Source: Mrakia gelida (Eukaryota > Basidiomycota > Tremellomycetes > Cystofilobasidiales > Mrakiaceae). Taken from it: a stretch of DNA of 64,000 nt. Under the pieces are notes generated by a model. It did no database searches and was not told the origin of the DNA. It worked only from the letters and a program-made list of their open reading frames with translations. Location of the stretch: NCBI GenBank assembly GCA_024345305.1, contig BRON01000019.1, positions 186,001 through 250,000 on the forward strand. Direction: 5' to 3'. The position numbers and the translations under genes were made by a program. Shown piece by piece: positions 1 to 64,000 of the stretch (the stretch's first letter is position 1; each line of letters opens with the position of its first letter).

Positions 1-2048
1 GCTCGACTGGACGGCTCGTCCCTCTCAGCTAAGCTTCGCAAACTGGAAATGGTTCTGTATAGCCAAGCATTTGATTCGAATTGGAGAAGAAGGAGGGAAC
101 CTCCGAGGTCAAGCGCCACGACTTCAACGAACCCCACGCGTCGAGTTCGATTCAGCTCGAGCTCACTCCCTGATGAAGGCTGGGTCTCGCGAGTGACGTT
201 TCACTCTTGAAGCATCACTCTCGAAGACGGCACCTCCCTCTAGGGAACTAGCTCTGAGTCGAGCGTGTAGTAGAGCGTGAACGAAGAACGCGCCTGACTT
301 CGACGACCTGGGGGACGACGATTTCTGCACCTAAGGAGAACACGAGTCAAAAGCGCTACGGAGTAGTGGAATTGCCCCAGCGTCCCTCCAGAAGCAGAAA
401 TAACTTCCTCTGAGGCCGAGAAGGAGCCTGGGCGGGACGAGGGGAAGTCGATGTTTAAAAAGAAAACGCTCAACTCCTGGACGCGCCCTCCCTCGACGGC
501 TCGCATATCTCTGCTGAGGAGATAAGTGAGCCCCGAAGAAGGGTTTGCTCAGGAGAAGAACGGATTTCTCTAAAAAAAAAATTGAGGCGGGAAGAGGAGA
601 CGAGAGAGCAAAAAACACAGACGCGTCAACTTTTGAGTCGCGGGTTCAAGATCGGTTCTGCTCTCTTCAGTAGAAGGAATGAGCTGACACCAAAGACTCG
701 TCGACGCAGAAGAAGGCCGGCCGAAATATGAATAGTGAAGACGGGAAATGCAGGACGAGAAAACGAAAAGGAGGGAACGAGCGTCGACTGACAACTCCTG
801 CTCGTCGATCGATCAGCGCTCGAGCGATTCGAAGAAAGACGAAGTAGAAGGTATCGCGTCGTGATGGAGAGCGTCATCATGTGGTCACGACTTCGAAGAA
901 AGCGTCCAGACTGGCTTCCTCCTCCTTCCTCACATCGCGTCGTCTCTTTCGAGAGCTCGACTTCTGAGCTTGAGGCGTGAATCTCGCTGCTGTACACTGT
1001 GTGGATGAAGGCAGCAAGAACCTCCTCAAGTACAGAGAAATGAGTATGTGAGAGGAGAGGGAAGGTCAATGACGCGAGTTCGACTCGGTTCGAGCTTTTG
1101 GAGTCGCGTCGCTCGAACTCGAGGTCTTTGTAAAGGCAACAGAGCGACCTCTGCCGGACTGAGCCCACACCCGCTTGAGAATGTGTCAACGAGCGGAGAT
1201 GAGGGCGAAGCTGGCAGAGGAGGTGGTTTCGTTCGAGATCCGTCGACTGAGCAGTCCAACCAAGGAAAGAAAGGAACGAAGATTGCTGCCCCGCCGTCAA
1301 CTTCTTGAGCTACGCTCCCAACCCCTCTCAGAGACTACCTCATGTTAACTTAAGGACTCTGAGAGGGATGATACGAGAGCTCTAGAGGAAGAGGGCGCAG
1401 AAGACCATCGGGAGTGACGACCCGCGCGAAGAGAGGAAAGAGGGACGGACGAAGAGGGATGAAAGAGCAGGGACAGGATGACAGAGAGGAGGAGAAAAAA
1501 AAAGAGAGACTAAGATACAAGTGGGGAGAGAAGCAAGAGATCGAAGGAAAGGAGTCGAAGAGAAGAGAGGAGGGAAGAGCGAGGGACGGGGACGGGTGGA
1601 GCGGAGAGAACACTCGCGAGACAAAGTGCTCGAGCTCGAGAAGCTGAAGGACGCTTCTCCCGGCTGTCCCCGACCGTACCCCAACCCGTACCCCTATCCC
1701 GCTGTTGATGAGGGAAGAGAGAGAGAAGGTGGAAAAGAGGAAAGGGGGGAAGGGGGAAGAAAAGGAGATGGAGAGCGTGAGTGACCTCCGTCAGTTCGAC
1801 GCGTCTAAGAGCGGACGAAATCACCAGACTCAGCACCTCCACATGCCGAGCTCCTCTTCAACAGGAGGTAGATAACTGAGCAGAAGCGAGGGAGATGCTC
1901 GATGTGTAGAAGGTGGGAGCGAGGTGCGAAGAGTCGTCCGTGACGACCGACGTCGCTTCGACGAGGAATCTCACCACTCCTTCGCTTCCCCACATCTCAG
2001 GCTCTTTGCCCAGCCGTATCTCGAGAGATAGAAGAAAGGAACGAATTG

Positions 2049-2089
<41 letters not shown>

Positions 2090-2563
2090 AGAGAAGAAGA
2101 AAGGGAAGCGGTCCTCCTCTCGTGGACGACTCGTTCGGCTTGAGATGAATCGAACGACGAAGCATGCATCCATCCATGAGGTGAAGGATGGGAGCAGAGC
2201 CCGTCGTCAAAGTCACCAAAATGCACGAGAGGGACTGGAGAGGAGCGGCGAGAAGAACAGGTGGACCGACGAATGTGGTTGGGAGCGAACGGAAAGCGGG
2301 AGGCAGGAGCTGAGCTCAGCGAAGGCGAAGGCGAGTTTCCAGCGTTGGAGAAGTTTTTCTGACTTCGATCTTGATTCAAGGGATGGGACTGCTTCAGCGG
2401 CTCAGAAGAAAAGCTTCCTCTGATTCAGACCCAGGATAAAAGGACAGACAAGTCCGAGGACTTGCGAGCTCGAGCTTGAGCTTCGCACTCGTCCCTTCAA
2501 CCCATCACCCTTCTCTCCTTCCTTCAACCTTCCAATCCAGCTTCCGAGCTACCAGAGTCAGCT
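1..2563. other. Gene-poor 2.5 kb stretch
   Basis: I see no convincing gene here. Open frames on both strands are low-complexity or Ser/Arg-rich, lack a recognisable domain, and do not join through consistent splice phases. The last few hundred bases, pyrimidine-rich just before the prp38 start, are probably its promoter and leader. A GA microsatellite lies at 2052-2085. GACGCGTC palindromes occur near 620 and 1799. A non-coding transcript or an exon-poor gene entering from the left edge cannot be excluded. Confidence 0.5.
2052..2085. repeat. (GA)n microsatellite
   Basis: An uninterrupted run of about 17 GA dinucleotides ending in a short G tract, located about 480 bp upstream of the prp38 start codon. 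Confidence 0.95.
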
Positions 2564-4615
2564 ATGGCGAACACCACTACGAAGGGATACACCAACATTC
2601 ATGGAGGAAACCCTCAGGTGAGTACGAGGAGGGAAACGAGAGAAGAGGAGCTGGCGAAGGAGGGAGGGAGGGTCGAGGCGAGCCAGGTCGTGAGCTCTCG
2701 AGGCGAAGGAAAAGCTCGAGATGGCGAGGTAGAGAGCCTACCAGAGACTGCATAGACGTCGAGAATTTTCTCTGCAGCAGCTCTGCCTCGAGAAACTCGA
2801 TCTCTGGAGGAGGAAGAGGAAGGGAAAGCAACGATGTTGTCGAGCTCACCTTGTCGTGCTCTTCGCTCGAGATTCAAGCTGACTCTCCTCCACCTTCTTT
2901 CTCTCCACCTCATAGGCTCTCATCGAGAAGGTCATCCGATCCAGGATCTACGACTGCCAGTACTGGAAGGAACACTGCTTCGCTCTCACAGGTGAGCTCG
3001 TCGTCCTCTCGTTCCCCTTCCCTTCCCACCACCTTCCCTCCCTCCCCTCGTCACTTGACCTTCCCATCCCTCTCTCGAACTAGACTGACATCTATCCTCA
3101 ATCTTACCTCATCAACTTCCATCGTAGCTGAATCCCTGATCGACAAAACCATCGCCATCAACTCGGTAGGAGGAGTCTTCGCCAACCAACGTCCGACCGA
3201 GTTCTTGTGCTTAACGTTGAAGCTGCTGCAGCTGCAGCCGGAGAAGGAGATCCTGATGGAGTATCTGTTGGCGGAGGAGTTCAAGTGAGTCTCGTTTCCC
3301 CTCTTGACCTCTTGGTTTGAGGTGGAGGATGGGTTGAAAGGGTGGGGTGGGGAAGCGTCGAGGAGGGAGGGAAGGAGCTGGTTGTGAGCTCGACGTGTTC
3401 AGAGAGACTTCTCGAGGACGTCTCTCATTGACAGGGGCATTGGGAAGTGTATAACTTGTTCTTGGAGGGTGTCTAGCGCGTGATACATTGGTGCAGGAGT
3501 CGGGACAGCTCTTGAGGCCCTGAGCGCAAGCTCGACCAGGTTGTCGACCTCTCCCTCCATTCCCCTCGTCGTTCATCTCCTCGAAACCCACCCTTCCAGC
3601 TCAACGCAACGACTTCTTTCATCCTCCACCCCCTCCTGCATCGCCCCCAGATGCAGACTCTTTTCTTTCGAACTGTCGACTCCACGAAGCTGACCCTCTC
3701 CTTCCTTCGTTCTCTTCCTCACTCTCCTCAGATACCTTCGCGCTCTCGCAGCCTTCTACGTCCGTCTCACCTTCCGCTCGGTCGAGGTCTACGAGATCCT
3801 GGAACCTCTGATGAAGGATTACAAGAAGCTGAGGTTGCGAGATGATGGTGAGTCTTCACGTTCTGCCCTCGTCCTCCGTCTTCTCCTCGAGCTCGGTCGC
3901 GTTCGTTCGTTCGACGAGCTTCGTCCATCGAGCTTTTGGGCTTGATCTGCCCTGCTTGGATCGAGACAACACCGGAACCTCGAGCTGACTCCCGCCCTCC
4001 TTCTCTTCTCTCGCTCTCTCCTACCTCGTCCCGTTCCCTCCCTCCCTCCCTCCGCGCTCTCGTCCAAAACTCCTCCTTCCTCACCGAACAGCCGGCTACT
4101 CCATCCTCCACTTCGACGAATTCATCGACCTCCTCCTGCACGAAGATCGAGTCTTCGACATCATCCTCCCTCGTCTAACCAAACGGGACGTTCTCGAGGA
4201 AACCGAAGGACTCGCCAAACGCGTCTCAGTCCTGGAAGAAGCTCTCGACGGACCTCCCTCCCCCACGGCCTCGCCATCACGCCGTCGTCGGAGCGGGAAG
4301 GAGCGTGCGGGCTCCGATGTGGAGATGGAGGAGGGGGAGGATCGGGGACGAAGTCGAAGCAGGAGCAGGAGTGGGAGTGCGAGTGGGAGCGAAGGAGGGA
4401 GATACGTCAGTCGAAGTCCGAGTGGGAGTCGAAGCAGGAGCAGGAGTAGGAGTGGGAGTGTGGATAGTTGGAAGTCGAGAGAGAGGAGTATTAGTCCGGA
4501 TAGGTTGGAGAGGATCATGGCTGAGGCTGTCGGTGTGAGAGGGAGGGGTGGGGTCGAGGAGGGGAGGGTGCTCGTTGCGGAGGACGACGGAGAGAAGCTG
4601 GAGGGAGATGTGTAG
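2564..4615 (+). CDS. prp38: Pre-mRNA-splicing factor Prp38
   Basis: Five exons (2564-2617, 2916-2991, 3128-3284, 3732-3847, 4092-4615) join in phase to give 308 residues. Family hallmarks are visible: the start MANTTTKGYTNIHGGNPQ, then SRIYDCQYWKE, FLCLTLKLLQLQPEKEI and HFDEFIDLLLHEDRVFDIIL, matching the Prp38 domain. Prp38 is a U4/U6.U5 tri-snRNP and B-complex protein needed for spliceosome activation in the nucleus. The tail after about residue 200 is an Arg-Ser-rich segment, as in metazoan PRPF38A and absent from the short budding-yeast protein. The four introns (298, 136, 447 and 244 nt) are much longer than the 50-110 nt introns typical of this window. The start is fixed by the conserved N-terminus. 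Confidence 0.95.
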
Positions 4616-4807
4616 CTTTCGAGGATGTTTTATGTTCTTGTCTCATCGCCGAAAACAGCGTCAGCTCTGCTCACACACTCAGAGAGGCGAAGTAGATTTT
4701 GTAATGAAACCCCTTCTAATCAAAACAAGGCTCCTTGAGAATCCACCTTTTCGCGAAAAGTCGAGGTCGTCGAGTCGTCACCTTCCCTCCTCTTTCTCGC
4801 AACGACC

Positions 4808-6123
4808 ATGGTCCTCCTCCCTCGTCTTTCGTGCTTGGGCACGTCTCCCCTCCTCAAGCGAGCCATCTCATCTTCCCTCCCCGCTCAATCTAGGATTCGA
4901 CCCTCCTCAGCGTCGTCCCGATTCCCTTCGACCACTCCTTCCTCCTCCTCCACCTCCGCCGCTCCTTCTTCTTCCACCTCCTCCCTTCCTTCCTCCTCTC
5001 GCTACACCACCACCATCTCCTCCTCCCACCCCTTCTCCTCCGCCTCCCTAGCCTCGGCGTCTTCGCCAGCAGCCCTCGGACAGGCTTCCTTCACTACTGC
5101 GATTGGAGGCGGAGGGGAGTTTGACGTTTCTCACGATTTGGAAGGAGGAGGATCGAGAGGAGGAGCCATTTGGGATATCCTCTCGGGTCCAGCAGCTGAG
5201 AGGAGGAAGGCTCTCATCCTCAAGGCTCAGGATAACCTCCTCAACCTCGTCAACTCCCATTCTTCAAACTCGAAAGCTACTCCTCCTCCTTCGTCGACAT
5301 CGGAAACGGACCTTCTTCACGACCTCTTCCTCCCTTCCTCAACCTCCTCCAACCTTACCTCTTCAACCTCAACCTCGACCTCAACCATCGATCCTATGAT
5401 CCTCCCGACGACCCGTTCCCTCTCCCCCTCCACTCTCCTCCTCTCCCCTTCCTCCCCTCTCCTCTCTCTCCCACCCATCGACCTCAGCTCAGCCTGGTTC
5501 TCCCCCTCCCACCCTTCCCACCCTCCTTCAACTCGAAAAGAACCCTCCCTCGCCGAACAACACCTCCGAATCGAGGCTGCCACCGACGCGTCCAGCAGAG
5601 TTCTCGGAACCCTCTCTGAGGAAACGAGAAGGGAGGAGGAGGAAGCGCTGGGAATGGAGTTGTTCAGGGCCGTGGCGATGGGGAGGTTGGACGCTGAGGT
5701 TGATAAAGGGTTCACGGGCGTTGGGGATGTGCTGGGTGGGTGGATTGGAGAGGAGGAGGATGGGTTGGGAGATAGGAACGTGGATATGATTAGTGTTAAG
5801 AGGCAGAGGAAGAAGATGATGTCGAAGCACAAGTGAGTTTTTGGGTCGAGCTCACGTCGTCAGACGTCCTTCCTTTCTTTCCCTTCGTCTCTTCCCTTCC
5901 CTCGCCTCCTTACTGACTCCTCCCTCCCTTCTCTTTCCCTCTCCGATCTCTCCTCTCAGGTACAAGAAGAGAAGAAAGGTTCGTCATTCCATCTCCTCTT
6001 CACTCTTCCCTCTCTTCACCCGTCGCTCCCTCCTTCGTCGCCAAACTAACCTTCCCTCCCCTCGCTTTCGTTTCGTTCCAACAGCAACAAGCGACTATGC
6101 GAAAACGTGCTGGACGACGATAA
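4808..6123 (+). CDS. Mitochondrial small ribosomal subunit protein mS38 (Cox24/AURKAIP1 family)
   Basis: Three exons (4808-5832, 5960-5978, 6085-6123) give 360 residues. The first about 40 residues (MVLLPRLSCLGTSPLLKRAI...) are basic and hydroxylated, like a mitochondrial targeting sequence. A long Ser/Thr/Pro-rich middle is poorly conserved. The diagnostic part is the extreme C-terminus, ISVKRQRKKMMSKHKYKKRR followed by K and QQATMRKRAGRR, the very basic mS38 motif that in yeast Cox24/Qri5 and human AURKAIP1 binds small-subunit rRNA. That motif is split over all three exons, including a 19-nt middle exon, so it appears only after splicing. The gene starts 192 bp after prp38 on the same strand. 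Confidence 0.9.
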
Positions 6124-6409
6124 TCTCTTATGGCGATTTGGTGGAAAGGAGGGAGGGAGGCAGAGGGTCAGCGTACATACGAGACGAGAACGAAACGAAT
6201 GTCTGTTTTTCTTTTGCTTTCTCTCGATCCCTGCTGGTCGTTGTTTCGCACGAAACAGGCAAGAGCAAGAGCATTTCCAAAGAGGAGTCTAATCTAAGCC
6301 GAGTGCAAACGGTTCCGACGAGAAGAGATACAAAGATGGCAGCGAACGAACGAGGGAGGGTAGAGTTGGGTTGGGTTCGGAGAGAAAGAAAGAGAAGGGA
6401 GGGGAGAAG

Positions 6410-9400
6410 CTACATCTTCCCCTCGTTGTCCAAGAACCTCGTCAACATCTCGAGCGACTCGATGGGTTTGTCGTACGGTACCACTATTTTCCACCAACAC
6501 AAAGCCAAAAGTCAGTGAAAGCCCAAAACCAAACGGACGGTCGGACGCGTCGTTCGTCGTTCGACATCCGTTTCCTCTCGCAACACAAACACGAGAACGA
6601 GAACGCGAGCGCAGAATAGAACTCACTATGTCCCGCCCCCCTAACCGTAACATACGTCAATCCACCATGCTCCCTCCACTCCCCAGCCGCCTCGCTCGAG
6701 TTCTTGGAGACGAACCACTCCTTGAAGGGTTGAGCGTTGAAAGGAACGGAGCCGGACCATTCGAGCTTGGAGGTCCAAGAGAGTTGGTGGATCCAGTTGC
6801 ATTGCTGCGAGCGTCGATTTGAAGCGTGAGGGGGGTGGGAAGAGGGGGTGAAGAGATGTCAGTGAGCGAACCGAACCGAATTGACGCGCTCGTGTTCTTC
6901 TCTCTACCCTCCCTCTCCCCCCCCCCATTCCCCTTCCCCTCCTCAAAAACGTATTTCAAGGTGGAGGGTTTACTCACGAAATCATACTTCCCCGCATAAA
7001 TCAACACCTTCACTCCATGTTCGAGCAGACTCGCCACGTAGAGGTAGGTTTTGCCCGTCCCGTCCATTTGGCCGTTGAACGCTGAGCCGACGACGGAGGA
7101 GCAGCCTTCGAAGGGAGGGACGGAGGAGTGGATACCCAAGTGGGAGCGGACGGTTGGGAGGTCTAGGTAGGTGGAGATGCCGTTGCTGTGTGAGAACGGA
7201 AAAGGAGGAGCGAGGAGTGTCAGGTTGCGTGGGACTACTGTAAGGCTGAGGCGAAGACTGAGAGAGGGAAGGGCGAGAAGAAGGAGAGGAAGGAGGAAAG
7301 GGACGAACGAGACATCACCGTAGCAGAGGTACCCGTCGCAGGGTTTGGAGACTGGGGAAGAGGAAAAAGGGGAGGGCAGGCAAGGTCAGCGAACACGAAG
7401 TTCGACGCGTCGACCTCGAACTCGACTCGTTGCACTCACTATCGTAAGGGTTCAACCCCGTAGCAGTGAACGGAGATCGGATCTTCTTGTAGCAGAAGTC
7501 CAGCGCGGCTTGGCAGGCAAGAGCGTCGAATCGGTCTTCGCATTCGGCCTAAACAACAAAACGCGACCGAGGTCAGCGCGACGAATTTCGAGCGGGGAAA
7601 AAAGAGAGAGGGACGCTGACCTTCATCATCTCCTCGCATCGAGGAAGAGATTCCTGCATGGTTGCACATTCGATGACGGAGAGGACGGGAGGGAGACCGG
7701 AGAGGGAGGTGCAGACCTGGTTTGACGAAACGGAACGACGAGGTCAGGTTGGGAGAGGGAGAAGAAGAGATGAGAGAAGGGAAAGGGCGAAAGTGAGACG
7801 ACGAACTTGTTTGTAGTGCGAGAGGGTGAGATCGAATCGATCCTGAGGGAAGAGAAGAAGGTCGGGGAGGGAGGTCAGTTCGAGCGACGCGAAGAAGAGA
7901 TGGCGAAGAGAACGGACGGTAACACCTGAGGCAGCCGAGGAAAAAGAGCGAAGTTAGTGAAGTGTACGGAAGGGAGCGATCAGGAAGATGGCAACGCACC
8001 GTTTCCGATGATGACACCTGCGAGGAAGCCAGAAGGCGAGGTTAGCGGACGCGTCAGATTGAGACCGGAGCGGAAACGACAAGGACGAACTCTTCAGGTT
8101 GATGGGGTGCTTCAAGTTCTTGTTTCCGTCGACTACGGCGGCTCCGAAGATGGGGAGGTACTGGGGAAGAGTGAAAGGGGGATCGGTTTAGTCGAGAACG
8201 AGGATGGCGAGAACGAAAGGCGAGAAAAGAAAGAGTCGAACTCACTCGACCCCCGTAACTCTCTCCGCTCTACAAGATCGATCAACAACTTCAGTCAGAT
8301 CTCACTAAAATGCTCACACGAGTGGAATGTTGGGCTCACGAGATGAAGTCCTCGTCCCTTAAACTCCGTGAACGTCTCGAAAAAGATGGCGATGAAAGCT
8401 TGAACGTCGACAGCTGCCTGCTCGGTGGTAGCGACGGTCTGGCCGTGCTCCGAGTAGGAGAGCCCAACTCCGATGGGTTGGTCGAGGAAGAAGGTGTTCT
8501 GTAAAAGCGGAGACGGGAGGTCAGTCGTGAGGAGAGCGAGGCAGAGAGGACAGGACGCGGCGACGAACGAGTTTAGTGTTCCAACTGTAGGGGTTGGGCT
8601 TGGTTCCGTCGATACCGAGAGAAGCATTGGCGACCGAGCAGGGGCCTGAGCGAGAGCGAGGACAGAAGTCAGGTCGAGTTGGTTCGTGGCAAGAAAACGA
8701 GAACGACGAGAGGACGCGGACGAACCGAGCTCCTGATGAACAGAGGTCGAAACGACGAGAGGGTCAGAGAAGGGCCAAGCAAAGCGAAACAGAGAGAGAC
8801 AGCTGACCATGAAGAGTCCCTGGAGAGTCAGAAAAGAGTGAAATGTCAGCGATGAACAGAAATCGAAGTACTAATAGCAAGGAGAGGGGCGAGGACGAAC
8901 CGTCGCGCTCGAGCAACCTCTGCAAAAGATCAACCGACCACGCACAACGAGTCAGCTCCTACAAGAACCATCTGACATCCGACTAGTCACTCACGGTCCA
9001 CCGTTGATCCCTGTCCACCCCATCCCAGAGGAAATTAAGCTATCAGCCTCAACACAACCGACGGACCTGAGCGAGATCGAATCGAGTCGAGTCGAGCTCA
9101 CACATCAAGACGTCGTCCTTCTCAGGCTCTGACCTCGAGAGGAAGAAGTAGAAAAACAGCTCTTTCCCATGGGAGTCTACGTCTAAGTACCCCGTGAAAG
9201 ATCTGAGAGGTGAGTAACGAGGCAAGGGAGGGTCAGACGAGCGAACGAACGACCAGCATGGGCTGAACGAGGGAAGAAAGGTCGAGCTGACTTGACATCC
9301 GGATCGCACCACCCCGTAGTCTCCTTGATCCTCACTCGATGGTCCGGGAACTGATCGTGGTAGAGCTGATGCGAATGAATCCGAGCAAGAGTCAGTTCCG

Positions 9401-9586
9401 GTCATTTCGAGAAAGAAGAAGGAGGAAAGAGAGCAAACGAACCTCGGTGTGGACGTCTCCTCCATGGATCTGACTGAGCTTTGCCTCTCCTCCAGCGAAG
9501 AACGAAGTCTGTTCACTGCGTTTGAAAGCTGCTTGGGCTGTAGACGAGAGGGTGATGAGCCCTATGAGAGCTGTGGAGAGGAGCAT
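6410..9586 (-). CDS. Serine carboxypeptidase (S10, carboxypeptidase Y-like)
   Basis: Twenty exons on the minus strand sum to 1515 nt (504 residues), all phases consistent. From 9586 leftward: 9443-9586, 9292-9365, 9102-9202, 8995-9010, 8901-8919, 8808-8819, 8726-8732, 8569-8645, 8498-8340, 8246-8269, 8091-8160, 8000-8017, 7918-7925, 7807-7842, 7621-7716, 7440-7548, 7319-7351, 6978-7237, 6627-6804, 6410-6483. The start MLLSTALIGLITLSSTAQA looks like a secretory signal peptide. The S10 motifs are present: WINGGPGCSS oxyanion region, catalytic Ser in SGESYGGR, catalytic Asp in IYAGKYDFQCNW and catalytic His in RGAGHMVPYDKP. It should remove C-terminal residues in the vacuole or outside the cell. 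Several exons are tiny (7, 8, 12, 16, 18, 19 and 24 nt). The segment after residue LCY is about 12 residues longer than usual; the acceptor at 7237 was chosen because it keeps the frame open. Confidence 0.93.
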
Positions 9587-9895
9587 CGGAGGAGAGGAGG
9601 GGAGAAGATGGCGGTTTGAAGGGAGGAAGGGAAAAGAAGCACGAGGGTCAGCTTGGACTTTCGGAGGAGCGCGATGGAAGGGTTGGGTGATGCTGTGCGG
9701 GTCTCTGAGATTCTGAGAGTGACTTGATCTCGGAGATGAAAGTGTGCTCAAGAGGTTTCGAAGATCAAAAATTGTGAGATCTTGCTTGGAAACGACGAAA
9801 AGCGTCGCTAAGGGCGAGGAAGGAGAGGTCGACCAACTCGCCCGCGTCGACGAGCTGACCTCAACGTCGACCTCCTCCTTCCTTCGTCCTTCACC
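9587..9895. promoter_or_regulatory. Divergent intergenic region between carboxypeptidase and YJU2
   Basis: The 309 bp separate two head-to-head start codons and must hold both promoters. No TATA-like box stands out. The DNA near the YJU2 start is pyrimidine-rich, as before most genes here. Confidence 0.5.
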
Positions 9896-11612
9896 ATGTC
9901 CGAGCGAAAAGTCCTCAACAAGTACTTGTACGTAGACATATCTCTTTTTCTCTCTACGCTCCTGTGATTCTCAGCTAACCTTGCCCTCTTCGTGTCTCTC
10001 TCTAGCCCTCCGAACTTCGACCCTTCCCTCATCCCGAGGAGGAAGCTCAAGGACAAGAACAACCAGCAGGTAAGCTCGACTTCCTTTTGCTTTTCTCTTA
10101 CTCTCAGACGTGAAGCTGACAATCTATCTTGCTCTCCCCAGGTTGTTCGTCTGATGGCTCCCTTCTCGATGAGGTGTAACTCGTGTGGAGAGTACATTTA
10201 CAAGGTCAGCTTGCTCCTCCCTTCCCTTCCTCCCTTCCCCTCCCTCTCCTCTCCTTCCGCCTCGAGCTCGTTCACTGACCCCTCTATCTTCGACGCTTTC
10301 TCGCTACACAGGGAAAGAAGTTCAACGCTCGAAAGGAGACTGTGGAGGGAGAGGATTACATGGGAATCAGGGTTCGTCTTCACCTCTTCCTTCCTTCCTT
10401 TGAGCTCCACCACTCGACCTTCCCACCTCGCTTCACTCTCCTTGACCTCGTCGACGCTCTCAAGACTGACCTTTTTCCGGTTTGGACGTGTTCAGATCTT
10501 CCGATTCTACATCAAATGCACCCTCTGCTCCACCGAGATCACCTTCCGAACGGATCCCAAGAACGCAGACTACCTCGCTGAACATGGTGCTTCGAGGAAC
10601 TTCGAGGTTCGTTCCCTCCCTCTCCACCTCTTCTACTCCCACATCGACGCTGCTCGCACTCGATCTCAAGATCCCCTACTGACTCCTGTCTCTCTCTTCT
10701 CGTTTGGCGCGATGGAACAGTCCTGGCGAGACGACGAAGCCGCTCAAGCTGAGAAGGCCTACATGCCCGACGCTGGGGACGACGACGAGGAGGAGATGGA
10801 GAAGAAGAGGGAGGCGGAGGATGCGATGCAGATTGTGGAGAACGCTCAGGAGGATTCTAAGAGGGAGATGGACATCATGGATGCTTTGCAGGATATTCGG
10901 TGAGTTCTCGCTTCGAGTTTCGTTGAGCTTCGAGCTTTCCTCCTTCCTCTCCTCCCTCCCACTCGACCTCGTCTCTCCCCTCCGTCTTCCAATCGCACGC
11001 CCTTGCACTCTCCACCTTCTCCTCGTCAGTTCTCCGCTGACCTTCAACACTTGGCATTTCTTCCTCGCTCTCAGACAACGAAACGCCCGAAACGAACGCG
11101 TAGGCATGACCGGTCCTCTCGCCTCCTCCTCCTCCTCCAAACCTCTCGCTCTCACTCCAGAACAACAACTCCGTCTCGCCGAGGAGGAAGAAGACGAGCT
11201 TCTCGTGCGTCAACACTTCAGTCGGATCGCCTCAGGCGCACCAGCACCCTCATCATCGGTCGATCTCAAGGGCAAAGGGAAAGCTGTCGCCTCTTCGGGA
11301 GGACTGGATGGGTACGGATCCGATTCGAACTCGGACGACAACGACGACGACAACTCGGACGACGAGGGGGGAGAGCCGAAGGTGGTAGCGGACGATGCGG
11401 CCGAGAAGGAGGAGGAGAAAGTGACGGTGGTGAAGCGTAAACTGGGAGGGGACGACGAGAGTCCTTCGCTTGAGGCTCTGCTGGGGAAGAAGGGTCTTGC
11501 TCCTCCTCCGACGGTAGGGGGTGGGTTCGGGTTCGGAGCTGCAGCGGCTAAGAAGAGGAAGGTTGGGGCTGGGGTACCCGGGCTGGGGGGGTTGGTGAGG
11601 AAGAAGAAGTAG
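9896..11612 (+). CDS. yju2: Splicing factor YJU2 / CWC16 (CCDC94 family)
   Basis: Seven exons (9896-9927, 10006-10069, 10142-10204, 10312-10371, 10496-10606, 10721-10899, 11075-11612) give 348 residues in continuous phase. The N-terminus MSERKVLNKYFPPNFDPSLI, the first Cys pair in MRCNSCGEYIYK, the second in IKCTLCSTEITF, and FRTDPKNADYLAEHGASRNF are family signatures. Yju2 is an Nineteen-complex-associated step-one factor that docks the branch helix in the spliceosome; the four cysteines form its zinc site. The C-terminal third is acidic and low-complexity and ends in a Gly/Lys-rich segment with basic clusters (KKRK, RKKK) that may be nuclear localisation signals. Confidence 0.95.
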
Positions 11613-11888
11613 CGGAGGGAGGGGAGGGTGAGGGAGGGAGGGCGACGCGACCCTTTGTTTGGGCCTTGATTTTATCTTCGCTTTCTTTCTGTATAGCCGA
11701 ACGAATGGTGTAGTGTAGGAGTATGTACGATGAGCCTTCTCTACCTCGAACACACACTCTCTCTCTCAACCCATCTCAATCAAAATCAAACTCGCCTCTT
11801 CAGGAACCACCTCCCTCTTCACTTCACTTCGCGCTCCCCTCTTCCCTCCCTCCCAACTCTCACCCACCTTCTCCCTTCCCTTCTCACC

Positions 11889-13519
11889 ATGCCCCCCCTT
11901 CTCCTCTCCCCCCTGCAACTAACGCTAACCCTAGCAACCTACACCATCGCCCTCCCCATCTGCGCTCTCTCCCTCACGGTCACACAGGTCTTCGTACGTC
12001 CCACTTCCCACTCCTCCTCATCACCTCCTCGCTCCCGTTTCGTTCGCTCACCTTCGTTTCCACTCGCAGGGATTGGAAACGAACGAAGAACGACTTGCTC
12101 GTGGAGCTACGAACATCGCTGGCCGAGGAGGAGGGCCGAAGCTTGGTGCAAAGGGATCGTTCAGTGGAGCGAGAGGAACGACGATGGAGAGGAGGTTGAG
12201 CTCGACCGTTCGTTCCTTTCTTCCCATCCCCCTTCTTCCCCTCTCGTTCTTCCCACCATTCTTCTCCTCTTCCCCTCCCTCTCTTCTCACTCTCCTCTCC
12301 ACCCTCGAACGCTGACTCCCTCGTTTGGTCCGTCGCAGAACTCAGCGTTGATCCCTGTCCCGGAGGAACAAGAACAAGATGAAGAAGTGGAGGAGGAGGG
12401 GTTCGTTACTTGTGAGGAGGAGGAGGGGGGGGAGGTGAGTCTTCTACCAAGACGAGAAGGGAGAGGGAGGAGGGTGCGAGAGTTGGGGGAGGGGGAGAGG
12501 GTGAGGAGGGAAGAGATGGGAGTGGGAGCGAGGGCAGGAACGAGAGGAGGGAGATGGTGCTCGAGCTGACTTTTGCTTCTGCTTTGTATTGGGTTGGGTT
12601 TGGGTGAAATAGGATTTGGACATCATTGACGACTCCTACAGTCTCACTCCTCGACTCCTCGTGGATCTGTTCGCTCTCGACGTGCCTGGAAACGACGAGC
12701 TCGTGGGACCTCCTTCGCCTAGTTTCGTGAGTCTCTACTCCCACGCACTCTCCCTTTCCCCTCCTCCCTTTTGACTCGTCCCCTCGAACTGACTCTGCTC
12801 TGCGTTTGCGTTCGACGCAGTTCTCCTCCATCGACCAAACCCTCCCCTCTCTCCTCTCAGAACCCATGCCGTTCAGCTTCAACACTCCCTCGCCCGACCC
12901 AGGAGACTCCCCTACCCTTGGAGGATCAAATTCAACAGCTTCTTCCTCGCCTGTTCTCGCTACTCCTGGAGATTGTGAGTTCCCTCGCTCCGTCTCGTCG
13001 AGTTTCGTTCTCTCCGAACCCAAGCTGACCACACCTCCCTCCCTCGTTCGTCCTTCGCTCAGCACCCACCTCCCCCCTCTCCACCAGCACCAACACCAAA
13101 CCCAAACTCCCTCGACCCTCCTCTCCCGATCCTCGATCCAAGAAGTACCCCTCCTCCTGGTCGTCCTCGTCGCGACGATCCCTCGCCCTCGCTCAAAACG
13201 CAGCTCATCACCAGCAGGTCATTCATGGGCTGCCTCACGATCACAGGCGAGGAGGAATGGGGATGGGGATGGGGATGGGGGGAGGAACGTTCGAGACGAG
13301 TCAGGGGACTCCGTTGAGGGGGTTGGGGTTGATGCATGCTGGGTTGGAAGGAGGAGCTGGGAAGGGAGGGGGAGGGGAGGTGAGTTCGAGTCGAGCTTCG
13401 TTTTTCGTTCTTTTGTGGTCGTTTCGTTCCGAACCTGGATGTAGAGGGGTGAAGGGAACGAGCTGACGAAAGTTTACTCGGTTTGGTTGGACTGCGGTTG
13501 GTCGAAACAGAGGAAGTGA
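11889..13519 (+). CDS. Hypothetical protein with N-terminal membrane segment
   Basis: I propose seven exons (11889-11993, 12070-12207, 12339-12434, 12613-12726, 12821-12974, 13063-13379, 13511-13519), giving about 310 residues. The order is a hydrophobic N-terminus (LQLTLTLATYTIALPICAL, a likely single membrane span or signal anchor), a short basic Gly-rich part, an acidic Glu-rich part, a more ordered block (DLDIIDDSYSLTPRLLVDLF), a Ser/Pro-rich region and a Gly/Met-rich tail. I recognise no family. Splice phases are mutually consistent and each intron has a plausible branch site, which supports a real gene. The last exon is uncertain: a second acceptor three bases downstream would end the protein EVRTR instead of RK. 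Confidence 0.6.
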
Positions 13520-14103
13520 GGACACGTTGAAGCTCAAAAGGAAGACGCGTCGTCGCGTCTCTTTCGTTTTCGTTCGTTATGTGAGCCCTTCTTCTCCCTA
13601 TACCTCTCGTCGCCGTTTTTCTGACTTGATGTGGGTTTGAATCCGAACAGAACATGCTTTTCACCCAACGTGTCCTGTCTCGTTTCTTTCTCTTTTCGTC
13701 CGTTCGTCGTGGAGTCGGAGGTGAGGAATCAAGCTCGCTCACCCATCGCACACTCGTAATATGCTAGCTATAAGAGCGAATGAACGTAGTTTAGTCTTTT
13801 GATTCTAATGGGTTGAGTTTTTGTGCTGAGAGAGAAGGGGAGGAGTGAGAAGCGGGGAGAAGACGCGACGCGACGAGACGATTTGGGATTTCGAGAGCTG
13901 CGAGCTTCCTTATGGGTTGGGCGAGACTCGAGCCGATCCTTGAGCGAGTACGCAGGGGATTCGGCGTTCGCAAGACTCGCTCCTGTTTTGAAAATGCCCG
14001 AAAGGGAGTCGTGCATCGAAAGTCGAATACGCGACGCGTCCTCTCTCTTTCCCACCACACGTTAACCGCAGCTCCAAAGCAACCATAAATACCTCCCTCC
14101 AAT

Positions 14104-16142
14104 CTACATCCTCCCCCCATTCTTCTCATTAACAAGAACGTATCGATACCTCGCCTTCCCAGCCTCCATATCCTGAATCGCACCATTGATGTCGTTCTCC
14201 ATCGACCGCTTCGAGATCCAAGGCTTGATGTTTTTGGAGACGGCGAGGTCTGGTAACGCAAAAACGCGAACGAAGGGAAGACGAAGAGAGTTTAGTGAGA
14301 GGGGGAGAGAAAGAGAAAGGGAGATGGAAGAGCGAAGGTACGAGGACGAGAGCGAAAACCTCACCAAGCATCTCCTGGATCTGAGTAGGGTTCCCAATGG
14401 CAGATCCTCCGACGAAGACGTTCCCCATGAGGAGAGGGAAGACTGGGAGAGCGAGGGAGCCTTCGGGGACACCTACCACTGTGAAAGAGACGCGAACGAG
14501 GAGGAAAAGAGAAGGGGAGAAGAAGAAGACGACGCGTCAGATCTCGTTCGCCTCGTCGAACCGAAAAAAGCTCGAAAGAAACGTACTGATCAATCGTCCC
14601 CCAGGTCTCAAAAGCGAGAGGTACCCAGCAAGAGGCATTTCAACGTCGTTCGTCGTGCAGATGATAAGGTCGAGGGTCCTCGAGTGAGCCGCGAAAGCTT
14701 CGTCCGAGCCGTGAGTGGCGATGAAGGTGGTAGCTCCCATGGCTTCAGCGTCGGCTTTCTTGGAGGTTGAGTGGGAGATGGCGGTGACGTTGGCACCAAG
14801 AGCTGATGACCGAGATGCAAGAAGAGATGGAGAGGGGAGGGGGAGGGTCAGCGCGAGACGAGGAGGAGAAGAGGGTCGAGTCGGGACTCACCCTTCGCGA
14901 ACAAGATCCCAAAGTGACCGAGTCCTCCTACTCCGATGATCCCGACGTCTTTGGCGGTGGTTCCTGCTCCGTAGGTGGAGAGAGGACTGTAGACGGTGAT
15001 TCCTCCGCACTAACGAAAGGGAAATGGAGAGACGAAGCGAGTCAGCGACGAAGACGACTCGAGCGAACGAACGAGAGAGGAGAGGGGTTAGGGCTGAGAC
15101 TCACGAGCATGGGGGCAGCGAAAGCAGGATCGATCCCATCGGGCATGGGGAAGACGAAGTGAGCTTTGGCTCGTTTGGTGTCGGCGAATCCTCCCATCGT
15201 CTTCTCGCCTTCGGCGGCGCCTGATGAGACGCGAGAAGAGGAGTGAGCTCGAGTCGACGTTGAGACTTCCACGCACGTAAAGGGGACGAGACATACCGTA
15301 GACGAACGTGGCTCCGCAGGAAGGAGTGTGTCTGTTCACACAGTCTGTTGTAGCGAGGAGAGATGAAGAGGGAGAGTCAGCTCGTCGCGTCGAGTTTCGT
15401 TCGTTTCCTCGCTCCCGCAAGACTCACAGACTTCGTCTCCCTTGGTACAGTAAGCGCACTTGAGGCAAGACTCAGCTTGAGCTCCGACCCCGACGAGCTG
15501 ACCGAGTTTCACTGAGGCGTGGAACAGAAGAACGAGCCGATCAGGACGTGAGCTCGCTCTTCGCAACGTTCGACCCAAGACGAGAAGAAGCAAGACTGAC
15601 AGTGCTTGACCTCGCTTCCGAGTCGAATAACAGTACCAACGATCTCGTGTCCGAGAACGGCAGGGTAGTCGGTAGGTCCCCAGCTGGAAACGAATGAAGA
15701 AAAGAGGAGACGCGTGAGCTTCGATCTTTTCTTCCATCGGGGCGCGTTCGACTCGACGTACCCAGAGCTCATGAGAGACATGTCCGAAGCGCAGACACCA
15801 CAGTACTGGACCTTGACTGTTGAAACGAAAGTAAAAAAAGACACGAGGTCAGTTCGGAACGAAGATGGCTGGACGAAGCGGGAGGAAAGAGAAAGACCGG
15901 GACGAACTATCAACATCGGTCTCTTCCCAGGTCTTCGCGTCGTAGCTGAATCGCTTGAGTTCCCCTTTGGAGGCGGTCCTAAAGACGGACGAGGATAAAG
16001 CAACGAGGAAAGGGGAGAGTCAAGGTGAGCATCGGCGAACTCGAAGGAGCGATAAGATAAGGGCTGAAAGCGAACGTCGAGCTCACTTCGAGAAAGCACC
16101 CCATCCTTCGAACTTGTCGGTAGTGGAAGGAGAAGAGGACAT
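14104..16142 (-). CDS. Zinc-dependent alcohol dehydrogenase, cinnamyl-alcohol type (ADH6-like)
   Basis: Eleven exons on the minus strand sum to 1107 nt (368 residues) with all phases matching. Visible features in order: VQYCGVCASDMSLMSSG with the catalytic-zinc Cys, GHEIVGTVIRLGSEV with the zinc-ligand region, a structural-zinc cluster ESCLKCAYCTKGDEVYC, the Rossmann motif GIIGVGGLGHFGI, then ISHSTSKKADAEAMGAT and the C-terminal MVGVPEG and GNVFVGGSAIGN segments. This order is that of NADP-dependent cinnamyl/medium-chain alcohol dehydrogenases that reduce aromatic and branched aldehydes; the substrate is not readable from sequence. No targeting sequence, so probably cytosolic. Three splice boundaries fall inside the zinc-binding lobe. 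Confidence 0.93.
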
Positions 16143-17044
16143 TCTGAGTGAAGTTAGGGTGGGGTTGGGTTTGAGTTGGGTGAGTTGGAGGAGGGAGAGG
16201 GTTGGGTCGAGCGGTGATTGTTGCAGGCTGAGGAGCGGAGGGAGGGCCAGCGACTTTTGAGCTTTGGTTCGAGGGTGGAGGGGTGGAGGGAGAGAACGAG
16301 GTGAAGGAGGACGAGAGGAGCTGGATAGTGGAGGGAAAGCTTCCGAAGAGAGAGTTTGGAGGTCGAGCTGAGGGTGGAGAGGTGGAGTGGAAGGAGCAGG
16401 CGGGAGGGAGGCGGGGGTGGAGGTGAGGTCGACGGAGAGATCGCCCCCTCGTCGTCATGAAGAACAGGGCGAGGCAGGTTTTCAGAAGAACGAATCTGGA
16501 GAGAACCGCAAGAAGTCAGAACCAGTCTGTTTAGTGGGAGAGGAGTAGGGAAGGAAGAGCCAGGAGCGAGAGGGCGAGAGAGAGAAGGAGTGGAGGTCGT
16601 TGTGCTCAAGCTCACCTTCTTTGCTTCCTTCCTTCGCTGCATCAGAGACCCTGGGAGAAGGTCAAACCCGTTGACTGGACACCATGTCCGCTATATCGAA
16701 CGATCCAATACTGTCCTTTGACGTTGATAGATCGAGCTGCTGGCGAACGCAGGAGGAAAGGAAGGAAGCGGAGGGAAGTGGAGGGGGGAGGGAAGGTCGA
16801 CTCGAGCTCGAGCTCGACAGCAGTTTCTCCTACGATTCAGCTTCGATAATTCACCGAGAAATGCTGGCACTGATAGAGAGGTCAGAAAGAGTCAGCTTGT
16901 GATGTTTTGGAGTGTACTCCATGTTCGCCGTTGGCTTCAAAACCGAGCAACGGCGAAACGGAGTTGGGTCACCTCCGACAACGACGAGCTCGCTCCTCTT
17001 CCTTCCCTCCCTCCCTCCCTCCCTCCTTCCTTCCCACCCTCTCG
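16143..17044. other. Intergenic region between alcohol dehydrogenase and F-box gene A1
   Basis: About 900 bp upstream of two divergent genes. Minus-strand open frames here are low-complexity Ser/Pro/Leu runs continuous with the leader of the dehydrogenase, and I see no domain. A (CCCT)n-like pyrimidine tract lies near 17005-17040. Confidence 0.5.
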
Positions 17045-18941
17045 ATGCTCTTCAATCTTCCCTCTACATCGACAATTGCAGCCGATCTTTGGTCGGTAGA
17101 GTTAGAAAGCTCGCTGTTTCATTTTCGTCAAGGAAGAACACCGCAAGCTCTGTGGGCGTATGAGCGAGTGAGGGTTCCTTTCCTCCTCTCTCTCTTCCCT
17201 CTCGTATCCTCACTGAGATCTAATCTTCCGCTTCTACAGTTCATCGGCCTACGCGGAGAGGAGTACCGTCTCTTCGCTCACGCTGAAATCGTGTATGCGA
17301 GGCTGGAGACTCTCGAGCTCATCGCAGCAGGCTGGACAGAAGCTCGAGATGCCGACGGCCGAAGCGTTTTCCATCGGGAAGGATTGACTTGTGAGCTGAG
17401 TGACTTCTACAGCGGCAAAGTAAGTCCTCGCCTTGAACGATCCCGACTTGTGTGTGTACGACGGTCTCGCTGCAGGACAGGCGGGTGCCAGAAAGACTCG
17501 GAATCTGGTCGCCAATGTTGTCGACGCTCCTCTCCTGACCTTTCTCCGCACTCTTCTTCTCTGCTCTATCTACACACAGATCACCGATCGACTCTTCCTC
17601 CTCTAAGATCGACTACCCAACTACCTCCAAACCGCTATCCTCTCCCCTGCCGCCGACTCGCATATCGTACAGCCCTCCTTCGCCGATCAGCTGTCGTCCC
17701 TCGCCCTCCTCCTCTCCACCTCCATCCCGGCCTCGAACCTCATCGATTCACTTCCCGCGGAGATCATCTCGCTCATAGGTCATCACTTCGTCAACGATGA
17801 GACACGGATCAGGCCGTACTCCAGCAACAAGAAGACGGAGCCAGGAGATCGACCCTTCGACTTGATCGCGGTCTCGAGGAGATGGAGGGACGTCTTCCTG
17901 AACGATGCTCGGATCTGGGGAGATCTGAGCTTCGTGGAGGGTCAAGATGCTCTCAAGAAGCTGGATTGCTTTCTCGAGAAGGGAGCGCTGAAGAGTTTGT
18001 TTGGGAAGGTCGAGGAGGAAGAGACGATGAGGATCATCGTCGAGTCGTTGAAGGGGAAGGGTTCGTCGCTGAAGCGACTGGGTATGGAGGTCCCTTCGGA
18101 TATGGACTTCGGGAACATCTGGCAGATGTTCAGTCCCGACTTCGTTCTCAGCGACCTCAGGCTCACGACCGGAACCTCGCTCTTGCTCGACGCGTCGCTC
18201 CCTCCCATCCACCTCAACATCTCCTCCCTCACCAACATCTACCTCGACGGACTCAACTTCCCTTCCTCCCTCGCTCCCTTCCTCCGGCGGCTTCCCAACC
18301 TCCAATCCCTCCAATTCTACGCCTGCGTGATCCATTTGAAGGAGGTTGAATCGTCGAAACCGAACCCAACCATCATCGACCTTCCCAACCTCACTTCCCT
18401 TCGGTTCAACGAGGACACCAACATGGACGACGAGGATGGAAGTGTCGTGTTCCTTCTTCCCAAGCTCCAGCACTTCGAAGTCGGAAGCGTCAACATCCCA
18501 ACCCTCCCCATTCTTTTCCCTCCCTCCCCTCATCCTCCCAACGTCGGTCACCTCGTCACGCTTTGGATGCCCTACGACTATCAACTTCACGAGCCTTCCT
18601 TCATCCAGCAACTCCGCCAGCTTCGCTCGCTCGTCAACCTAGGACTCGGAGACTCAAACGTAACGGACGCGACGCTCAAAGCTCTCGCTTGGACGAAGGA
18701 GGAGGACGGACCAGGAGGCTGCTGTCCCCTGCTGGAGAGTCTCGACTTCTTTGACAACTCCTCGTTCACTCAGGACGCTCTTTTCGAGCTCGTCAAGACG
18801 AGAGTGACCGGGTCGGAGGAAGGCAAGGAGGTCAGCGTCATTCGCGAGCTCTACCACTCGAGCTGCGATGGAATCGACTTCGATCCTGAGCGATTTGAAT
18901 GGATGAGGAGTCATATAGATCATTACTCCCCCACTCCTTGA
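17045..18941 (+). pseudogene. F-box/TPR-like/LRR gene A1, interrupted by one TAA
   Basis: The copy follows the family A layout. Exon 1 (17045-17167) encodes a TPR-like helix pair ending LFHFRQGRTPQALWAYER. Exon 2 (17240-17419) continues it (RLFAHAEIVYARLETLE). Exon 3 (17580-18941) holds the F-box (SLPAEIISLIGHHFV ... VSRRWRDVFLNDARIWG) and leucine-rich repeats such as LPNLTSLRF and LRQLRSLVNLGLG. Ignoring the lesion, the product would be about 554 residues. Exon 3 starts in phase but meets TAA at 17604-17606, nine codons in; downstream the frame is open for 445 codons. No alternative acceptor rescues the frame. A shorter product starting at Met 17862 would lack the F-box start. Intact relatives suggest an SCF substrate adaptor. 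Confidence 0.75.
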
Positions 18942-19138
18942 CACTGCGATGCATCGCACGAAGGAATGGTCGGTGAGTCCAGTCTCTCTCGTCGTCGCGT
19001 TTTCCTTTTCGCCGTCCAACCTTAAGCTAACTCCTCTCGCGTTTTATCTTCCGTCCACAGATACCAATTTCCCTGAGTGTTTGATCTCCCCACCTCAACT
19101 TCTCCTCCCATCCTCCCAAGTCGCTCCCTCACCTTCGC

Positions 19139-19169
<31 letters not shown>

Positions 19170-19897
19170 CTCGCCCTCGCCCTCGCCCTCGCCCTCGCCC
19201 TCGCCCTCGCCCTCGCCCTTCCACCCTCCCTTCCTCGCCTCGCCTCTCTCATCCTGCTACGGTATGGGACCCAGTGTAATCTCCGTGAGCTCCGTCCAGT
19301 CTTCGGTCCCATGCTCTTCGATTGAGCCTTCGCTGACTCGCATCTTTCATCTTCTTCCTTTTTAGCCTTCCCTCGCCGACGACTCCCTTCGCCAACTCGA
19401 CGTCCTCGTCGTGTTCTCTTCCCTCTCCGCCGCCCTCAACCCTCTTAGGATACAGCTTGGACCTTTTGACTCCTACTTCTCTTCGCTCGCTCTTCCCTTG
19501 GTAGTCGTCGTCCTCCCTCTCTCTCACATCCACATTCCTCTTCGTCGCGTCGCTTTACTTCACTTCATCTGCCTCGTCCTTTACATCCCCTCCCCTACCT
19601 CATCACGTTTCGCACTAGCCCACTCCAATCCTTCTTAGTCCTCTCGCTCTCATCTACGCTCTTCATACCCTCGTTCAGTTCTCTTAGCTCATTTTGACGC
19701 GTCGTGGTAGCTTTTTCATTCTTTTAATACCCAGCTCTCCTTCTCGTTTACCAGCGCTTCTAATATGATATCGACAGTAGTCTCGATTGATATCTTTCCC
19801 TTGCGAGAGAAAGAAGACGCGAGAGCGAGCACAACGAAGTCAATCCCAACCTTCGCTCTCTCCGAAGGACCTCGACCCCCCTTCCCGGCTCTCCTCG
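18942..19897. other. Gene-free interval with tandem hexamer array
   Basis: This follows A1 and precedes the end of a minus-strand gene. A plus-strand reading with a plausible intron (donor near 18974, acceptor near 19061) would run into the hexamer array as Ser-Pro repeats, but no domain supports a protein. A/T-richer DNA near 19690-19800 may hold polyadenylation signals for the converging transcripts. A GACGCGTC palindrome is near 19695. Confidence 0.4.
19130..19222. repeat. Tandem hexanucleotide repeat, unit CGCCCT
   Basis: About 13 to 15 near-perfect tandem copies of CGCCCT, the first units with TT variants. Read on either strand it encodes dipeptide repeats (Ser-Pro, Ala-Leu, or Arg-Ala on the other strand), so open frames across it are artefacts of the repeat. 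Confidence 0.95.
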
Positions 19898-21180
19898 TCA
19901 ACCCACCCCCCTCGCTCCACCCGCGACCATGTCAACGAGATCCTCCGACGAGCCGAAGTAGCGATCGATGATCTCCAGAGCGAGGAGAGGTAACTGAAGA
20001 AGCGGAACGAAGCAAGAGAAACGAGTCAGCTCGGGTTGAACTCTTTCGACGTTCGTTCGAGGAATTTGGAAGAGTCGAAGAGGAGAGAACTTACCTCAAC
20101 TCGCCTGTTGTGGGACGGATTCCGGTGCCGAGAGCCGATCGAGAGGGGAGACTGATGAGGACTGCGCGAGGGACGAAAAGAGGAAGACGCGGCGCGATCA
20201 GTTTTGAGTCGACGAGCTGGAGGCGACGAGGATGCCCGAGGAGGAGAGCTCACGCGAGGATCAGAGCCTGAGGAGGAAAGCGTAGAGGCGCGAGAGAGGT
20301 TGGCGAGGGAAATGCTGCGTTGATTCGGTGGAGTTGGGTGCAATGCAAGACGACTCGTCGAGTTGTCGACTGAGGGAAGGCGAAACAAGGTCAGACACGT
20401 TTCTCGGAGGTACGAAAGTGAGAGAGTGCGACTCGAGAGTATTATGAGAGATGCTGCAGGCTTACCGGAAGGTCCGAAGAAGAGGTCGTTCTCGTAGAGG
20501 TGTGATTTGACTAATCCTCCTTCCCGAGATCGACGACGACGCGAGAGGACAGAGAAGGGAAAATGGCAGTCCGTAGTTCTAAAAAGAAAGGGAGAGAGCA
20601 CATCAGTAACTCTGTCGAAACGGACGAGTAAACGAAGGGGCGACTGACCGAGATCGATGGGTCGAGAGGCTGCCGTTTCGAGACGCGTCGAGTCGGAGTG
20701 AGATCAAAATGAACTGAGGAGATCTGTGAAGACGTAGATGAAGGGAGAAGTCAGCCGAGCACGAGATGGAGGCTCGGATAGCAAGTGAGGGAAGGAAAGA
20801 AGGAGAGATGAACGTACAGGAAAGGTCGCGAATAGATGGTTCGACGACGACGAGGTCGGGCGAGGCGACGTCCGAGAGACGGCATGGTTGAGGGAGGTGG
20901 AAAGCCGTGAAAAAAATAAGAGGTGGACCTGAAGTCTGTGTGGAAGGTCGAAGAGAGGCAGCGTCAGTGGAAGGGAGAGCGAGCATTCGGAGAAGAAGGG
21001 AGCGAATCGAGGGACGAACGAAGGATTCAGGAAACGAGGCGAGCGAATGACGGTGAGGTTGGCGAGGAGGGTATGCGAGGAGATCGAGAGGGAGAAGATG
21101 GGACTGAGAATGAGAGAAGACAACAGAGTGGATCAGCTTCGCGTCATTGAGCAAGAAGGAAGACGACAAAACTCACGCGT
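19898..21180 (-). CDS. Possible multi-exon gene of unknown function
   Basis: The minus strand shows well-formed introns with CTGAC branch sites and CAG acceptors (acceptors near 21107, 20935, 20718, 20579, 20380 and 19994), so a transcript is likely. The coding frame is not resolved, because two sets of exons each stay open and in phase. One gives VKSHLYENDLFFGPS, RSISLANLSRASTLSSS and a last exon LPLLALEIIDRYFGSSEDLV ending at 19898. The other uses an acceptor 10 nt downstream near 20709 and gives RDLSFHFDLTPTRRVSKRQP and PLDPSISNYGLPFSLL. Neither resembles a family I know. It may instead be a spliced leader, or a trailer of the F-box gene C just upstream. Confidence 0.3.
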
Positions 21181-21183
21181 CGT

Positions 21184-22441
21184 TCAAAGTACCGTCACTT
21201 TGACTCCGCTCTCGAGCAGCCTGTGACTCAGATCGAACCATCTGTTGAGAAAGATCGACAGTAATCCTAGTCAAAACAGCTGTCCGATCACGGCGGGTAG
21301 TAGAAGAAAAGCTCACGGCTTCCAAACCGTCGTCGAGTTCGGCGTCGTCTCGATCCAGATCACCTCCTCGAGTCCAGGGAAGAGCTCCTTGGAGAGGTAG
21401 GCGACGAGAGCGTTCCCCTCCGCCTTGGGTGGTTCGAAGAAGCCGTTCGTGGGAAATGGGAGGATGATGATCCGCTTGACGGAGGGAACGGGCATGGAGG
21501 GAAGGGCGAAAGGGTCGGAGGACGTAGTGTTGGAAAGAGAGATGACCAGCTCTTCCACGGTAGAACCGCCGAAAACCCTTTGATGATCACTGCAGAGGTT
21601 GAGCATGTTTGAGGTGGGTTTGATAGCTCGAAGCTGCTCGAGCGTAGCGTTGACTCTGACAAACTCGAGAACTTCCGGACCCCAGCGGATCTCGTCGAGG
21701 ATCTCGGTCAACGACGTGAGCGAAATCCTGGAGAGTGAGGGAAGCGACCAGACTCCTTCAAGAGCGTCCTCAAGTGGTTCTCCGTAGCTCTGCTCGTTCC
21801 AATGTCTTGTTCCGATGACGAGGTCTTGGAGGTGAGGGAGAGTGACCGTTCGCGCGCTGTGGGAAGCTGGACTTTTCGAAGGGACGACCCGACCGACTTG
21901 GACCAGCTGGAGGGATGTTAGGGAGGCCGAAACTGATTCGAGGAGGGTGAGGACGGATATGATGTTCTCGATGCCGACTCCTAAGCCTGATAGGACACGA
22001 ATTGGGCGACGAAGGTAGGAGAGGGAAACGTTGAGAGCCGCAGAGCAGGGTTTGTCTCGTTGATCCCATTCTTCCTCGAGGAGTTTGGCCAGAGAAAGTC
22101 CTTGAGCTGAAGTCTTGATCCGGACCGTTGACCAGAAGAAGGACGACGCGACGGTCTGGGGAGAGAAACAGAGGAAGGGTCAGCACAAGAGCGAGAGGAT
22201 CCCAGGTCTCGCTCGACTCGCTCAAAGACGGGCTCACTCTCATCTCCCTCGACACCAGTCTCAGCGAGGCGACATCCTTCAATCTCTCCTTCTCCAACTC
22301 GGGGGTGAATAGCTCGTCCCTTCACTCTAAGATCTCCGGAAGGTAGGACGACGAATCGAGGGCGAGGACGGAGGCGGGAGGTTTGACGTTTCGAAGGATT
22401 TCTCCCCAGATCTCGGGCGGGAACCGTTGAGCGGCGGACAT
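21184..22441 (-). pseudogene. F-box gene C, interrupted by one TGA
   Basis: Three exons (22238-22441, 21317-22155, 21184-21241) join in phase. The N-terminus MSAAQRFPPEIWGEILRNV is a clear F-box start, followed after about 60 residues by LKDVASLRLVSREMR, the F-box end. The rest has degenerate leucine-rich repeats (SLTSLQLVQVGRV, LPHLQDLVIG, LEEVIWIET) and ends VKVTVL. Ignoring the lesion it would be 366 residues. The lesion is TGA at 22322-22324 (codon 40), inside the F-box; reading through, the frame is open to the end. An Arg CGA codon changed to TGA would explain it. It belongs to neither family A nor B. Confidence 0.75.
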
Positions 22442-22992
22442 GGTGAGGGAGATGTAGGTGAGGAGACTGAGTTCTAGTGAAAGAGGTGGAGAGGGAGAGT
22501 CAGATTGCACGCGAACGAGGCGAGAAGAGGGAACGAAAGGACCAACGACGAACGAGCTTGAGCGAGAAGGAGGTGAGAAGAGATGCTGGAGTTCGATTCT
22601 TGAGGATGAGGCGTCGACTTGGAAAGATCTGGAGTACAGAGAATGTGTCCGAGTCAGCTATAGAGAGGAGATGTCAAAAAGAGGGAGGGATATCGAGAAC
22701 GTACGGTCTTGAAGAAAGGAAGGAAGAGAAGGTTGAGCTCGACGGAGTTGACCTTCAGCGGCTTCGTTGCCGTCGGTTTTGAGTCTTTAAGAGGAGGTTT
22801 CGAGGAATTGGATCGACGGCGAGTACGATGAGGTAATCCGAGGAGTAGCTGGAAGTCTTGGGGTAAGAAAAGCTGCTGAGAGCAAGAGGGAGTTGGCGGA
22901 CACCTTGAACTTGATTTCGTCGAGCTCACCTTCTCCTTCCTCAAGCGTCGATCCCCCCTTCCTTCGTCCTTTTCCCAACCCCTCAACCCAAG
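22442..22992. other. Divergent intergenic region between F-box genes C and D
   Basis: About 550 bp between head-to-head F-box-type genes. Open frames on either strand are acidic or Ser-rich shadows. A minus-strand 5' leader exon of gene C is possible but not shown. Confidence 0.45.
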
Positions 22993-24726
22993 ATGTCCTT
23001 CTATGCTCTCCCCAACGACATCCTCTCCGGATCCTTCCTCCCCATCCTCCAAGCTCGCCTCGAAAGAGCGGATTTCCACCACCTCTCGCTCGTCTCTCGC
23101 GAGCTCTCCTCCCTCCTTCGACCTCTCCTCTTCCACGCCCTCACCTTCACAGCAGGAGAGCGTCTCGCAGTCGAACGAGTCGCAGGCCTCGCCTCCTCTC
23201 CTCACCTCACTCCTCTCGTCCAGATCATTCGATTCAAGGCGATCAAGCATGGAGAGAAGGAGGAGAAGCAACCGAGCTGGAACATCTGGACCTCCCTCCT
23301 CCCTCTCCTCTCCCATCTCACCTCTCTCCACGTCGTCGAAACCATCGGAAAGGTCCCTCCTCACAACTTTTGGAGCCTTCTAGAGGCTCTGACTACTGTC
23401 AAACCAAAGGCCGTCGAGATTACGGACGGATTCATGGACGAGGACGGACCTCCTCCCTCCTTCTTCCTCCTCTCAGGACTGGAGGAGATTCGATTCGATG
23501 GAGACGAGGCAGACTCCAGTATCACCTTCCGTCGCAAGGTCTCAACCAAGGTCAAGGATCTCGTTCTCGGAAACAGCTCCACGCTCAGGAAGCTCGACAT
23601 CCAGTCTCAGGCTCTCCACTTGAACCAGGCGAGTCGCTGCTCGTTTCACGTCTTCTTTCCACTCCCCCCTCGTCGCTGACCCTTCCTTTCCCACTCCTCC
23701 TTCTTCTCCTGTAGATTCTCGTCCCAGACTCCGACAACGCTCCTACATTCCCATCCCTTCTCTCCCTCACCATCGCCGCCAACGTCCACGGAGTCGAGTA
23801 CCCCCAGTGCGACGAATCACTCAACTCCCTCGCGACGTGGTTTCATGTCCTTCTCCAGCACACTCCCAAGCTCGAATCCTTCTCCATCTTCCCAGGAGCC
23901 ACCTCCTCCAGATCGTACAACGGCGAGAGCTTAAGGAATCCCAATAACCCCTTCTTCGGCGTAATCAGCTCGACGACCAGTTTACCGGTCTGTCTCTATT
24001 CCATCGCCTCCCCTCTCACCGAAACGACCTTTCTCCCTCTCCTCTTCGACAAGAATGCAGTGGGATACCTTCCCTCGCTCAGAAGGCTCGAGATCGCTCG
24101 ACCTCCTCCTCGAGACTCGTCCTTCATGTACGAGTGGGTTCCGTTCGGAAGGAAGGACGCGACGGAGGTGTTCGACGCGTTGAAGGGTTTGAAAGGGCTG
24201 AGGAAGTTGAGCGTTACGTTGGGTGAGATGGGAGAGGATCTCATCGAAGCAATCTCTGCTGTTGGAGCTGAAGTTGGGTTGGAGAGTCTTGAGATCGAGC
24301 TTCGAGTTGGGAAGGGCGAGGAGAACGCGTCGGGAGACGGGTTGCTTTGGGCGGACGTTTTGGTGAGCTCGTGCTTTCTTCCCTCTCGCTCTTCCTCTCG
24401 AAAGTCAACACTGACTCTCCACCGTCTTTTCCGTCTCTCAGGATCCCCTCATCTCTGCCCTCTTACCTCTCGGTCCAACCCTTCGAGCCCTCGTGGTCGC
24501 CGACAATCGAATCACTACCGAGCGAACGTCCCTCTTCCATTCCAACGACTCGAACCTCATCACCTCCCTCGACTTCCTTCCCACCATCCTCCTCTTCGCC
24601 AAACATCTCCTCAAGCTCACCTCAGTTCGATGGATCACGCGCGACGGAGCGAAGGACGACGAGATCGTGAGGGATCAGCTTTGGGTCGCGACTGTCGAGG
24701 GAGGGTGGATGAGGATGGTTGGTTGA
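22993..24726 (+). CDS. F-box-type/LRR protein D
   Basis: Three exons (22993-23628, 23715-24362, 24442-24726) give 522 residues without a lesion. The start MSFYALPNDILSGSF is followed by FHHLSLVSRELSSLLRPLLF, an F-box-like pair of helices, then a long region of irregular leucine-rich repeats (LTPLVQIIRF, LSHLTSLHVVE, LPSLRRLEIARP). The first intron starts with GC rather than GT (CAG|GCGAGT) and is needed to keep the frame, since the nearest GT shifts it. It is probably a substrate adaptor of an SCF ubiquitin ligase, inferred only from architecture. It is one of three F-box-type genes in the window whose frame is fully open. Confidence 0.75.
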
Positions 24727-25095
24727 GGGCGGAAGACGTTGCCGATTCGTTGCTTTCTTACTGTTCACGATCTCCATGCCGTTTCTGCCTTGATTTTCGT
24801 TGGCCTCGACTCGTTTCGAGGGAAGAGCGAAGAGGAGGATTCGATCGAGCCTCGTCTGTTCGAGCTGCCGAGCCTCTGTGCGCGAGGAAATATATCCGAC
24901 GATCTTTTTGAGCTGCAGGAGTGAAGGGGGAGTATCTTGGCCCAGAGAGTCCATAGAGCTAGAGCAGGCTGATCGTCCCATGGTCGTCAGGGGTCAACGC
25001 GAGACGAAGGAGAGCGAGAGCTCAGCTCTCCTCGTTCTCGAAGTTGGCACCCAACTCCTTCGACCTCCTTCCATCCTTCTTCTTCGATCATTCTC

Positions 25096-27053
25096 ATGAA
25101 CCCATTGATCCCATCATCATCCTGGACGATAGATCTTCAACGTGGGATTGATCTTCTACGAGCTGGAGAGTTTGACGAGGGTCTGCAGTATCTCGACGAG
25201 GTGAGCTCGCTCTTTTCCCCTTCCCTTCCTTCCCTCGAACGCTGTCCTTCTAACGTCTCTCTGTTCCTCGGTTTCCTGATGCCCAGGCCACTCGCATAGG
25301 CTGGCTCGAGGCCGGTCTCTTTGCTTCTCGCAAGGAGGTTCTTTCAAAGCTTCGAAACATCCAGCTCGCGGGAAGGAACGTCGTGGAGGAGGAGGAGGAG
25401 GACGACCTCGACTTGGATTCGGAAGACGAAGAATACGACTTCAACGACTACGTGAGTTTTTTTGAACTCGTTGATGACCCTGGAGCTCTTTGGTTGACCG
25501 CTCGCCTCTCCCCTCCCCTCCAATCCTTCCTCCTCGCCAAATCGTCCCAATCCCTCCCATCTACCAACCTTCAACTAGCCCACGCTCAAACCCATCTCAA
25601 CACGTTCCTCCCTCTTCGGGACCTCATCAACAGACTCCCAGAAGAGATCCTCACCCTCATCATTCGACTCGTCGTTCGCGAGCAGGATTTCCTCCACTTC
25701 ACCGACCGTCAGGCTTTCCAGGAGGTCGCTCTCGTCTCGCATCGCTGGCGACAGATAGCTCTTCTCGATCCAATACTCAACGGGGACATCACCATCAAAT
25801 CCATCGACGGAGCCAAGAAGCTGAGACAGCTCCAGGATACTCCGAGGAGGGTACGCGTCAAGGGAGAGGCACAAGGCCAACGAGCGCATCGACGGACTCA
25901 TCTTGCCCGCTCTCACAGGGAACTCCGAATCCCTTACCTACTTGGAGGTCCGACTCGGACTGCAGGAAGGACTGGAGGACGTCTGGAACCTCTCGAAATC
26001 ACCGCTGGTCCTCGTCGAACTGGACCTTAGCAACAGCAACCTCAACCCCCGTCGGATCCCTCTCCCTCCTACCCCCAACCATATCTCCTCCCTCCGTCAC
26101 CTCAGTTTATGGCACTTTTACCCCACGGACGATCGGTCCCTTCTTCCTCTCCTCCAATACCTCCCTTGCCTCCAAACCCTCGTCTTGTTCAACTCCAATC
26201 TCAACTTCACCCCTCCGGCCGGATCTACCTCCTCCTCCCCATCCATCGTCTCCCTCCCTCATCTCAACCATCTCGAGTTCGTAGGCTGCTACGACATCGA
26301 AATCCTCGACTCCGTCATCTTCCTCCTTCCTCGCCTAAAGGACTTCTGGGCCGCCTCCTCGGACGTCCCCTTTGTTGAAACTTCCGGTCCTGGGAAGTTA
26401 GGTTGTGCAAGTTATTGTATCAACTTAAGCTATGAAGATGAAAGGTCTTTAGGTCGAAAAGAAAGAGCGACGTGTAACTACGTGGAACTACCTGGAAGTG
26501 AAACGTGGAGGCGATGGAGAGTATTAAGCAAATATGAACAGTAATCTCGACGCCGTAATCAACATATTCAACACCCTTCCACCCCTTCATCTTCCCTCCC
26601 TCACCTCACCCTCCCAACGTCGCCTGCCTCGAAGAGCTCCACCTTCGCCACAACTGGATGCTTGAGGACGAGGCCGTGTTCATCACTCAGCTACGACAGC
26701 TTCGATCCCTCAAGGACCTCGGAGTCGGATCAGCTGGACTCTCGGACGCGACGCTCGACGCGTTGGCGTGGCCTGAGAAGGTGGAGGAGGGAGGGAAGGT
26801 GGGGATCTGTCCTGGGTTGCGAGAACTTACCTTCTTCGGGAACGAGGCTGCGACAGGGGAGGCTTGCGTGCGGCTGGTAGCTTCTAGGGAGAAGGGGTGC
26901 GAGAGGGGGCAGTGCGCGAAACTTCGTCGTTTTGAGACTGGTGACATTGGAGGTGAGGAGGGAATGGATGAGGCTTCTTTTGATTGGCTTTTTGACCACG
27001 TAGACATATTCCTCCTAGGCAGATTCGGATTATCTAATCAAGTTGGCGGTTGA
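25096..27053 (+). pseudogene. F-box/TPR-like/LRR gene A2, frameshifted and interrupted
   Basis: Exon 1 (25096-25200) encodes the TPR-like start, ending EFDEGLQYLDE. The next exon starts at 25287 (GLFASRKEVLSKLR). The usual second intron has its GTGAG at 25452 but no usable acceptor; the frame stays open straight into exon 3, so it is probably retained. The F-box is clear (LPEEILTLIIRLVV ... VSHRWRQIALLDPIL). Near 25860-25875 the frame shifts: coding similarity continues in another frame (ANERIDGLILPALTGNSESL). At about 26374 a 169-bp A/T-richer block interrupts the repeats, and a further shift follows near 26600. The C-terminal repeats (FITQLRQLRSLKDLGVGSAG) are recognisable to 27053. This is the most decayed member of the cluster. 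Confidence 0.8.
26374..26542. mobile_element. 169-bp A/T-richer insertion inside F-box gene A2
   Basis: Homology to other family A copies breaks after DVPF and resumes near 26543. The intervening block is clearly richer in A and T than anything around it and encodes nothing family-like. I saw no long terminal repeats or clear target duplication, so calling it a mobile element is an inference; it could also be filler DNA from break repair. Confidence 0.35.
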
Positions 27054-27244
27054 GAGAAAGGTTAAAGGAAAAACGCGTCGTTGGCTGCTCGAATTCGGAA
27101 TAGCAAATATACAAAAGAGTATACGACCGAGCTCAGGTCAGCCGGAGTGGTGAGAGAAGAAGCACGAAAACATCATGGCGAGAAGAAAGAAGACAACTGC
27201 GAAAACGCTTCGACCGATTCGTCGCGTCGAGGAGCAAAAACGAA

Positions 27245-27317
27245 TGGAGGCTGTAAGGATTGAACTCACGACCTTACACATGCTAAGCGTATGCTCTACC
27301 AACTGAGCTAAACCCCC
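27245..27317 (-). tRNA. tRNA-Ala (AGC)
   Basis: The minus strand folds as a 73-nt tRNA: acceptor GGGGGTT pairing with AGCCTCC, D-arm TAGCTCAGTTGGTAGAGCA, anticodon loop TTAGCAT with anticodon AGC, and T-arm GTGAGTTCAATCC. It has the A and B box sequences for RNA polymerase III and no intron. The CCA end is not encoded. Confidence 0.95.
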
Positions 27318-27737
27318 GTCGAGAAAACTCGATGTTAACGTTCCGCTTCTTGTCACTATCTTCCAAAAATTGGAAAGCCATGTGCGTCGCTCAGAGACCG
27401 AGTCCCAGCTTCGAAACAGCAGTAGGTTGGGTGAAGTCGTTGAGCTGTAGGACGCCGGGAATCCAGTCTGCTGGTTCAATGCTACCTTTTCTCATCACTC
27501 AAACTATATCTTTTCGCTCTCTTCCTCTCTGTTCTTTCGTTTGTTCTCCCTCCTCCGCTTCAGACTTGTCGTCCCTTCCCCTGACGTCGTTTCCAGCCCT
27601 ACGTCAAGTGCCCTTCTCTCTCTCTCTCTGATGTATCAACATTCATTCGGCTCCTCGATTCGGCTTCGAAAGACGAAGCTTTTCTCGAACGAGAGCATCA
27701 GGAACGACGCGTCGCCAATTGTAAAGGACAAGATCAT

Positions 27738-30700
27738 TCATCCAGCGACCTGCTCATGGACATCCCTGTGCAAGAAAGTGTACGCCGTCTTCCCATCGTC
27801 CGTTCCCATGATCTGTTCGAAGCAAGGACCGAGCCAACGAAGATCGAAGAGTCAGCGACGCAACGACGAACAGAAGAGCAGATGAGAGGCTCGACTCACC
27901 TCCTGCATCTTCGCTAAGCTCAACTCGCAGAAGTCCTTGACCGACTCGACCGAGTTCATGATGTGTCGATAGTTCTTCCCGTTCTGCACACGCGTCGAGA
28001 AAAAGAGAGAGCTCGAAGTCAGCTCTCGTTCGCTCGCTTCCCTCCTCCGTCGATTCCCTAACCTCCCGCCCGCTTCGTTCAAAAGGTGAGATGTCGAGAG
28101 ACGAGACTCACCACTCCCGGCAAACTCCTCAGCAGCTCCTGAGCACTCGTGTTCCCGCCCGCCCCGTCGCCCTCGTCCCCATCCGCACTCCCGATCAGGA
28201 TCGCCTTCTCCGCGCTGGGTTCCGAGTGGTTGATCTTGAGATCCTTGAAGATGTCCGCTGTAGCGAACGGGGAGGAGGACCAGATGATTCGAAGACGAGG
28301 GAAGGTGAGGGTGAGGAGGACGAGTCGAGATTGGATGTCTGAGTCGGCGACGGCTCGATCTCGAGTGTTCGAGGAGCCGGAGGTGGGATCCGAACGAGCT
28401 TGATGCGATCCGGGGGCTTTGAGTTCGATGATGGACTGTGAAAGCGAGTATAGGAAGAGGGAAGAGGTCAGCGCAAAGACGAAACGAGGGAGAAGAGCAA
28501 GCGAGGGAGGGCGAGGGAAGAACGAACCTGAAGGGAGAACGACTTGTTCTGCTCGAACTCGATGAGAAGGATGGGCTGCTTGTAGTGAACGCTCATCGTC
28601 TCGCATTGAGTGTACCTGTAATGGTGGAACGAAACTCCAGTCAGCGACACGAAGGGAAACGTGAAAACGACAAGAAGCGAGACGCGTCAACACTCACAGT
28701 CTCCCCGAGTTGAAACTCTGGATCAAATCCGGTATACTCTTCCTCTCAACACACATCTCGGGGTTGAGGATGTAGTCTCCGACTTGCAGCGTAGCGGGGA
28801 TGATTCGGACGTTCGACGCGTGGAGAAGGGACGGGAGTGTCGAACGGAACTCTCGCATGTCGACGATGACCTGAAGAGAACGAGTGCGAGTGACAAAGAG
28901 TCAAGGAGGAGTCGAGTAATGCCGAGAACGAGGAGAAGAGAACTCACCGTAGAAGGCTCTGACTCAGCAGCCAAAGCAGCCGCACCTCCAGCGATCCTCG
29001 TCGAGATGACTTTGGCGAGCGTCGACTGAGTGCTGCTCGCTTCGGCTGGCCGTCCTCGAGGATCTCCTGAAATCGGAATGAGCATCGTCTGTAAGAAACC
29101 ACCGAACAAGCAACCAGCGAAACCCGAGTCAATTCGAGGGTCTCGAAGGGAAGAGGAAAAAAGAAGACGACGCGACGAAGATCACTCACCCCCTTCTCCC
29201 TGATCAACCTCTTGAACGACTCCATCTCCTTCCTCAATCCACTCAGGTACCTCTGCTCCTCTACCGAGTCGATATACATCATGAAGTAGACTCGGACTCC
29301 AAGGCCTGGATTCGAGCTTCGGTAGACCTGGTTCGAACGAAACGAAACGAAGACGCGTCGAAAGTCAGCTCGGCTCGGTTCTTCCTCGTCCGTCTCCGAA
29401 AAACGAGCTCGAAAGACCACTGACCTCCACCCTCCTAATGAACCCCGGGTCCGCATCGTACATCACGATATACTTGGGTCTCAGCTCCTCCAGCACCTGA
29501 TCATCGTCGTCTCCCTTGTACGGACGAATGACCACCAGCTGTTCGGGCGAGAGGACTCCGAAGTTGTCGTCGAAGTCGAGAGGGTTGAAGTAGTGGGTTA
29601 CGGAGTCTTGAGCTGAGGGACGAAGGAGAGTTTGAGGGGCTGAGGAAGCGTCTCGGTCGGAGGAGGCGGTGTTGATGGAGGAGGCGAGGGAGGTGAGGGA
29701 AGCGATGGAGGGAATGTCTTCGATGTCTTCGCGGGAGAAGATGGAGTGGGCTGTGGAGGATGAGGGTTGAGAGGTGTCGTTGTTGGTTGAGATTGAGGAG
29801 GAGGCGGAAGAGGAAGGAGGGAGTTCGATGATGTTGATGTTGGAGACGCGAGTCCGAGAGGGAGTCGAGGGAGGTGCCATGGAGGATTCGCGAACGAAGG
29901 AGGAGGACGCTCGTTGTGAGGAGGGGGGGACCGAACCGGCTTGAGAGCTGGCGAGAGCGAACTGTTGTGATGAGTTGTGTAGGCTGAGGGACATCGACGA
30001 AAGGAAAGAACGAGAACGAGTCAGCTCAGCAGAACCTTCGTCGCGTCGAACGAAAGGGAAACTCGACTCACAAATCCGCGATCTCTTCCGCCTCGTCCTC
30101 AAGCTCAGCATTTTGCTCCTCCGCCTCCCCGGTCTCGGCGTTCCTCTCCTTCCTTCCACTCGTCATACTCGCCGCCACGCTTCCACCTCGCACTCTCCTC
30201 CTCTTGAAACTCGGCTGACCTCTCCCTCCTCCTCCGCCCGCGCTCGATCCTCCTCTCCCACTCCCACTCGAGTTCCCCTTCCCGTTCACACTCGACCCCG
30301 CCCTCGCCTTCGATCCCCTGAGGTTCCTCGACATATCTCCCAACCCTCCCTTCCACCAGAAGTACGTCCTGAGGAGTCGTTCCATCATCGTTCGACCAGC
30401 GTCCGCGTCGTTCTCGGGGAAGGGGTCTCGCGAGGAGAGGTACTCTCGAAGTTGAGAGCAAGTTCGATCTCCAGTGGCCATGACGAGGACGGTGTTGGAT
30501 CCGGAGATGGCTGGCTCAGAGCAGAGGCGGAGCGAAGGAGGTCAGCTCGGTTCGACTCGACCTCGAACTCCTCAGACGCGTCTCGTCTCGAACTCACTCA
30601 GATCAACCGTCGCCTGCACACTGATCTCCTCCTCAATCTCCTCCAGCACCTTTGCCAGCAACGACCACTTCGGCAACTCCTCCAGCACCGGCGTGACTCC

Positions 30701-32567
30701 AGGCGGCCAACTCGATCCTCCTCCCTCTGCGAACCCATCCCAATCATTCCTCCCTCCTCCTCCTCCACCGAACCCAGTTCGTTCCCTCTCCTCCCTCTCC
30801 ATATCCCTCATCGCCTCAGCTTCATCCTCGTCCTCCTCATCCCTTCCCCGGTTCGGCGTCGCTCTACTCGCAGCAGCAGCCTCCTTCTTCGTCGGCGGAG
30901 GAAGGTAGGCTCGTCGTTTCGCGACGTGGAAGAGGGTGTTGGCAGCGTCTAGGTAGAGCCAGGGAGATTGGTTTGAGTTGCGAGCTGCTGTGGGTGCTGA
31001 ACCGGGTGGAGGAGCTGCTGCTGTAAGGATGGATTCGAGGTAGGTGTGGAAGGTGATGGAGTCGTAGGAGAGGAGGTAGCTGAAGGGTGGGAGGAGGGAG
31101 GAACGAGAGGGAGAGGTGAGCTTGGGACGCGAGAAAGAGAGGATATGTGAGGCGAGGAAGGCTCACTTGAGGAGGTTACGAAGCGTTGTCAAATCTGAGA
31201 CGAGTCGCTTGGTTTTAGGACCGACTCGGTGCCAGATGGGATCGAGTTGACCTCGAACGATTCGGTCGAAGTGTCGGAAGAGAGCGTTCTCGACGGTGAA
31301 GTCGTCGAGTTCGACCTGTCGAGCGCGAAAAGACGATATCGGTTAGCCCTCGAAACTTCTCGTCATCACGAAGGTGCAGATGGTCGACTCACTCCAGTAC
31401 AGCTCTTCCTCAGCTCAGCCAACGTCGCGTCCATACACTCGACGATCGCGTTCTGAATTTCCTTCATCGGCGTCGTGAGCGGCTGATAGAGCTCGACGAC
31501 GTCTGCTTTGCGTTGACCAAGGGAGGAGTGAACGGAGGCGTGGAAGCTGGGGGGTCAAGGAAGGTTGGAAGTCAGCTCGAGGGAGAAAGAGAGGTCGAGA
31601 CGCGAGAAGAGGAGAGGACGTGAGCGCACCGGGGCCAAAGAGTGACTCGTCGGAGCGAGAGCATCTTCATGCAGGTCTGGAGGGGAGTCATGGTGGAGTT
31701 AAAGTGTTCTGGGTCGTCCGAGAAAGCTTTGAGCCATCCATCCTGTTGAGGTCGCGTCGAGTCGAGGGCAAGAGGGAGCACAGGGAGGGAAGCGGTTAGC
31801 TTCGAGCTTGTGCGATTGAGGAAGAGGTCGAGATCGTACGAACATGATTCGACTCTCGATACAACCTGACGATGAAAGCTTCCATGCTCGTGACGGTGAC
31901 TCTATGAAGAAGTGAAGGCGATCAGCTCGAACGAACGACAGGAAGGAGAAGGGACGGAAACGAGCTCGCTCACTTCTCAGCATGAAGAACGACGAGACCC
32001 GAGATCATCTCTGTAGGGATGTTCTTGGTGAGCATGTCGACGACCAGGATTCGCGACGTGACCGAGATGAGTCCTCCAGCGTGGTAGAGAGCTCGTCTGA
32101 AGCAAAGAGAACGAACAAATGAGCTTCGATTCGAATGGAAGGGAGGGAGGGCGGAAGGAGGGAAGCCCGACGAGAACTGACCTCTCCTTTCCAGGCATCT
32201 CGAAACTGACGATCCTCAGACCAGGTCGACGGACTCCCATGGTAGATAAGAGTTCACCCAAGCCAGCTTCTTCATCGGGAGTAGCGTTGATCTAGAGAGA
32301 GAACGAGCGAGGGAAGGAGGCGGGGAGGGTGAGCTCGACGTTTCCCCTTCCCTTCCCTTCGCCACCACTGCTTCTCCTCCCCCAGACCTTCTCTGGATTC
32401 GAACTCACGAGTAAGACGAGCTTAGTTGGACCATCGTATATCTTGAGCAAGGTAGCTACGATCTTCCTGAGACCCAATCCTTTGGCGATGATGACGAGGT
32501 CGTCGTTCTCCGGAGGAGCAATCTCCTGGATGATCTCTTTCACAAAAGGGAGAAGGTGGCGATTCAT
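27738..32567 (-). CDS. DNA repair endonuclease XPF (RAD1/ERCC4)
   Basis: A large multi-exon gene of about 4.8 kb. Exon 1 (32409-32567) starts [19 protein letters not shown]. Later exons encode the SF2-helicase-like region ([40 protein letters not shown]). The nuclease motif is at about 28697-28792 ([20 protein letters not shown]), with the active-site ERKxxxD intact, followed by [17 protein letters not shown]. The C-terminal helix-hairpin-helix region contains ELLRSLPGV and [20 protein letters not shown], and the protein ends VHEQVAG. XPF with its ERCC1/Rad10 partner cuts 5' of lesions in nucleotide excision repair and removes recombination flaps, in the nucleus. I did not fix every internal splice site, but all exons inspected are open and lesion-free, in contrast with the F-box genes on both sides. 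Confidence 0.93.
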
Positions 32568-32763
32568 GGTTCAAGGGTTGATGGGGTTGAAGGGGGGAAG
32601 GTGGGGATCCTGTAGAGACCTAGAAGCATGGAAGCTTCCAGAGAGATGTGAGAGAGGTGAGGGAGTCGAGAGGAAGGGAGGGGGCGAAATCGACGAGCTC
32701 ACCTCCCTCGCCCCTCGAAGGTGATCTCAGTCCACCATCATCGTCAAATCCTAAAACTTCAGC

Positions 32764-33804
32764 ATGACCACCCCTCTTCTTGCAATCTCTCCCTCCCTAC
32801 CGAGCTCAAGAAGGAAATCCTCCTCTTCTGCGACCCTTCCTCCCTCGCAGCCGCTTGCCTCGCTTCGACGGCCTTCCTCGAACTCGCAGGGCCTGTCCTC
32901 TACAACGACGTCACCATAAACGGACTCGAGTGTCTCAGCAGACTCATCGGACACAAGGTCTACAACCTCTCTTCCTTTTTCTCGCACTGTTTCTCCCCGT
33001 CCCGACTGACTTTATCTCCCCTCCCTCGCTTCAGGGACCTCCACGCGCTCGCCTCCCTCCTCCTCTCTCTTCCTTCCTCTCCCTCACTCGTTGCAAAAGA
33101 CTCACCTTCGTCGGAATCCCAGAGGATCGAGCATGGAGTCCCAACACCTCTGAATACGGTCTTCCATCCTCCAACCTCCTTCGCATCCCAAATTTCAACG
33201 TCGAGGATGGAAAGTGGGATTCGGAGATCGAACCCCCTCGCCTCTCCTTCCTCAACCTCTTCAACCTCACTCATGCCCACCTCTCAGTCCCTCTTCCAGT
33301 CGACCGCGCCTGGCTCCCTCTTCCATCCTTCGAATGGACCCGACTCAGGTCCCTCACCTTCGACGGATGCTGGTCTGAGGATCCTCTCTTCGACGCCCCT
33401 CTCTTCTCGCCTCAGGACGACGAGAACGCTCCCCTCGAAGTGGAGTTCAGCTTCTCGAGGTACACGTCCGAAGAGATCCAGGAGTGGATCTCTTTCCTCG
33501 TTCGGCAGATGAGGTGGAACTCCCCGCAGGCGAGGACGAGGGAGATGAGTTGGTTGAGAGGTCGCTCGCAGATTTCCGGGGTGGTGGTTCGAGTGGGGAC
33601 TGAGGAGCAGGCTCGCGCATGTTGGGAGAAAGCGGAGAAGCTTTGGGAGGAGTACTATGTACCTAGGGAGGAGGTCGAGAGGATCAAACGAAACTTTCGC
33701 ATCGTGAGTTCGCTCCAGCTCGACGCGTCCCTCGGCGTGAAGAGTTTTCGCTGATCATTTTTCGCACATACCTCCTTCCATCTCTCTCCTAGGAAAGTCG
33801 ATAA
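32764..33804 (+). pseudogene. Short F-box-type gene B1, start codon out of frame
   Basis: The conserved block LPTELKKEILLFCDPSSLAA ... LELAGPVLY in exon 1 (to 32957) matches B2 and B4. Exon 2 (33035-33703) has KRLTFVGIPEDRAW and WTRLRSLTFDGC, and exon 3 (33793-33804) ends FRI-ESR. The only ATG in the expected place, 32764, is in another frame; the conserved frame has no ATG between a stop at 32649 and the F-box. One base gained or lost between about 32766 and 32795 would explain this. The upstream promoter block is also present in a second copy near 34471. Confidence 0.7.
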
Positions 33805-34029
33805 CTACCTTCGACCTCTTCGTTCACTCTTCCTCTAGTCTTCGGGTCCTCAAACGTGAGTAAACGACTCTCATCGCCTCGCTCTGATCTCGACGCGCCC
33901 TGATCACAGACGCAAGGTCTGATCAACCCTTCCTACCGTCTTGAACAGTATACCACACCACCCTCTTTAACATCTCGCACATCTCCAAACTCTTGATTCG
34001 TCCGACGTTGGGTCTCAAGCGTCTGAGTC

Positions 34030-34300
34030 GGAGATCGTCGACGCGTCGTCTTTGGTTCGTCGCTTCTTCCTTCGCGCCTTCGAGACGAGATTTCTGCTTC
34101 GGAAGCTGACTCCTCCAACTCTTCGCTCTAACAGGCACGTGTATATATCTTTCGATGAAATCGCTTCGACGAGCTTTCGGTCGGAAGGGGCGGGCTGGCA
34201 AAGAGAGAACTAGAGAGTGGACGATCTCGTTTGTTGTCTTCGTTCTGCTTCGATAATCGATAGACTGCGCTGTTCGTGTTGGTCTTCTTGGAACCTTCGT
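34030..34300 (+). repeat. Conserved non-coding block downstream of B1 (copy 1)
   Basis: This 270-bp block matches 37785-38060 (downstream of B2) at roughly three quarters of positions by eye, including shared GAAGCTGACTCCTC and CTCTAACAGG strings (a branch site and intron acceptor) and GTGGACGATCTCGT. It suggests B1 and B2 were duplicated together with a spliced 3' trailer. Confidence 0.7.
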
Positions 34301-34470
34301 CTCTATGGCTCGATGAGACATGAGCTCGAGAGCAGATTCGCTCATCGGAGGGCAGAGCTTGCGGAAGTTGGTCGCGTCGAGGGCGAAGCTGGAGGAGTTC
34401 TGGAACGGCGAGGTGGAGCCGCCTCAGTTCAAGAGTTGATGGAGCTGGGAGTGAGAAGATGAGATTCCTG

Positions 34471-34557
34471 TTGAGAGCCAGAAGTATGAAAGTTTCCAGA
34501 GAGATGTGAGGGAGTTGGGAGGCGAGAGGGAGGGAGGGGGCGAAACAGATGAGCTCG
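34471..34557 (+). repeat. Second copy of the B1 promoter block
   Basis: The string TTCCAGAGAGATGTGAG followed by a G-rich stretch, GGGGGCGAAA and GAGCTC is shared with 32618-32704, directly upstream of B1. Here no B-type coding exon follows, so it is probably the remnant of a lost copy. Confidence 0.65.
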
Positions 34558-34804
34558 CCACGTTTCAAGCCTCTTCGTTGGCCCTTTTTCTCACCCTCGT
34601 CTGGGTCTTCGATGCGAGTCTAGAGCATCGAAATAAGACCGGAGACGTCTAGATGAGAGAAAGAGATGATTAAAAGATAACGAGTCGAAAGCGAAGACTA
34701 AGAAAGAACGCGTCGACCTCAAGCTCGTCGCTTCCCCGACCACGAACGCGACGAGAAGCTCCTACATCCTGACACTCCAGACCAAGCCTGTCTACTAAAG
34801 ATCC

Positions 34805-36497
34805 CTAATCCGACTCGTAGAATTCCTCCACTGGTACCCTCGCCTTTGCGTACGCAACAAAAAGCCATTCCGCTCTCCCGCTCCTCGACTCCTTCATCAC
34901 CTCCACCGCCTCCTCCGTTATCGCAGCACACTTCTTCACATCCAACGTCGTCAACGATGAGCAAAGCCCTTCCCCTTCCCGTAGGGTGAGAGCCTCGATC
35001 AGAGCGTCGGAGAAGCGAGCTCCTCCGACCTCGAGCCGTTTGAGCGAGGGGAGGAACGCGAGGTGGGAGATGAAGGTGGCCTCGTCCGGAGCGTCCTTGT
35101 TCGATAGTAGGAGGGTTTCGAGGTGGTAGGGTCCGACGACGGTGGACAAGGGATGGAAGAGGAAGGGGATGTAGGAGCTTGGACTTCGTTGGAGGTCGAG
35201 GAAGCGAAGGTTGGGGAGGTCGAAGCAAGTTGCCTCGATTCCGCGACGGCCGCCGCCCAGGCTGAAGGTACGGAGGTATGGGAGAGAAACGATGTGGATG
35301 GAGTTATTGCTGGAAAGGATAGGAATGGGGGTGAAGATGCGGAAGGCGGCTGTTTGGACGTGGAGGCGTTGAAGGTTGGGAGGAAGGTTCGTGGTGTCGA
35401 GGAGGAAGTCGCTGCTACGAACGACGAGAGATCGGAGGTTGGGAAGAGGTTGAGAGGGTAGTTCGAAAGCTCCAAGGCCGATTGAGGTGACGGTGAGGTG
35501 GGAGAGAGGAGGAGCAAGGTCGCTTGCGTTGAACCCGAGGATGGGCCAGACCTCCTTGCAGGCTTCGCTGCTCGATATCACCAGAGACTCCAAGCTACTG
35601 CCTTTCCCGGCCAGACTAGCGAGAACCGGTGAAGTCCCGATGTCCGGTCCCACGCCTCTGAGACGGCGGTTCTCCCTCAGTTGGACGACGAGGTGGGTTG
35701 CCCGTCCTTTGGCGGAGAGGGTATCGACCTTCTTTGCTCCGCCTTAGGACCTATCCGCCATTTCCCCCATAACTTGCAATCCCCAACAAAGATCGACCTC
35801 CACCTTCGCGAGACTGCTGCAAGAGGGAAGGCGGCGCTGGAGTCGTTGACTGATTCGACGACGAAACGACCGATGAGGGCGAGGATTTCGTTGGGGAGGT
35901 GATGGTCGACGAGGTTGAGGTGGGAGAGACGATGTTGAAGGAGGGATTCAGACTTGACGACGAGGAGATCGAGCTTGGCATCCGAGCTGACTGGGAGGAG
36001 GGAGAGGATGCTGGTTTGGAGGGATTCCGGGAGGTGAGAGAGGAGGTCGAAGATAAGTCGTTCGGACTTCTACACGGAGATAAAACAAACCGAGTCAGTT
36101 CGGTGCTGCTTAAATGTGATAGCTAGCTCTCTACACCAGCGACTGAGAGGAAGAGGTCGATTCATCATGAACTCAGAGCGAAAAGAAGACTGACCTCTTC
36201 GTCGACGACGGCCGGTGAAACTCCTCGAAGGAAGGCCAGCTCGAGGGCCTGAGCTTGTCGAGAACGACCGCTTTGGGAGCGAGAACGGCGATCCATTGGT
36301 CTCCAAGCTGTAGGCTCTGTTCGGAAGAATTTTAGAGACAGAGAAGGAGTCAGCGAGAAGGAGGGAACGAAGAGGAAGGCAAAGAAGGAAATCAAGCTCA
36401 CGTCGTCGAACTGCCTCAAAGCCTCGTCAAACGCTCCCAATCGGAGGAAATTGATCCCTTTCCTATACGACGCAGCCCAAGGTAGTTCTGGTAGCAT
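34805..36497 (-). pseudogene. F-box/TPR-like/LRR gene A3, two frameshifts
   Basis: Exon 1 (36402-36497) encodes a TPR-like helix pair ending GAFDEALRQFDD. Exon 2 (36195-36316) is 122 nt, not a multiple of three as in intact A5; similarity switches frame between VVLDKLR and ALELAFLRG, so one base has been lost near 36240. Exon 3 (34805-36069) contains the F-box (HLPNEILALIGRFVV ... VSRRWRSIFVGDCKLWG). Soon after, near 35730, a second frameshift leads to a stop, while the repeats (LRSLVVRSSDF, LPNLRFLDLQRS) continue in another frame to the natural end EEFYESD at 34805. Without lesions it would be a 500-residue SCF adaptor-like protein. Confidence 0.8.
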
Positions 36498-36645
36498 TTC
36501 TTCTAGGGCAGAAGATGGGAGAAGAGAGGAGGGAGGGAAGGGTCGAAGCCGTTGAAGGTCAACTTTGAAAACGAGCGAGCTCAGCTTCTCCTTCCTTCCC
36601 TTCGTTTTCGAGTTGACCGCAACCCACCATCCTCCTCCAACATCT

Positions 36646-37724
36646 ATGGCTCCTCGAACTCGATCTCAAGGCATCAGACCCCTCCCCCTCCTCCCCACCG
36701 AACTCAAACGAGAGATCCTCCGCTTCTGCGATCCTCCGACCCTCGCCAACGCTTCCCTCTGCTCTCTCGCCTTCCTCGAGCTCGCCTCGCCCCTTCTTTA
36801 CGACGAGATCACCATCACCGGATTGCCTCATCTCTGCCAACTCTTCGGATCCAGGGTAAGCGAACTTCCTCATTTTCGCATCCCCGAGAGCTGCTATGTA
36901 CATACTGAGTCCCTCTCCTTTCACAGCCTTCCGGTCGTCCCTTCGCCTCCCTCCTCTCCCTCGACCACTGTCGGACCCTCACTTTCGTCGGACTCAAGGA
37001 GGACCTGGTCTCGGGTACCGCCATGGCGAAGTACAGAATCCTTCACGACAAGAACCTCTCCATCGACACTTTCGACCTTACCTTTTACGTCGACGAGGAG
37101 ACAGACGAAGAGGTCACCGCAACACCTTGGGCGACGCTTCTCAACCTCTTCAACCCAACCCACGCCACCCTTCGCTGCTCCTCCAATCTCGATTCCGCAT
37201 GGATCCCTCTAAGTCAAGTTCAATGGACACGCCTGAGTTCCATCAGTTTCGACAGATGCTTGATGGACGAAGATCTCGAGGAGTGTTGCGCCTTCTCCCC
37301 TTCGGATCCAAACGCGGTCGTCGCCGTCGAGTACGACCTCTCTCGCTACGGCGAGGACGACTGTATCGTCTGGCTCGACTACCTTACCTATCAGATCGGG
37401 TGGTATGGCAAGGAGATGGATGGATAGGGGGGAAGCTGGTTGGAGGAGAGCGTGCAGGTTTCGGAGGTGGTTTTTCGAGTGGTGGACGCGGAGCGATTGA
37501 AGGGTTGCGCGGATAGTTTGGAGGGGCGATGGGAGCTGAACGGGGTGTACGGTGATCTGCTTAGAAGGACGAAGGAGAAGTTTCGCGTTGTGAGTTCCGC
37601 TTTTGCTTGAGAACGACTGAACTCCGAGTCGCGACTTCCTTGTTGGCGCTCGCTTTCTGCAATCACCTGCTGACCCCGATCACTCTGCTCTCGCTCTCGT
37701 ACGGTTCAGGTCCTGCGACAGTGA
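36646..37724 (+). pseudogene. Short F-box-type gene B2, interrupted by one TAG
   Basis: Three exons (36646-36855, 36927-37589, 37710-37724) join in phase. The start MAPRTRSQGI leads into LPTELKREILRFCDPPTLAN ... LELASPLLY, the F-box-type motif, then CRTLTFVGLKEDL, LLNLFNPTHATLR and WTRLSSISFDRC, ending TKEKFRV-VLRQ. TAG at 37425-37427 (codon 237 of 295) interrupts it. After the stop the frame is open and still similar to B1 (SWLEESVQVSEVVFRV), so only the last fifth would be lost. The GAG ATG GAT GGA context gives no sign of an intron around the stop. Confidence 0.75.
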
Positions 37725-37784
37725 TCCTCGATCTCCCCTGGGTTGTTTCTCGTCCCCTCGCCTGCTCGGACGTGAGCTCTTCTT

Positions 37785-38060
37785 GAAGCTCGCTGGTCGA
37801 CGTGTCGTCCATGGTTCGTCGCGTCTGCGTCCTTTACGCCCTCGAGACGAGGTACCTGCTTCGGGAGCTGACTCCTCGGACTCTACGCTCTAACAGGTAC
37901 AGGTCTACGTCCTTCGATGGAAGTCCATCGATGCGCCTTCCGACGGAAGGGGAGGACTGGCGAAGAGAGAGAGGTTGGACGATCTCGTCTGTTGTCTTCG
38001 TTTTGCTTCGAGTAGTCTAGTCTATAGATAGCGTTGTTTCTTCGTCTCTCGACGTCGTCT
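37785..38060 (+). repeat. Conserved non-coding block downstream of B2 (copy 2)
   Basis: Partner of 34030-34300; see that entry. It keeps the same putative acceptor and lies between B2 and A4, about 200 bp before the A4 start codon. Confidence 0.7.
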
Positions 38061-38259
38061 ATCTCTGTGGCTCGCTTGCCCAGTAGCTCGAGAGCAGATT
38101 TTCCCGTCCCTACTCTCGCAGTTTCTCGTGATCGACCGACACAGCACCTGCAGGATCTCGATCAAGCGAAGAGCTCGATTCGAGTTGCCTCCTCCCTCCG
38201 ACCACTTCGACCTCAGCTCCCTCCCTTCCTCTCTTTCCTTCTCGCTCGGTCGCCCGGAT

Positions 38260-40329
38260 ATGATCCCTCCTCAACCTTGGTACGCTCCCTTTGATCGGGG
38301 ATACGAAGCTCTGCTCGCAGAGAGGTACGAGGAGGCGCTGATCGAGTTCGACAAGGTGAGCTCGACTTTCCTTCCCTTGTTCTCTCGATCCCTTTTGCTT
38401 GCGGCCTCTCGCTTCTTCTTCGTGGACTGACGCTCCCATTCTTACCTGGGGGTTTGGAAGGCTGTTGCTCTCGGTGGAGAAGTCGTCAGAGTGTTCTCCT
38501 CTCGTCAGGAAGTGCTCGAGAACATCCGAGCGATGGAGCTCTCCTTACTCGACCTCGACGCTTCAGGACGAGCTCAGGCCAACGTCGACTTCGACCTCGA
38601 GAAGGTGAGAAGACGCGTTCCATTTCTTCTTCACTTGAGGCTGCCCTGGACTCCATGCCTCCGCTCTTCTCGAGTTTCTGAGATGGGTCGGGCGAGAAGA
38701 ACGGGAAAGGAGAGTCGAGTTCAACCTCGCTCGTTGTTTCACTCTCAACAACTCGTTCAGCAGACTGACTTAGGCTCCTTGACTCAACTTGAGTTCTACC
38801 AGAATTCCCAAAGACTCTTCAGGACTCTTAGTCGTCTACCTCTCATCCTCAGAGCTCCCCTCCTCCGTATCGACAACGGCAAGTTCTTCGACCCCGTTTC
38901 CTCCTGGAAGGCTGCCTCCCTCTACTTCCCTCACGTTCAAGCTGTTCGGACCAGGCTTCGCTCGACCACTCGGAACGTCGTTGACTACCTTCCAGCCGAG
39001 ATCCTCTCCTCCATCGCTCACCACATCGTCGATACCTCCCTCTCGGAACCCATCGTCGACGTCGAGTCGTCGAGATCAGCCGTCGACCTCTCCTCCGTCT
39101 CGCGTCGGTGGAGGTCGATCTTCCTCGAGGACAAAGGCCTGTGGGGGAAGGTTTACTTCCGAGGAGGAGATCGGTGGAAGGAGGAATTGGAGTTCTTCGC
39201 GTCGAGGGGTCCCCTGACAGACATCGAGCTCGGACGAGGAGACGAGTACATCCGACCCTTCGTCGAGCACCTTTGAGGGAAGGGAGCCAGTCTCAGACGA
39301 CTCGTCATCCCCGAGGCCATGCAGTCGACCCTCGACGACATCTGGAGGATATGGGAGACACCAGCACGATCCCTTCGGACTCTCGGAATCTCCTGGCGAG
39401 CAGAAACACTCCTCCATCTTCCCCTCCCTCCCACTCTCGACCACATCGCGTCCCTCACCTCCCTCCAACTCGCCGGAATCTACCCTTCCCTCGACATCTT
39501 CGCCTCGGGCCTCAACTTAACCCACACCCACTCTCTCCAACCTCTCCTCGCCTACCTTCCAAAGCTGCAAACTCTCGACCTCTTCGGCCCAAACCTCACC
39601 CTCGGTCCCTACGTTCCCTCCATCCTCGACGAAGGCAAGCCCAACCCGTTCCCCTTCCCGATGGGAGAGCCAGTCGAGGTCCCAAACCTCAAGGAGCTCA
39701 TCTCCAACTTCGACGGATCCGGAAGCCAAGTCAACGAACTTCCTCCCTCCTACACGCCCGGCTTCCTCCTCCCCAAACTCGAATCCCTCAACCTCATGTC
39801 CAAGACCTACCTCCCCTTCCTCTTCCCTTCCTCCCTCCCTCTCATTCCCAACGAACCCAACATCAACACCACCCATCTCAAGACACTGGAACTCACCTCT
39901 CCCTTCGCTTTCGACCCTCTCCTCTTCGCTACCCACCTTCAACACATGCCCTCCCTCTCCAACCTCGCCATCAACCTCCATCGCACCTCACCCCTCGACG
40001 GCATCGTCGACGCTCTCGCCGCTCCACCAGAGGAAGGCAAGAAGATGTTTCTGTGTCCCGAGCTAGATTCGATTTCGTTCCTCGAGTCCAACGTGGGAGG
40101 GAAGAGTCTCCGAGGATTGATCGCGTCGCGAGCGGCGCCGGAGAGTTCTTGGAGGATCGAGCAGAAGCCCGAGGGGAGGAAACTTGGGACGGTCGACATT
40201 CGGGGAGCGACGGGAGTGTTCTTGTCGGAAGATGAGAACTGGTTGAGGTTTGGATTGGCGTACTTCACGGGGAGGGACGATTCGGTGCAGACCGGGTCGA
40301 CGTACAGAAGGATTAGAGGAGATGTGTGA
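38260..40329 (+). pseudogene. F-box/TPR-like/LRR gene A4, interrupted by one TGA
   Basis: Exons 38260-38355, 38461-38604 and 38803-40329 are in phase and have exactly the lengths (96 and 144 nt) of intact A5 for exons 1 and 2. The TPR-like part reads LLAERYEEALIEFDK-AVALG. Exon 3 has the F-box (DYLPAEILSSIAHHIVD ... VSRRWRSIFLEDKGLWG) and repeats such as LPKLQTLDLFG and LPKLESLNLM. TGA at 39274-39276 stands where A7 has CGA (RGKGA), so a single C-to-T change in a TCG context explains it. Without the stop the product is 588 residues. Reading through would restore the full repeat domain; termination leaves the F-box with almost no repeats. Confidence 0.78.
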
Positions 40330-41205
40330 GTCAGTAGAGTAGGTTGAGTGTTTGCGTATCTATCTTATCTATCTATTCGCACTATGGTCAGATCCTGTTG
40401 GAACGGGTCATAGCGAGCAAAGAAAACGACAAAGAGCTCGACGCGTCGAGCAGCAGCGAAACACCGTTTCCTCTCTCCTTACGACTTCAACAGTCTCCCT
40501 CCAGATCTCGAGACAAAGGATTTGCAGAATGTCATCGCCTCGAGGGACTAAAACTGCTCGAAGGAACGGAGTAAGCGAAAGAGCGAGGGTCCGACGCGAG
40601 AACAAAAATGAAAGCCCAACGAACGTCCCTCTCATCCACCTTCCTCGCGTCTTCCGTCTCCCCCAGACACCAAGCACCAAAACGCGACCAGACGATAGAG
40701 ATCCGAAGTTAGAAAGGGTATAGAGACGAGGAGTGCCTGTTCCGCCGGCGGTCGGACCCGCCGAAAGATCCGAGGGCTGAGTCGAGCGAGGTCCAGGCGG
40801 CCAGTCGAGTTTGAGGTGGGAGGGATCGGACGACGATAGGATGATGGGTATACGATATGATTTGCGACTTGGTGGAATGCTGCAGCGTCAGTGATTGCAC
40901 GAGGCCCGAGGCGAGGCGGGGCGAGACGAGAAGCGACTCACAAGACGAGGAACGCGAGCGGAGAACACGATGAGAGAGGAGGAGGAGGTTGAAATGGGGG
41001 AATTGTCGATCGAGAGGGATGGCTTGGATGGGCTGAGACGTAAGCTAGACGACCGAGTGAGGATCTGTGAAGAGAGAACGGGAGGAGTGATCAGAATGGA
41101 GAGACGACGACGAGACAAAGACGGGACGAAGGATGGACCGACGAGTTGAAGATGCGAGAGAGACGATGAAAGGAATCCGAACCGATGGACAGGACTTGAA
41201 GGTAG
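40330..41205. other. Intergenic region between convergent A4 and BTB gene
   Basis: About 870 bp between two converging genes. The BTB transcript seems to have further splice-like signals in its trailer (near 41180 and 41060). I see no additional gene. Confidence 0.45.
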
Positions 41206-42100
41206 TTATTCGTCTGTGAACGAAGGAGAGATCAAGGTCAGCGGCGTCTTGAGGAAGGGGAGAACGCGCTCGCGACGACTCACCGAGGTTGAGGTCGAAG
41301 GAACGTTCCATGGCCTGCATGAACGTCTTCATCCCTCCCTTATAATTGAACTTGGTGTCGTGCAGAAGCGCCGACTCCAATCTTCCGAAGTGATAGAAGA
41401 ATCCGACGGGTAGGCGAAGGAAGATGGAAGGGAGGATGTTGTAGACGTTTTGAGGCTTCCAATGGTCGAGGATTTGCGTGTTTCGAGGGTTCCTGTTGGT
41501 GCTGTCTGGTTTCAAACGCGTTGGGGCTTCATACTCGTTGAACCAAGCTTGGAGAGAGGATCTGGCGAGCTTGGGGATGTCGTAGACGACGGCGAGAGCG
41601 AGTGTCGTCAAAGGTTCCCTCTCTAAGATCTTTCCTTCCTTGAGGACGACGCAAAGCGTAGGGATGATGGTGCTGACGTCGAACTTGTGAGCCATCTCGA
41701 AGAGTGGGATGATGGCGTCCAGGTTGTCGAGATCGTCCTCGTTCTCGTCGATGGAAGCGAAGACGTCGCCGAAGGTCTCCCGATGGATCCAGCGAAGGAA
41801 GAGCTCGAGATCCTTCCCCTTCTCCGCCATCTTGACGACTGGAAGTCCTCCAGGAGCTGCTTGCCCTTCCTTGATCTCTCCTGCTTGCTGTGGAGGTCGA
41901 GCGATCTCGAGCATGTCCTCCAGGACCGAGGAAGCGGCGACGAGGTAGGATCGTTTGGTTGCGAAGAGGACTCCGTCGACGGAACGAAGGAGGATGTCGG
42001 CCGAGGGATGGTTGAAGTAGGTGCTGAACTCTTCGACGACGGGGAGGGGAGGAGGAGTGGCTGGAGAGGTTCTCTTGCGTTTGGGGGCGGCTGGAGGCAT
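41206..42100 (-). CDS. BTB/POZ domain protein
   Basis: A long first exon (41284-42100) and an 8-nt terminal exon (41206-41213) give 274 residues ending FDLNLDE. After a basic start (MPPAAPKRKRTSPAT), residues 30-150 form a BTB fold: FNHPSADILLRSVDGVLFAT, KRSYLVAASSVLEDML, LELFLRWIHRETFGDV, then FEMAHKFDVSTIIPTLCVVL and LALAVVYDIPKLARSSLQA, typical of fungal BTB proteins. No Kelch, MATH or zinc-finger partner domain is present. BTB proteins often bridge substrates to Cul3 ligases; that role is inferred here. The terminal exon is short, so the exact C-terminus is less sure. Confidence 0.85.
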
Positions 42101-42549
42101 GGTGAAGGGAGAGGAGGGGAGGAGGGGAGGAGGGAGGGCGGGAGGGAGGAGGATTGAAGGATTCAGGGAGGCTTTGGGAGGGAACGACGAGCTTGATTGG
42201 TGTCTGGCTCGAGGGTGTCGAGAAGATGGAGAAGACAGCGGCTGGAAAAGTATGAGATAAAGCAGTCGGAAGGGAATGGTGGTGGGTTGCGTTGAACTCG
42301 AAAACAACGGAGAGAAGGGAAGGTGAGCTCGCTCGTTTTGGGAGGTCTCCTCCGACCGCATCGAACTCCCTCAACAGTTTTGCACCTCACCTTTTGAGAG
42401 CCTCTCATTCGCCCTCAAGCCTCCCTTCCATCTCCTCCAACCCAAATCTCGCTTCTTTGACTCGAATCCATCGCTTGGACGGGCAGCAAAGACGACCTCG
42501 ACTTTCCTCCGGTTTCTCCCTCCCTCCTCGCTCGTCACCTTCTGGTTCG
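42101..42549. other. Divergent intergenic region between BTB gene and B3
   Basis: About 450 bp between two head-to-head genes; no feature beyond pyrimidine-rich leader sequence. Confidence 0.45.
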
Positions 42550-43641
42550 ATGGCTTCGACCGTGAGTGATTTCTCCTGTCAAATATACAACCTCTCGACG
42601 CTTATGCTCTTGCATTTCTCTTTTCAGCGATCCTCCTCTCGTCGAGCTCGCCAACTGCCTTGGGATGTGCTCGTCCTCGTCTTTCAACTCTCGGACGATC
42701 CAACCCTCGCCGTCTTCGGTAGAGTCTCGCTAGACGTTTCGGTCGCCACATCGTCGATCCTCTACAAGTACATCGATATCAAGTCCCTCAAGCAGTTGGG
42801 GAAACTCTTCAGGGAGAGGAAACAGCGAAAGGCGAGCCCTCCTCCTTCTCCTTCGAGCTTCGGCTCTCGAACTCTTTTCCATGTCTGACCCTACTGCCGC
42901 TCTCCCTTCTTACAGAACGCCTCGAAACCGTCTCGGATCAGCCCTCATCTATCTCTCACCCAACTCCACACCCTCATCATCAATCTCACCGACGATGCGG
43001 CAGTCCTGGATCTCGAGTTTGACCTCGACCCCGAGGACTACGAAGGCGTCGCTCCTCCCACCCTCGACTTCAGTCGCATCTCCTACCACGATCCTCTTCC
43101 CATCCACTCTGTACAACTCGCCTACGCCGAACAAAACCGCGACCCGCTCGTCCAATTCCTACATTCCCATTTCCTCCCTCACCTCAACCCAACCCGTTGC
43201 GCGCACAAGAGGACGACGGATCGAGGCTACGAGCTTTGGACGTGCATCTCCGACGCTCGTCCTCTCGCTTCCTGGACCAGGCTCAGGACGCTTCGACTCG
43301 ACGGAACGGTCCCCTACATCTTCAGACAGCCCCGGTCGGTCGAGGAGACACAGTTCAAGTTCAAGATCGGTTTCCTCTCGCGTGAGAGGTTCGGCGACCT
43401 CGACCGGATCGAAATCGTTCTCGCTTCTTTCGAAGACCTGTATACACCAGATCGCGAGGACTCAGGATTGTACTTGCTGAAGGAGCTGGACCTGAAGGGG
43501 AACTTCTTCGGTGCTGAGGACTTGAAGGACGGGACGATCGTGCTCGAAGTTGGCTCGGAGGAGGAGAGGGTCGCGGTGGAGAAGGCAGTTGCTGCTCTCG
43601 TTCGGACGAAGGAGAAGTTCCAGGTCGTTCTTGTACAGTAG
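42550..43641 (+). CDS. Short F-box-type protein B3
   Basis: Three exons (42550-42561, 42628-42831, 42916-43641) give 313 residues and no lesion. Exon 1 is only four codons (MAST). The motif LPWDVLVLVFQLSDDPTLAV ... SILYKYIDIKSL is a divergent F-box-like start, followed by loosely leucine-rich sequence (LHTLIINLTDDA, WTRLRTLRLDGTV) and the family B ending TKEKFQVVLVQ. The second intron has a GC donor (AAG|GCGAGC); no GT close by keeps the frame. It is the most divergent B member and the only one with an intact frame. Confidence 0.7.
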
Positions 43642-44599
43642 CGTGCGTCCGTTGCCTTCTTTCCCTTGTTGGTCACAGAAGGAGGAAGTGGACCTCGTTG
43701 GCTGATCTACTCTCTTCGTTCGTTTTCTTATCCAGACGCGTCGAGCTGTCCCCGTCCTCCGTCCTTTCTACCTCGTTTTCCTCGGTTTTGGAGCTCTACC
43801 GAGGTCAGTCTCAACTGAACTATGCTCCGCTGGACATCAGTTCTTGAGAGAGAATGACAGCTCATCCTTCGCTCTTCCTACTTTGTTCGCAGATTTTCCT
43901 CGTCGTCTTCCCTCGCTTTCGAGTTGGTCTTCCTCGGCATCCTCGTTCGATACGCTCCTCTCCAGAGGCGATACGGCTCTTCCATTATCTGCTCTATATG
44001 TCAGTCTACTGTGAGTACTGAGGGACTGTCATCAGAGTTGTTCGCTCGACGAGATTCGCCGACGCGTGCTGATTTCCCGCTTTTCCTCTTCCTTCTGCCT
44101 GAGCAGGCTTCCTCCGAGCGGAGTCGTCACCATCATCGCTTCTGGTGCCGACCGTTGACGTTACCGAGGTCTCTCTTCTGTACCTTCTTCGTGAATTTCT
44201 TTCGTGAGTCTACCCTCGAAATCGAGCTCGAGACGCGACGGGACGCAACGAGCTTACCTAGTCCCTTTCTCCCTTCTTCTCCACAGATAGTGTTTCTTCT
44301 ACAATGGCGATGCGAACTCATACCTTCACGCACCGACCAACATCTAAGCAGTGCAGCGACGAGGGAGAGACGACGAGAAGCTGCCGTAAAGAACACTGGA
44401 TTGCACAGACCTGAGCTCTCGCCTTCCGAGCTTGATGGCGAGAGGCGGAGGATCCAGAAGCGTTCGTATCCAGGAGACGGCTGGAAGGCAACGTCATTTT
44501 ACGTTGAAAGGACGACGTCGAGGACCTTTCGGTGCTCTCGCAAGCTGACCTCCAACCCCTCCTTTCCCTCTTCTTCCTCCCTTCCACATCCCGTCAGAT
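43642..44599. other. Intergenic region between B3 and A5
   Basis: About 960 bp on the way into A5. A plus-strand open frame of about 250 codons exists but is compositionally unlike the genes here and lacks any domain; splice-like signals near 43737 suggest a spliced B3 trailer or A5 leader. GACGCGTC near 43735. Confidence 0.4.
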
Positions 44600-46339
44600 A
44601 TGATTCCTCCTCTCCCCTGGGTCCAAGCCTATCGTCAAGGTTTCAAGCATCTTCGCTCTCTCGAGTACGAGATGGCTCTTAGGTCGTTCGACGAGGCGAG
44701 TCTTTTCTCCCTTCTCTCGCTTCTCGGTCGCTCGTCCTTTCTGACCGCTCTCCCTTTCGCTTCTTCTTCGATCCATCAGTCGGTCGAGCTTGGAGGCTCT
44801 CAAGTCAAGATCCTTCCTTCGAGGTCAGAGGTTCTCCAAAGTTTGCGGAGTCTGGAGCTGTCGTTTTTGGTGGAGGAGGAGGGAGTGAAGTCGTCGACGT
44901 CAATGAGCGGCGTCGAGGAGGTGGTGAGTCGACCCGTCTCTCTCTCTCTCTCTCTCTTTCGTCCGGATGCACGACCTTGAATCGAATCGCTCATTCTTCC
45001 CACGTTTCCTTCTGGTCCCCAGAGGTCTTCTCGTCTTTTCAGCATCCTGGCTCGCCTCCCTCCTCCCATTCGAACGCTCCTCCTCAATCCGTCAGCTTCA
45101 ACCTCCTTCAAGGACATCTCCTCCCTCGCTCATCAAGAGAGCCTCGAATCCCTCCTCCCAGATCTTAGGACCCATTACCCTCGGAACCTTATCGACTACG
45201 TCCCCGCCGAGGTGCTCACCCTCATCGGTCGACAAGTCTGCCACGATCGAGGCATCGACGCGTCGTTCCAACTCGCCGGCGTCTCTCGACGATGGAGAGC
45301 GATCTTCATCGCCGATGCCGAGCTCTGGGGAAGGATAGAGCTCTTTCGAAAGGATGGCTCGAGGAAGCTGGAGTGTCTGCTGGAGAAGGGACCGCCGAGG
45401 AGTGTTCGAGTCGAGAGGCACGTCGAAGAGCTCGTCGTCGACCTCGTGTTCGAGGCCTTGAAGTGGAACGTCGCATCGCTCACTTCGCTGGACATCCATC
45501 TCACGACCGAGCACGGATTGGAGGACGTATGGATGTTGTCATCGGCACCGCTTGCTCTCACCGAGCTCAAAGTCAACCGCACCTCGAGGTCGGATCCTCC
45601 TCAAATCCCTCTCCCTCTTCACTTCGGTCACATCTCCTCCCTTCTTCGTCTCACCCTCACCTTCTTCAACCCCACCGTCGACTCCTCCCTCTATCCTCTC
45701 CTCCAGCACATTCCACACCTCCAAACCCTCAAACTCCAATTCTGCAACCTCTCCTTCGACTCGCCAACCGCCTCCCCTTCCTCTCCCACCATCATCTCCC
45801 TCCCAAACCTCCTTCGAATCGAATCGGAGGGCTCCACCATCCAATTCGCAGACTCCACAGTCTTCCTCCTACCCCGTCTCGAGGCTTCGGTCCACTGGGA
45901 AGCCGCTCCCTTCGACTTCAACGTCGTCCTCTTCCCTCCCGCTCCCCACCCTCCCAACATCGCCCATCTCGAGGAGCTCGTCGTCGTCTTTGGGTGGGAG
46001 TTAGAGCCGGACCTGGCGAGTATCCTCGGACGCCTCAAGGAGATGCGGTCGCTCGTCAAACTCAACATCAGCTCGCTTTTCCTCGCGGACAACGCCCTCA
46101 TCGACGCGCTCGTTTGGAAAGGCGACGAGGACGCCAACTTCTGCCCTTTCCTTCGCGAGTTGGACTTCGGGGTAGCTTCGGGGGAGGACTTGATTCGGTT
46201 GGTGAAGTCGCGATGGGAAGGCTGGAAGAGGGGGGAGTGCGAGAAGCTAGTCGAGTTGCAGGGAGATGAGACGAGCGAGGGATTGAGGGAGCAGGATTTG
46301 TTGCTGTTGAGGACGATGGTGCAGGTTACCTCTGGTTAA
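44600..46339 (+). CDS. F-box/TPR-like/LRR protein A5 (intact copy)
   Basis: Exons 44600-44695, 44780-44923 and 45023-46339 give 518 residues with no lesion. In order: a TPR-like helix pair (MIPPLPWVQAYRQGF ... YEMALRSFDE), a second short exon (GGSQVKILPSRSEVLQSLRS), the F-box at about residues 140-200 (DYVPAEVLTLIGRQVC ... GVSRRWRAIFIADAELWG), then eight or so leucine-rich repeats (LHFGHISSLLRLTLTFFNP, IPHLQTLKLQFC, LPNLLRIES). The order resembles Dia2/Pof3 SCF adaptors: repeats bind the substrate and the F-box binds Skp1. The first intron has a GC donor (GAG|GCGAGT) where sister copies have GTGAG, so splicing efficiency may be reduced. This is the best reference for the whole family. Confidence 0.82.
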
Positions 46340-46589
46340 GTAGCTCTTCGGTGCTTGTTCCTTCGATGCGATTCAGAGAAGAAGATGATCTCGTTGGGAG
46401 GTAAAGAATGAAAGCTCGGGTCGAGCCTCGACGCGACGCGCCGTCGCTCTCACAGCCACTTGAAGTTCTGGCTCGACATCCACTACCATGACGAGCTTTC
46501 TCAAGGAATTCCCTTCCTTCGCTTCGGCTCGTCAGGTGCATCGTTTATCATCATAAAATCTAGTAAGGAAACGAAAGAGCCGTCGATGA

Positions 46590-48603
46590 TCAACTTCGCT
46601 CAACCTCGTTATCTCCCCTCCTCGCCCAGATCTCGTGGATCTTACCAAAAACTCCCTTTTCAGGCTGGCACATCTTGAGCGTGTCTACCTCCTCGTCGAG
46701 CTTGTTGAGCCAGTAAGTGATCTCCGACGGTTCGAGCTCGCTGTTTTTGAAGAACCATCGTTGTCGAAGCGGATCGCAGACCTGGAAAAGGGAGGGCAGA
46801 GGTGGCTTGTCAGATACGGGGAGAGAGGAAAAGTAAATGGAGGTATCACTTGAAGAAGGATCTGGCCAACATCGTCGGCGTGAGCATCTGACGAAAAGAA
46901 GGCAACAAAGAGACGCGTCGTCGTTAACGAAACCAAACTGATCCGCCTACAAAGGAAAAGAAATGCGCAAAAAGACAGTCAACGAGATCTAGTACTGACC
47001 AACTCCTCTACCGCCGAGCTGACCATCGATGATCAGCTCATCGACAGAAGAGAAGAGCTTGGTCGCGTCGATGGTCGAAGCGAACGTGTTGGCGGTGTCC
47101 GAGAAGTTCTTGACGCCTTCGACTCGGAGGAGGGCACGTTCTGTTCAGAGAGTTGAGTACACCCACAAAGCGAGTCAGTGACTAAGACGGAGGGTGACTC
47201 CCCGCCAATCGCGTCGAATCGGCCTGAACGTCTCGCTTCCTGACGAATGGAGGCCAAGTCACTCACGAGCCTTTCCGAGTACAGCATGTGCAGGGAACTT
47301 GTCTGCGAGGATGGTATCCGTGGCCTCGGGAAAGATGGCGTCGTGCTGATGACCGAGAAGAAGGTCAACACGCGTCACACTAGTCGGAAAGGGACCGTTT
47401 GAACTGACGTTGAGGATCTCCAGAGCGATGTACAGACCTCCAGGCTTGAGGACTCGTCCAATCTCTTCACAAAGTGTAGAGTAGTCGAAGGTCTCGCTCA
47501 GTGAAGGTCCGAGAACGGAGTGATGAACGACCTGCGATGCGAAGAACCGAAAGCGACGCGTCGACTCAGCTTCGGCCGAGCCTTCTCCTTGCAGATCAAA
47601 AGAAGGCTCACATCGAAGAAGCCATCTGGGTATGGAAGATTTGTAGAGACGTCGTAAAGCTCTGAAGCGACGTTGGGAGGAAGGAAGCTGATGAGGAGAG
47701 GGAGACGAAACAAACTTGATCATTCGAGCTTCGAGCTCTTGCGGGCGGTTGATCTGTCCGATACCTACTCCTCAGTGCAAGCTTGAGAGTCCACTCCTAC
47801 GCCCTCAGCAAGAGGGTACATGTCTCCCACCGAAGCGAGCCAGCAAGCTAAAGAAACGAGAAGAGATATCAAGAGTCAGACCTTCGACGCGTTCGAGCTG
47901 TGGGTCAAAAGACGTCCTGCTCTCTTCCCAGTGCCAAAACTTCCACTAACCTTTCTTCCCACATCCAACGTCCAAGAATCGAGCTCCAGGGACGGAGAGA
48001 AGATGATCGACGTCCTCGCGAACGGATTGAGGGACGAGACCTCCGAAGTACGCGATCCTCCACTCGTGCCAAGTCGTCTCGACGCTCGTATGAGTCTCGT
48101 CGATAGGCCAGCTAGGATGGAGGGCCAGTAAAGGAAACGAAATAGTGGAAGGAACGTCAAAGGTGCTCACTCGGAAGAAGGATGAGCCGGGCGACGGACG
48201 AGCTCGACGATCACGGCGGACGTCGACAGCAAACGAGGCAAGAAGAGAGGCTAAAAACTCACCCGTATGCCTCGTTGACTGCTTGCATAGGTCGACCTTT
48301 GGAGGAGGACGAAGGAGGAAGAAGAGTGGTCAGAAGAGCGGGATGGGAAGAAGAGAAAGAGGCGAACTGTAAGCTCAACGGTTGCTGACCTCGAACGATT
48401 TTGGTCCATGCTGCTTCCAGAGATGGAGTGAAGGTGATGGTCGAAGAGTCTTCTTCAGATCTGCTATCGAGAGTAGAGCCGGTATCGTCGCTGTTGATCA
48501 TCCTGAGCGAGAGAAGAGGGTGGTGGTTGGTGGAAGAGTTGAGGGACGAGGGAAGGTGGAGGGAGGATCGTCGAGCTCCCATGTGGTCAAGCTTCAAGCT
48601 CAT
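46590..48603 (-). CDS. Class I SAM-dependent methyltransferase
   Basis: About ten exons on the minus strand give roughly 395 residues in consistent phase. After a Ser-rich N-terminus (first exon 48390-48603) comes an aligned core: YFGGLVPQSVREDV, motif I RFLDVGCGKKACWLASVGDM for S-adenosylmethionine binding, the acidic-loop region EGVGVDSQ, NLPYPDGFFD, and VVHHSVL ... RVLKPGGLYIALEI, typical of methyltransferases that many fungi carry near small-molecule pathways. The C-terminal helices (WFFKNSELEPSEITYWLNKL) complete it. The intron before WPIDE is about 165 nt and contains a decoy donor. The substrate cannot be read from sequence. A second Met seven residues downstream is an alternative start. 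Confidence 0.85.
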
Positions 48604-48896
48604 TTTCCTCCTAACGCTGCGCTGATCTCACCCTTCGGCTCTTCCGCTCTTGGAGAGTGTCGCAAAGGGGGAACATAAAGTCATGACTTCGGTCAAAAGA
48701 CAAGAACTAGAAGGATGATTGGCGAGGAAATGGTCGAACGTCGCGTCGCGTCGCGAATCAACGCGAAAGTCCCAGCAGCTCGACGTTGAGCAGTGGGGAT
48801 CGAGGAGCTGTAAAGCAGACGAGAGGGAACGAGAAGAGTCAGTATCCTCGGCACGATGCAACGAAAGGGAGGAATAAACCTGTACTGACTCGATTT

Positions 48897-49926
48897 TCAA
48901 GCGACGACGACAACGACGAACCGAAGCAAACTCTCCCTCCTCTCCATCTCCCCTCCGCTCAAACCGACCCAAACCCACCACACCCGAAGGGACTGCAGGA
49001 TCTTCTCCCTCTGTTCCTCACCCCTCAATCTCACCTCGACCTCCTTTAACGCAGAGCAGCAAAGCAAAGCCTCCCTCCTCTCGTTCCACCCGCCCGGCGC
49101 TTCCCAAGGTCTTCCTCCCAGCAACTGAACCAGCAACTGATCCCTCATCCAACTCGCACTCCTCTCGTCCGACAGATCGAAGCGAACTGTAAGAGAGAAA
49201 GGGGGGAGGGAAGAAGGGAGAGCGGCCGTCCAGCGAGGTGAGAGAACGGGACAGCTCCGTTGAAGGAAAGGGATCGAAGACGCGTCCATTTCACTTCCCT
49301 GAAGTTCATGGTTGCGTAACCTCCCTTCTGGATGGGAGAAGGGTTGATACCGCGAGTGATACAGTGAACGGGATCGAAGAGGTTGAGGAGTCTCGTCCAA
49401 GGGGAGGCCACGTTGGGGAGGAGGGAGGGGAGGAGGAGACGAAGCGAGTCGAGGGGGATCTGACTATGGTTCGGAGGTTGAAAGATGGAGGTGAGATCCT
49501 CGAGGACACCAGTGAAGGTGAAGGAGTGAACCTGAGTGAGAGAGAGGTACGAGGAGATCTGGTTGAGCTCTCGTTCCTTCGAGGAGATGGACATGGAGGG
49601 AGGAAAGAGGTGAGCTCAACGTCAGCTTCTTCTCGTTCGTTCTGCATACGCTCCCCTCTCCTTCCAACTTCCATACAAGAGGAAAGGTCACTTACAGAAC
49701 GAAAGACGAGAAGTCTATCGAGATGCTTAAAACCTTGGATCTCGACATCTCGGTAGAGAAGAGGGGAGGAGAGTTGGAGGAAGCCGAAGGAGGCGAGGGA
49801 GGTCCTGGTCAAGGTTGGACGGTCGCAGAAGCGAAGGATCTCACGTTTGAGTTCGATGGGGAGCAGAGGAAGAGAGAGAGGGCAGGAAGAGGGTGGGATA
49901 AGGTCCATATCGACGAGGTTGGGCAA
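48897..49926 (-). pseudogene. Short F-box-type gene B4, probable frameshift
   Basis: Exon 1 (49696-49926) contains LLPIELKREILRFCDRPTLT ... LQLSSPLLYRDV, the B-type motif. Exon 2 starts at 49576 (ELNQISSYLSLTQVHSFTF) and runs through LLNLFDPVHC and WTRLRSLSFNGA. The similarity then continues in a different frame as VRFDLSDERSASWMRDQL to the end at 48897. A putative intron between them has no branch site and does not restore phase, so a one-base change near the homopolymer at about 49200 is the simpler reading. A Met six codons downstream (49908) is an equally good start. Confidence 0.6.
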
Positions 49927-49976
49927 ATAGGGAAGTCGTGGTTCCTCGCCAAAAGGGGGGGAAGGGAAAGGAAAGG

Positions 49977-50757
49977 GAAAGAGGTCGAGCTCATCACGAA
50001 GCTACCTCCAACGACTTCGACCTCCTTCCCCCCTCCCTTCTTTTCGATATCACTTCAACATGATCCCATCTCCAACCTGGCTGGCTCCCTTTCGAGCTGG
50101 CATGGACGCTCTACGAGCTCGTTCTTTCGACGCAGCGTTCTCCTCCTTCGACGAAGTTCGTTCCATCTTCTCTCCTCCTCCCCTTCTCTTCTTCCCTCGT
50201 CCCCACCTCGTTGGACCTTCCCTGCTGGCATTCAATTGAGCCTATACTTATCGCACCGTCCTTACCGATCCCTCCCCATCAGGCCGTCAACATCGGAGGC
50301 TCGCAACTCGCCGTCTTCGCTTCTCGGGCAGAGGTCCTTGCTCGACTCCGAGTTCTCGAAGGCGCCGTCGTCGACCATTCCTTCTCGGACAGCAGAAGAT
50401 CTTCGAGTTCAGACGATGTGAGTACGGCGCGCTCAGATACCGTCTAGTCGTGCCATCGCTCGAGTGAACCTATGGAGAGTCTCAGGACGAGCAAACTCTT
50501 GCTCTTGCTTCCCTCGCTGACCTCTCCTCTCCCGCTCGCTCTGTCTCTCCCCTTCACAGGACGCTCCCCACCTCTTCCAAACCCTCTCGAAACTCCCCGA
50601 CTACCTCCAAACCGCCATCATCTCCACTTCGCCTCCGACCTCCACCTCCCTCGAAGGCCCTCTCCTCCAAGCTCAAGATCTCGTCGCCTCTCTTCTCCAA
50701 GCCCGTCCCTTCATCGACTTCCTCCCAGCCGAGCTCCTCACCTCCATCGGTCGATAC
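49977..50757 (+). repeat. Inverted segmental duplication, left arm
   Basis: This 781-bp segment is nearly identical, in inverted orientation, to 63220-64000. It covers the A6 promoter, exons 1 and 2, their introns and the first 198 nt of exon 3. Positions map with a constant sum of 113977, so there is no indel; the few substitutions I saw include 50155, 50285 and one near 50654. Identity stops abruptly inside the F-box. Confidence 0.95.
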
Positions 50758-51927
50758 CTCGTCTTCGAAGACCGCAGCTATCGCTGCTCAGACCCTGCGT
50801 TCAAGCTCGTAGCGGTCTCGAGGAGGTGGAGGTCAATCTTCCTCCAGGATCCTCTCCTCTGGGGATTCCTGGCGCTCGACGGCGGTGGGACGGTCGACGA
50901 CCTTCGCAAGGCGGAGATCTTCATCGAGAGAGGACCTCTTCGTGGCGTGAGGATCTTCTCTAGCTGGGGTGTAGACGATCCGAGCCTCGTTGCAGGCTTG
51001 TACAGACTCTTGCAGGGGAGGACGTCAAGCCTCGAGGAGCTCGTCGCGTCGATTCGATACCATTCGGACTGGGCCGCCCTCTGGTCTCTCGTTCACCACC
51101 CATCTCTCCCCTCATCTTCCCGAAAACTACACATGTCCCTCAACTTCAAGATGTCCCGCCACCCTTTCCCTCTACACCTTACCGAAACCTCTTTCCCCTC
51201 CCTCACCTCCCTCTCCCTCAGCAATATCGTCCGTCGCGACCCTTCCTCCGTCCTCTTCCTCTTCGAACGCCTTCCAAACCTCGCCTCCTTCTCCATGGCA
51301 AACTGCCACAACCTCCTCCTCCTCCTCCCAACTGTCGACGAAACCGATAAACTCGAGCTACCGTTGCTGGCCTCCCTCGTCGTCGCCGGGAGTGAATCGG
51401 ACTTCCTCCCTCTTGAACCCTTCCTCCTCATCGCGCCCCTCCTCACCTCCCTCTCAATCAGAAATGCCGACCCTTTCATCTAGGCCCTCCTCTATCCTTC
51501 GTCTCTCCCACCACCCAACTACCCAAGCCTTCAGGTACTACACATCGAGCAGGAGGACGACACCATCCACGGCCCAACCCTTCTCGAACACCTCCTCCGA
51601 CTCCCCACCCTCCATTCTCTCCGCCTCAGATGGTTCGGCGAGCTCACCAACCTCATCCTACCGGCTCTTACCATCCGCACGGAGGAGGAAGGTGGTTCCG
51701 AAGACGTCCTCCTCCCCGACCTCGCGTCGCTCGACCTCGCCCACAGCGGACCCGTCTCGGACGAGGAGACCAAAGCCATGATCAGGTCGAGGAAGGAAGA
51801 AGGGATAAAAGAAGGTGGGCGGTGCTGTGTGGTGAGGGAGTTCATCGTCGGGGAGGAGGAGGTTGAGAAGGAGATGGCGAAGTGGCTGAAGGAGAACGTG
51901 GATCATTTTTCTGAGCACGAGTGGTGA
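50060..51927 (+). pseudogene. F-box/TPR-like/LRR gene A6, interrupted by one TAG
   Basis: Exons 50060-50155, 50283-50417 and 50560-51927 join in phase; without lesions the protein is 532 residues. The TPR-like part (ALRARSFDAAFSSFDE-AVN), F-box (DFLPAELLTSIGRYLV ... VSRRWRSIFLQDPLLWG) and repeats (FPSLTSLSLSN, LPNLASFSMANC) are all well preserved. TAG at 51481-51483 (codon 385) splits the repeat domain; beyond it the frame is open to the natural end KENVDHFSEHEW. The sister copy A8 has Ser at the aligned position. Its 5' half belongs to the inverted duplication, while the 3' half is clearly diverged from A8. Confidence 0.78.
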
Positions 51928-53104
51928 GAAGATCGGCCTTTGCTTCGAACTCGTAGATAGTAAAGTCGAGTCCAGCCATCCCCTTTCCAGTCCCCCGTAG
52001 CTCGTAGATCGTCCCTTCGCCTCGTTTCCTTCGCCTCGCCGCCTCGCGTCGTTCTTTTTCTCGCTTTGCTCGCTCTCGATGCCTCTCTTTCTCTTCCTCA
52101 CGTCTACCAACCTACCTTGCCACACACACTATAGATCAACTGTCTCGCTGATTTTTCAGCTCTCACCATCGTTTCTCGAGGAAAGACCTTCTCTCGTAAC
52201 ACGAGCGCTGGACTTCGATGCGTCGCTTTCCATTTCTCATTCGTTTTCTCTTCCTCTCGCTCTCCAAATTTACCTACCAGCCTCTTCACACACACTACAG
52301 GTCAACTCATCGCGCTGACTTCCCGGCGCTTACGCCCGTTCCTTCGTTCGAAGAACAAACGCTCGACGACGTTCGACGCGTCTCGTCCGTCTCTTCGTCT
52401 CACCCTATCCCGCCCATCCTCACTCCTTCTTTCCTCTCTGTTCGTCTGATCCCATCCCACCCATCGCCTCCCTCCCTCCCCCTACCACCCATCCCACCCT
52501 CTCTTTCCCACCTCAACCCTCCTCTTTCTCTCAACCCTCATCGCGAGTCGATGTCGAAGCCATTCAATTGCCCTCCCTCCCTCCCACCCTCCTCTCCAAC
52601 GCAACCCAACCAAAGCCCAAACAACGAACCGAAGCACAAACAAACCTAACCCAAAACCCAACGAACCAACGAACCAAGACAGACCAACAGAAGAAAACAA
52701 AGGAACCGACGCGTCGAGCGGGAAGGGGGAGGCGTGGATAAAGTATGGAAACGAACGTCAGGAGGAAAGGAAGGGGAGGGTTTTCTAACTAGCTAGCAAA
52801 GAGAGTTCGTGGAAGAGAGAGGGAGGGGGGAAGCGCACTGAAGAGTGAAGTTGAAAAACGAGGGAAAGGCAAGAAGGGGGGCGAGTTGAGTCCGTTGAGA
52901 TAGAGAGAGAGACAAGAGAAAGATGTCTAGGTATAAAGAGATAGGGGAGATGGTTGAGACGCGAGGCGAGAAGAGGAGAGTCCGGGAAAACGCAAGAAAG
53001 CGAGAAGGGAAAAAGAAGGAAGGAAGAAAAGGAAAGAAGAGGAGAAGAAGAAGAAAGTCCGAGGGAAACGAAAGGTCGAGCGAGGAAGAGGCAGAGGGAC
53101 GGAT
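51928..53104. other. Intergenic region with an imperfect tandem repeat
   Basis: About 1.2 kb between convergent genes. Two similar units at about 52080-52165 and 52240-52325 share TTTCTCTTCCTC, CACACACACTA and a GATCAACT/GGTCAACT string about 30 bp apart. The right part (52700-53100) is purine-rich on the plus strand, probably the trailer of the membrane-protein gene. No gene seen. Confidence 0.5.
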
Positions 53105-55544
53105 CTAAATCCCACTCCTAGGCCTATAATAGCTATCCAACTCGTCGTCCAAATAGCTCCCCGAGTCCCTCGCTCCCTCCTGCTGGTGGTGGTCGTTCTT
53201 CATCACCTCCTCCCTCCCTCCAACAACGTACCCGTACGCCTCGTCGTTCTCCTCTCCCGCGACGTGTCCTCCCGCTCCTCCGTTCCCTCCGTACCCGTAG
53301 TTCACCCCGTCCCTAGGAGGTCTATCCTCCTCCACATCGTACGCTACTCCCCACTCCCCACTAACCTGCCTTCCAAGCTCAACGCCTTGATGTCCCTCGA
53401 CGCTCATCCCTCCGATCCCGTTCCCTCCCTGGGAGTACCTCGAGCCTTCGCTGACCATGCTCATGCGATCCCCTGGGCTGCTGCCGTGAGAGGAGGAGGA
53501 GAGCATACCCGTCGAGGGAGAGCGGGTGACTTCGAGGTGCTTGTTGTTGAGAGGGGTGATGGAGTTGGGAGAGGTTGAGAGGACGTCCATCTCGGTGGGT
53601 CCTCCGTGACCTTGCGAGGAGGAGTGGCCTTCGTTGGATCGAGCGGGGGAGGTAACGAAGGGCATTTGACCCCATTTGGGAGCGGTGGAGGCTGCTCCGG
53701 CGGAGAGGGGGGAGGGTTTGGAAGGGTTGTAGGTCTTCTTGTTGGGGGAGGTGGAGATTCCGAGCTGAGGTTGGCTTCCCGCCGCTCCTCCTCGCTTGTT
53801 GTTCGACTTGGAGGAGGACGAGGATCCGGAGGAGTTGGAGCTGCTGAGGAGGGGAGTATCGGAGGAGCCTGAGGTGGAGCGAGCTCCTTTGACTTTTGCT
53901 GGGGGAGGGGCGGAAGGGTAGCTGTTGTTTCGAGGGAGGGAGGAGGAGGAACCGCCGGCTCCGGCGACGATGGGAGGAGTCCAGCCTCGTTCGTTCATTT
54001 GGGGTTGGTGGGAGGTAGAGGAAGCTGGAGAGGTGAGGTTGGTTGCTGAGGGACGAGACCGAGCGAAGGAGGTGGGGACTGAGGGAAGAGATACGCGGAG
54101 GAGGGCGAGGAAGGTCAGCCAGGCGGAGGGAGGGTGGGAAGGTGAGGGAGGGAAATAGAGGGACGAACGAGGAACCATTCCGGGTGCGACATCGGGAACA
54201 ACTCGAGCTTGACGAGGAGGAGCAGCCTGTGATGGAAGAGAAGAGATGAAGACGCGTCAGGTTTGTTGATGAGGATCGTAGGAAGATGAGAGACGCGTTC
54301 AAGAGGGATCGTCCAAAACAAAGGATGCACGGCGCGATTCCTCCTTCCCTCCCCCGAGCTTGAACAGACCTCCCAGCTCGACCTGAGATATCCAGCAGCT
54401 TCGTCTCGTCCTCCTCTATCCCCTGAGCGAGGCCCCCATGCTCTGCTCGCTCTTCTCCAGCAGTAAGAGCTCGAGGAAGGTCGCGAGAAGAGGCAAGCAC
54501 CCCAGAAAAACTCCGACCTCGAGTTTCTCCTTCTCGCCTCCTCGAGTTCCGCCGTTTTCCTCGATGGGGAAGAACGAGCCCTCCTCGGAAGGAAGACTCT
54601 ACATCTTCGTCTCTGTAGGATCGCCTTCAGTTCTTGAGACGAGAAGGGAAACGAGAAGGGGAGGACGTCTGCCACCCTAGAAAGGGAGGGCTGATCGAGA
54701 GCAGCGAGGAAGGAGAAACACTCGTTCTTCCTCCCTCCTCCCTCGCCTCGCCAAGGCGTCAACCCTTCCCTTTCTTCCATCCCTCCCTCCCTCCCTGCTC
54801 TGCTCTCTATCTCCTCCCTTGTACAACCCGATCCCTCCGCCCGGCTCCCTTCCCAACCCAACTCGAGACCCCAAAACAGGACGTGTGCGTGCCGAAGCTC
54901 GAAGGAGGGAGGGAACGAAGACTCACTTTTGGTTTGTTTGCGACCCACCACCACCAGAATCCTCCTGCGAGAAGAACGATAGCGATACCAGCGATGATCC
55001 CTCCAACGATAGGTCCAACAGCTGAAGCAGCAGACGAGTTTGAAAGTGAACGAACAGAGATAGGGTCAGCTCTAATGGTTTCAGAAACAAGAGACGTGGG
55101 TTCGGCTCCCGTCTTCTCTTCCTTCCTTCGCGAACGAAGAAGTATACAGATAGGCGAGAGAAGAGAGGAAGGGTGTACTCACGAACAGGGGTAGAAGACC
55201 TGTATATGCACAAGCGAACCAACGAACGAATGAACGAGGAAAGAGGAAGGAGGAAAAACAAACGAGACGAGTGTCAGCTCTCTCTTCCCTCCTTCCCTTT
55301 TCTCCCTCCTCCTTTGGACTCACGAGCTCCCCGAATCCGAAGCAATCGTGCTAACGACGGTAACGACTCCCTGTCTCTTCTGAATCTCCATCCATGCTGT
55401 CCCCTCAGGGACGAGAGCCTTCTCTGTTGGTGAAGGCGAAGGAAGAGGAACGGCGAGGGCGGGTTGAACGTGAGGGAACAACGAACGTCCCAGTCGACGA
55501 CGATGGACTCCTGCGCCGGGAGCAGCGGCGGCTTGGTGGGGCAT
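53105..55544 (-). CDS. Ser-rich single-pass membrane protein of unknown function
   Basis: Four exons (55324-55544, 55183-55199, 54927-55021, 53105-54226) give about 484 residues in phase. The N-terminal 75 residues have no clear signal peptide and contain WMEIQKRQGVVTVVSTIASD. A Ser/Thr stalk and a strong membrane span follow (PIVGGIIAGIAIVLLAGGFW), with four consecutive Trp at the end, then a long low-complexity Ser/Pro/Gly-rich tail, presumably cytosolic. It ends DDELDSYYRPRSGI. The layout recalls fungal wall-sensor-like membrane proteins, but no WSC or other domain is visible. The third intron is 700 nt, unusually long here; a 17-nt micro-exon encodes the stalk. A possible small in-frame intron near 54070-54175 could also be retained. 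Confidence 0.65.
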
Positions 55545-56304
55545 ACGAGGGGAGAGGGAAAAAGAGAGGCGGGAGGAGGATGGATGGGAAGGAGAGTAGG
55601 GGGAGGATGGAGAAGTGGGTGAGCGTTGGGTTGGAAGAAAGGGAAGGGACGCGCGAGGTCGACGAATCCGAGAAGGGGATGAGTTTATTTTTTACTTTCT
55701 TGGTTTGGGGGTCAAACCCGAGAGGGCGTTCCGCTTGCTCTATAGAAGAGCTGATGAGCGAAGAGAGGGAAAAACCCCTGAAGAGAACGTAGTCGGTCGG
55801 TCTATCGCGTCCTCGCTCCTTCCGGCGTCGACGTCGACGTCGCGCGCGCGAACTCTCTTCCTCTTGCTCACTTTCTTTCGCTTGTCTCTGCAGATCCTCT
55901 CTCTCTTCGATAGAAACTCTCAGCCATCTCTTTTGAAGTTTGTGACTGACGACGAAGCCGAAAACGACTCGGAATCGAGATGCTGCTTGCTCGCAGGAGA
56001 AGCGCTGATGAGGTTGAGCTGGAGCTCCTTGTCGACGGATCGTCCTGAGCGGAGAGCAGGTGTTTACATTCGAGCCGATGAAGAATCCAGTAAACTGCCT
56101 TCTCGTACTTTCCAGAGCCGTTCTGGCCTTTTTTCTATGCGAAGTTGAGCGGTCGAACAGGCAACTCGACGCGCGAACCAACTCTCTTCTCGCGGTCGTC
56201 CTTTCGCTTCTTTCGTCTCCCTCTCTCTCTCTCTCTTTTCTCTTCAACCTCAGCAAAGAAGTCCGCTCGCATACCAGACTTTCCGCTTCGCTATCTACCA
56301 GAAT
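55545..56304. other. Intergenic region upstream of the membrane-protein gene
   Basis: About 760 bp. A CG-rich patch (GTCGACGTCGACGTCG and GCGCGCGCG near 55830-55850) stands out. Open frames are Ser/Arg-rich shadows. No gene seen. Confidence 0.45.
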
Positions 56305-59202
56305 CTACCACATCCCATTCCCACCCCCCAACGCCGTCTCCTCCTCCTCCTCCAGTCTCTCCCTCCTCTCCTCCTCGCTCTCCTTCTCATGATCCCCCAA
56401 CCCAACGAACCCCTCCCCCAAATGCTCCCTCAACCACTTCTCATCCTCCTCCCCAACTACAGCGTGATCCTTGAATCCAAGATCCAGCTTCTCGATGCTC
56501 GCGCCTCCTGTTGCCCTCGACGCGACGAGGGAGACGAGGTGAGCTCCTTGAACGGTGTGGGCGTTCTACGGTAAAGTAAAGGTCTCTAGGTGGGGTTGTG
56601 GTGGGTAGCTCTATCGAGGTTCGTGGGAGGAACGACGCTGGCGAGTGCTCGTTGAGGTTTCAGCTCTTGGAGGCTTTGGGGTGGGCTGGGAGAAGGAAGG
56701 GAGGTCGGTGGAGAAGGGAAAACGAGAACTACTACTAGCGACTTGAGAACTACGCGAGGGAGAATTAGAACTACTACTGGGCGACTTGACGGCGAGACTG
56801 GTTCTGGAGAAGGGAAGATGAGAAAGGGAGACGAGAAGGGAAGCTGAGAAGTTGACCAATTCTGGGGTGAAAGTTGATGAATAGCAAGAAGGTCAAAACT
56901 AGCCCACTCTTTATACTAAATATGATCCGCAGTCCGAAGCACCGAGAAGAGGAACGAGGCTGGAGGGAGTAGCTAGCGAAAGGGAGGAAGGACGGTGAGA
57001 CACGACGCGAGACCATCAGCGGTCACAGCAAAGCCAAAAAGGGGTATAAGCTATAAAACGGAAGAGGGAGAGAAGTCGAGAACCGAGAAGAATATGTACT
57101 AAGCAGGAGAGTCGAGACAGAAGGGAGGGCCGAGAAGGGAAAGGGGAACGTGAGTGAGACGCGTCGCGAGGAGAAGGTTTCGGGCAAAGGTATCTAGAGA
57201 ACGAGAAGAGTCGGCGAAGGGAAGCAGAGAACTAAATATAAACATAAGGGCGAGGCCCAGAACCTATAGAAGTGGGGTCTCTAACCGAGACAGGAGAAAA
57301 GGGGAAGAGACGCGTCGAGAAGAAAGCAAAACGAAAGAACGAACGAACCGAGAAGAACTCCTCACTTCCTCTCCAAACCCCCACAACGGACGCTTCGAGG
57401 ATTTCGAGGGTGGTGAGGAGCGGGCAGAGCTGGGGGGAGGATGAGGGGGAGGAGGAAGGGGGTTGAACCAAAGCGTGGAGGAGAGCGTCCAGCTCGCCGA
57501 GGTGTTGGCTGAGTCCGAGGAAGGTGAGCGAACCGAGATGGGGGAGAGCGTCCTCGATGAAGTTTGAGAGGTTGAATCCCGACGTGAGTCGACTGAGGCA
57601 GAGTCGTTTGAGGTGGGGAGTGTTTCCGTTCGAGTTGAGCGAGGGAGGGAAGAGGAAGGGAGTGTAGTCCTTGGCCGAGAGGTCGAGTTCCTCCAGTTTT
57701 GGAAGGACGAAGCCGTGAGAGTAGGAGGGAGGGTCTTCTCTAGGGAGGTACTCTCGTCCTTGAATGACGAGGGTCCGAAGGTTTGGAATGGTGACTGGTT
57801 GGCCGTGGGGTCGGGGTGCTCCTGCTGAGGAAGGTCGAGGGTTGGGAGGAGGAGCGAGGGTCAAGTTCCTGCAGTCGACGAGGAAGAGGTTTTGGAGATT
57901 TGGGAGGTAGGCGAGGAGAGGGTAGAGAGAGAGAGGGAGACCCCCGTTCTCCCGGGTATAGCGTTCCAGGTGGAGGGTAACGAGGGAGGAGACGTGGTCG
58001 AGGGTAGGGGGGAGGGTGTACTGCTGGCGGACGAAGTCCGCGGGAGACCACGCGACCGAGAGGGTGTGAAGACGAGTTGCTGGGGAGTCCCAGATGTTCC
58101 AGACGTCCTCCAGCGAGGTCTTGTAGGCACTGGGAATGACGAGCCGATCCAACATAGCTCCCTTCCCTCGAAGATAACGGACGATCAAGTTGACGAAGTT
58201 GTCTCCTGGAGTGTCAAGTTTCCGCCCAGCCGGTTCGGGGAGCTCAAGATCCCAAAGATCTCCCCTCGAGGTTTAGAAATCGAGTTCCTCCTCCCACCGA
58301 TCGTGACCTCGAAGCCGAAGTTGTCCCCAGATGCGTTTGTCGTCGATAAGGATGCTTCTCCATCGATGGGAGACCGTCGAAAGCGCGATGGCTGGGCTTG
58401 AGGAAGAGCTTGCCGCGACGAGATGGGCGATGGAGGAGATGGTCTCAACTGGGAGATAGTCGACGAGGTTCCGACCGTGGGATCGAAGGTTTCCTCGAAG
58501 GCTCTCGACGTAGGCGAGGGGAGGAGTGCCAGAGGAAGGAGAGTCGTCGAGGTGAAGGAGGAGGCTTTGGGCTTGAGGTGGGAGTCGATGAAGGCTCTCG
58601 AAGAGGAAAGCAGAGTTCTGGTCGTGAAGAGAGAGCAACAACGAGTGACGTGTGAGTTTCAAGGTCCAAAGAAAGCTCGGAACAAGGTGGAAGGAACGAG
58701 AAGAGATCGAGGACGTTGGGACGCGAACCGACCTCCTTCCTCCCCTCCCTCTCTCCCTTCTTCCCTCTCTCCTCGGCCCCCTCCAGCCTTTTCGTGTGAC
58801 TCGATGAGTAGATGGTAGCCTCTGACTCGCTCCGACAGGTTGTTTTTGAACTGAGACTCACCGTTTCGAGATCGAAGTCCACTTCAGGCGCTCCTTCCTT
58901 CAATGAGTGGTCGAACCACTTGGATCCTTCGTATCCTCCTGAGCACTTCCTTCCGAGGAGCGAGGACAGCAACACGATCTCCAGCCATTCTCACCGCCTT
59001 TCAAGCATCGGACACAGAAGAAAAGGACGCGATCAGCAAGAGAGAAGCGAGAGAAGGCAAAAGACAGATGAAGGGAAGGAGAAGAAGGAGTGGAGCTCAC
59101 CTCGTCGAACGAGCTCAACGCAGCATCGTAGTCCGGCTTCTGAAGCTTGAGAGCTGTGATTCCACGCTCGAAGGGCTCGTACCAAGCGAGGGGAGGGATC
59201 AT
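56305..59202 (-). pseudogene. F-box/TPR-like/LRR gene A7, frameshift, TAA and a long extra intron
   Basis: Exon 1 (59101-59202) gives the TPR-like start ending DYDAALSSFDE. Exon 2 (58862-58997) is 136 nt, not a multiple of three, so the frame shifts near its end (before EVDFDLET). Exon 3 (57366-58617) has the F-box (DYLPVETISSIAHLVAA ... VSHRWRSILIDDKRIWG) and meets TAA at 58273-58275, where A4 has Phe; afterwards the frame is open again through repeats such as LPNLRTLVIQG. Homology to the family C-terminus breaks at about 57366 and resumes at 56546 (HLVSLVASRATGG ... EKWLREHL), in phase across a GTGAGG donor and AAG acceptor. That implies an intron or insertion of about 820 bp absent from other copies. 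Confidence 0.7.
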
Positions 59203-59864
59203 GGGGGTAGAAGTGAAGAAGTGTGGGTAGGAGGGTCGTCGTTGGACGTTGGAGGAGAGCGAATCCAGGTCGGACGAGGAGGGTCAAAAGGAGCGTGAGC
59301 TTTCAGCCTTATTGATCGATTTTCTCGATCAAAACCGGCATTATGTTACACCCGAGTAGGTTGACCGTACTGCGAGAATAGCCCTCGGAGGATTTTCAGG
59401 GTCTTCCAACCTTCTTTTGCGGAGCTGAGCGGTCGGGAAGGGACCTTCCTCCTTTGGTGAGCTCGAGAATTCGTTCGAGTCGAGCTCACCGCAACGACGA
59501 CCACCCCTTCTCTGCCTCCCTTTCCCTCTCTCGTCCCTTGCCATGTTGTGTGAGTAAAGATCGACTTCCTACGGTGCTCGTGTATGGAAGAACCACCGGG
59601 CTGATTCTCGCGTTTGGGGCTCGTTTTCCTACCAGCTCGTTGGATCGCTTCGAGCTCACGGACTTCCCTCCCTTCGAGTCGAAGCTCCCTTCCCTCGGTC
59701 CCAGTCTTGACTCGAAGGTCGATCTACTCATCTCTACCTCGGAGGAACGATGAGCTGAAACCAGAACCAAGCACAGAAGCCGTGAGTCTCGTTCGGAGCC
59801 GTTGAAACGAACTTAAGAAAAAGTGGGAAGCTCACCGTTTCCCTTCCTTCTCTCCCTCCCTCAG

Positions 59865-61648
59865 TCCACCCCCACCCCTTCTCCCACCTCTACCAGCACC
59901 ACCACCACCCCTACCACCTCACCACCTCCTCGTCGCAAAGCTCCCGCTCTCTTCACTGTCCGTCCCGACGGCTCCATCCGCACAACGGGCGCTCGCCCTC
60001 CTCGTTCACCTCTTTCTACCCTTCGTCCTCGTCAACCTCCCACGCCCACAAAGGTCAATCGACTCAGGCAGTACCTCCTTCAGTGGACCGACTTCAAGGC
60101 TCTCCCTGAAGAGGAGAGGTCCATCATCGAGAAGAAGATCAAGAAGAGGGTCAAGGCTGTAGAAGGAATCAGTAGTGAGCTCGACTCAAACGAAGCGAGG
60201 ACGGAACGAACGAAGCTCACCTTTTCTCCTTCCCTTCTTTCATTTCGCGTTCGTCTTCTTTCCTAGCCACCATGGCCAAATGGTACTCAGATCCAATCCC
60301 TTACATCTTCCCTCCTCCCGTAGAGATGTTCGGAGTCGAGCGAAAACGAACGCAAGGTCTTTCTTGGGTCCCTACCGTTCGTTCCCTCCCTCTCCCTCCT
60401 CCCCTCTCTCCCTTCTCGCTCTCTCCTCGTCTGACCTTCGTCTCGGCTCTCTGCAGATCGGCGATCGAGTCTTCACCCCTTTCAACTCCTACGGAATCAT
60501 CACCGCCATCCGACCAGCAGCAGAACAGAAACCTCACCCTAAGAAACTCGCCAAGATAGCAGCTCGAGAGGAAGCCTCGAAACCCTCTCCTCCCGACGAC
60601 GACGCGGACGTCGACCCAACGTGGGCTCCAGCTCCTGAGACTCCCCAAGTCCAGAAGCTTGATATCGAGATGCCAGCGGATTGGATCTTGATGTCGAGTA
60701 AGAACGGTCCCTATGCTGGAGCGGTGGAGAAGAAGTTGGCTGTGGATGAGGCGACGAGGGTGAGGTCCGGAGGGAAGGCGAGGGTGGGGAGTATTGGAGC
60801 GGATGGGAAGGTGGTGAAGGAGGAAGTGAAGGTGACGAAGATGGTGGCAGAGGTGAGGGTCGAGACGGATAGGTGAGTTTTGGGTTGGGTAAGGAAGAGG
60901 GAGGAAGGAGAGAGAGGACCGAGAGTGGACGCGTCGTTCGTTCGAATCGAGGCTCGATGGAACTGATTGACGCTCTTCTCCCCCTACGGATCAACAGCAC
61001 GATCCGAGAATTCCCTCTTTCTCATCCCCTCGAGAGTCTCAAATACGTTCGTTCCCTTTCCTCTTCCCTCTCCTCTCGTTCTGTCCGACGCGTCTCGTCT
61101 GCTTCCTCTCTCGCTAACCTCCCCTTCCTTTCCCTCCTCCTCAATAGGCTCCCCTCTCCCAATCCAACCTCTCTGCCCTCCTCCTCGAAACCGGTCACTC
61201 CTCCATCCCAGCCGCCCAAGACGCAGGCTACCGTCCCTCTCCATCCACCTTCGCCTCCACCTCCTGGACCGAAACCCTCTGGCCCAAATCCGCCTCTTCC
61301 TCCCAACCCCTCCCCATGCCTCTTCGTCGCCGCCCCGCGGGGTACGGCGTCTCCGGTCGGGAAGGCTATCTCCGTCGCTACGAATCTTTCGAGCGCGACA
61401 TCCGAGGAGGACAGGAGCTGGTGGGTGCGCCGAGGAGGTTGTTGGACAGGGAGAAGGCGAAGGTTGTGATGTCGAAGATGGCGGACGAGCAGAGGAGGAA
61501 GGAGAGGTTTGAGAGCTTCGAGGCACCGCCGGAGGGGAGTGGGATTGTGGTGAGGAGGAGGCCTTGGAGGGTTCATGGAGGGATTAAGAAGGTGAAGGAG
61601 GGGGAGGAGGGGAGGGAGCAGGGTGGGAGTGGGTTTGGGTTGGATTGA
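59865..61648 (+). CDS. Uncharacterised conserved-looking protein
   Basis: Five exons (59865-60174, 60267-60367, 60457-60872, 60998-61046, 61148-61648) join in phase to about 458 residues. A first exon upstream is needed; an ATG at 59535 followed by GTGAGT is one candidate, so the N-terminus is unresolved. Ordered parts are KVNRLRQYLLQWTDFKAL, MAKWYSDPIPYIFPPPVEMF, IGDRVFTPFNSYGIITAI (resembling the start of a KOW motif) and REGYLRRYESFERDIRGG near the C-terminus, which ends in a basic Lys/Gly-rich tail. A mitochondrial or RNA-associated role could be imagined but nothing proves it; I do not recognise the family. Confidence 0.65.
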
Positions 61649-62056
61649 GAGGAGGAGGAGGAGCCTATGGGAGTTATACGAGCTTGCGGTTGGGTCGGCT
61701 GAGAAAGGGAGACGGAGACGAGATGCGCGCTGGAGGGGAGAGACGAGAATAAGAAAGACACAGCGACGCGTCGAAGTTGACGCTCGTGAGTCGACCGTCT
61801 GAGAAGCGATTTTTATTTGAGTCATGACTGCGAGCGCTGAGGAGCCAGCATAACGATTGGTCGAGAGTGCGTAAAGTGAGATCGGTAAGATAAACGAAGA
61901 GAACTAGAGAGAGCACAAGACGAGCAGAACAACGACGCGACGCGAGGAAAACGGGGTGGACGGTGAATCTACGCGCTACAAACTACTAGATGGGGGTATT
62001 CATCTTCAGCCCTCGGCTCTACAACGTACCAGCGCGAGCGAAGCCCCGGATCTCCT
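61649..62056. other. Intergenic region between convergent gene and A8
   Basis: About 400 bp between converging genes, with a GACGCGTC near 61765. No gene seen. Confidence 0.5.
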
Positions 62057-63917
62057 TCAGTAATCGTTTCGGAAAATCGCGACGTTCTCCTTCAACCACC
62101 GTCCCATCTCTGGATCCAGATCCTCGTCCCCAACCGCAAACTCCCTCACCACACAGCACCGCCCGCCTTCTTTCCTCCCTTCTTCCTTCCTCGACCTGAT
62201 CATGGCTTTGGTCTCCGCGTCCCAGACGGGTCCGCTGTGGGCGAGGTCGAGCGATTCGAGCTTCGGGAAGAGGACCTCGGACCCTCCCTCCTCCTCCCGG
62301 ACGGTGAGAGCCTCGAAGATATCGTAGGATAAGGCCTCGAACCACCTGAGGGTCAAGGATCGGAGGGTGGGAGGAAGTTGTCGGAGGCGGAGAAGAAGGG
62401 TAGCGTTGTGGCTGTCCTCGAATCGCTCCAAGATAAGGAGCAGGCTTTCGAGGTTTGGGGGGTTGATGAGCGGGAGAGAGGTGAGGAAGAGGGAGGAGAG
62501 GTGATCGTCGGCATCAGTGATGGAGAGGGAGGTGAGGAGGGGCGCGACGAGGACGTAGGGTTGGAGGATGACGCTTGAGTCGCTGCTGTCGACGGCGAGG
62601 GAGAGGAGGGAAGGAAGGTTGAGTGTGCTGGTTCCGTCGATGCTTGGGAGGATGAGAAACAGGTTGTAGCAGTTGGACATTTTAAAGGTGGTGAGGTTTG
62701 GGACCAGGTTGAAGAGAGGAAGGAGGGAAGAAGGGTGGCGGAGGGGGATGGAGGCGAGGGAGAGCGACGTGAGGGAGGGGAAACTTGTGCTGGGAAGGGA
62801 TAGATGGCGTAGACGACGATGGTCGGCATGGAAGCGGTAGAGAGGAGGGTGAGGGAGAGCCTTTGAAGTCGGGAGATAGTGCCTGGGTTGCTGACGAGAG
62901 ACCAAAGGACGTCCCAATCCAAGGGGTTTCGAACCGACGCGTCGAACGCTTCGAGACCTGAGGTCCGTCCTCTCAACGCCTCGTACAAGCCTCCCAGATC
63001 CTCGTCGTCTCGCTTCCAGCAATGGATCAGAACACTTCGTAGCGGTCCCTTCGCGGCGAACTCCTCCACCTTGCGAAGGCTCCCAGCCGTCCCTTCGACA
63101 AGCCAGAGATGTCCCCAAAGGATTCGATCCTGGAGGAAAACCGACCTCCACCTCTTCGAGACCGCCACGAGCTTGAAAGTTGGATCCGAATCCTGAGAGT
63201 CGTATATCGAAAGAACGACGTATCGACCGATGGAGGTGAGGAGCTCGGCTGGGAGGAAGTCGATGAAGGGACGGGCTTGGAGAAGAGAGGCGACGAGATC
63301 TTGAGCTTGGAGGAGAGGGCCATCGAGGGAGGTGGAGGTCGGAGGCGAAGTGGAGATGATGGCGGTTTGGAGGTAGTCGGGGAGTTTCGAGAGGGTTTGG
63401 AAGAGGTGGGGAGCGTCCTGTGAAGGGGAGAGACAGAGCGAGCGGGAGAGGAGAGGTCAGCGAGGGAAGCAAGAGCAAGAGTTTGCTCGTCCTGAGACTC
63501 TCCATAGGTTCACTCGAGCGATGGCACGACTAGACGGTATCTGAGCGCGCCGTACTCACATCGTCTGAACTCGAAGATCTTCTGCTGTCCGAGAAGGAAT
63601 GGTCGACGACGGCGCCTTCGAGAACTCGGAGTCGAGCAAGGACCTCTGCCCGAGAAGCGAAGACGGCGAGTTGCGAGCCTCCGATGTTGACAGCCTGATG
63701 GGGAGGGATCGGTAAGGACGGTGCGATAAGTATAGGCTCAATTGAATGCCAGCAGGGAAGGTCCAACGAGGTGGGGACGAGGGAAGAAGAGAAGGGGAGG
63801 AGGAGAGAAGATGGAACGAACCTCGTCGAAGGAGGAGAACGCTGCGTCGAAAGAACGAGCTCGTAGAGCGTCCATGCCAGCTCGAAAGGGAGCCAGCCAG
63901 GTTGGAGATGGGATCAT
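62057..63917 (-). pseudogene. F-box/TPR-like/LRR gene A8, one frameshift
   Basis: Exon 1 (63822-63917) and exon 2 (63560 up to about 63694) match A6 almost exactly. Exon 3 (62057-63417) is 1361 nt, one or two bases away from a multiple of three. The F-box and first repeats (VSKRWRSVFLQDRILWGHLW) lie in one frame up to about 62815; from RHLSLPSTSFPSLTSLSLAS onward the repeats continue in another frame to the natural end KENVAIFRNDY. Near-perfect identity to A6 stops inside the F-box, so the repeat domain is much more divergent than the rest. Without the lesion it would be about 530 residues. Confidence 0.78.
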
Positions 63918-64000
63918 GTTGAAGTGATATCGAAAAGAAGGGAGGGGGGAAGGAGGTCGAAGTCGTTGGAGGTAGCTTCGTGATGAGCTCGACCTCTTTC
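63220..64000 (-). repeat. Inverted segmental duplication, right arm
   Basis: Partner of 49977-50757. Identity still holds at the last base of the window, so the duplication continues beyond it. Confidence 0.95.

Follow-up and report, generated by a model that had tools for sequence, protein, structure and literature searches.

An expanded F-box/LRR gene family with apparently young, scattered lesions in a Mrakia-like yeast

The window, i.e., the whole 64,000-nucleotide stretch of DNA analyzed here, contains eight genes of an F-box/LRR family (family A), four genes of a second F-box family (family B), and two putative F-box genes of separate families, C and D (Table 1). Family A genes share a layout with a TPR-like exon 1, an exon 2, and an exon 3 that covers the F-box and the LRR; the intron positions match. 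The preserved splice dinucleotides partly reflect the design of the aligner, which accepts no donor besides GT and GC and no acceptor besides AG. A single tRNA-Ala was returned by the Rfam and tRNA scans. The F-box genes of the original prediction are in place for families A and B (the Pfam match of B36 to PF00646 scores 20.6 bits against a cut-off of 20.5), whereas C and D gave no F-box match in a Pfam scan of one exon of each.

Table 1. Genes and repeated tracts in the window (positions counted from its first nucleotide; kb values past 64,000 lie beyond its end)
Feature	Position	Strand	Description
A1	17045..18941	+	Family A F-box/LRR gene; exon 1 diverged
D	21316..22500	-	Putative F-box gene of a separate family
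C	22993..24911	+	Putative F-box gene of a separate family
A25	25096..27053	+	Family A; frameshift ~25860-25900, stop 26556
B32	32793..33754	+	Family B F-box gene; intron 32958-33034
A35	34808..36497	-	Family A; frameshifts ~36250 and ~35740; head-to-head with B36
B36	36646..37596	+	Family B F-box gene; stop 37425, homology runs on to 37596
A38	38260..40329	+	Family A; in-frame TGA 39274, open elsewhere
B43	42550..43641	+	Diverged family B-like gene
A45	44600..46339	+	Family A; sole window copy without a lesion in 5/5 queries
A45 exons	44600-44695, 44780-44923, 45023-46339	+	GC donor at intron 1
B49	48917..49908	-	Family B F-box gene; frameshift ~49246
Near-identical tract	49150..50740	.	~99-100% identity with the inverted copy at 63237-64000
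A50	50060..51927	+	Family A; in-frame TAG 51481; head-to-head with B49
A57	57235..59202	-	Family A; in-frame TAA 58275
A62	62060..63917	-	Family A; frameshift somewhere in ~62805-62886
Second tract copy	63237..64000	.	Continues to ~64827, past the window end
B gene, head-to-head partner of A62	~64.1-65.1 kb		Past the window end

A family A lesion was regarded as solid when it was required with at least four of five paralogue queries. Solid lesions are present in six of the eight window copies (A25, A35, A38, A50, A57, and A62). The in-frame TAA of A1 (17604) may sit within intron 2 and is required by two of the five queries; this lesion appears equivocal. A25 additionally carries an insert or intron of ~209 nt (26333-26541), and TTG occupies its customary start (25105; ATG in the others). 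The lost start proposed originally is nevertheless doubtful, since 9 nt upstream, at 25096, there is an ATG in frame. Lesion calls in family B come from one query, B32, with which two of the four genes are solidly broken (B36 and B49), the B49 frameshift recurring in a second B copy beyond the window. No lesion was seen in B43 with this query, a comparison weakened by high divergence; B32 itself shows no in-frame ATG, an upstream exon being possible, and its lesion likewise seems equivocal. C and D offered no homologue for comparison. The solidly lesioned genes in the window thus amount to eight of 14 (six A, two B) instead of the predicted eleven.

Nor is the region the self-contained 47-kb unit originally envisaged: it is a dense stretch of a genome-wide family. 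Family A (TPR-like/F-box/LRR) comprises at least 39 copies, counted from 49 search matches that were merged manually. Of these, 27 lie on contig C19, where they extend over ~12-565 kb, with further copies on C15, C7, C8, C1, and C6. Robust lesions occur in six of eight copies inside the window and in 15 of 31 outside. A word-based search of 5.8 billion proteins, a set that includes CCT-theta of M. frigida, returned no close homologue of 13 open family A members; such a search detects only relatives with short words in common. Only distant relatives were matched (one protein in one protein search and nine in another), and the missing close homologues would also suit very fast turnover. No paper on family A appeared among those listed on F-box genes and their expansion in basidiomycetes, in Mrakia, or in Tremellomycetes, a literature in which subscription journals were thinly covered. 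An affinity to Microbotryum was rejected, as F-box genes are few there according to the excerpted text of PMC4469406 and CCT-theta indicated Mrakia.

The type of the family is already known, while the lineage is new. The F-box-like domain PF12937 is detected at E ≤ 0.01 in nine of the 13 open members, A45 itself having no Pfam F-box match, and the F-box region is alignable across the 39 copies. The LRR following the F-box gives profile matches to FBXL2, TIR1, and FBXL5. The AlphaFold model of A45 exon 3 (pLDDT 81, pTM 0.77) has its best fold matches in FBXL2, FBXL17, and SKP2; the solved structures of these proteins share 11-18% identity with the model, which implies no orthology. In the N-terminal part of six scanned copies, only L044 from C1 exceeds the cut-off for a TPR domain (TPR_2, 33.4 bits versus 27), with weak sub-cut-off matches in L019, L034, and L038 and none in A50 and A45, so an above-cut-off TPR domain seems doubtful for the window type. 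Taken together, these features point to putative SCF adaptors that would recognize their targets by the LRR, and the earlier assignment to an expanded SCF-adaptor type of family is supported.

The near-identical tract contains part of a B gene, the shared promoter, and exon 1, exon 2, and the F-box start of an A gene. Its identity stops sharply within the F-box, and the LRR parts beyond are 54% identical at the protein level. The two copies of a 1.1-kb tract are separated by four substitutions and zero indels. The head-to-head A-B arrangement is found at eight of the 39 family A copies.

Genome-wide, robust lesions affect 21 of the 39 copies, and copies with zero, one, two, and at least three lesions number 18, 15, 6, and 0, respectively, in agreement with a Poisson distribution (p=0.60). 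The 27 lesions (11 in-frame stops and 16 frameshifts) are independent and randomly distributed: 13 changes are needed on the gene tree against a shuffled mean of 13.2 (281 of 500 shuffles are as low), and placement along the gene gives a Kolmogorov-Smirnov p=0.23 for the 25 lesions mappable on A45. Clustering by clade or along the gene was therefore rejected. The 11 stops correspond to a mean neutral lesion age of ~0.006 substitutions/site. End branches of the family A tree have a median of 0.76 changes per column, and dS among the nine closest pairs is 0.38-1.12. In the four closest pairs, pN/pS is 0.63-0.79 for the LRR versus 0.00-0.28 for the TPR part; this contrast is weak or missing in more distant pairs, and weak constraint might thus be responsible instead of adaptation. 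By these estimates, the lesions appear very young, while the copies are old and coding-constrained, which suggests that broken and working versions of the copies may coexist in nature.

The lesions themselves could be artifacts of sequencing or assembly, as single-base indels are a frequent error type and frameshifts prevail among the robust lesions. We nevertheless regard this as improbable, in line with the original prediction, because the CCT controls are clean and because the B frameshift is common to two loci; the tract copies also differ by no indel, and the 11 in-frame stops would by our estimate demand ~0.6% wrong bases. CCT-theta (519/528 identical to the M. frigida orthologue) aligns over 528 codons without a lesion, as do the 12 cross-paralogue CCT models among the 18 of 36 models listed; a frameshift occurs in one of the six listed self-query models (C8), where the query retained an intron tail. 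The control is small (2,645 codons), with 3.7 lesions expected at the family A rate and P(0)=0.024. In sugar transporters the best model is free of lesions in eight of eight genes, and four of the 16 lower-ranked models listed have one frameshift each; their chains span just 1,292 codons and carry little weight. Lesions that are real could still be harmless if spliced out, read through, shifted over, or compatible with functional truncated products. A GT-AG stretch of 38-87 nt can indeed excise some of them (e.g., in A38, A57, and A62), with loss of matched residues. Lesion-removing introns, considered from the outset, come freely in A1 and cheaply in L011, L036, and L045, but the median score loss is at least 20 in 16 of the 21 lesion copies, and introns were rejected as a general remedy on their per-query losses. 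Moreover, all three stop codons are used with no evident shared context, and the lesions occur all along the gene, as early as exon 1 and as late as close to the C end. The readthrough and frameshifting raised in the original prediction thus find no support, and harmlessness is very unlikely. An origin of the stops in RIP-like C-to-T mutation of repeats can be practically dismissed: some relatives have Arg, Gln, or Trp at the positions of four of the 11 robust stops (five including L039), but TpA/ApT (0.52, 0.53, and 0.58) and CpG o/e (0.96, 0.97, and 0.95) are alike in the pooled family loci, the CCT loci, and the left 16 kb, and RIP is not known to generate frameshifts.

Two further explanations accept the lesions as real and damaging. 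The original prediction held them to reflect recent pseudogenization under birth-and-death evolution; the recency stands, while lesion arithmetic does not support turnover by fixed pseudogenes as the whole explanation. Steady birth-and-death is favored by the duplications and mosaic tracts and by the broadly similar behavior of plant F-box families, as far as described in the excerpts of PMC3030570. However, 21 broken copies of 39 with six extra lesions yield, if rates are constant, a mean dead age of ~0.0025 and a working life of ~0.002 substitutions/site, irreconcilable at steady state with lineages of at least 0.2 in dS, i.e., at least 100 times longer. The lack of any copy with three or more robust lesions also speaks against it, even though heavily decayed copies may have escaped the search, and we consider fixed-pseudogene turnover rather improbable. 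The main rival to segregating nulls is a recent family-wide release from selection, ~0.006 substitutions/site ago, since when all copies, the open ones included, would have been decaying neutrally. A single-rate Poisson suits the zero, one, and two lesion classes, and the missing clade-wise clustering is in accord with such a release; on the other hand, ~39 diverged genes would have had to turn useless simultaneously. It is a serious contender, albeit an unlikely one.

The explanation we favor, at about an even chance of being correct, is a diversifying repertoire of SCF adaptors, shaped by head-to-head copying and 5' exchange, in which single copies are expendable and the young nulls probably segregate. 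Family A would constitute a set of SCF ubiquitin-ligase adaptors that is specific to the lineage of this Mrakia-like yeast and evolves fast. Each adaptor would have an N-terminal TPR-like hairpin, an F-box for docking on Skp1, and a horseshoe of LRRs for target selection, and the set would probably be derived from a conserved Dia2/Pof3-type TPR-F-box-LRR gene (represented by the C1 copy L044). Any single copy would be dispensable. Coding constraint on the copies would be long-lasting, with the LRR parts diverging fastest. Multiplication would proceed partly as head-to-head A-B pairs, and 5' segments (promoter, TPR, and F-box) would be swapped via duplication or gene conversion. Working and null versions of every copy would coexist in the species, so that one genome would display many fresh, independent lesions; from the one genome at hand, null alleles segregating in the population, an alternative already raised in the original prediction, are inferred as the best fit. 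If so, the family offers a simple model for the upkeep of a large F-box repertoire, maintained by presence or absence of function between strains and not by fixed gain and loss. More doubtfully, the repertoire might be a recognition arsenal (self/non-self, or against selfish or mobile elements) under balancing or frequency-dependent selection. Each strain would then express a different half of it, with young nulls turning over by recombination; differing LRR parts would be combined with a promoter, TPR, and F-box maintained by segmental conversion. Such an arsenal would be a fungal counterpart of the F-box repertoires of nematodes and the F-box or NLR repertoires of plants. In either case, the family is a compact, countable yeast case in which the birth-and-death account can be quantified and misfits.

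Among known systems, Pof3 from S. pombe is a TPR-F-box-LRR protein. Dia2 from S. cerevisiae, with 15 LRRs and an F-box spanning residues 211-247 in the excerpted account of PMC8695382, has the order TPR, F-box, LRR in common with family A; in the window copies, unlike Dia2, the TPR-like part is short and weak, and the copies are numerous and diverged. Dia2 is absent from the fold matches listed for the A45 model, which has no bearing on kinship. In Caenorhabditis, some KSS F-box proteins are antidotes of linked toxins; in contrast to family A, no TPR-like part is described for KSL/KSS in the available portion of PMC12680543. A parallel in the dynamics of the copies comes from the plant F-box superfamily, for which the sections of PMC3030570 at hand invoke "genomic drift" and report at least 370 F-box copies broken by frameshifts or stops in Arabidopsis lyrata. 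Family A resembles it in its large, apparently species-limited group with many broken copies, and breaks were in both cases called with two or more non-self references (21/39 in family A with at least four of five references); it differs in that the host is a yeast and that the 21 of 39 broken copies bear one or two robust lesions each.

At least 39 copies of family A (TPR-like/F-box/LRR genes) are present in the Mrakia gelida assembly (34.86 Mb, 25 contigs), where a search with A45 as the query gave 49 hits before manual merging. Most are encoded on contig C19 (27 copies, at 12-565 kb); six are located on C15 and three on C7, while C8, C1, and C6 each have a single copy. Gene models were obtained with a purpose-written spliced aligner, in which paralogues served as queries and frameshifts and stops were permitted at a cost. 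The family shares a layout of exon 1 (~32 codons), exon 2 (~48 codons), and a long exon 3 encoding the F-box and LRR, with both intron positions the same in most copies. Among the 36 intron-1 donors scored (the aligner accepts GT or GC only), 35 are GT and that of A45 is the sole GC.

A lesion (in-frame stop or frameshift) was considered robust when demanded at approximately the same place by at least four of the five best paralogue queries. Such lesions, 11 stops and 16 frameshifts, occur in 21 of the 39 copies (15 with one, six with two) and are absent from 18. The broken copies are distributed over C19 (16/27), C15 (3/6), C7 (1/3), and the other contigs (1/3). Under an added cut-off (forbidding lesions must lower the score by a median of 15 or more), L036 and L045 drop out and 19 remain broken; L023 (stop close to the C end), L029 (stop close to intron 2), and L025 (loss of 15) are marginal among the 21. 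In the unbroken group of 18, all five queries demand a lesion in L043, but the places differ; three queries need one in L011, two in A1, one in six others, and none in nine. Within the window, which spans C19:186001-250000, solid lesions affect six of the eight family-A genes and two of the four genes of family B, which comprises other F-box genes. The eleven broken genes of the original prediction are therefore an overcount. Our figure covers families A and B; C and D are putative F-box genes of other families, in which a Pfam scan of one exon each gave no F-box match.

Could the lesions be artefacts? When CCT genes were modelled in this way from their own paralogues, no lesion was called in the 12 cross-models listed, which cover six genes; a lesion rate equal to that of family A predicts 3.7 over the 2,645 codons (P(0)=0.024). 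The CCT-theta gene (identity of 519/528 to Mrakia frigida and 455/528 to Phaffia rhodozyma) fits its M. frigida orthologue across eight introns with no lesion required. By these identities the source is a Mrakia-like yeast (genus Mrakia: Mrakiaceae, Cystofilobasidiales, Tremellomycetes). Moreover, B49 and its copy past the window end have an identical frameshift in common. A substitution error of ~0.6% would be required to explain the stops alone.

Stops should accrue at ~43-49 per copy per substitution/site, so that 11 stops in 39 copies correspond to ~0.006. As dS among the nine closest family-A pairs is 0.38-1.12, and the median end branch of the gene tree is 0.76 changes per column, the genes have been coding for nearly their whole history. 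The lesions are random on the tree (13 changes vs. a shuffled mean of 13.2; 281 of 500 shuffles as low), along the gene (KS p=0.23 for the 25 of 27 lesions positioned on A45), and in their number per copy (Poisson p=0.60, variance/mean 0.77). Under steady birth-and-death with irreversible death, six second lesions in 21 broken copies would give a mean dead age of ~0.0025 substitutions/site and a working life of ~0.002, assuming constant rates, a frameshift rate scaled from stops, and detection of older copies. So short a working life cannot be squared with lineages of at least 0.2: either the nulls are mostly unfixed, or the entire family was released very recently.

The B49-A50 pair and the inverted A62-B65 pair, ~12.5 kb apart, have ~1.6 kb in common at 99-100% identity (100-column windows), and this tract stops sharply inside the A F-box; the LRR parts of A50 and A62 have 54% of residues in common. 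A similar patch in L018 and L027 (97% in one 120-column window, ~60% in later ones) is a second sign of segmental exchange. A B-type gene lies head-to-head upstream of eight of the 39 copies, a minimum because some loci had short upstream sequence; L010 is a weak ninth. The pN/pS of the LRR vs. TPR part is 0.79 vs. 0.00 for A50/A62 (where the tract is recent), 0.64 vs. 0.19 for L015/L027, 0.69 vs. 0.18 for L018/L027, and 0.63 vs. 0.28 for L015/L018; for pairs that are further apart, this difference is smaller, missing, or reversed.

Features discussed in the text (window positions unless a contig or locus is named)
Feature	Position	Strand	Remarks
Gene C segment	24132-24726		DNA-level relatives L041:497-1098 (84%) and L021:3633-4159 (79%)
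tRNA-Ala (AGC)	27245-27317	minus	downstream of A25
Similar segments, ~300 bp, 75% identity	34037-34338; 37796-38100		past A35 3' end; past B36
Open gene	41045-42370		divergent from B43
A45 intron 1	44696-44779		GC donor
Part of the tract common to B49-A50 and A62-B65	49620-50735		four substitutions in this part; tract stops near 50740
L044	C1:2107500-2112000		

The gene C family is also dispersed on C19, since both its DNA relatives adjoin other family-A copies. The open gene next to B43, which by eye we take to be BTB-like from its motif, gave no match in a Pfam scan at E 0.1; it is a possible Cul3-type adaptor candidate amid Cul1-type ones.

F-box-like PF12937 is matched by nine of the 13 open family-A members scanned; A45 gave no PF12937 match. 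A profile of all 13 retrieves FBXL2, TIR1, FBXL5, and, weakly, FBXL17. For exon 3 of A45, the structure predicted by AlphaFold (pLDDT 81, pTM 0.77; 13-row alignment) has FBXL2 and FBXL17 as its best fold matches. For family A we infer an SCF function. Judged by sequence, L044 looks like a conserved founder-type TPR-F-box-LRR gene, because its TPR match is above the cut-off and a Sistotremastrum protein matches it better than any other family-A copy (25% over 495 columns); its domain order resembles Dia2/Pof3, and L045 on C6 is its nearest relative in the tree. Other database relatives are distant: one protein is 34% identical to L031 and nine are 22-31% identical to A45, the five named ones among the nine coming from mushrooms and their kin.

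Family A adds a yeast case to a kind of F-box family found in plants and Caenorhabditis. Many frameshifted members are described for plant F-box families (PMC3030570), and clustered, fast-evolving F-box proteins, some of them antidotes, for Caenorhabditis (PMC12680543). The notable feature of family A is that more than half of its copies are broken, all of them freshly.
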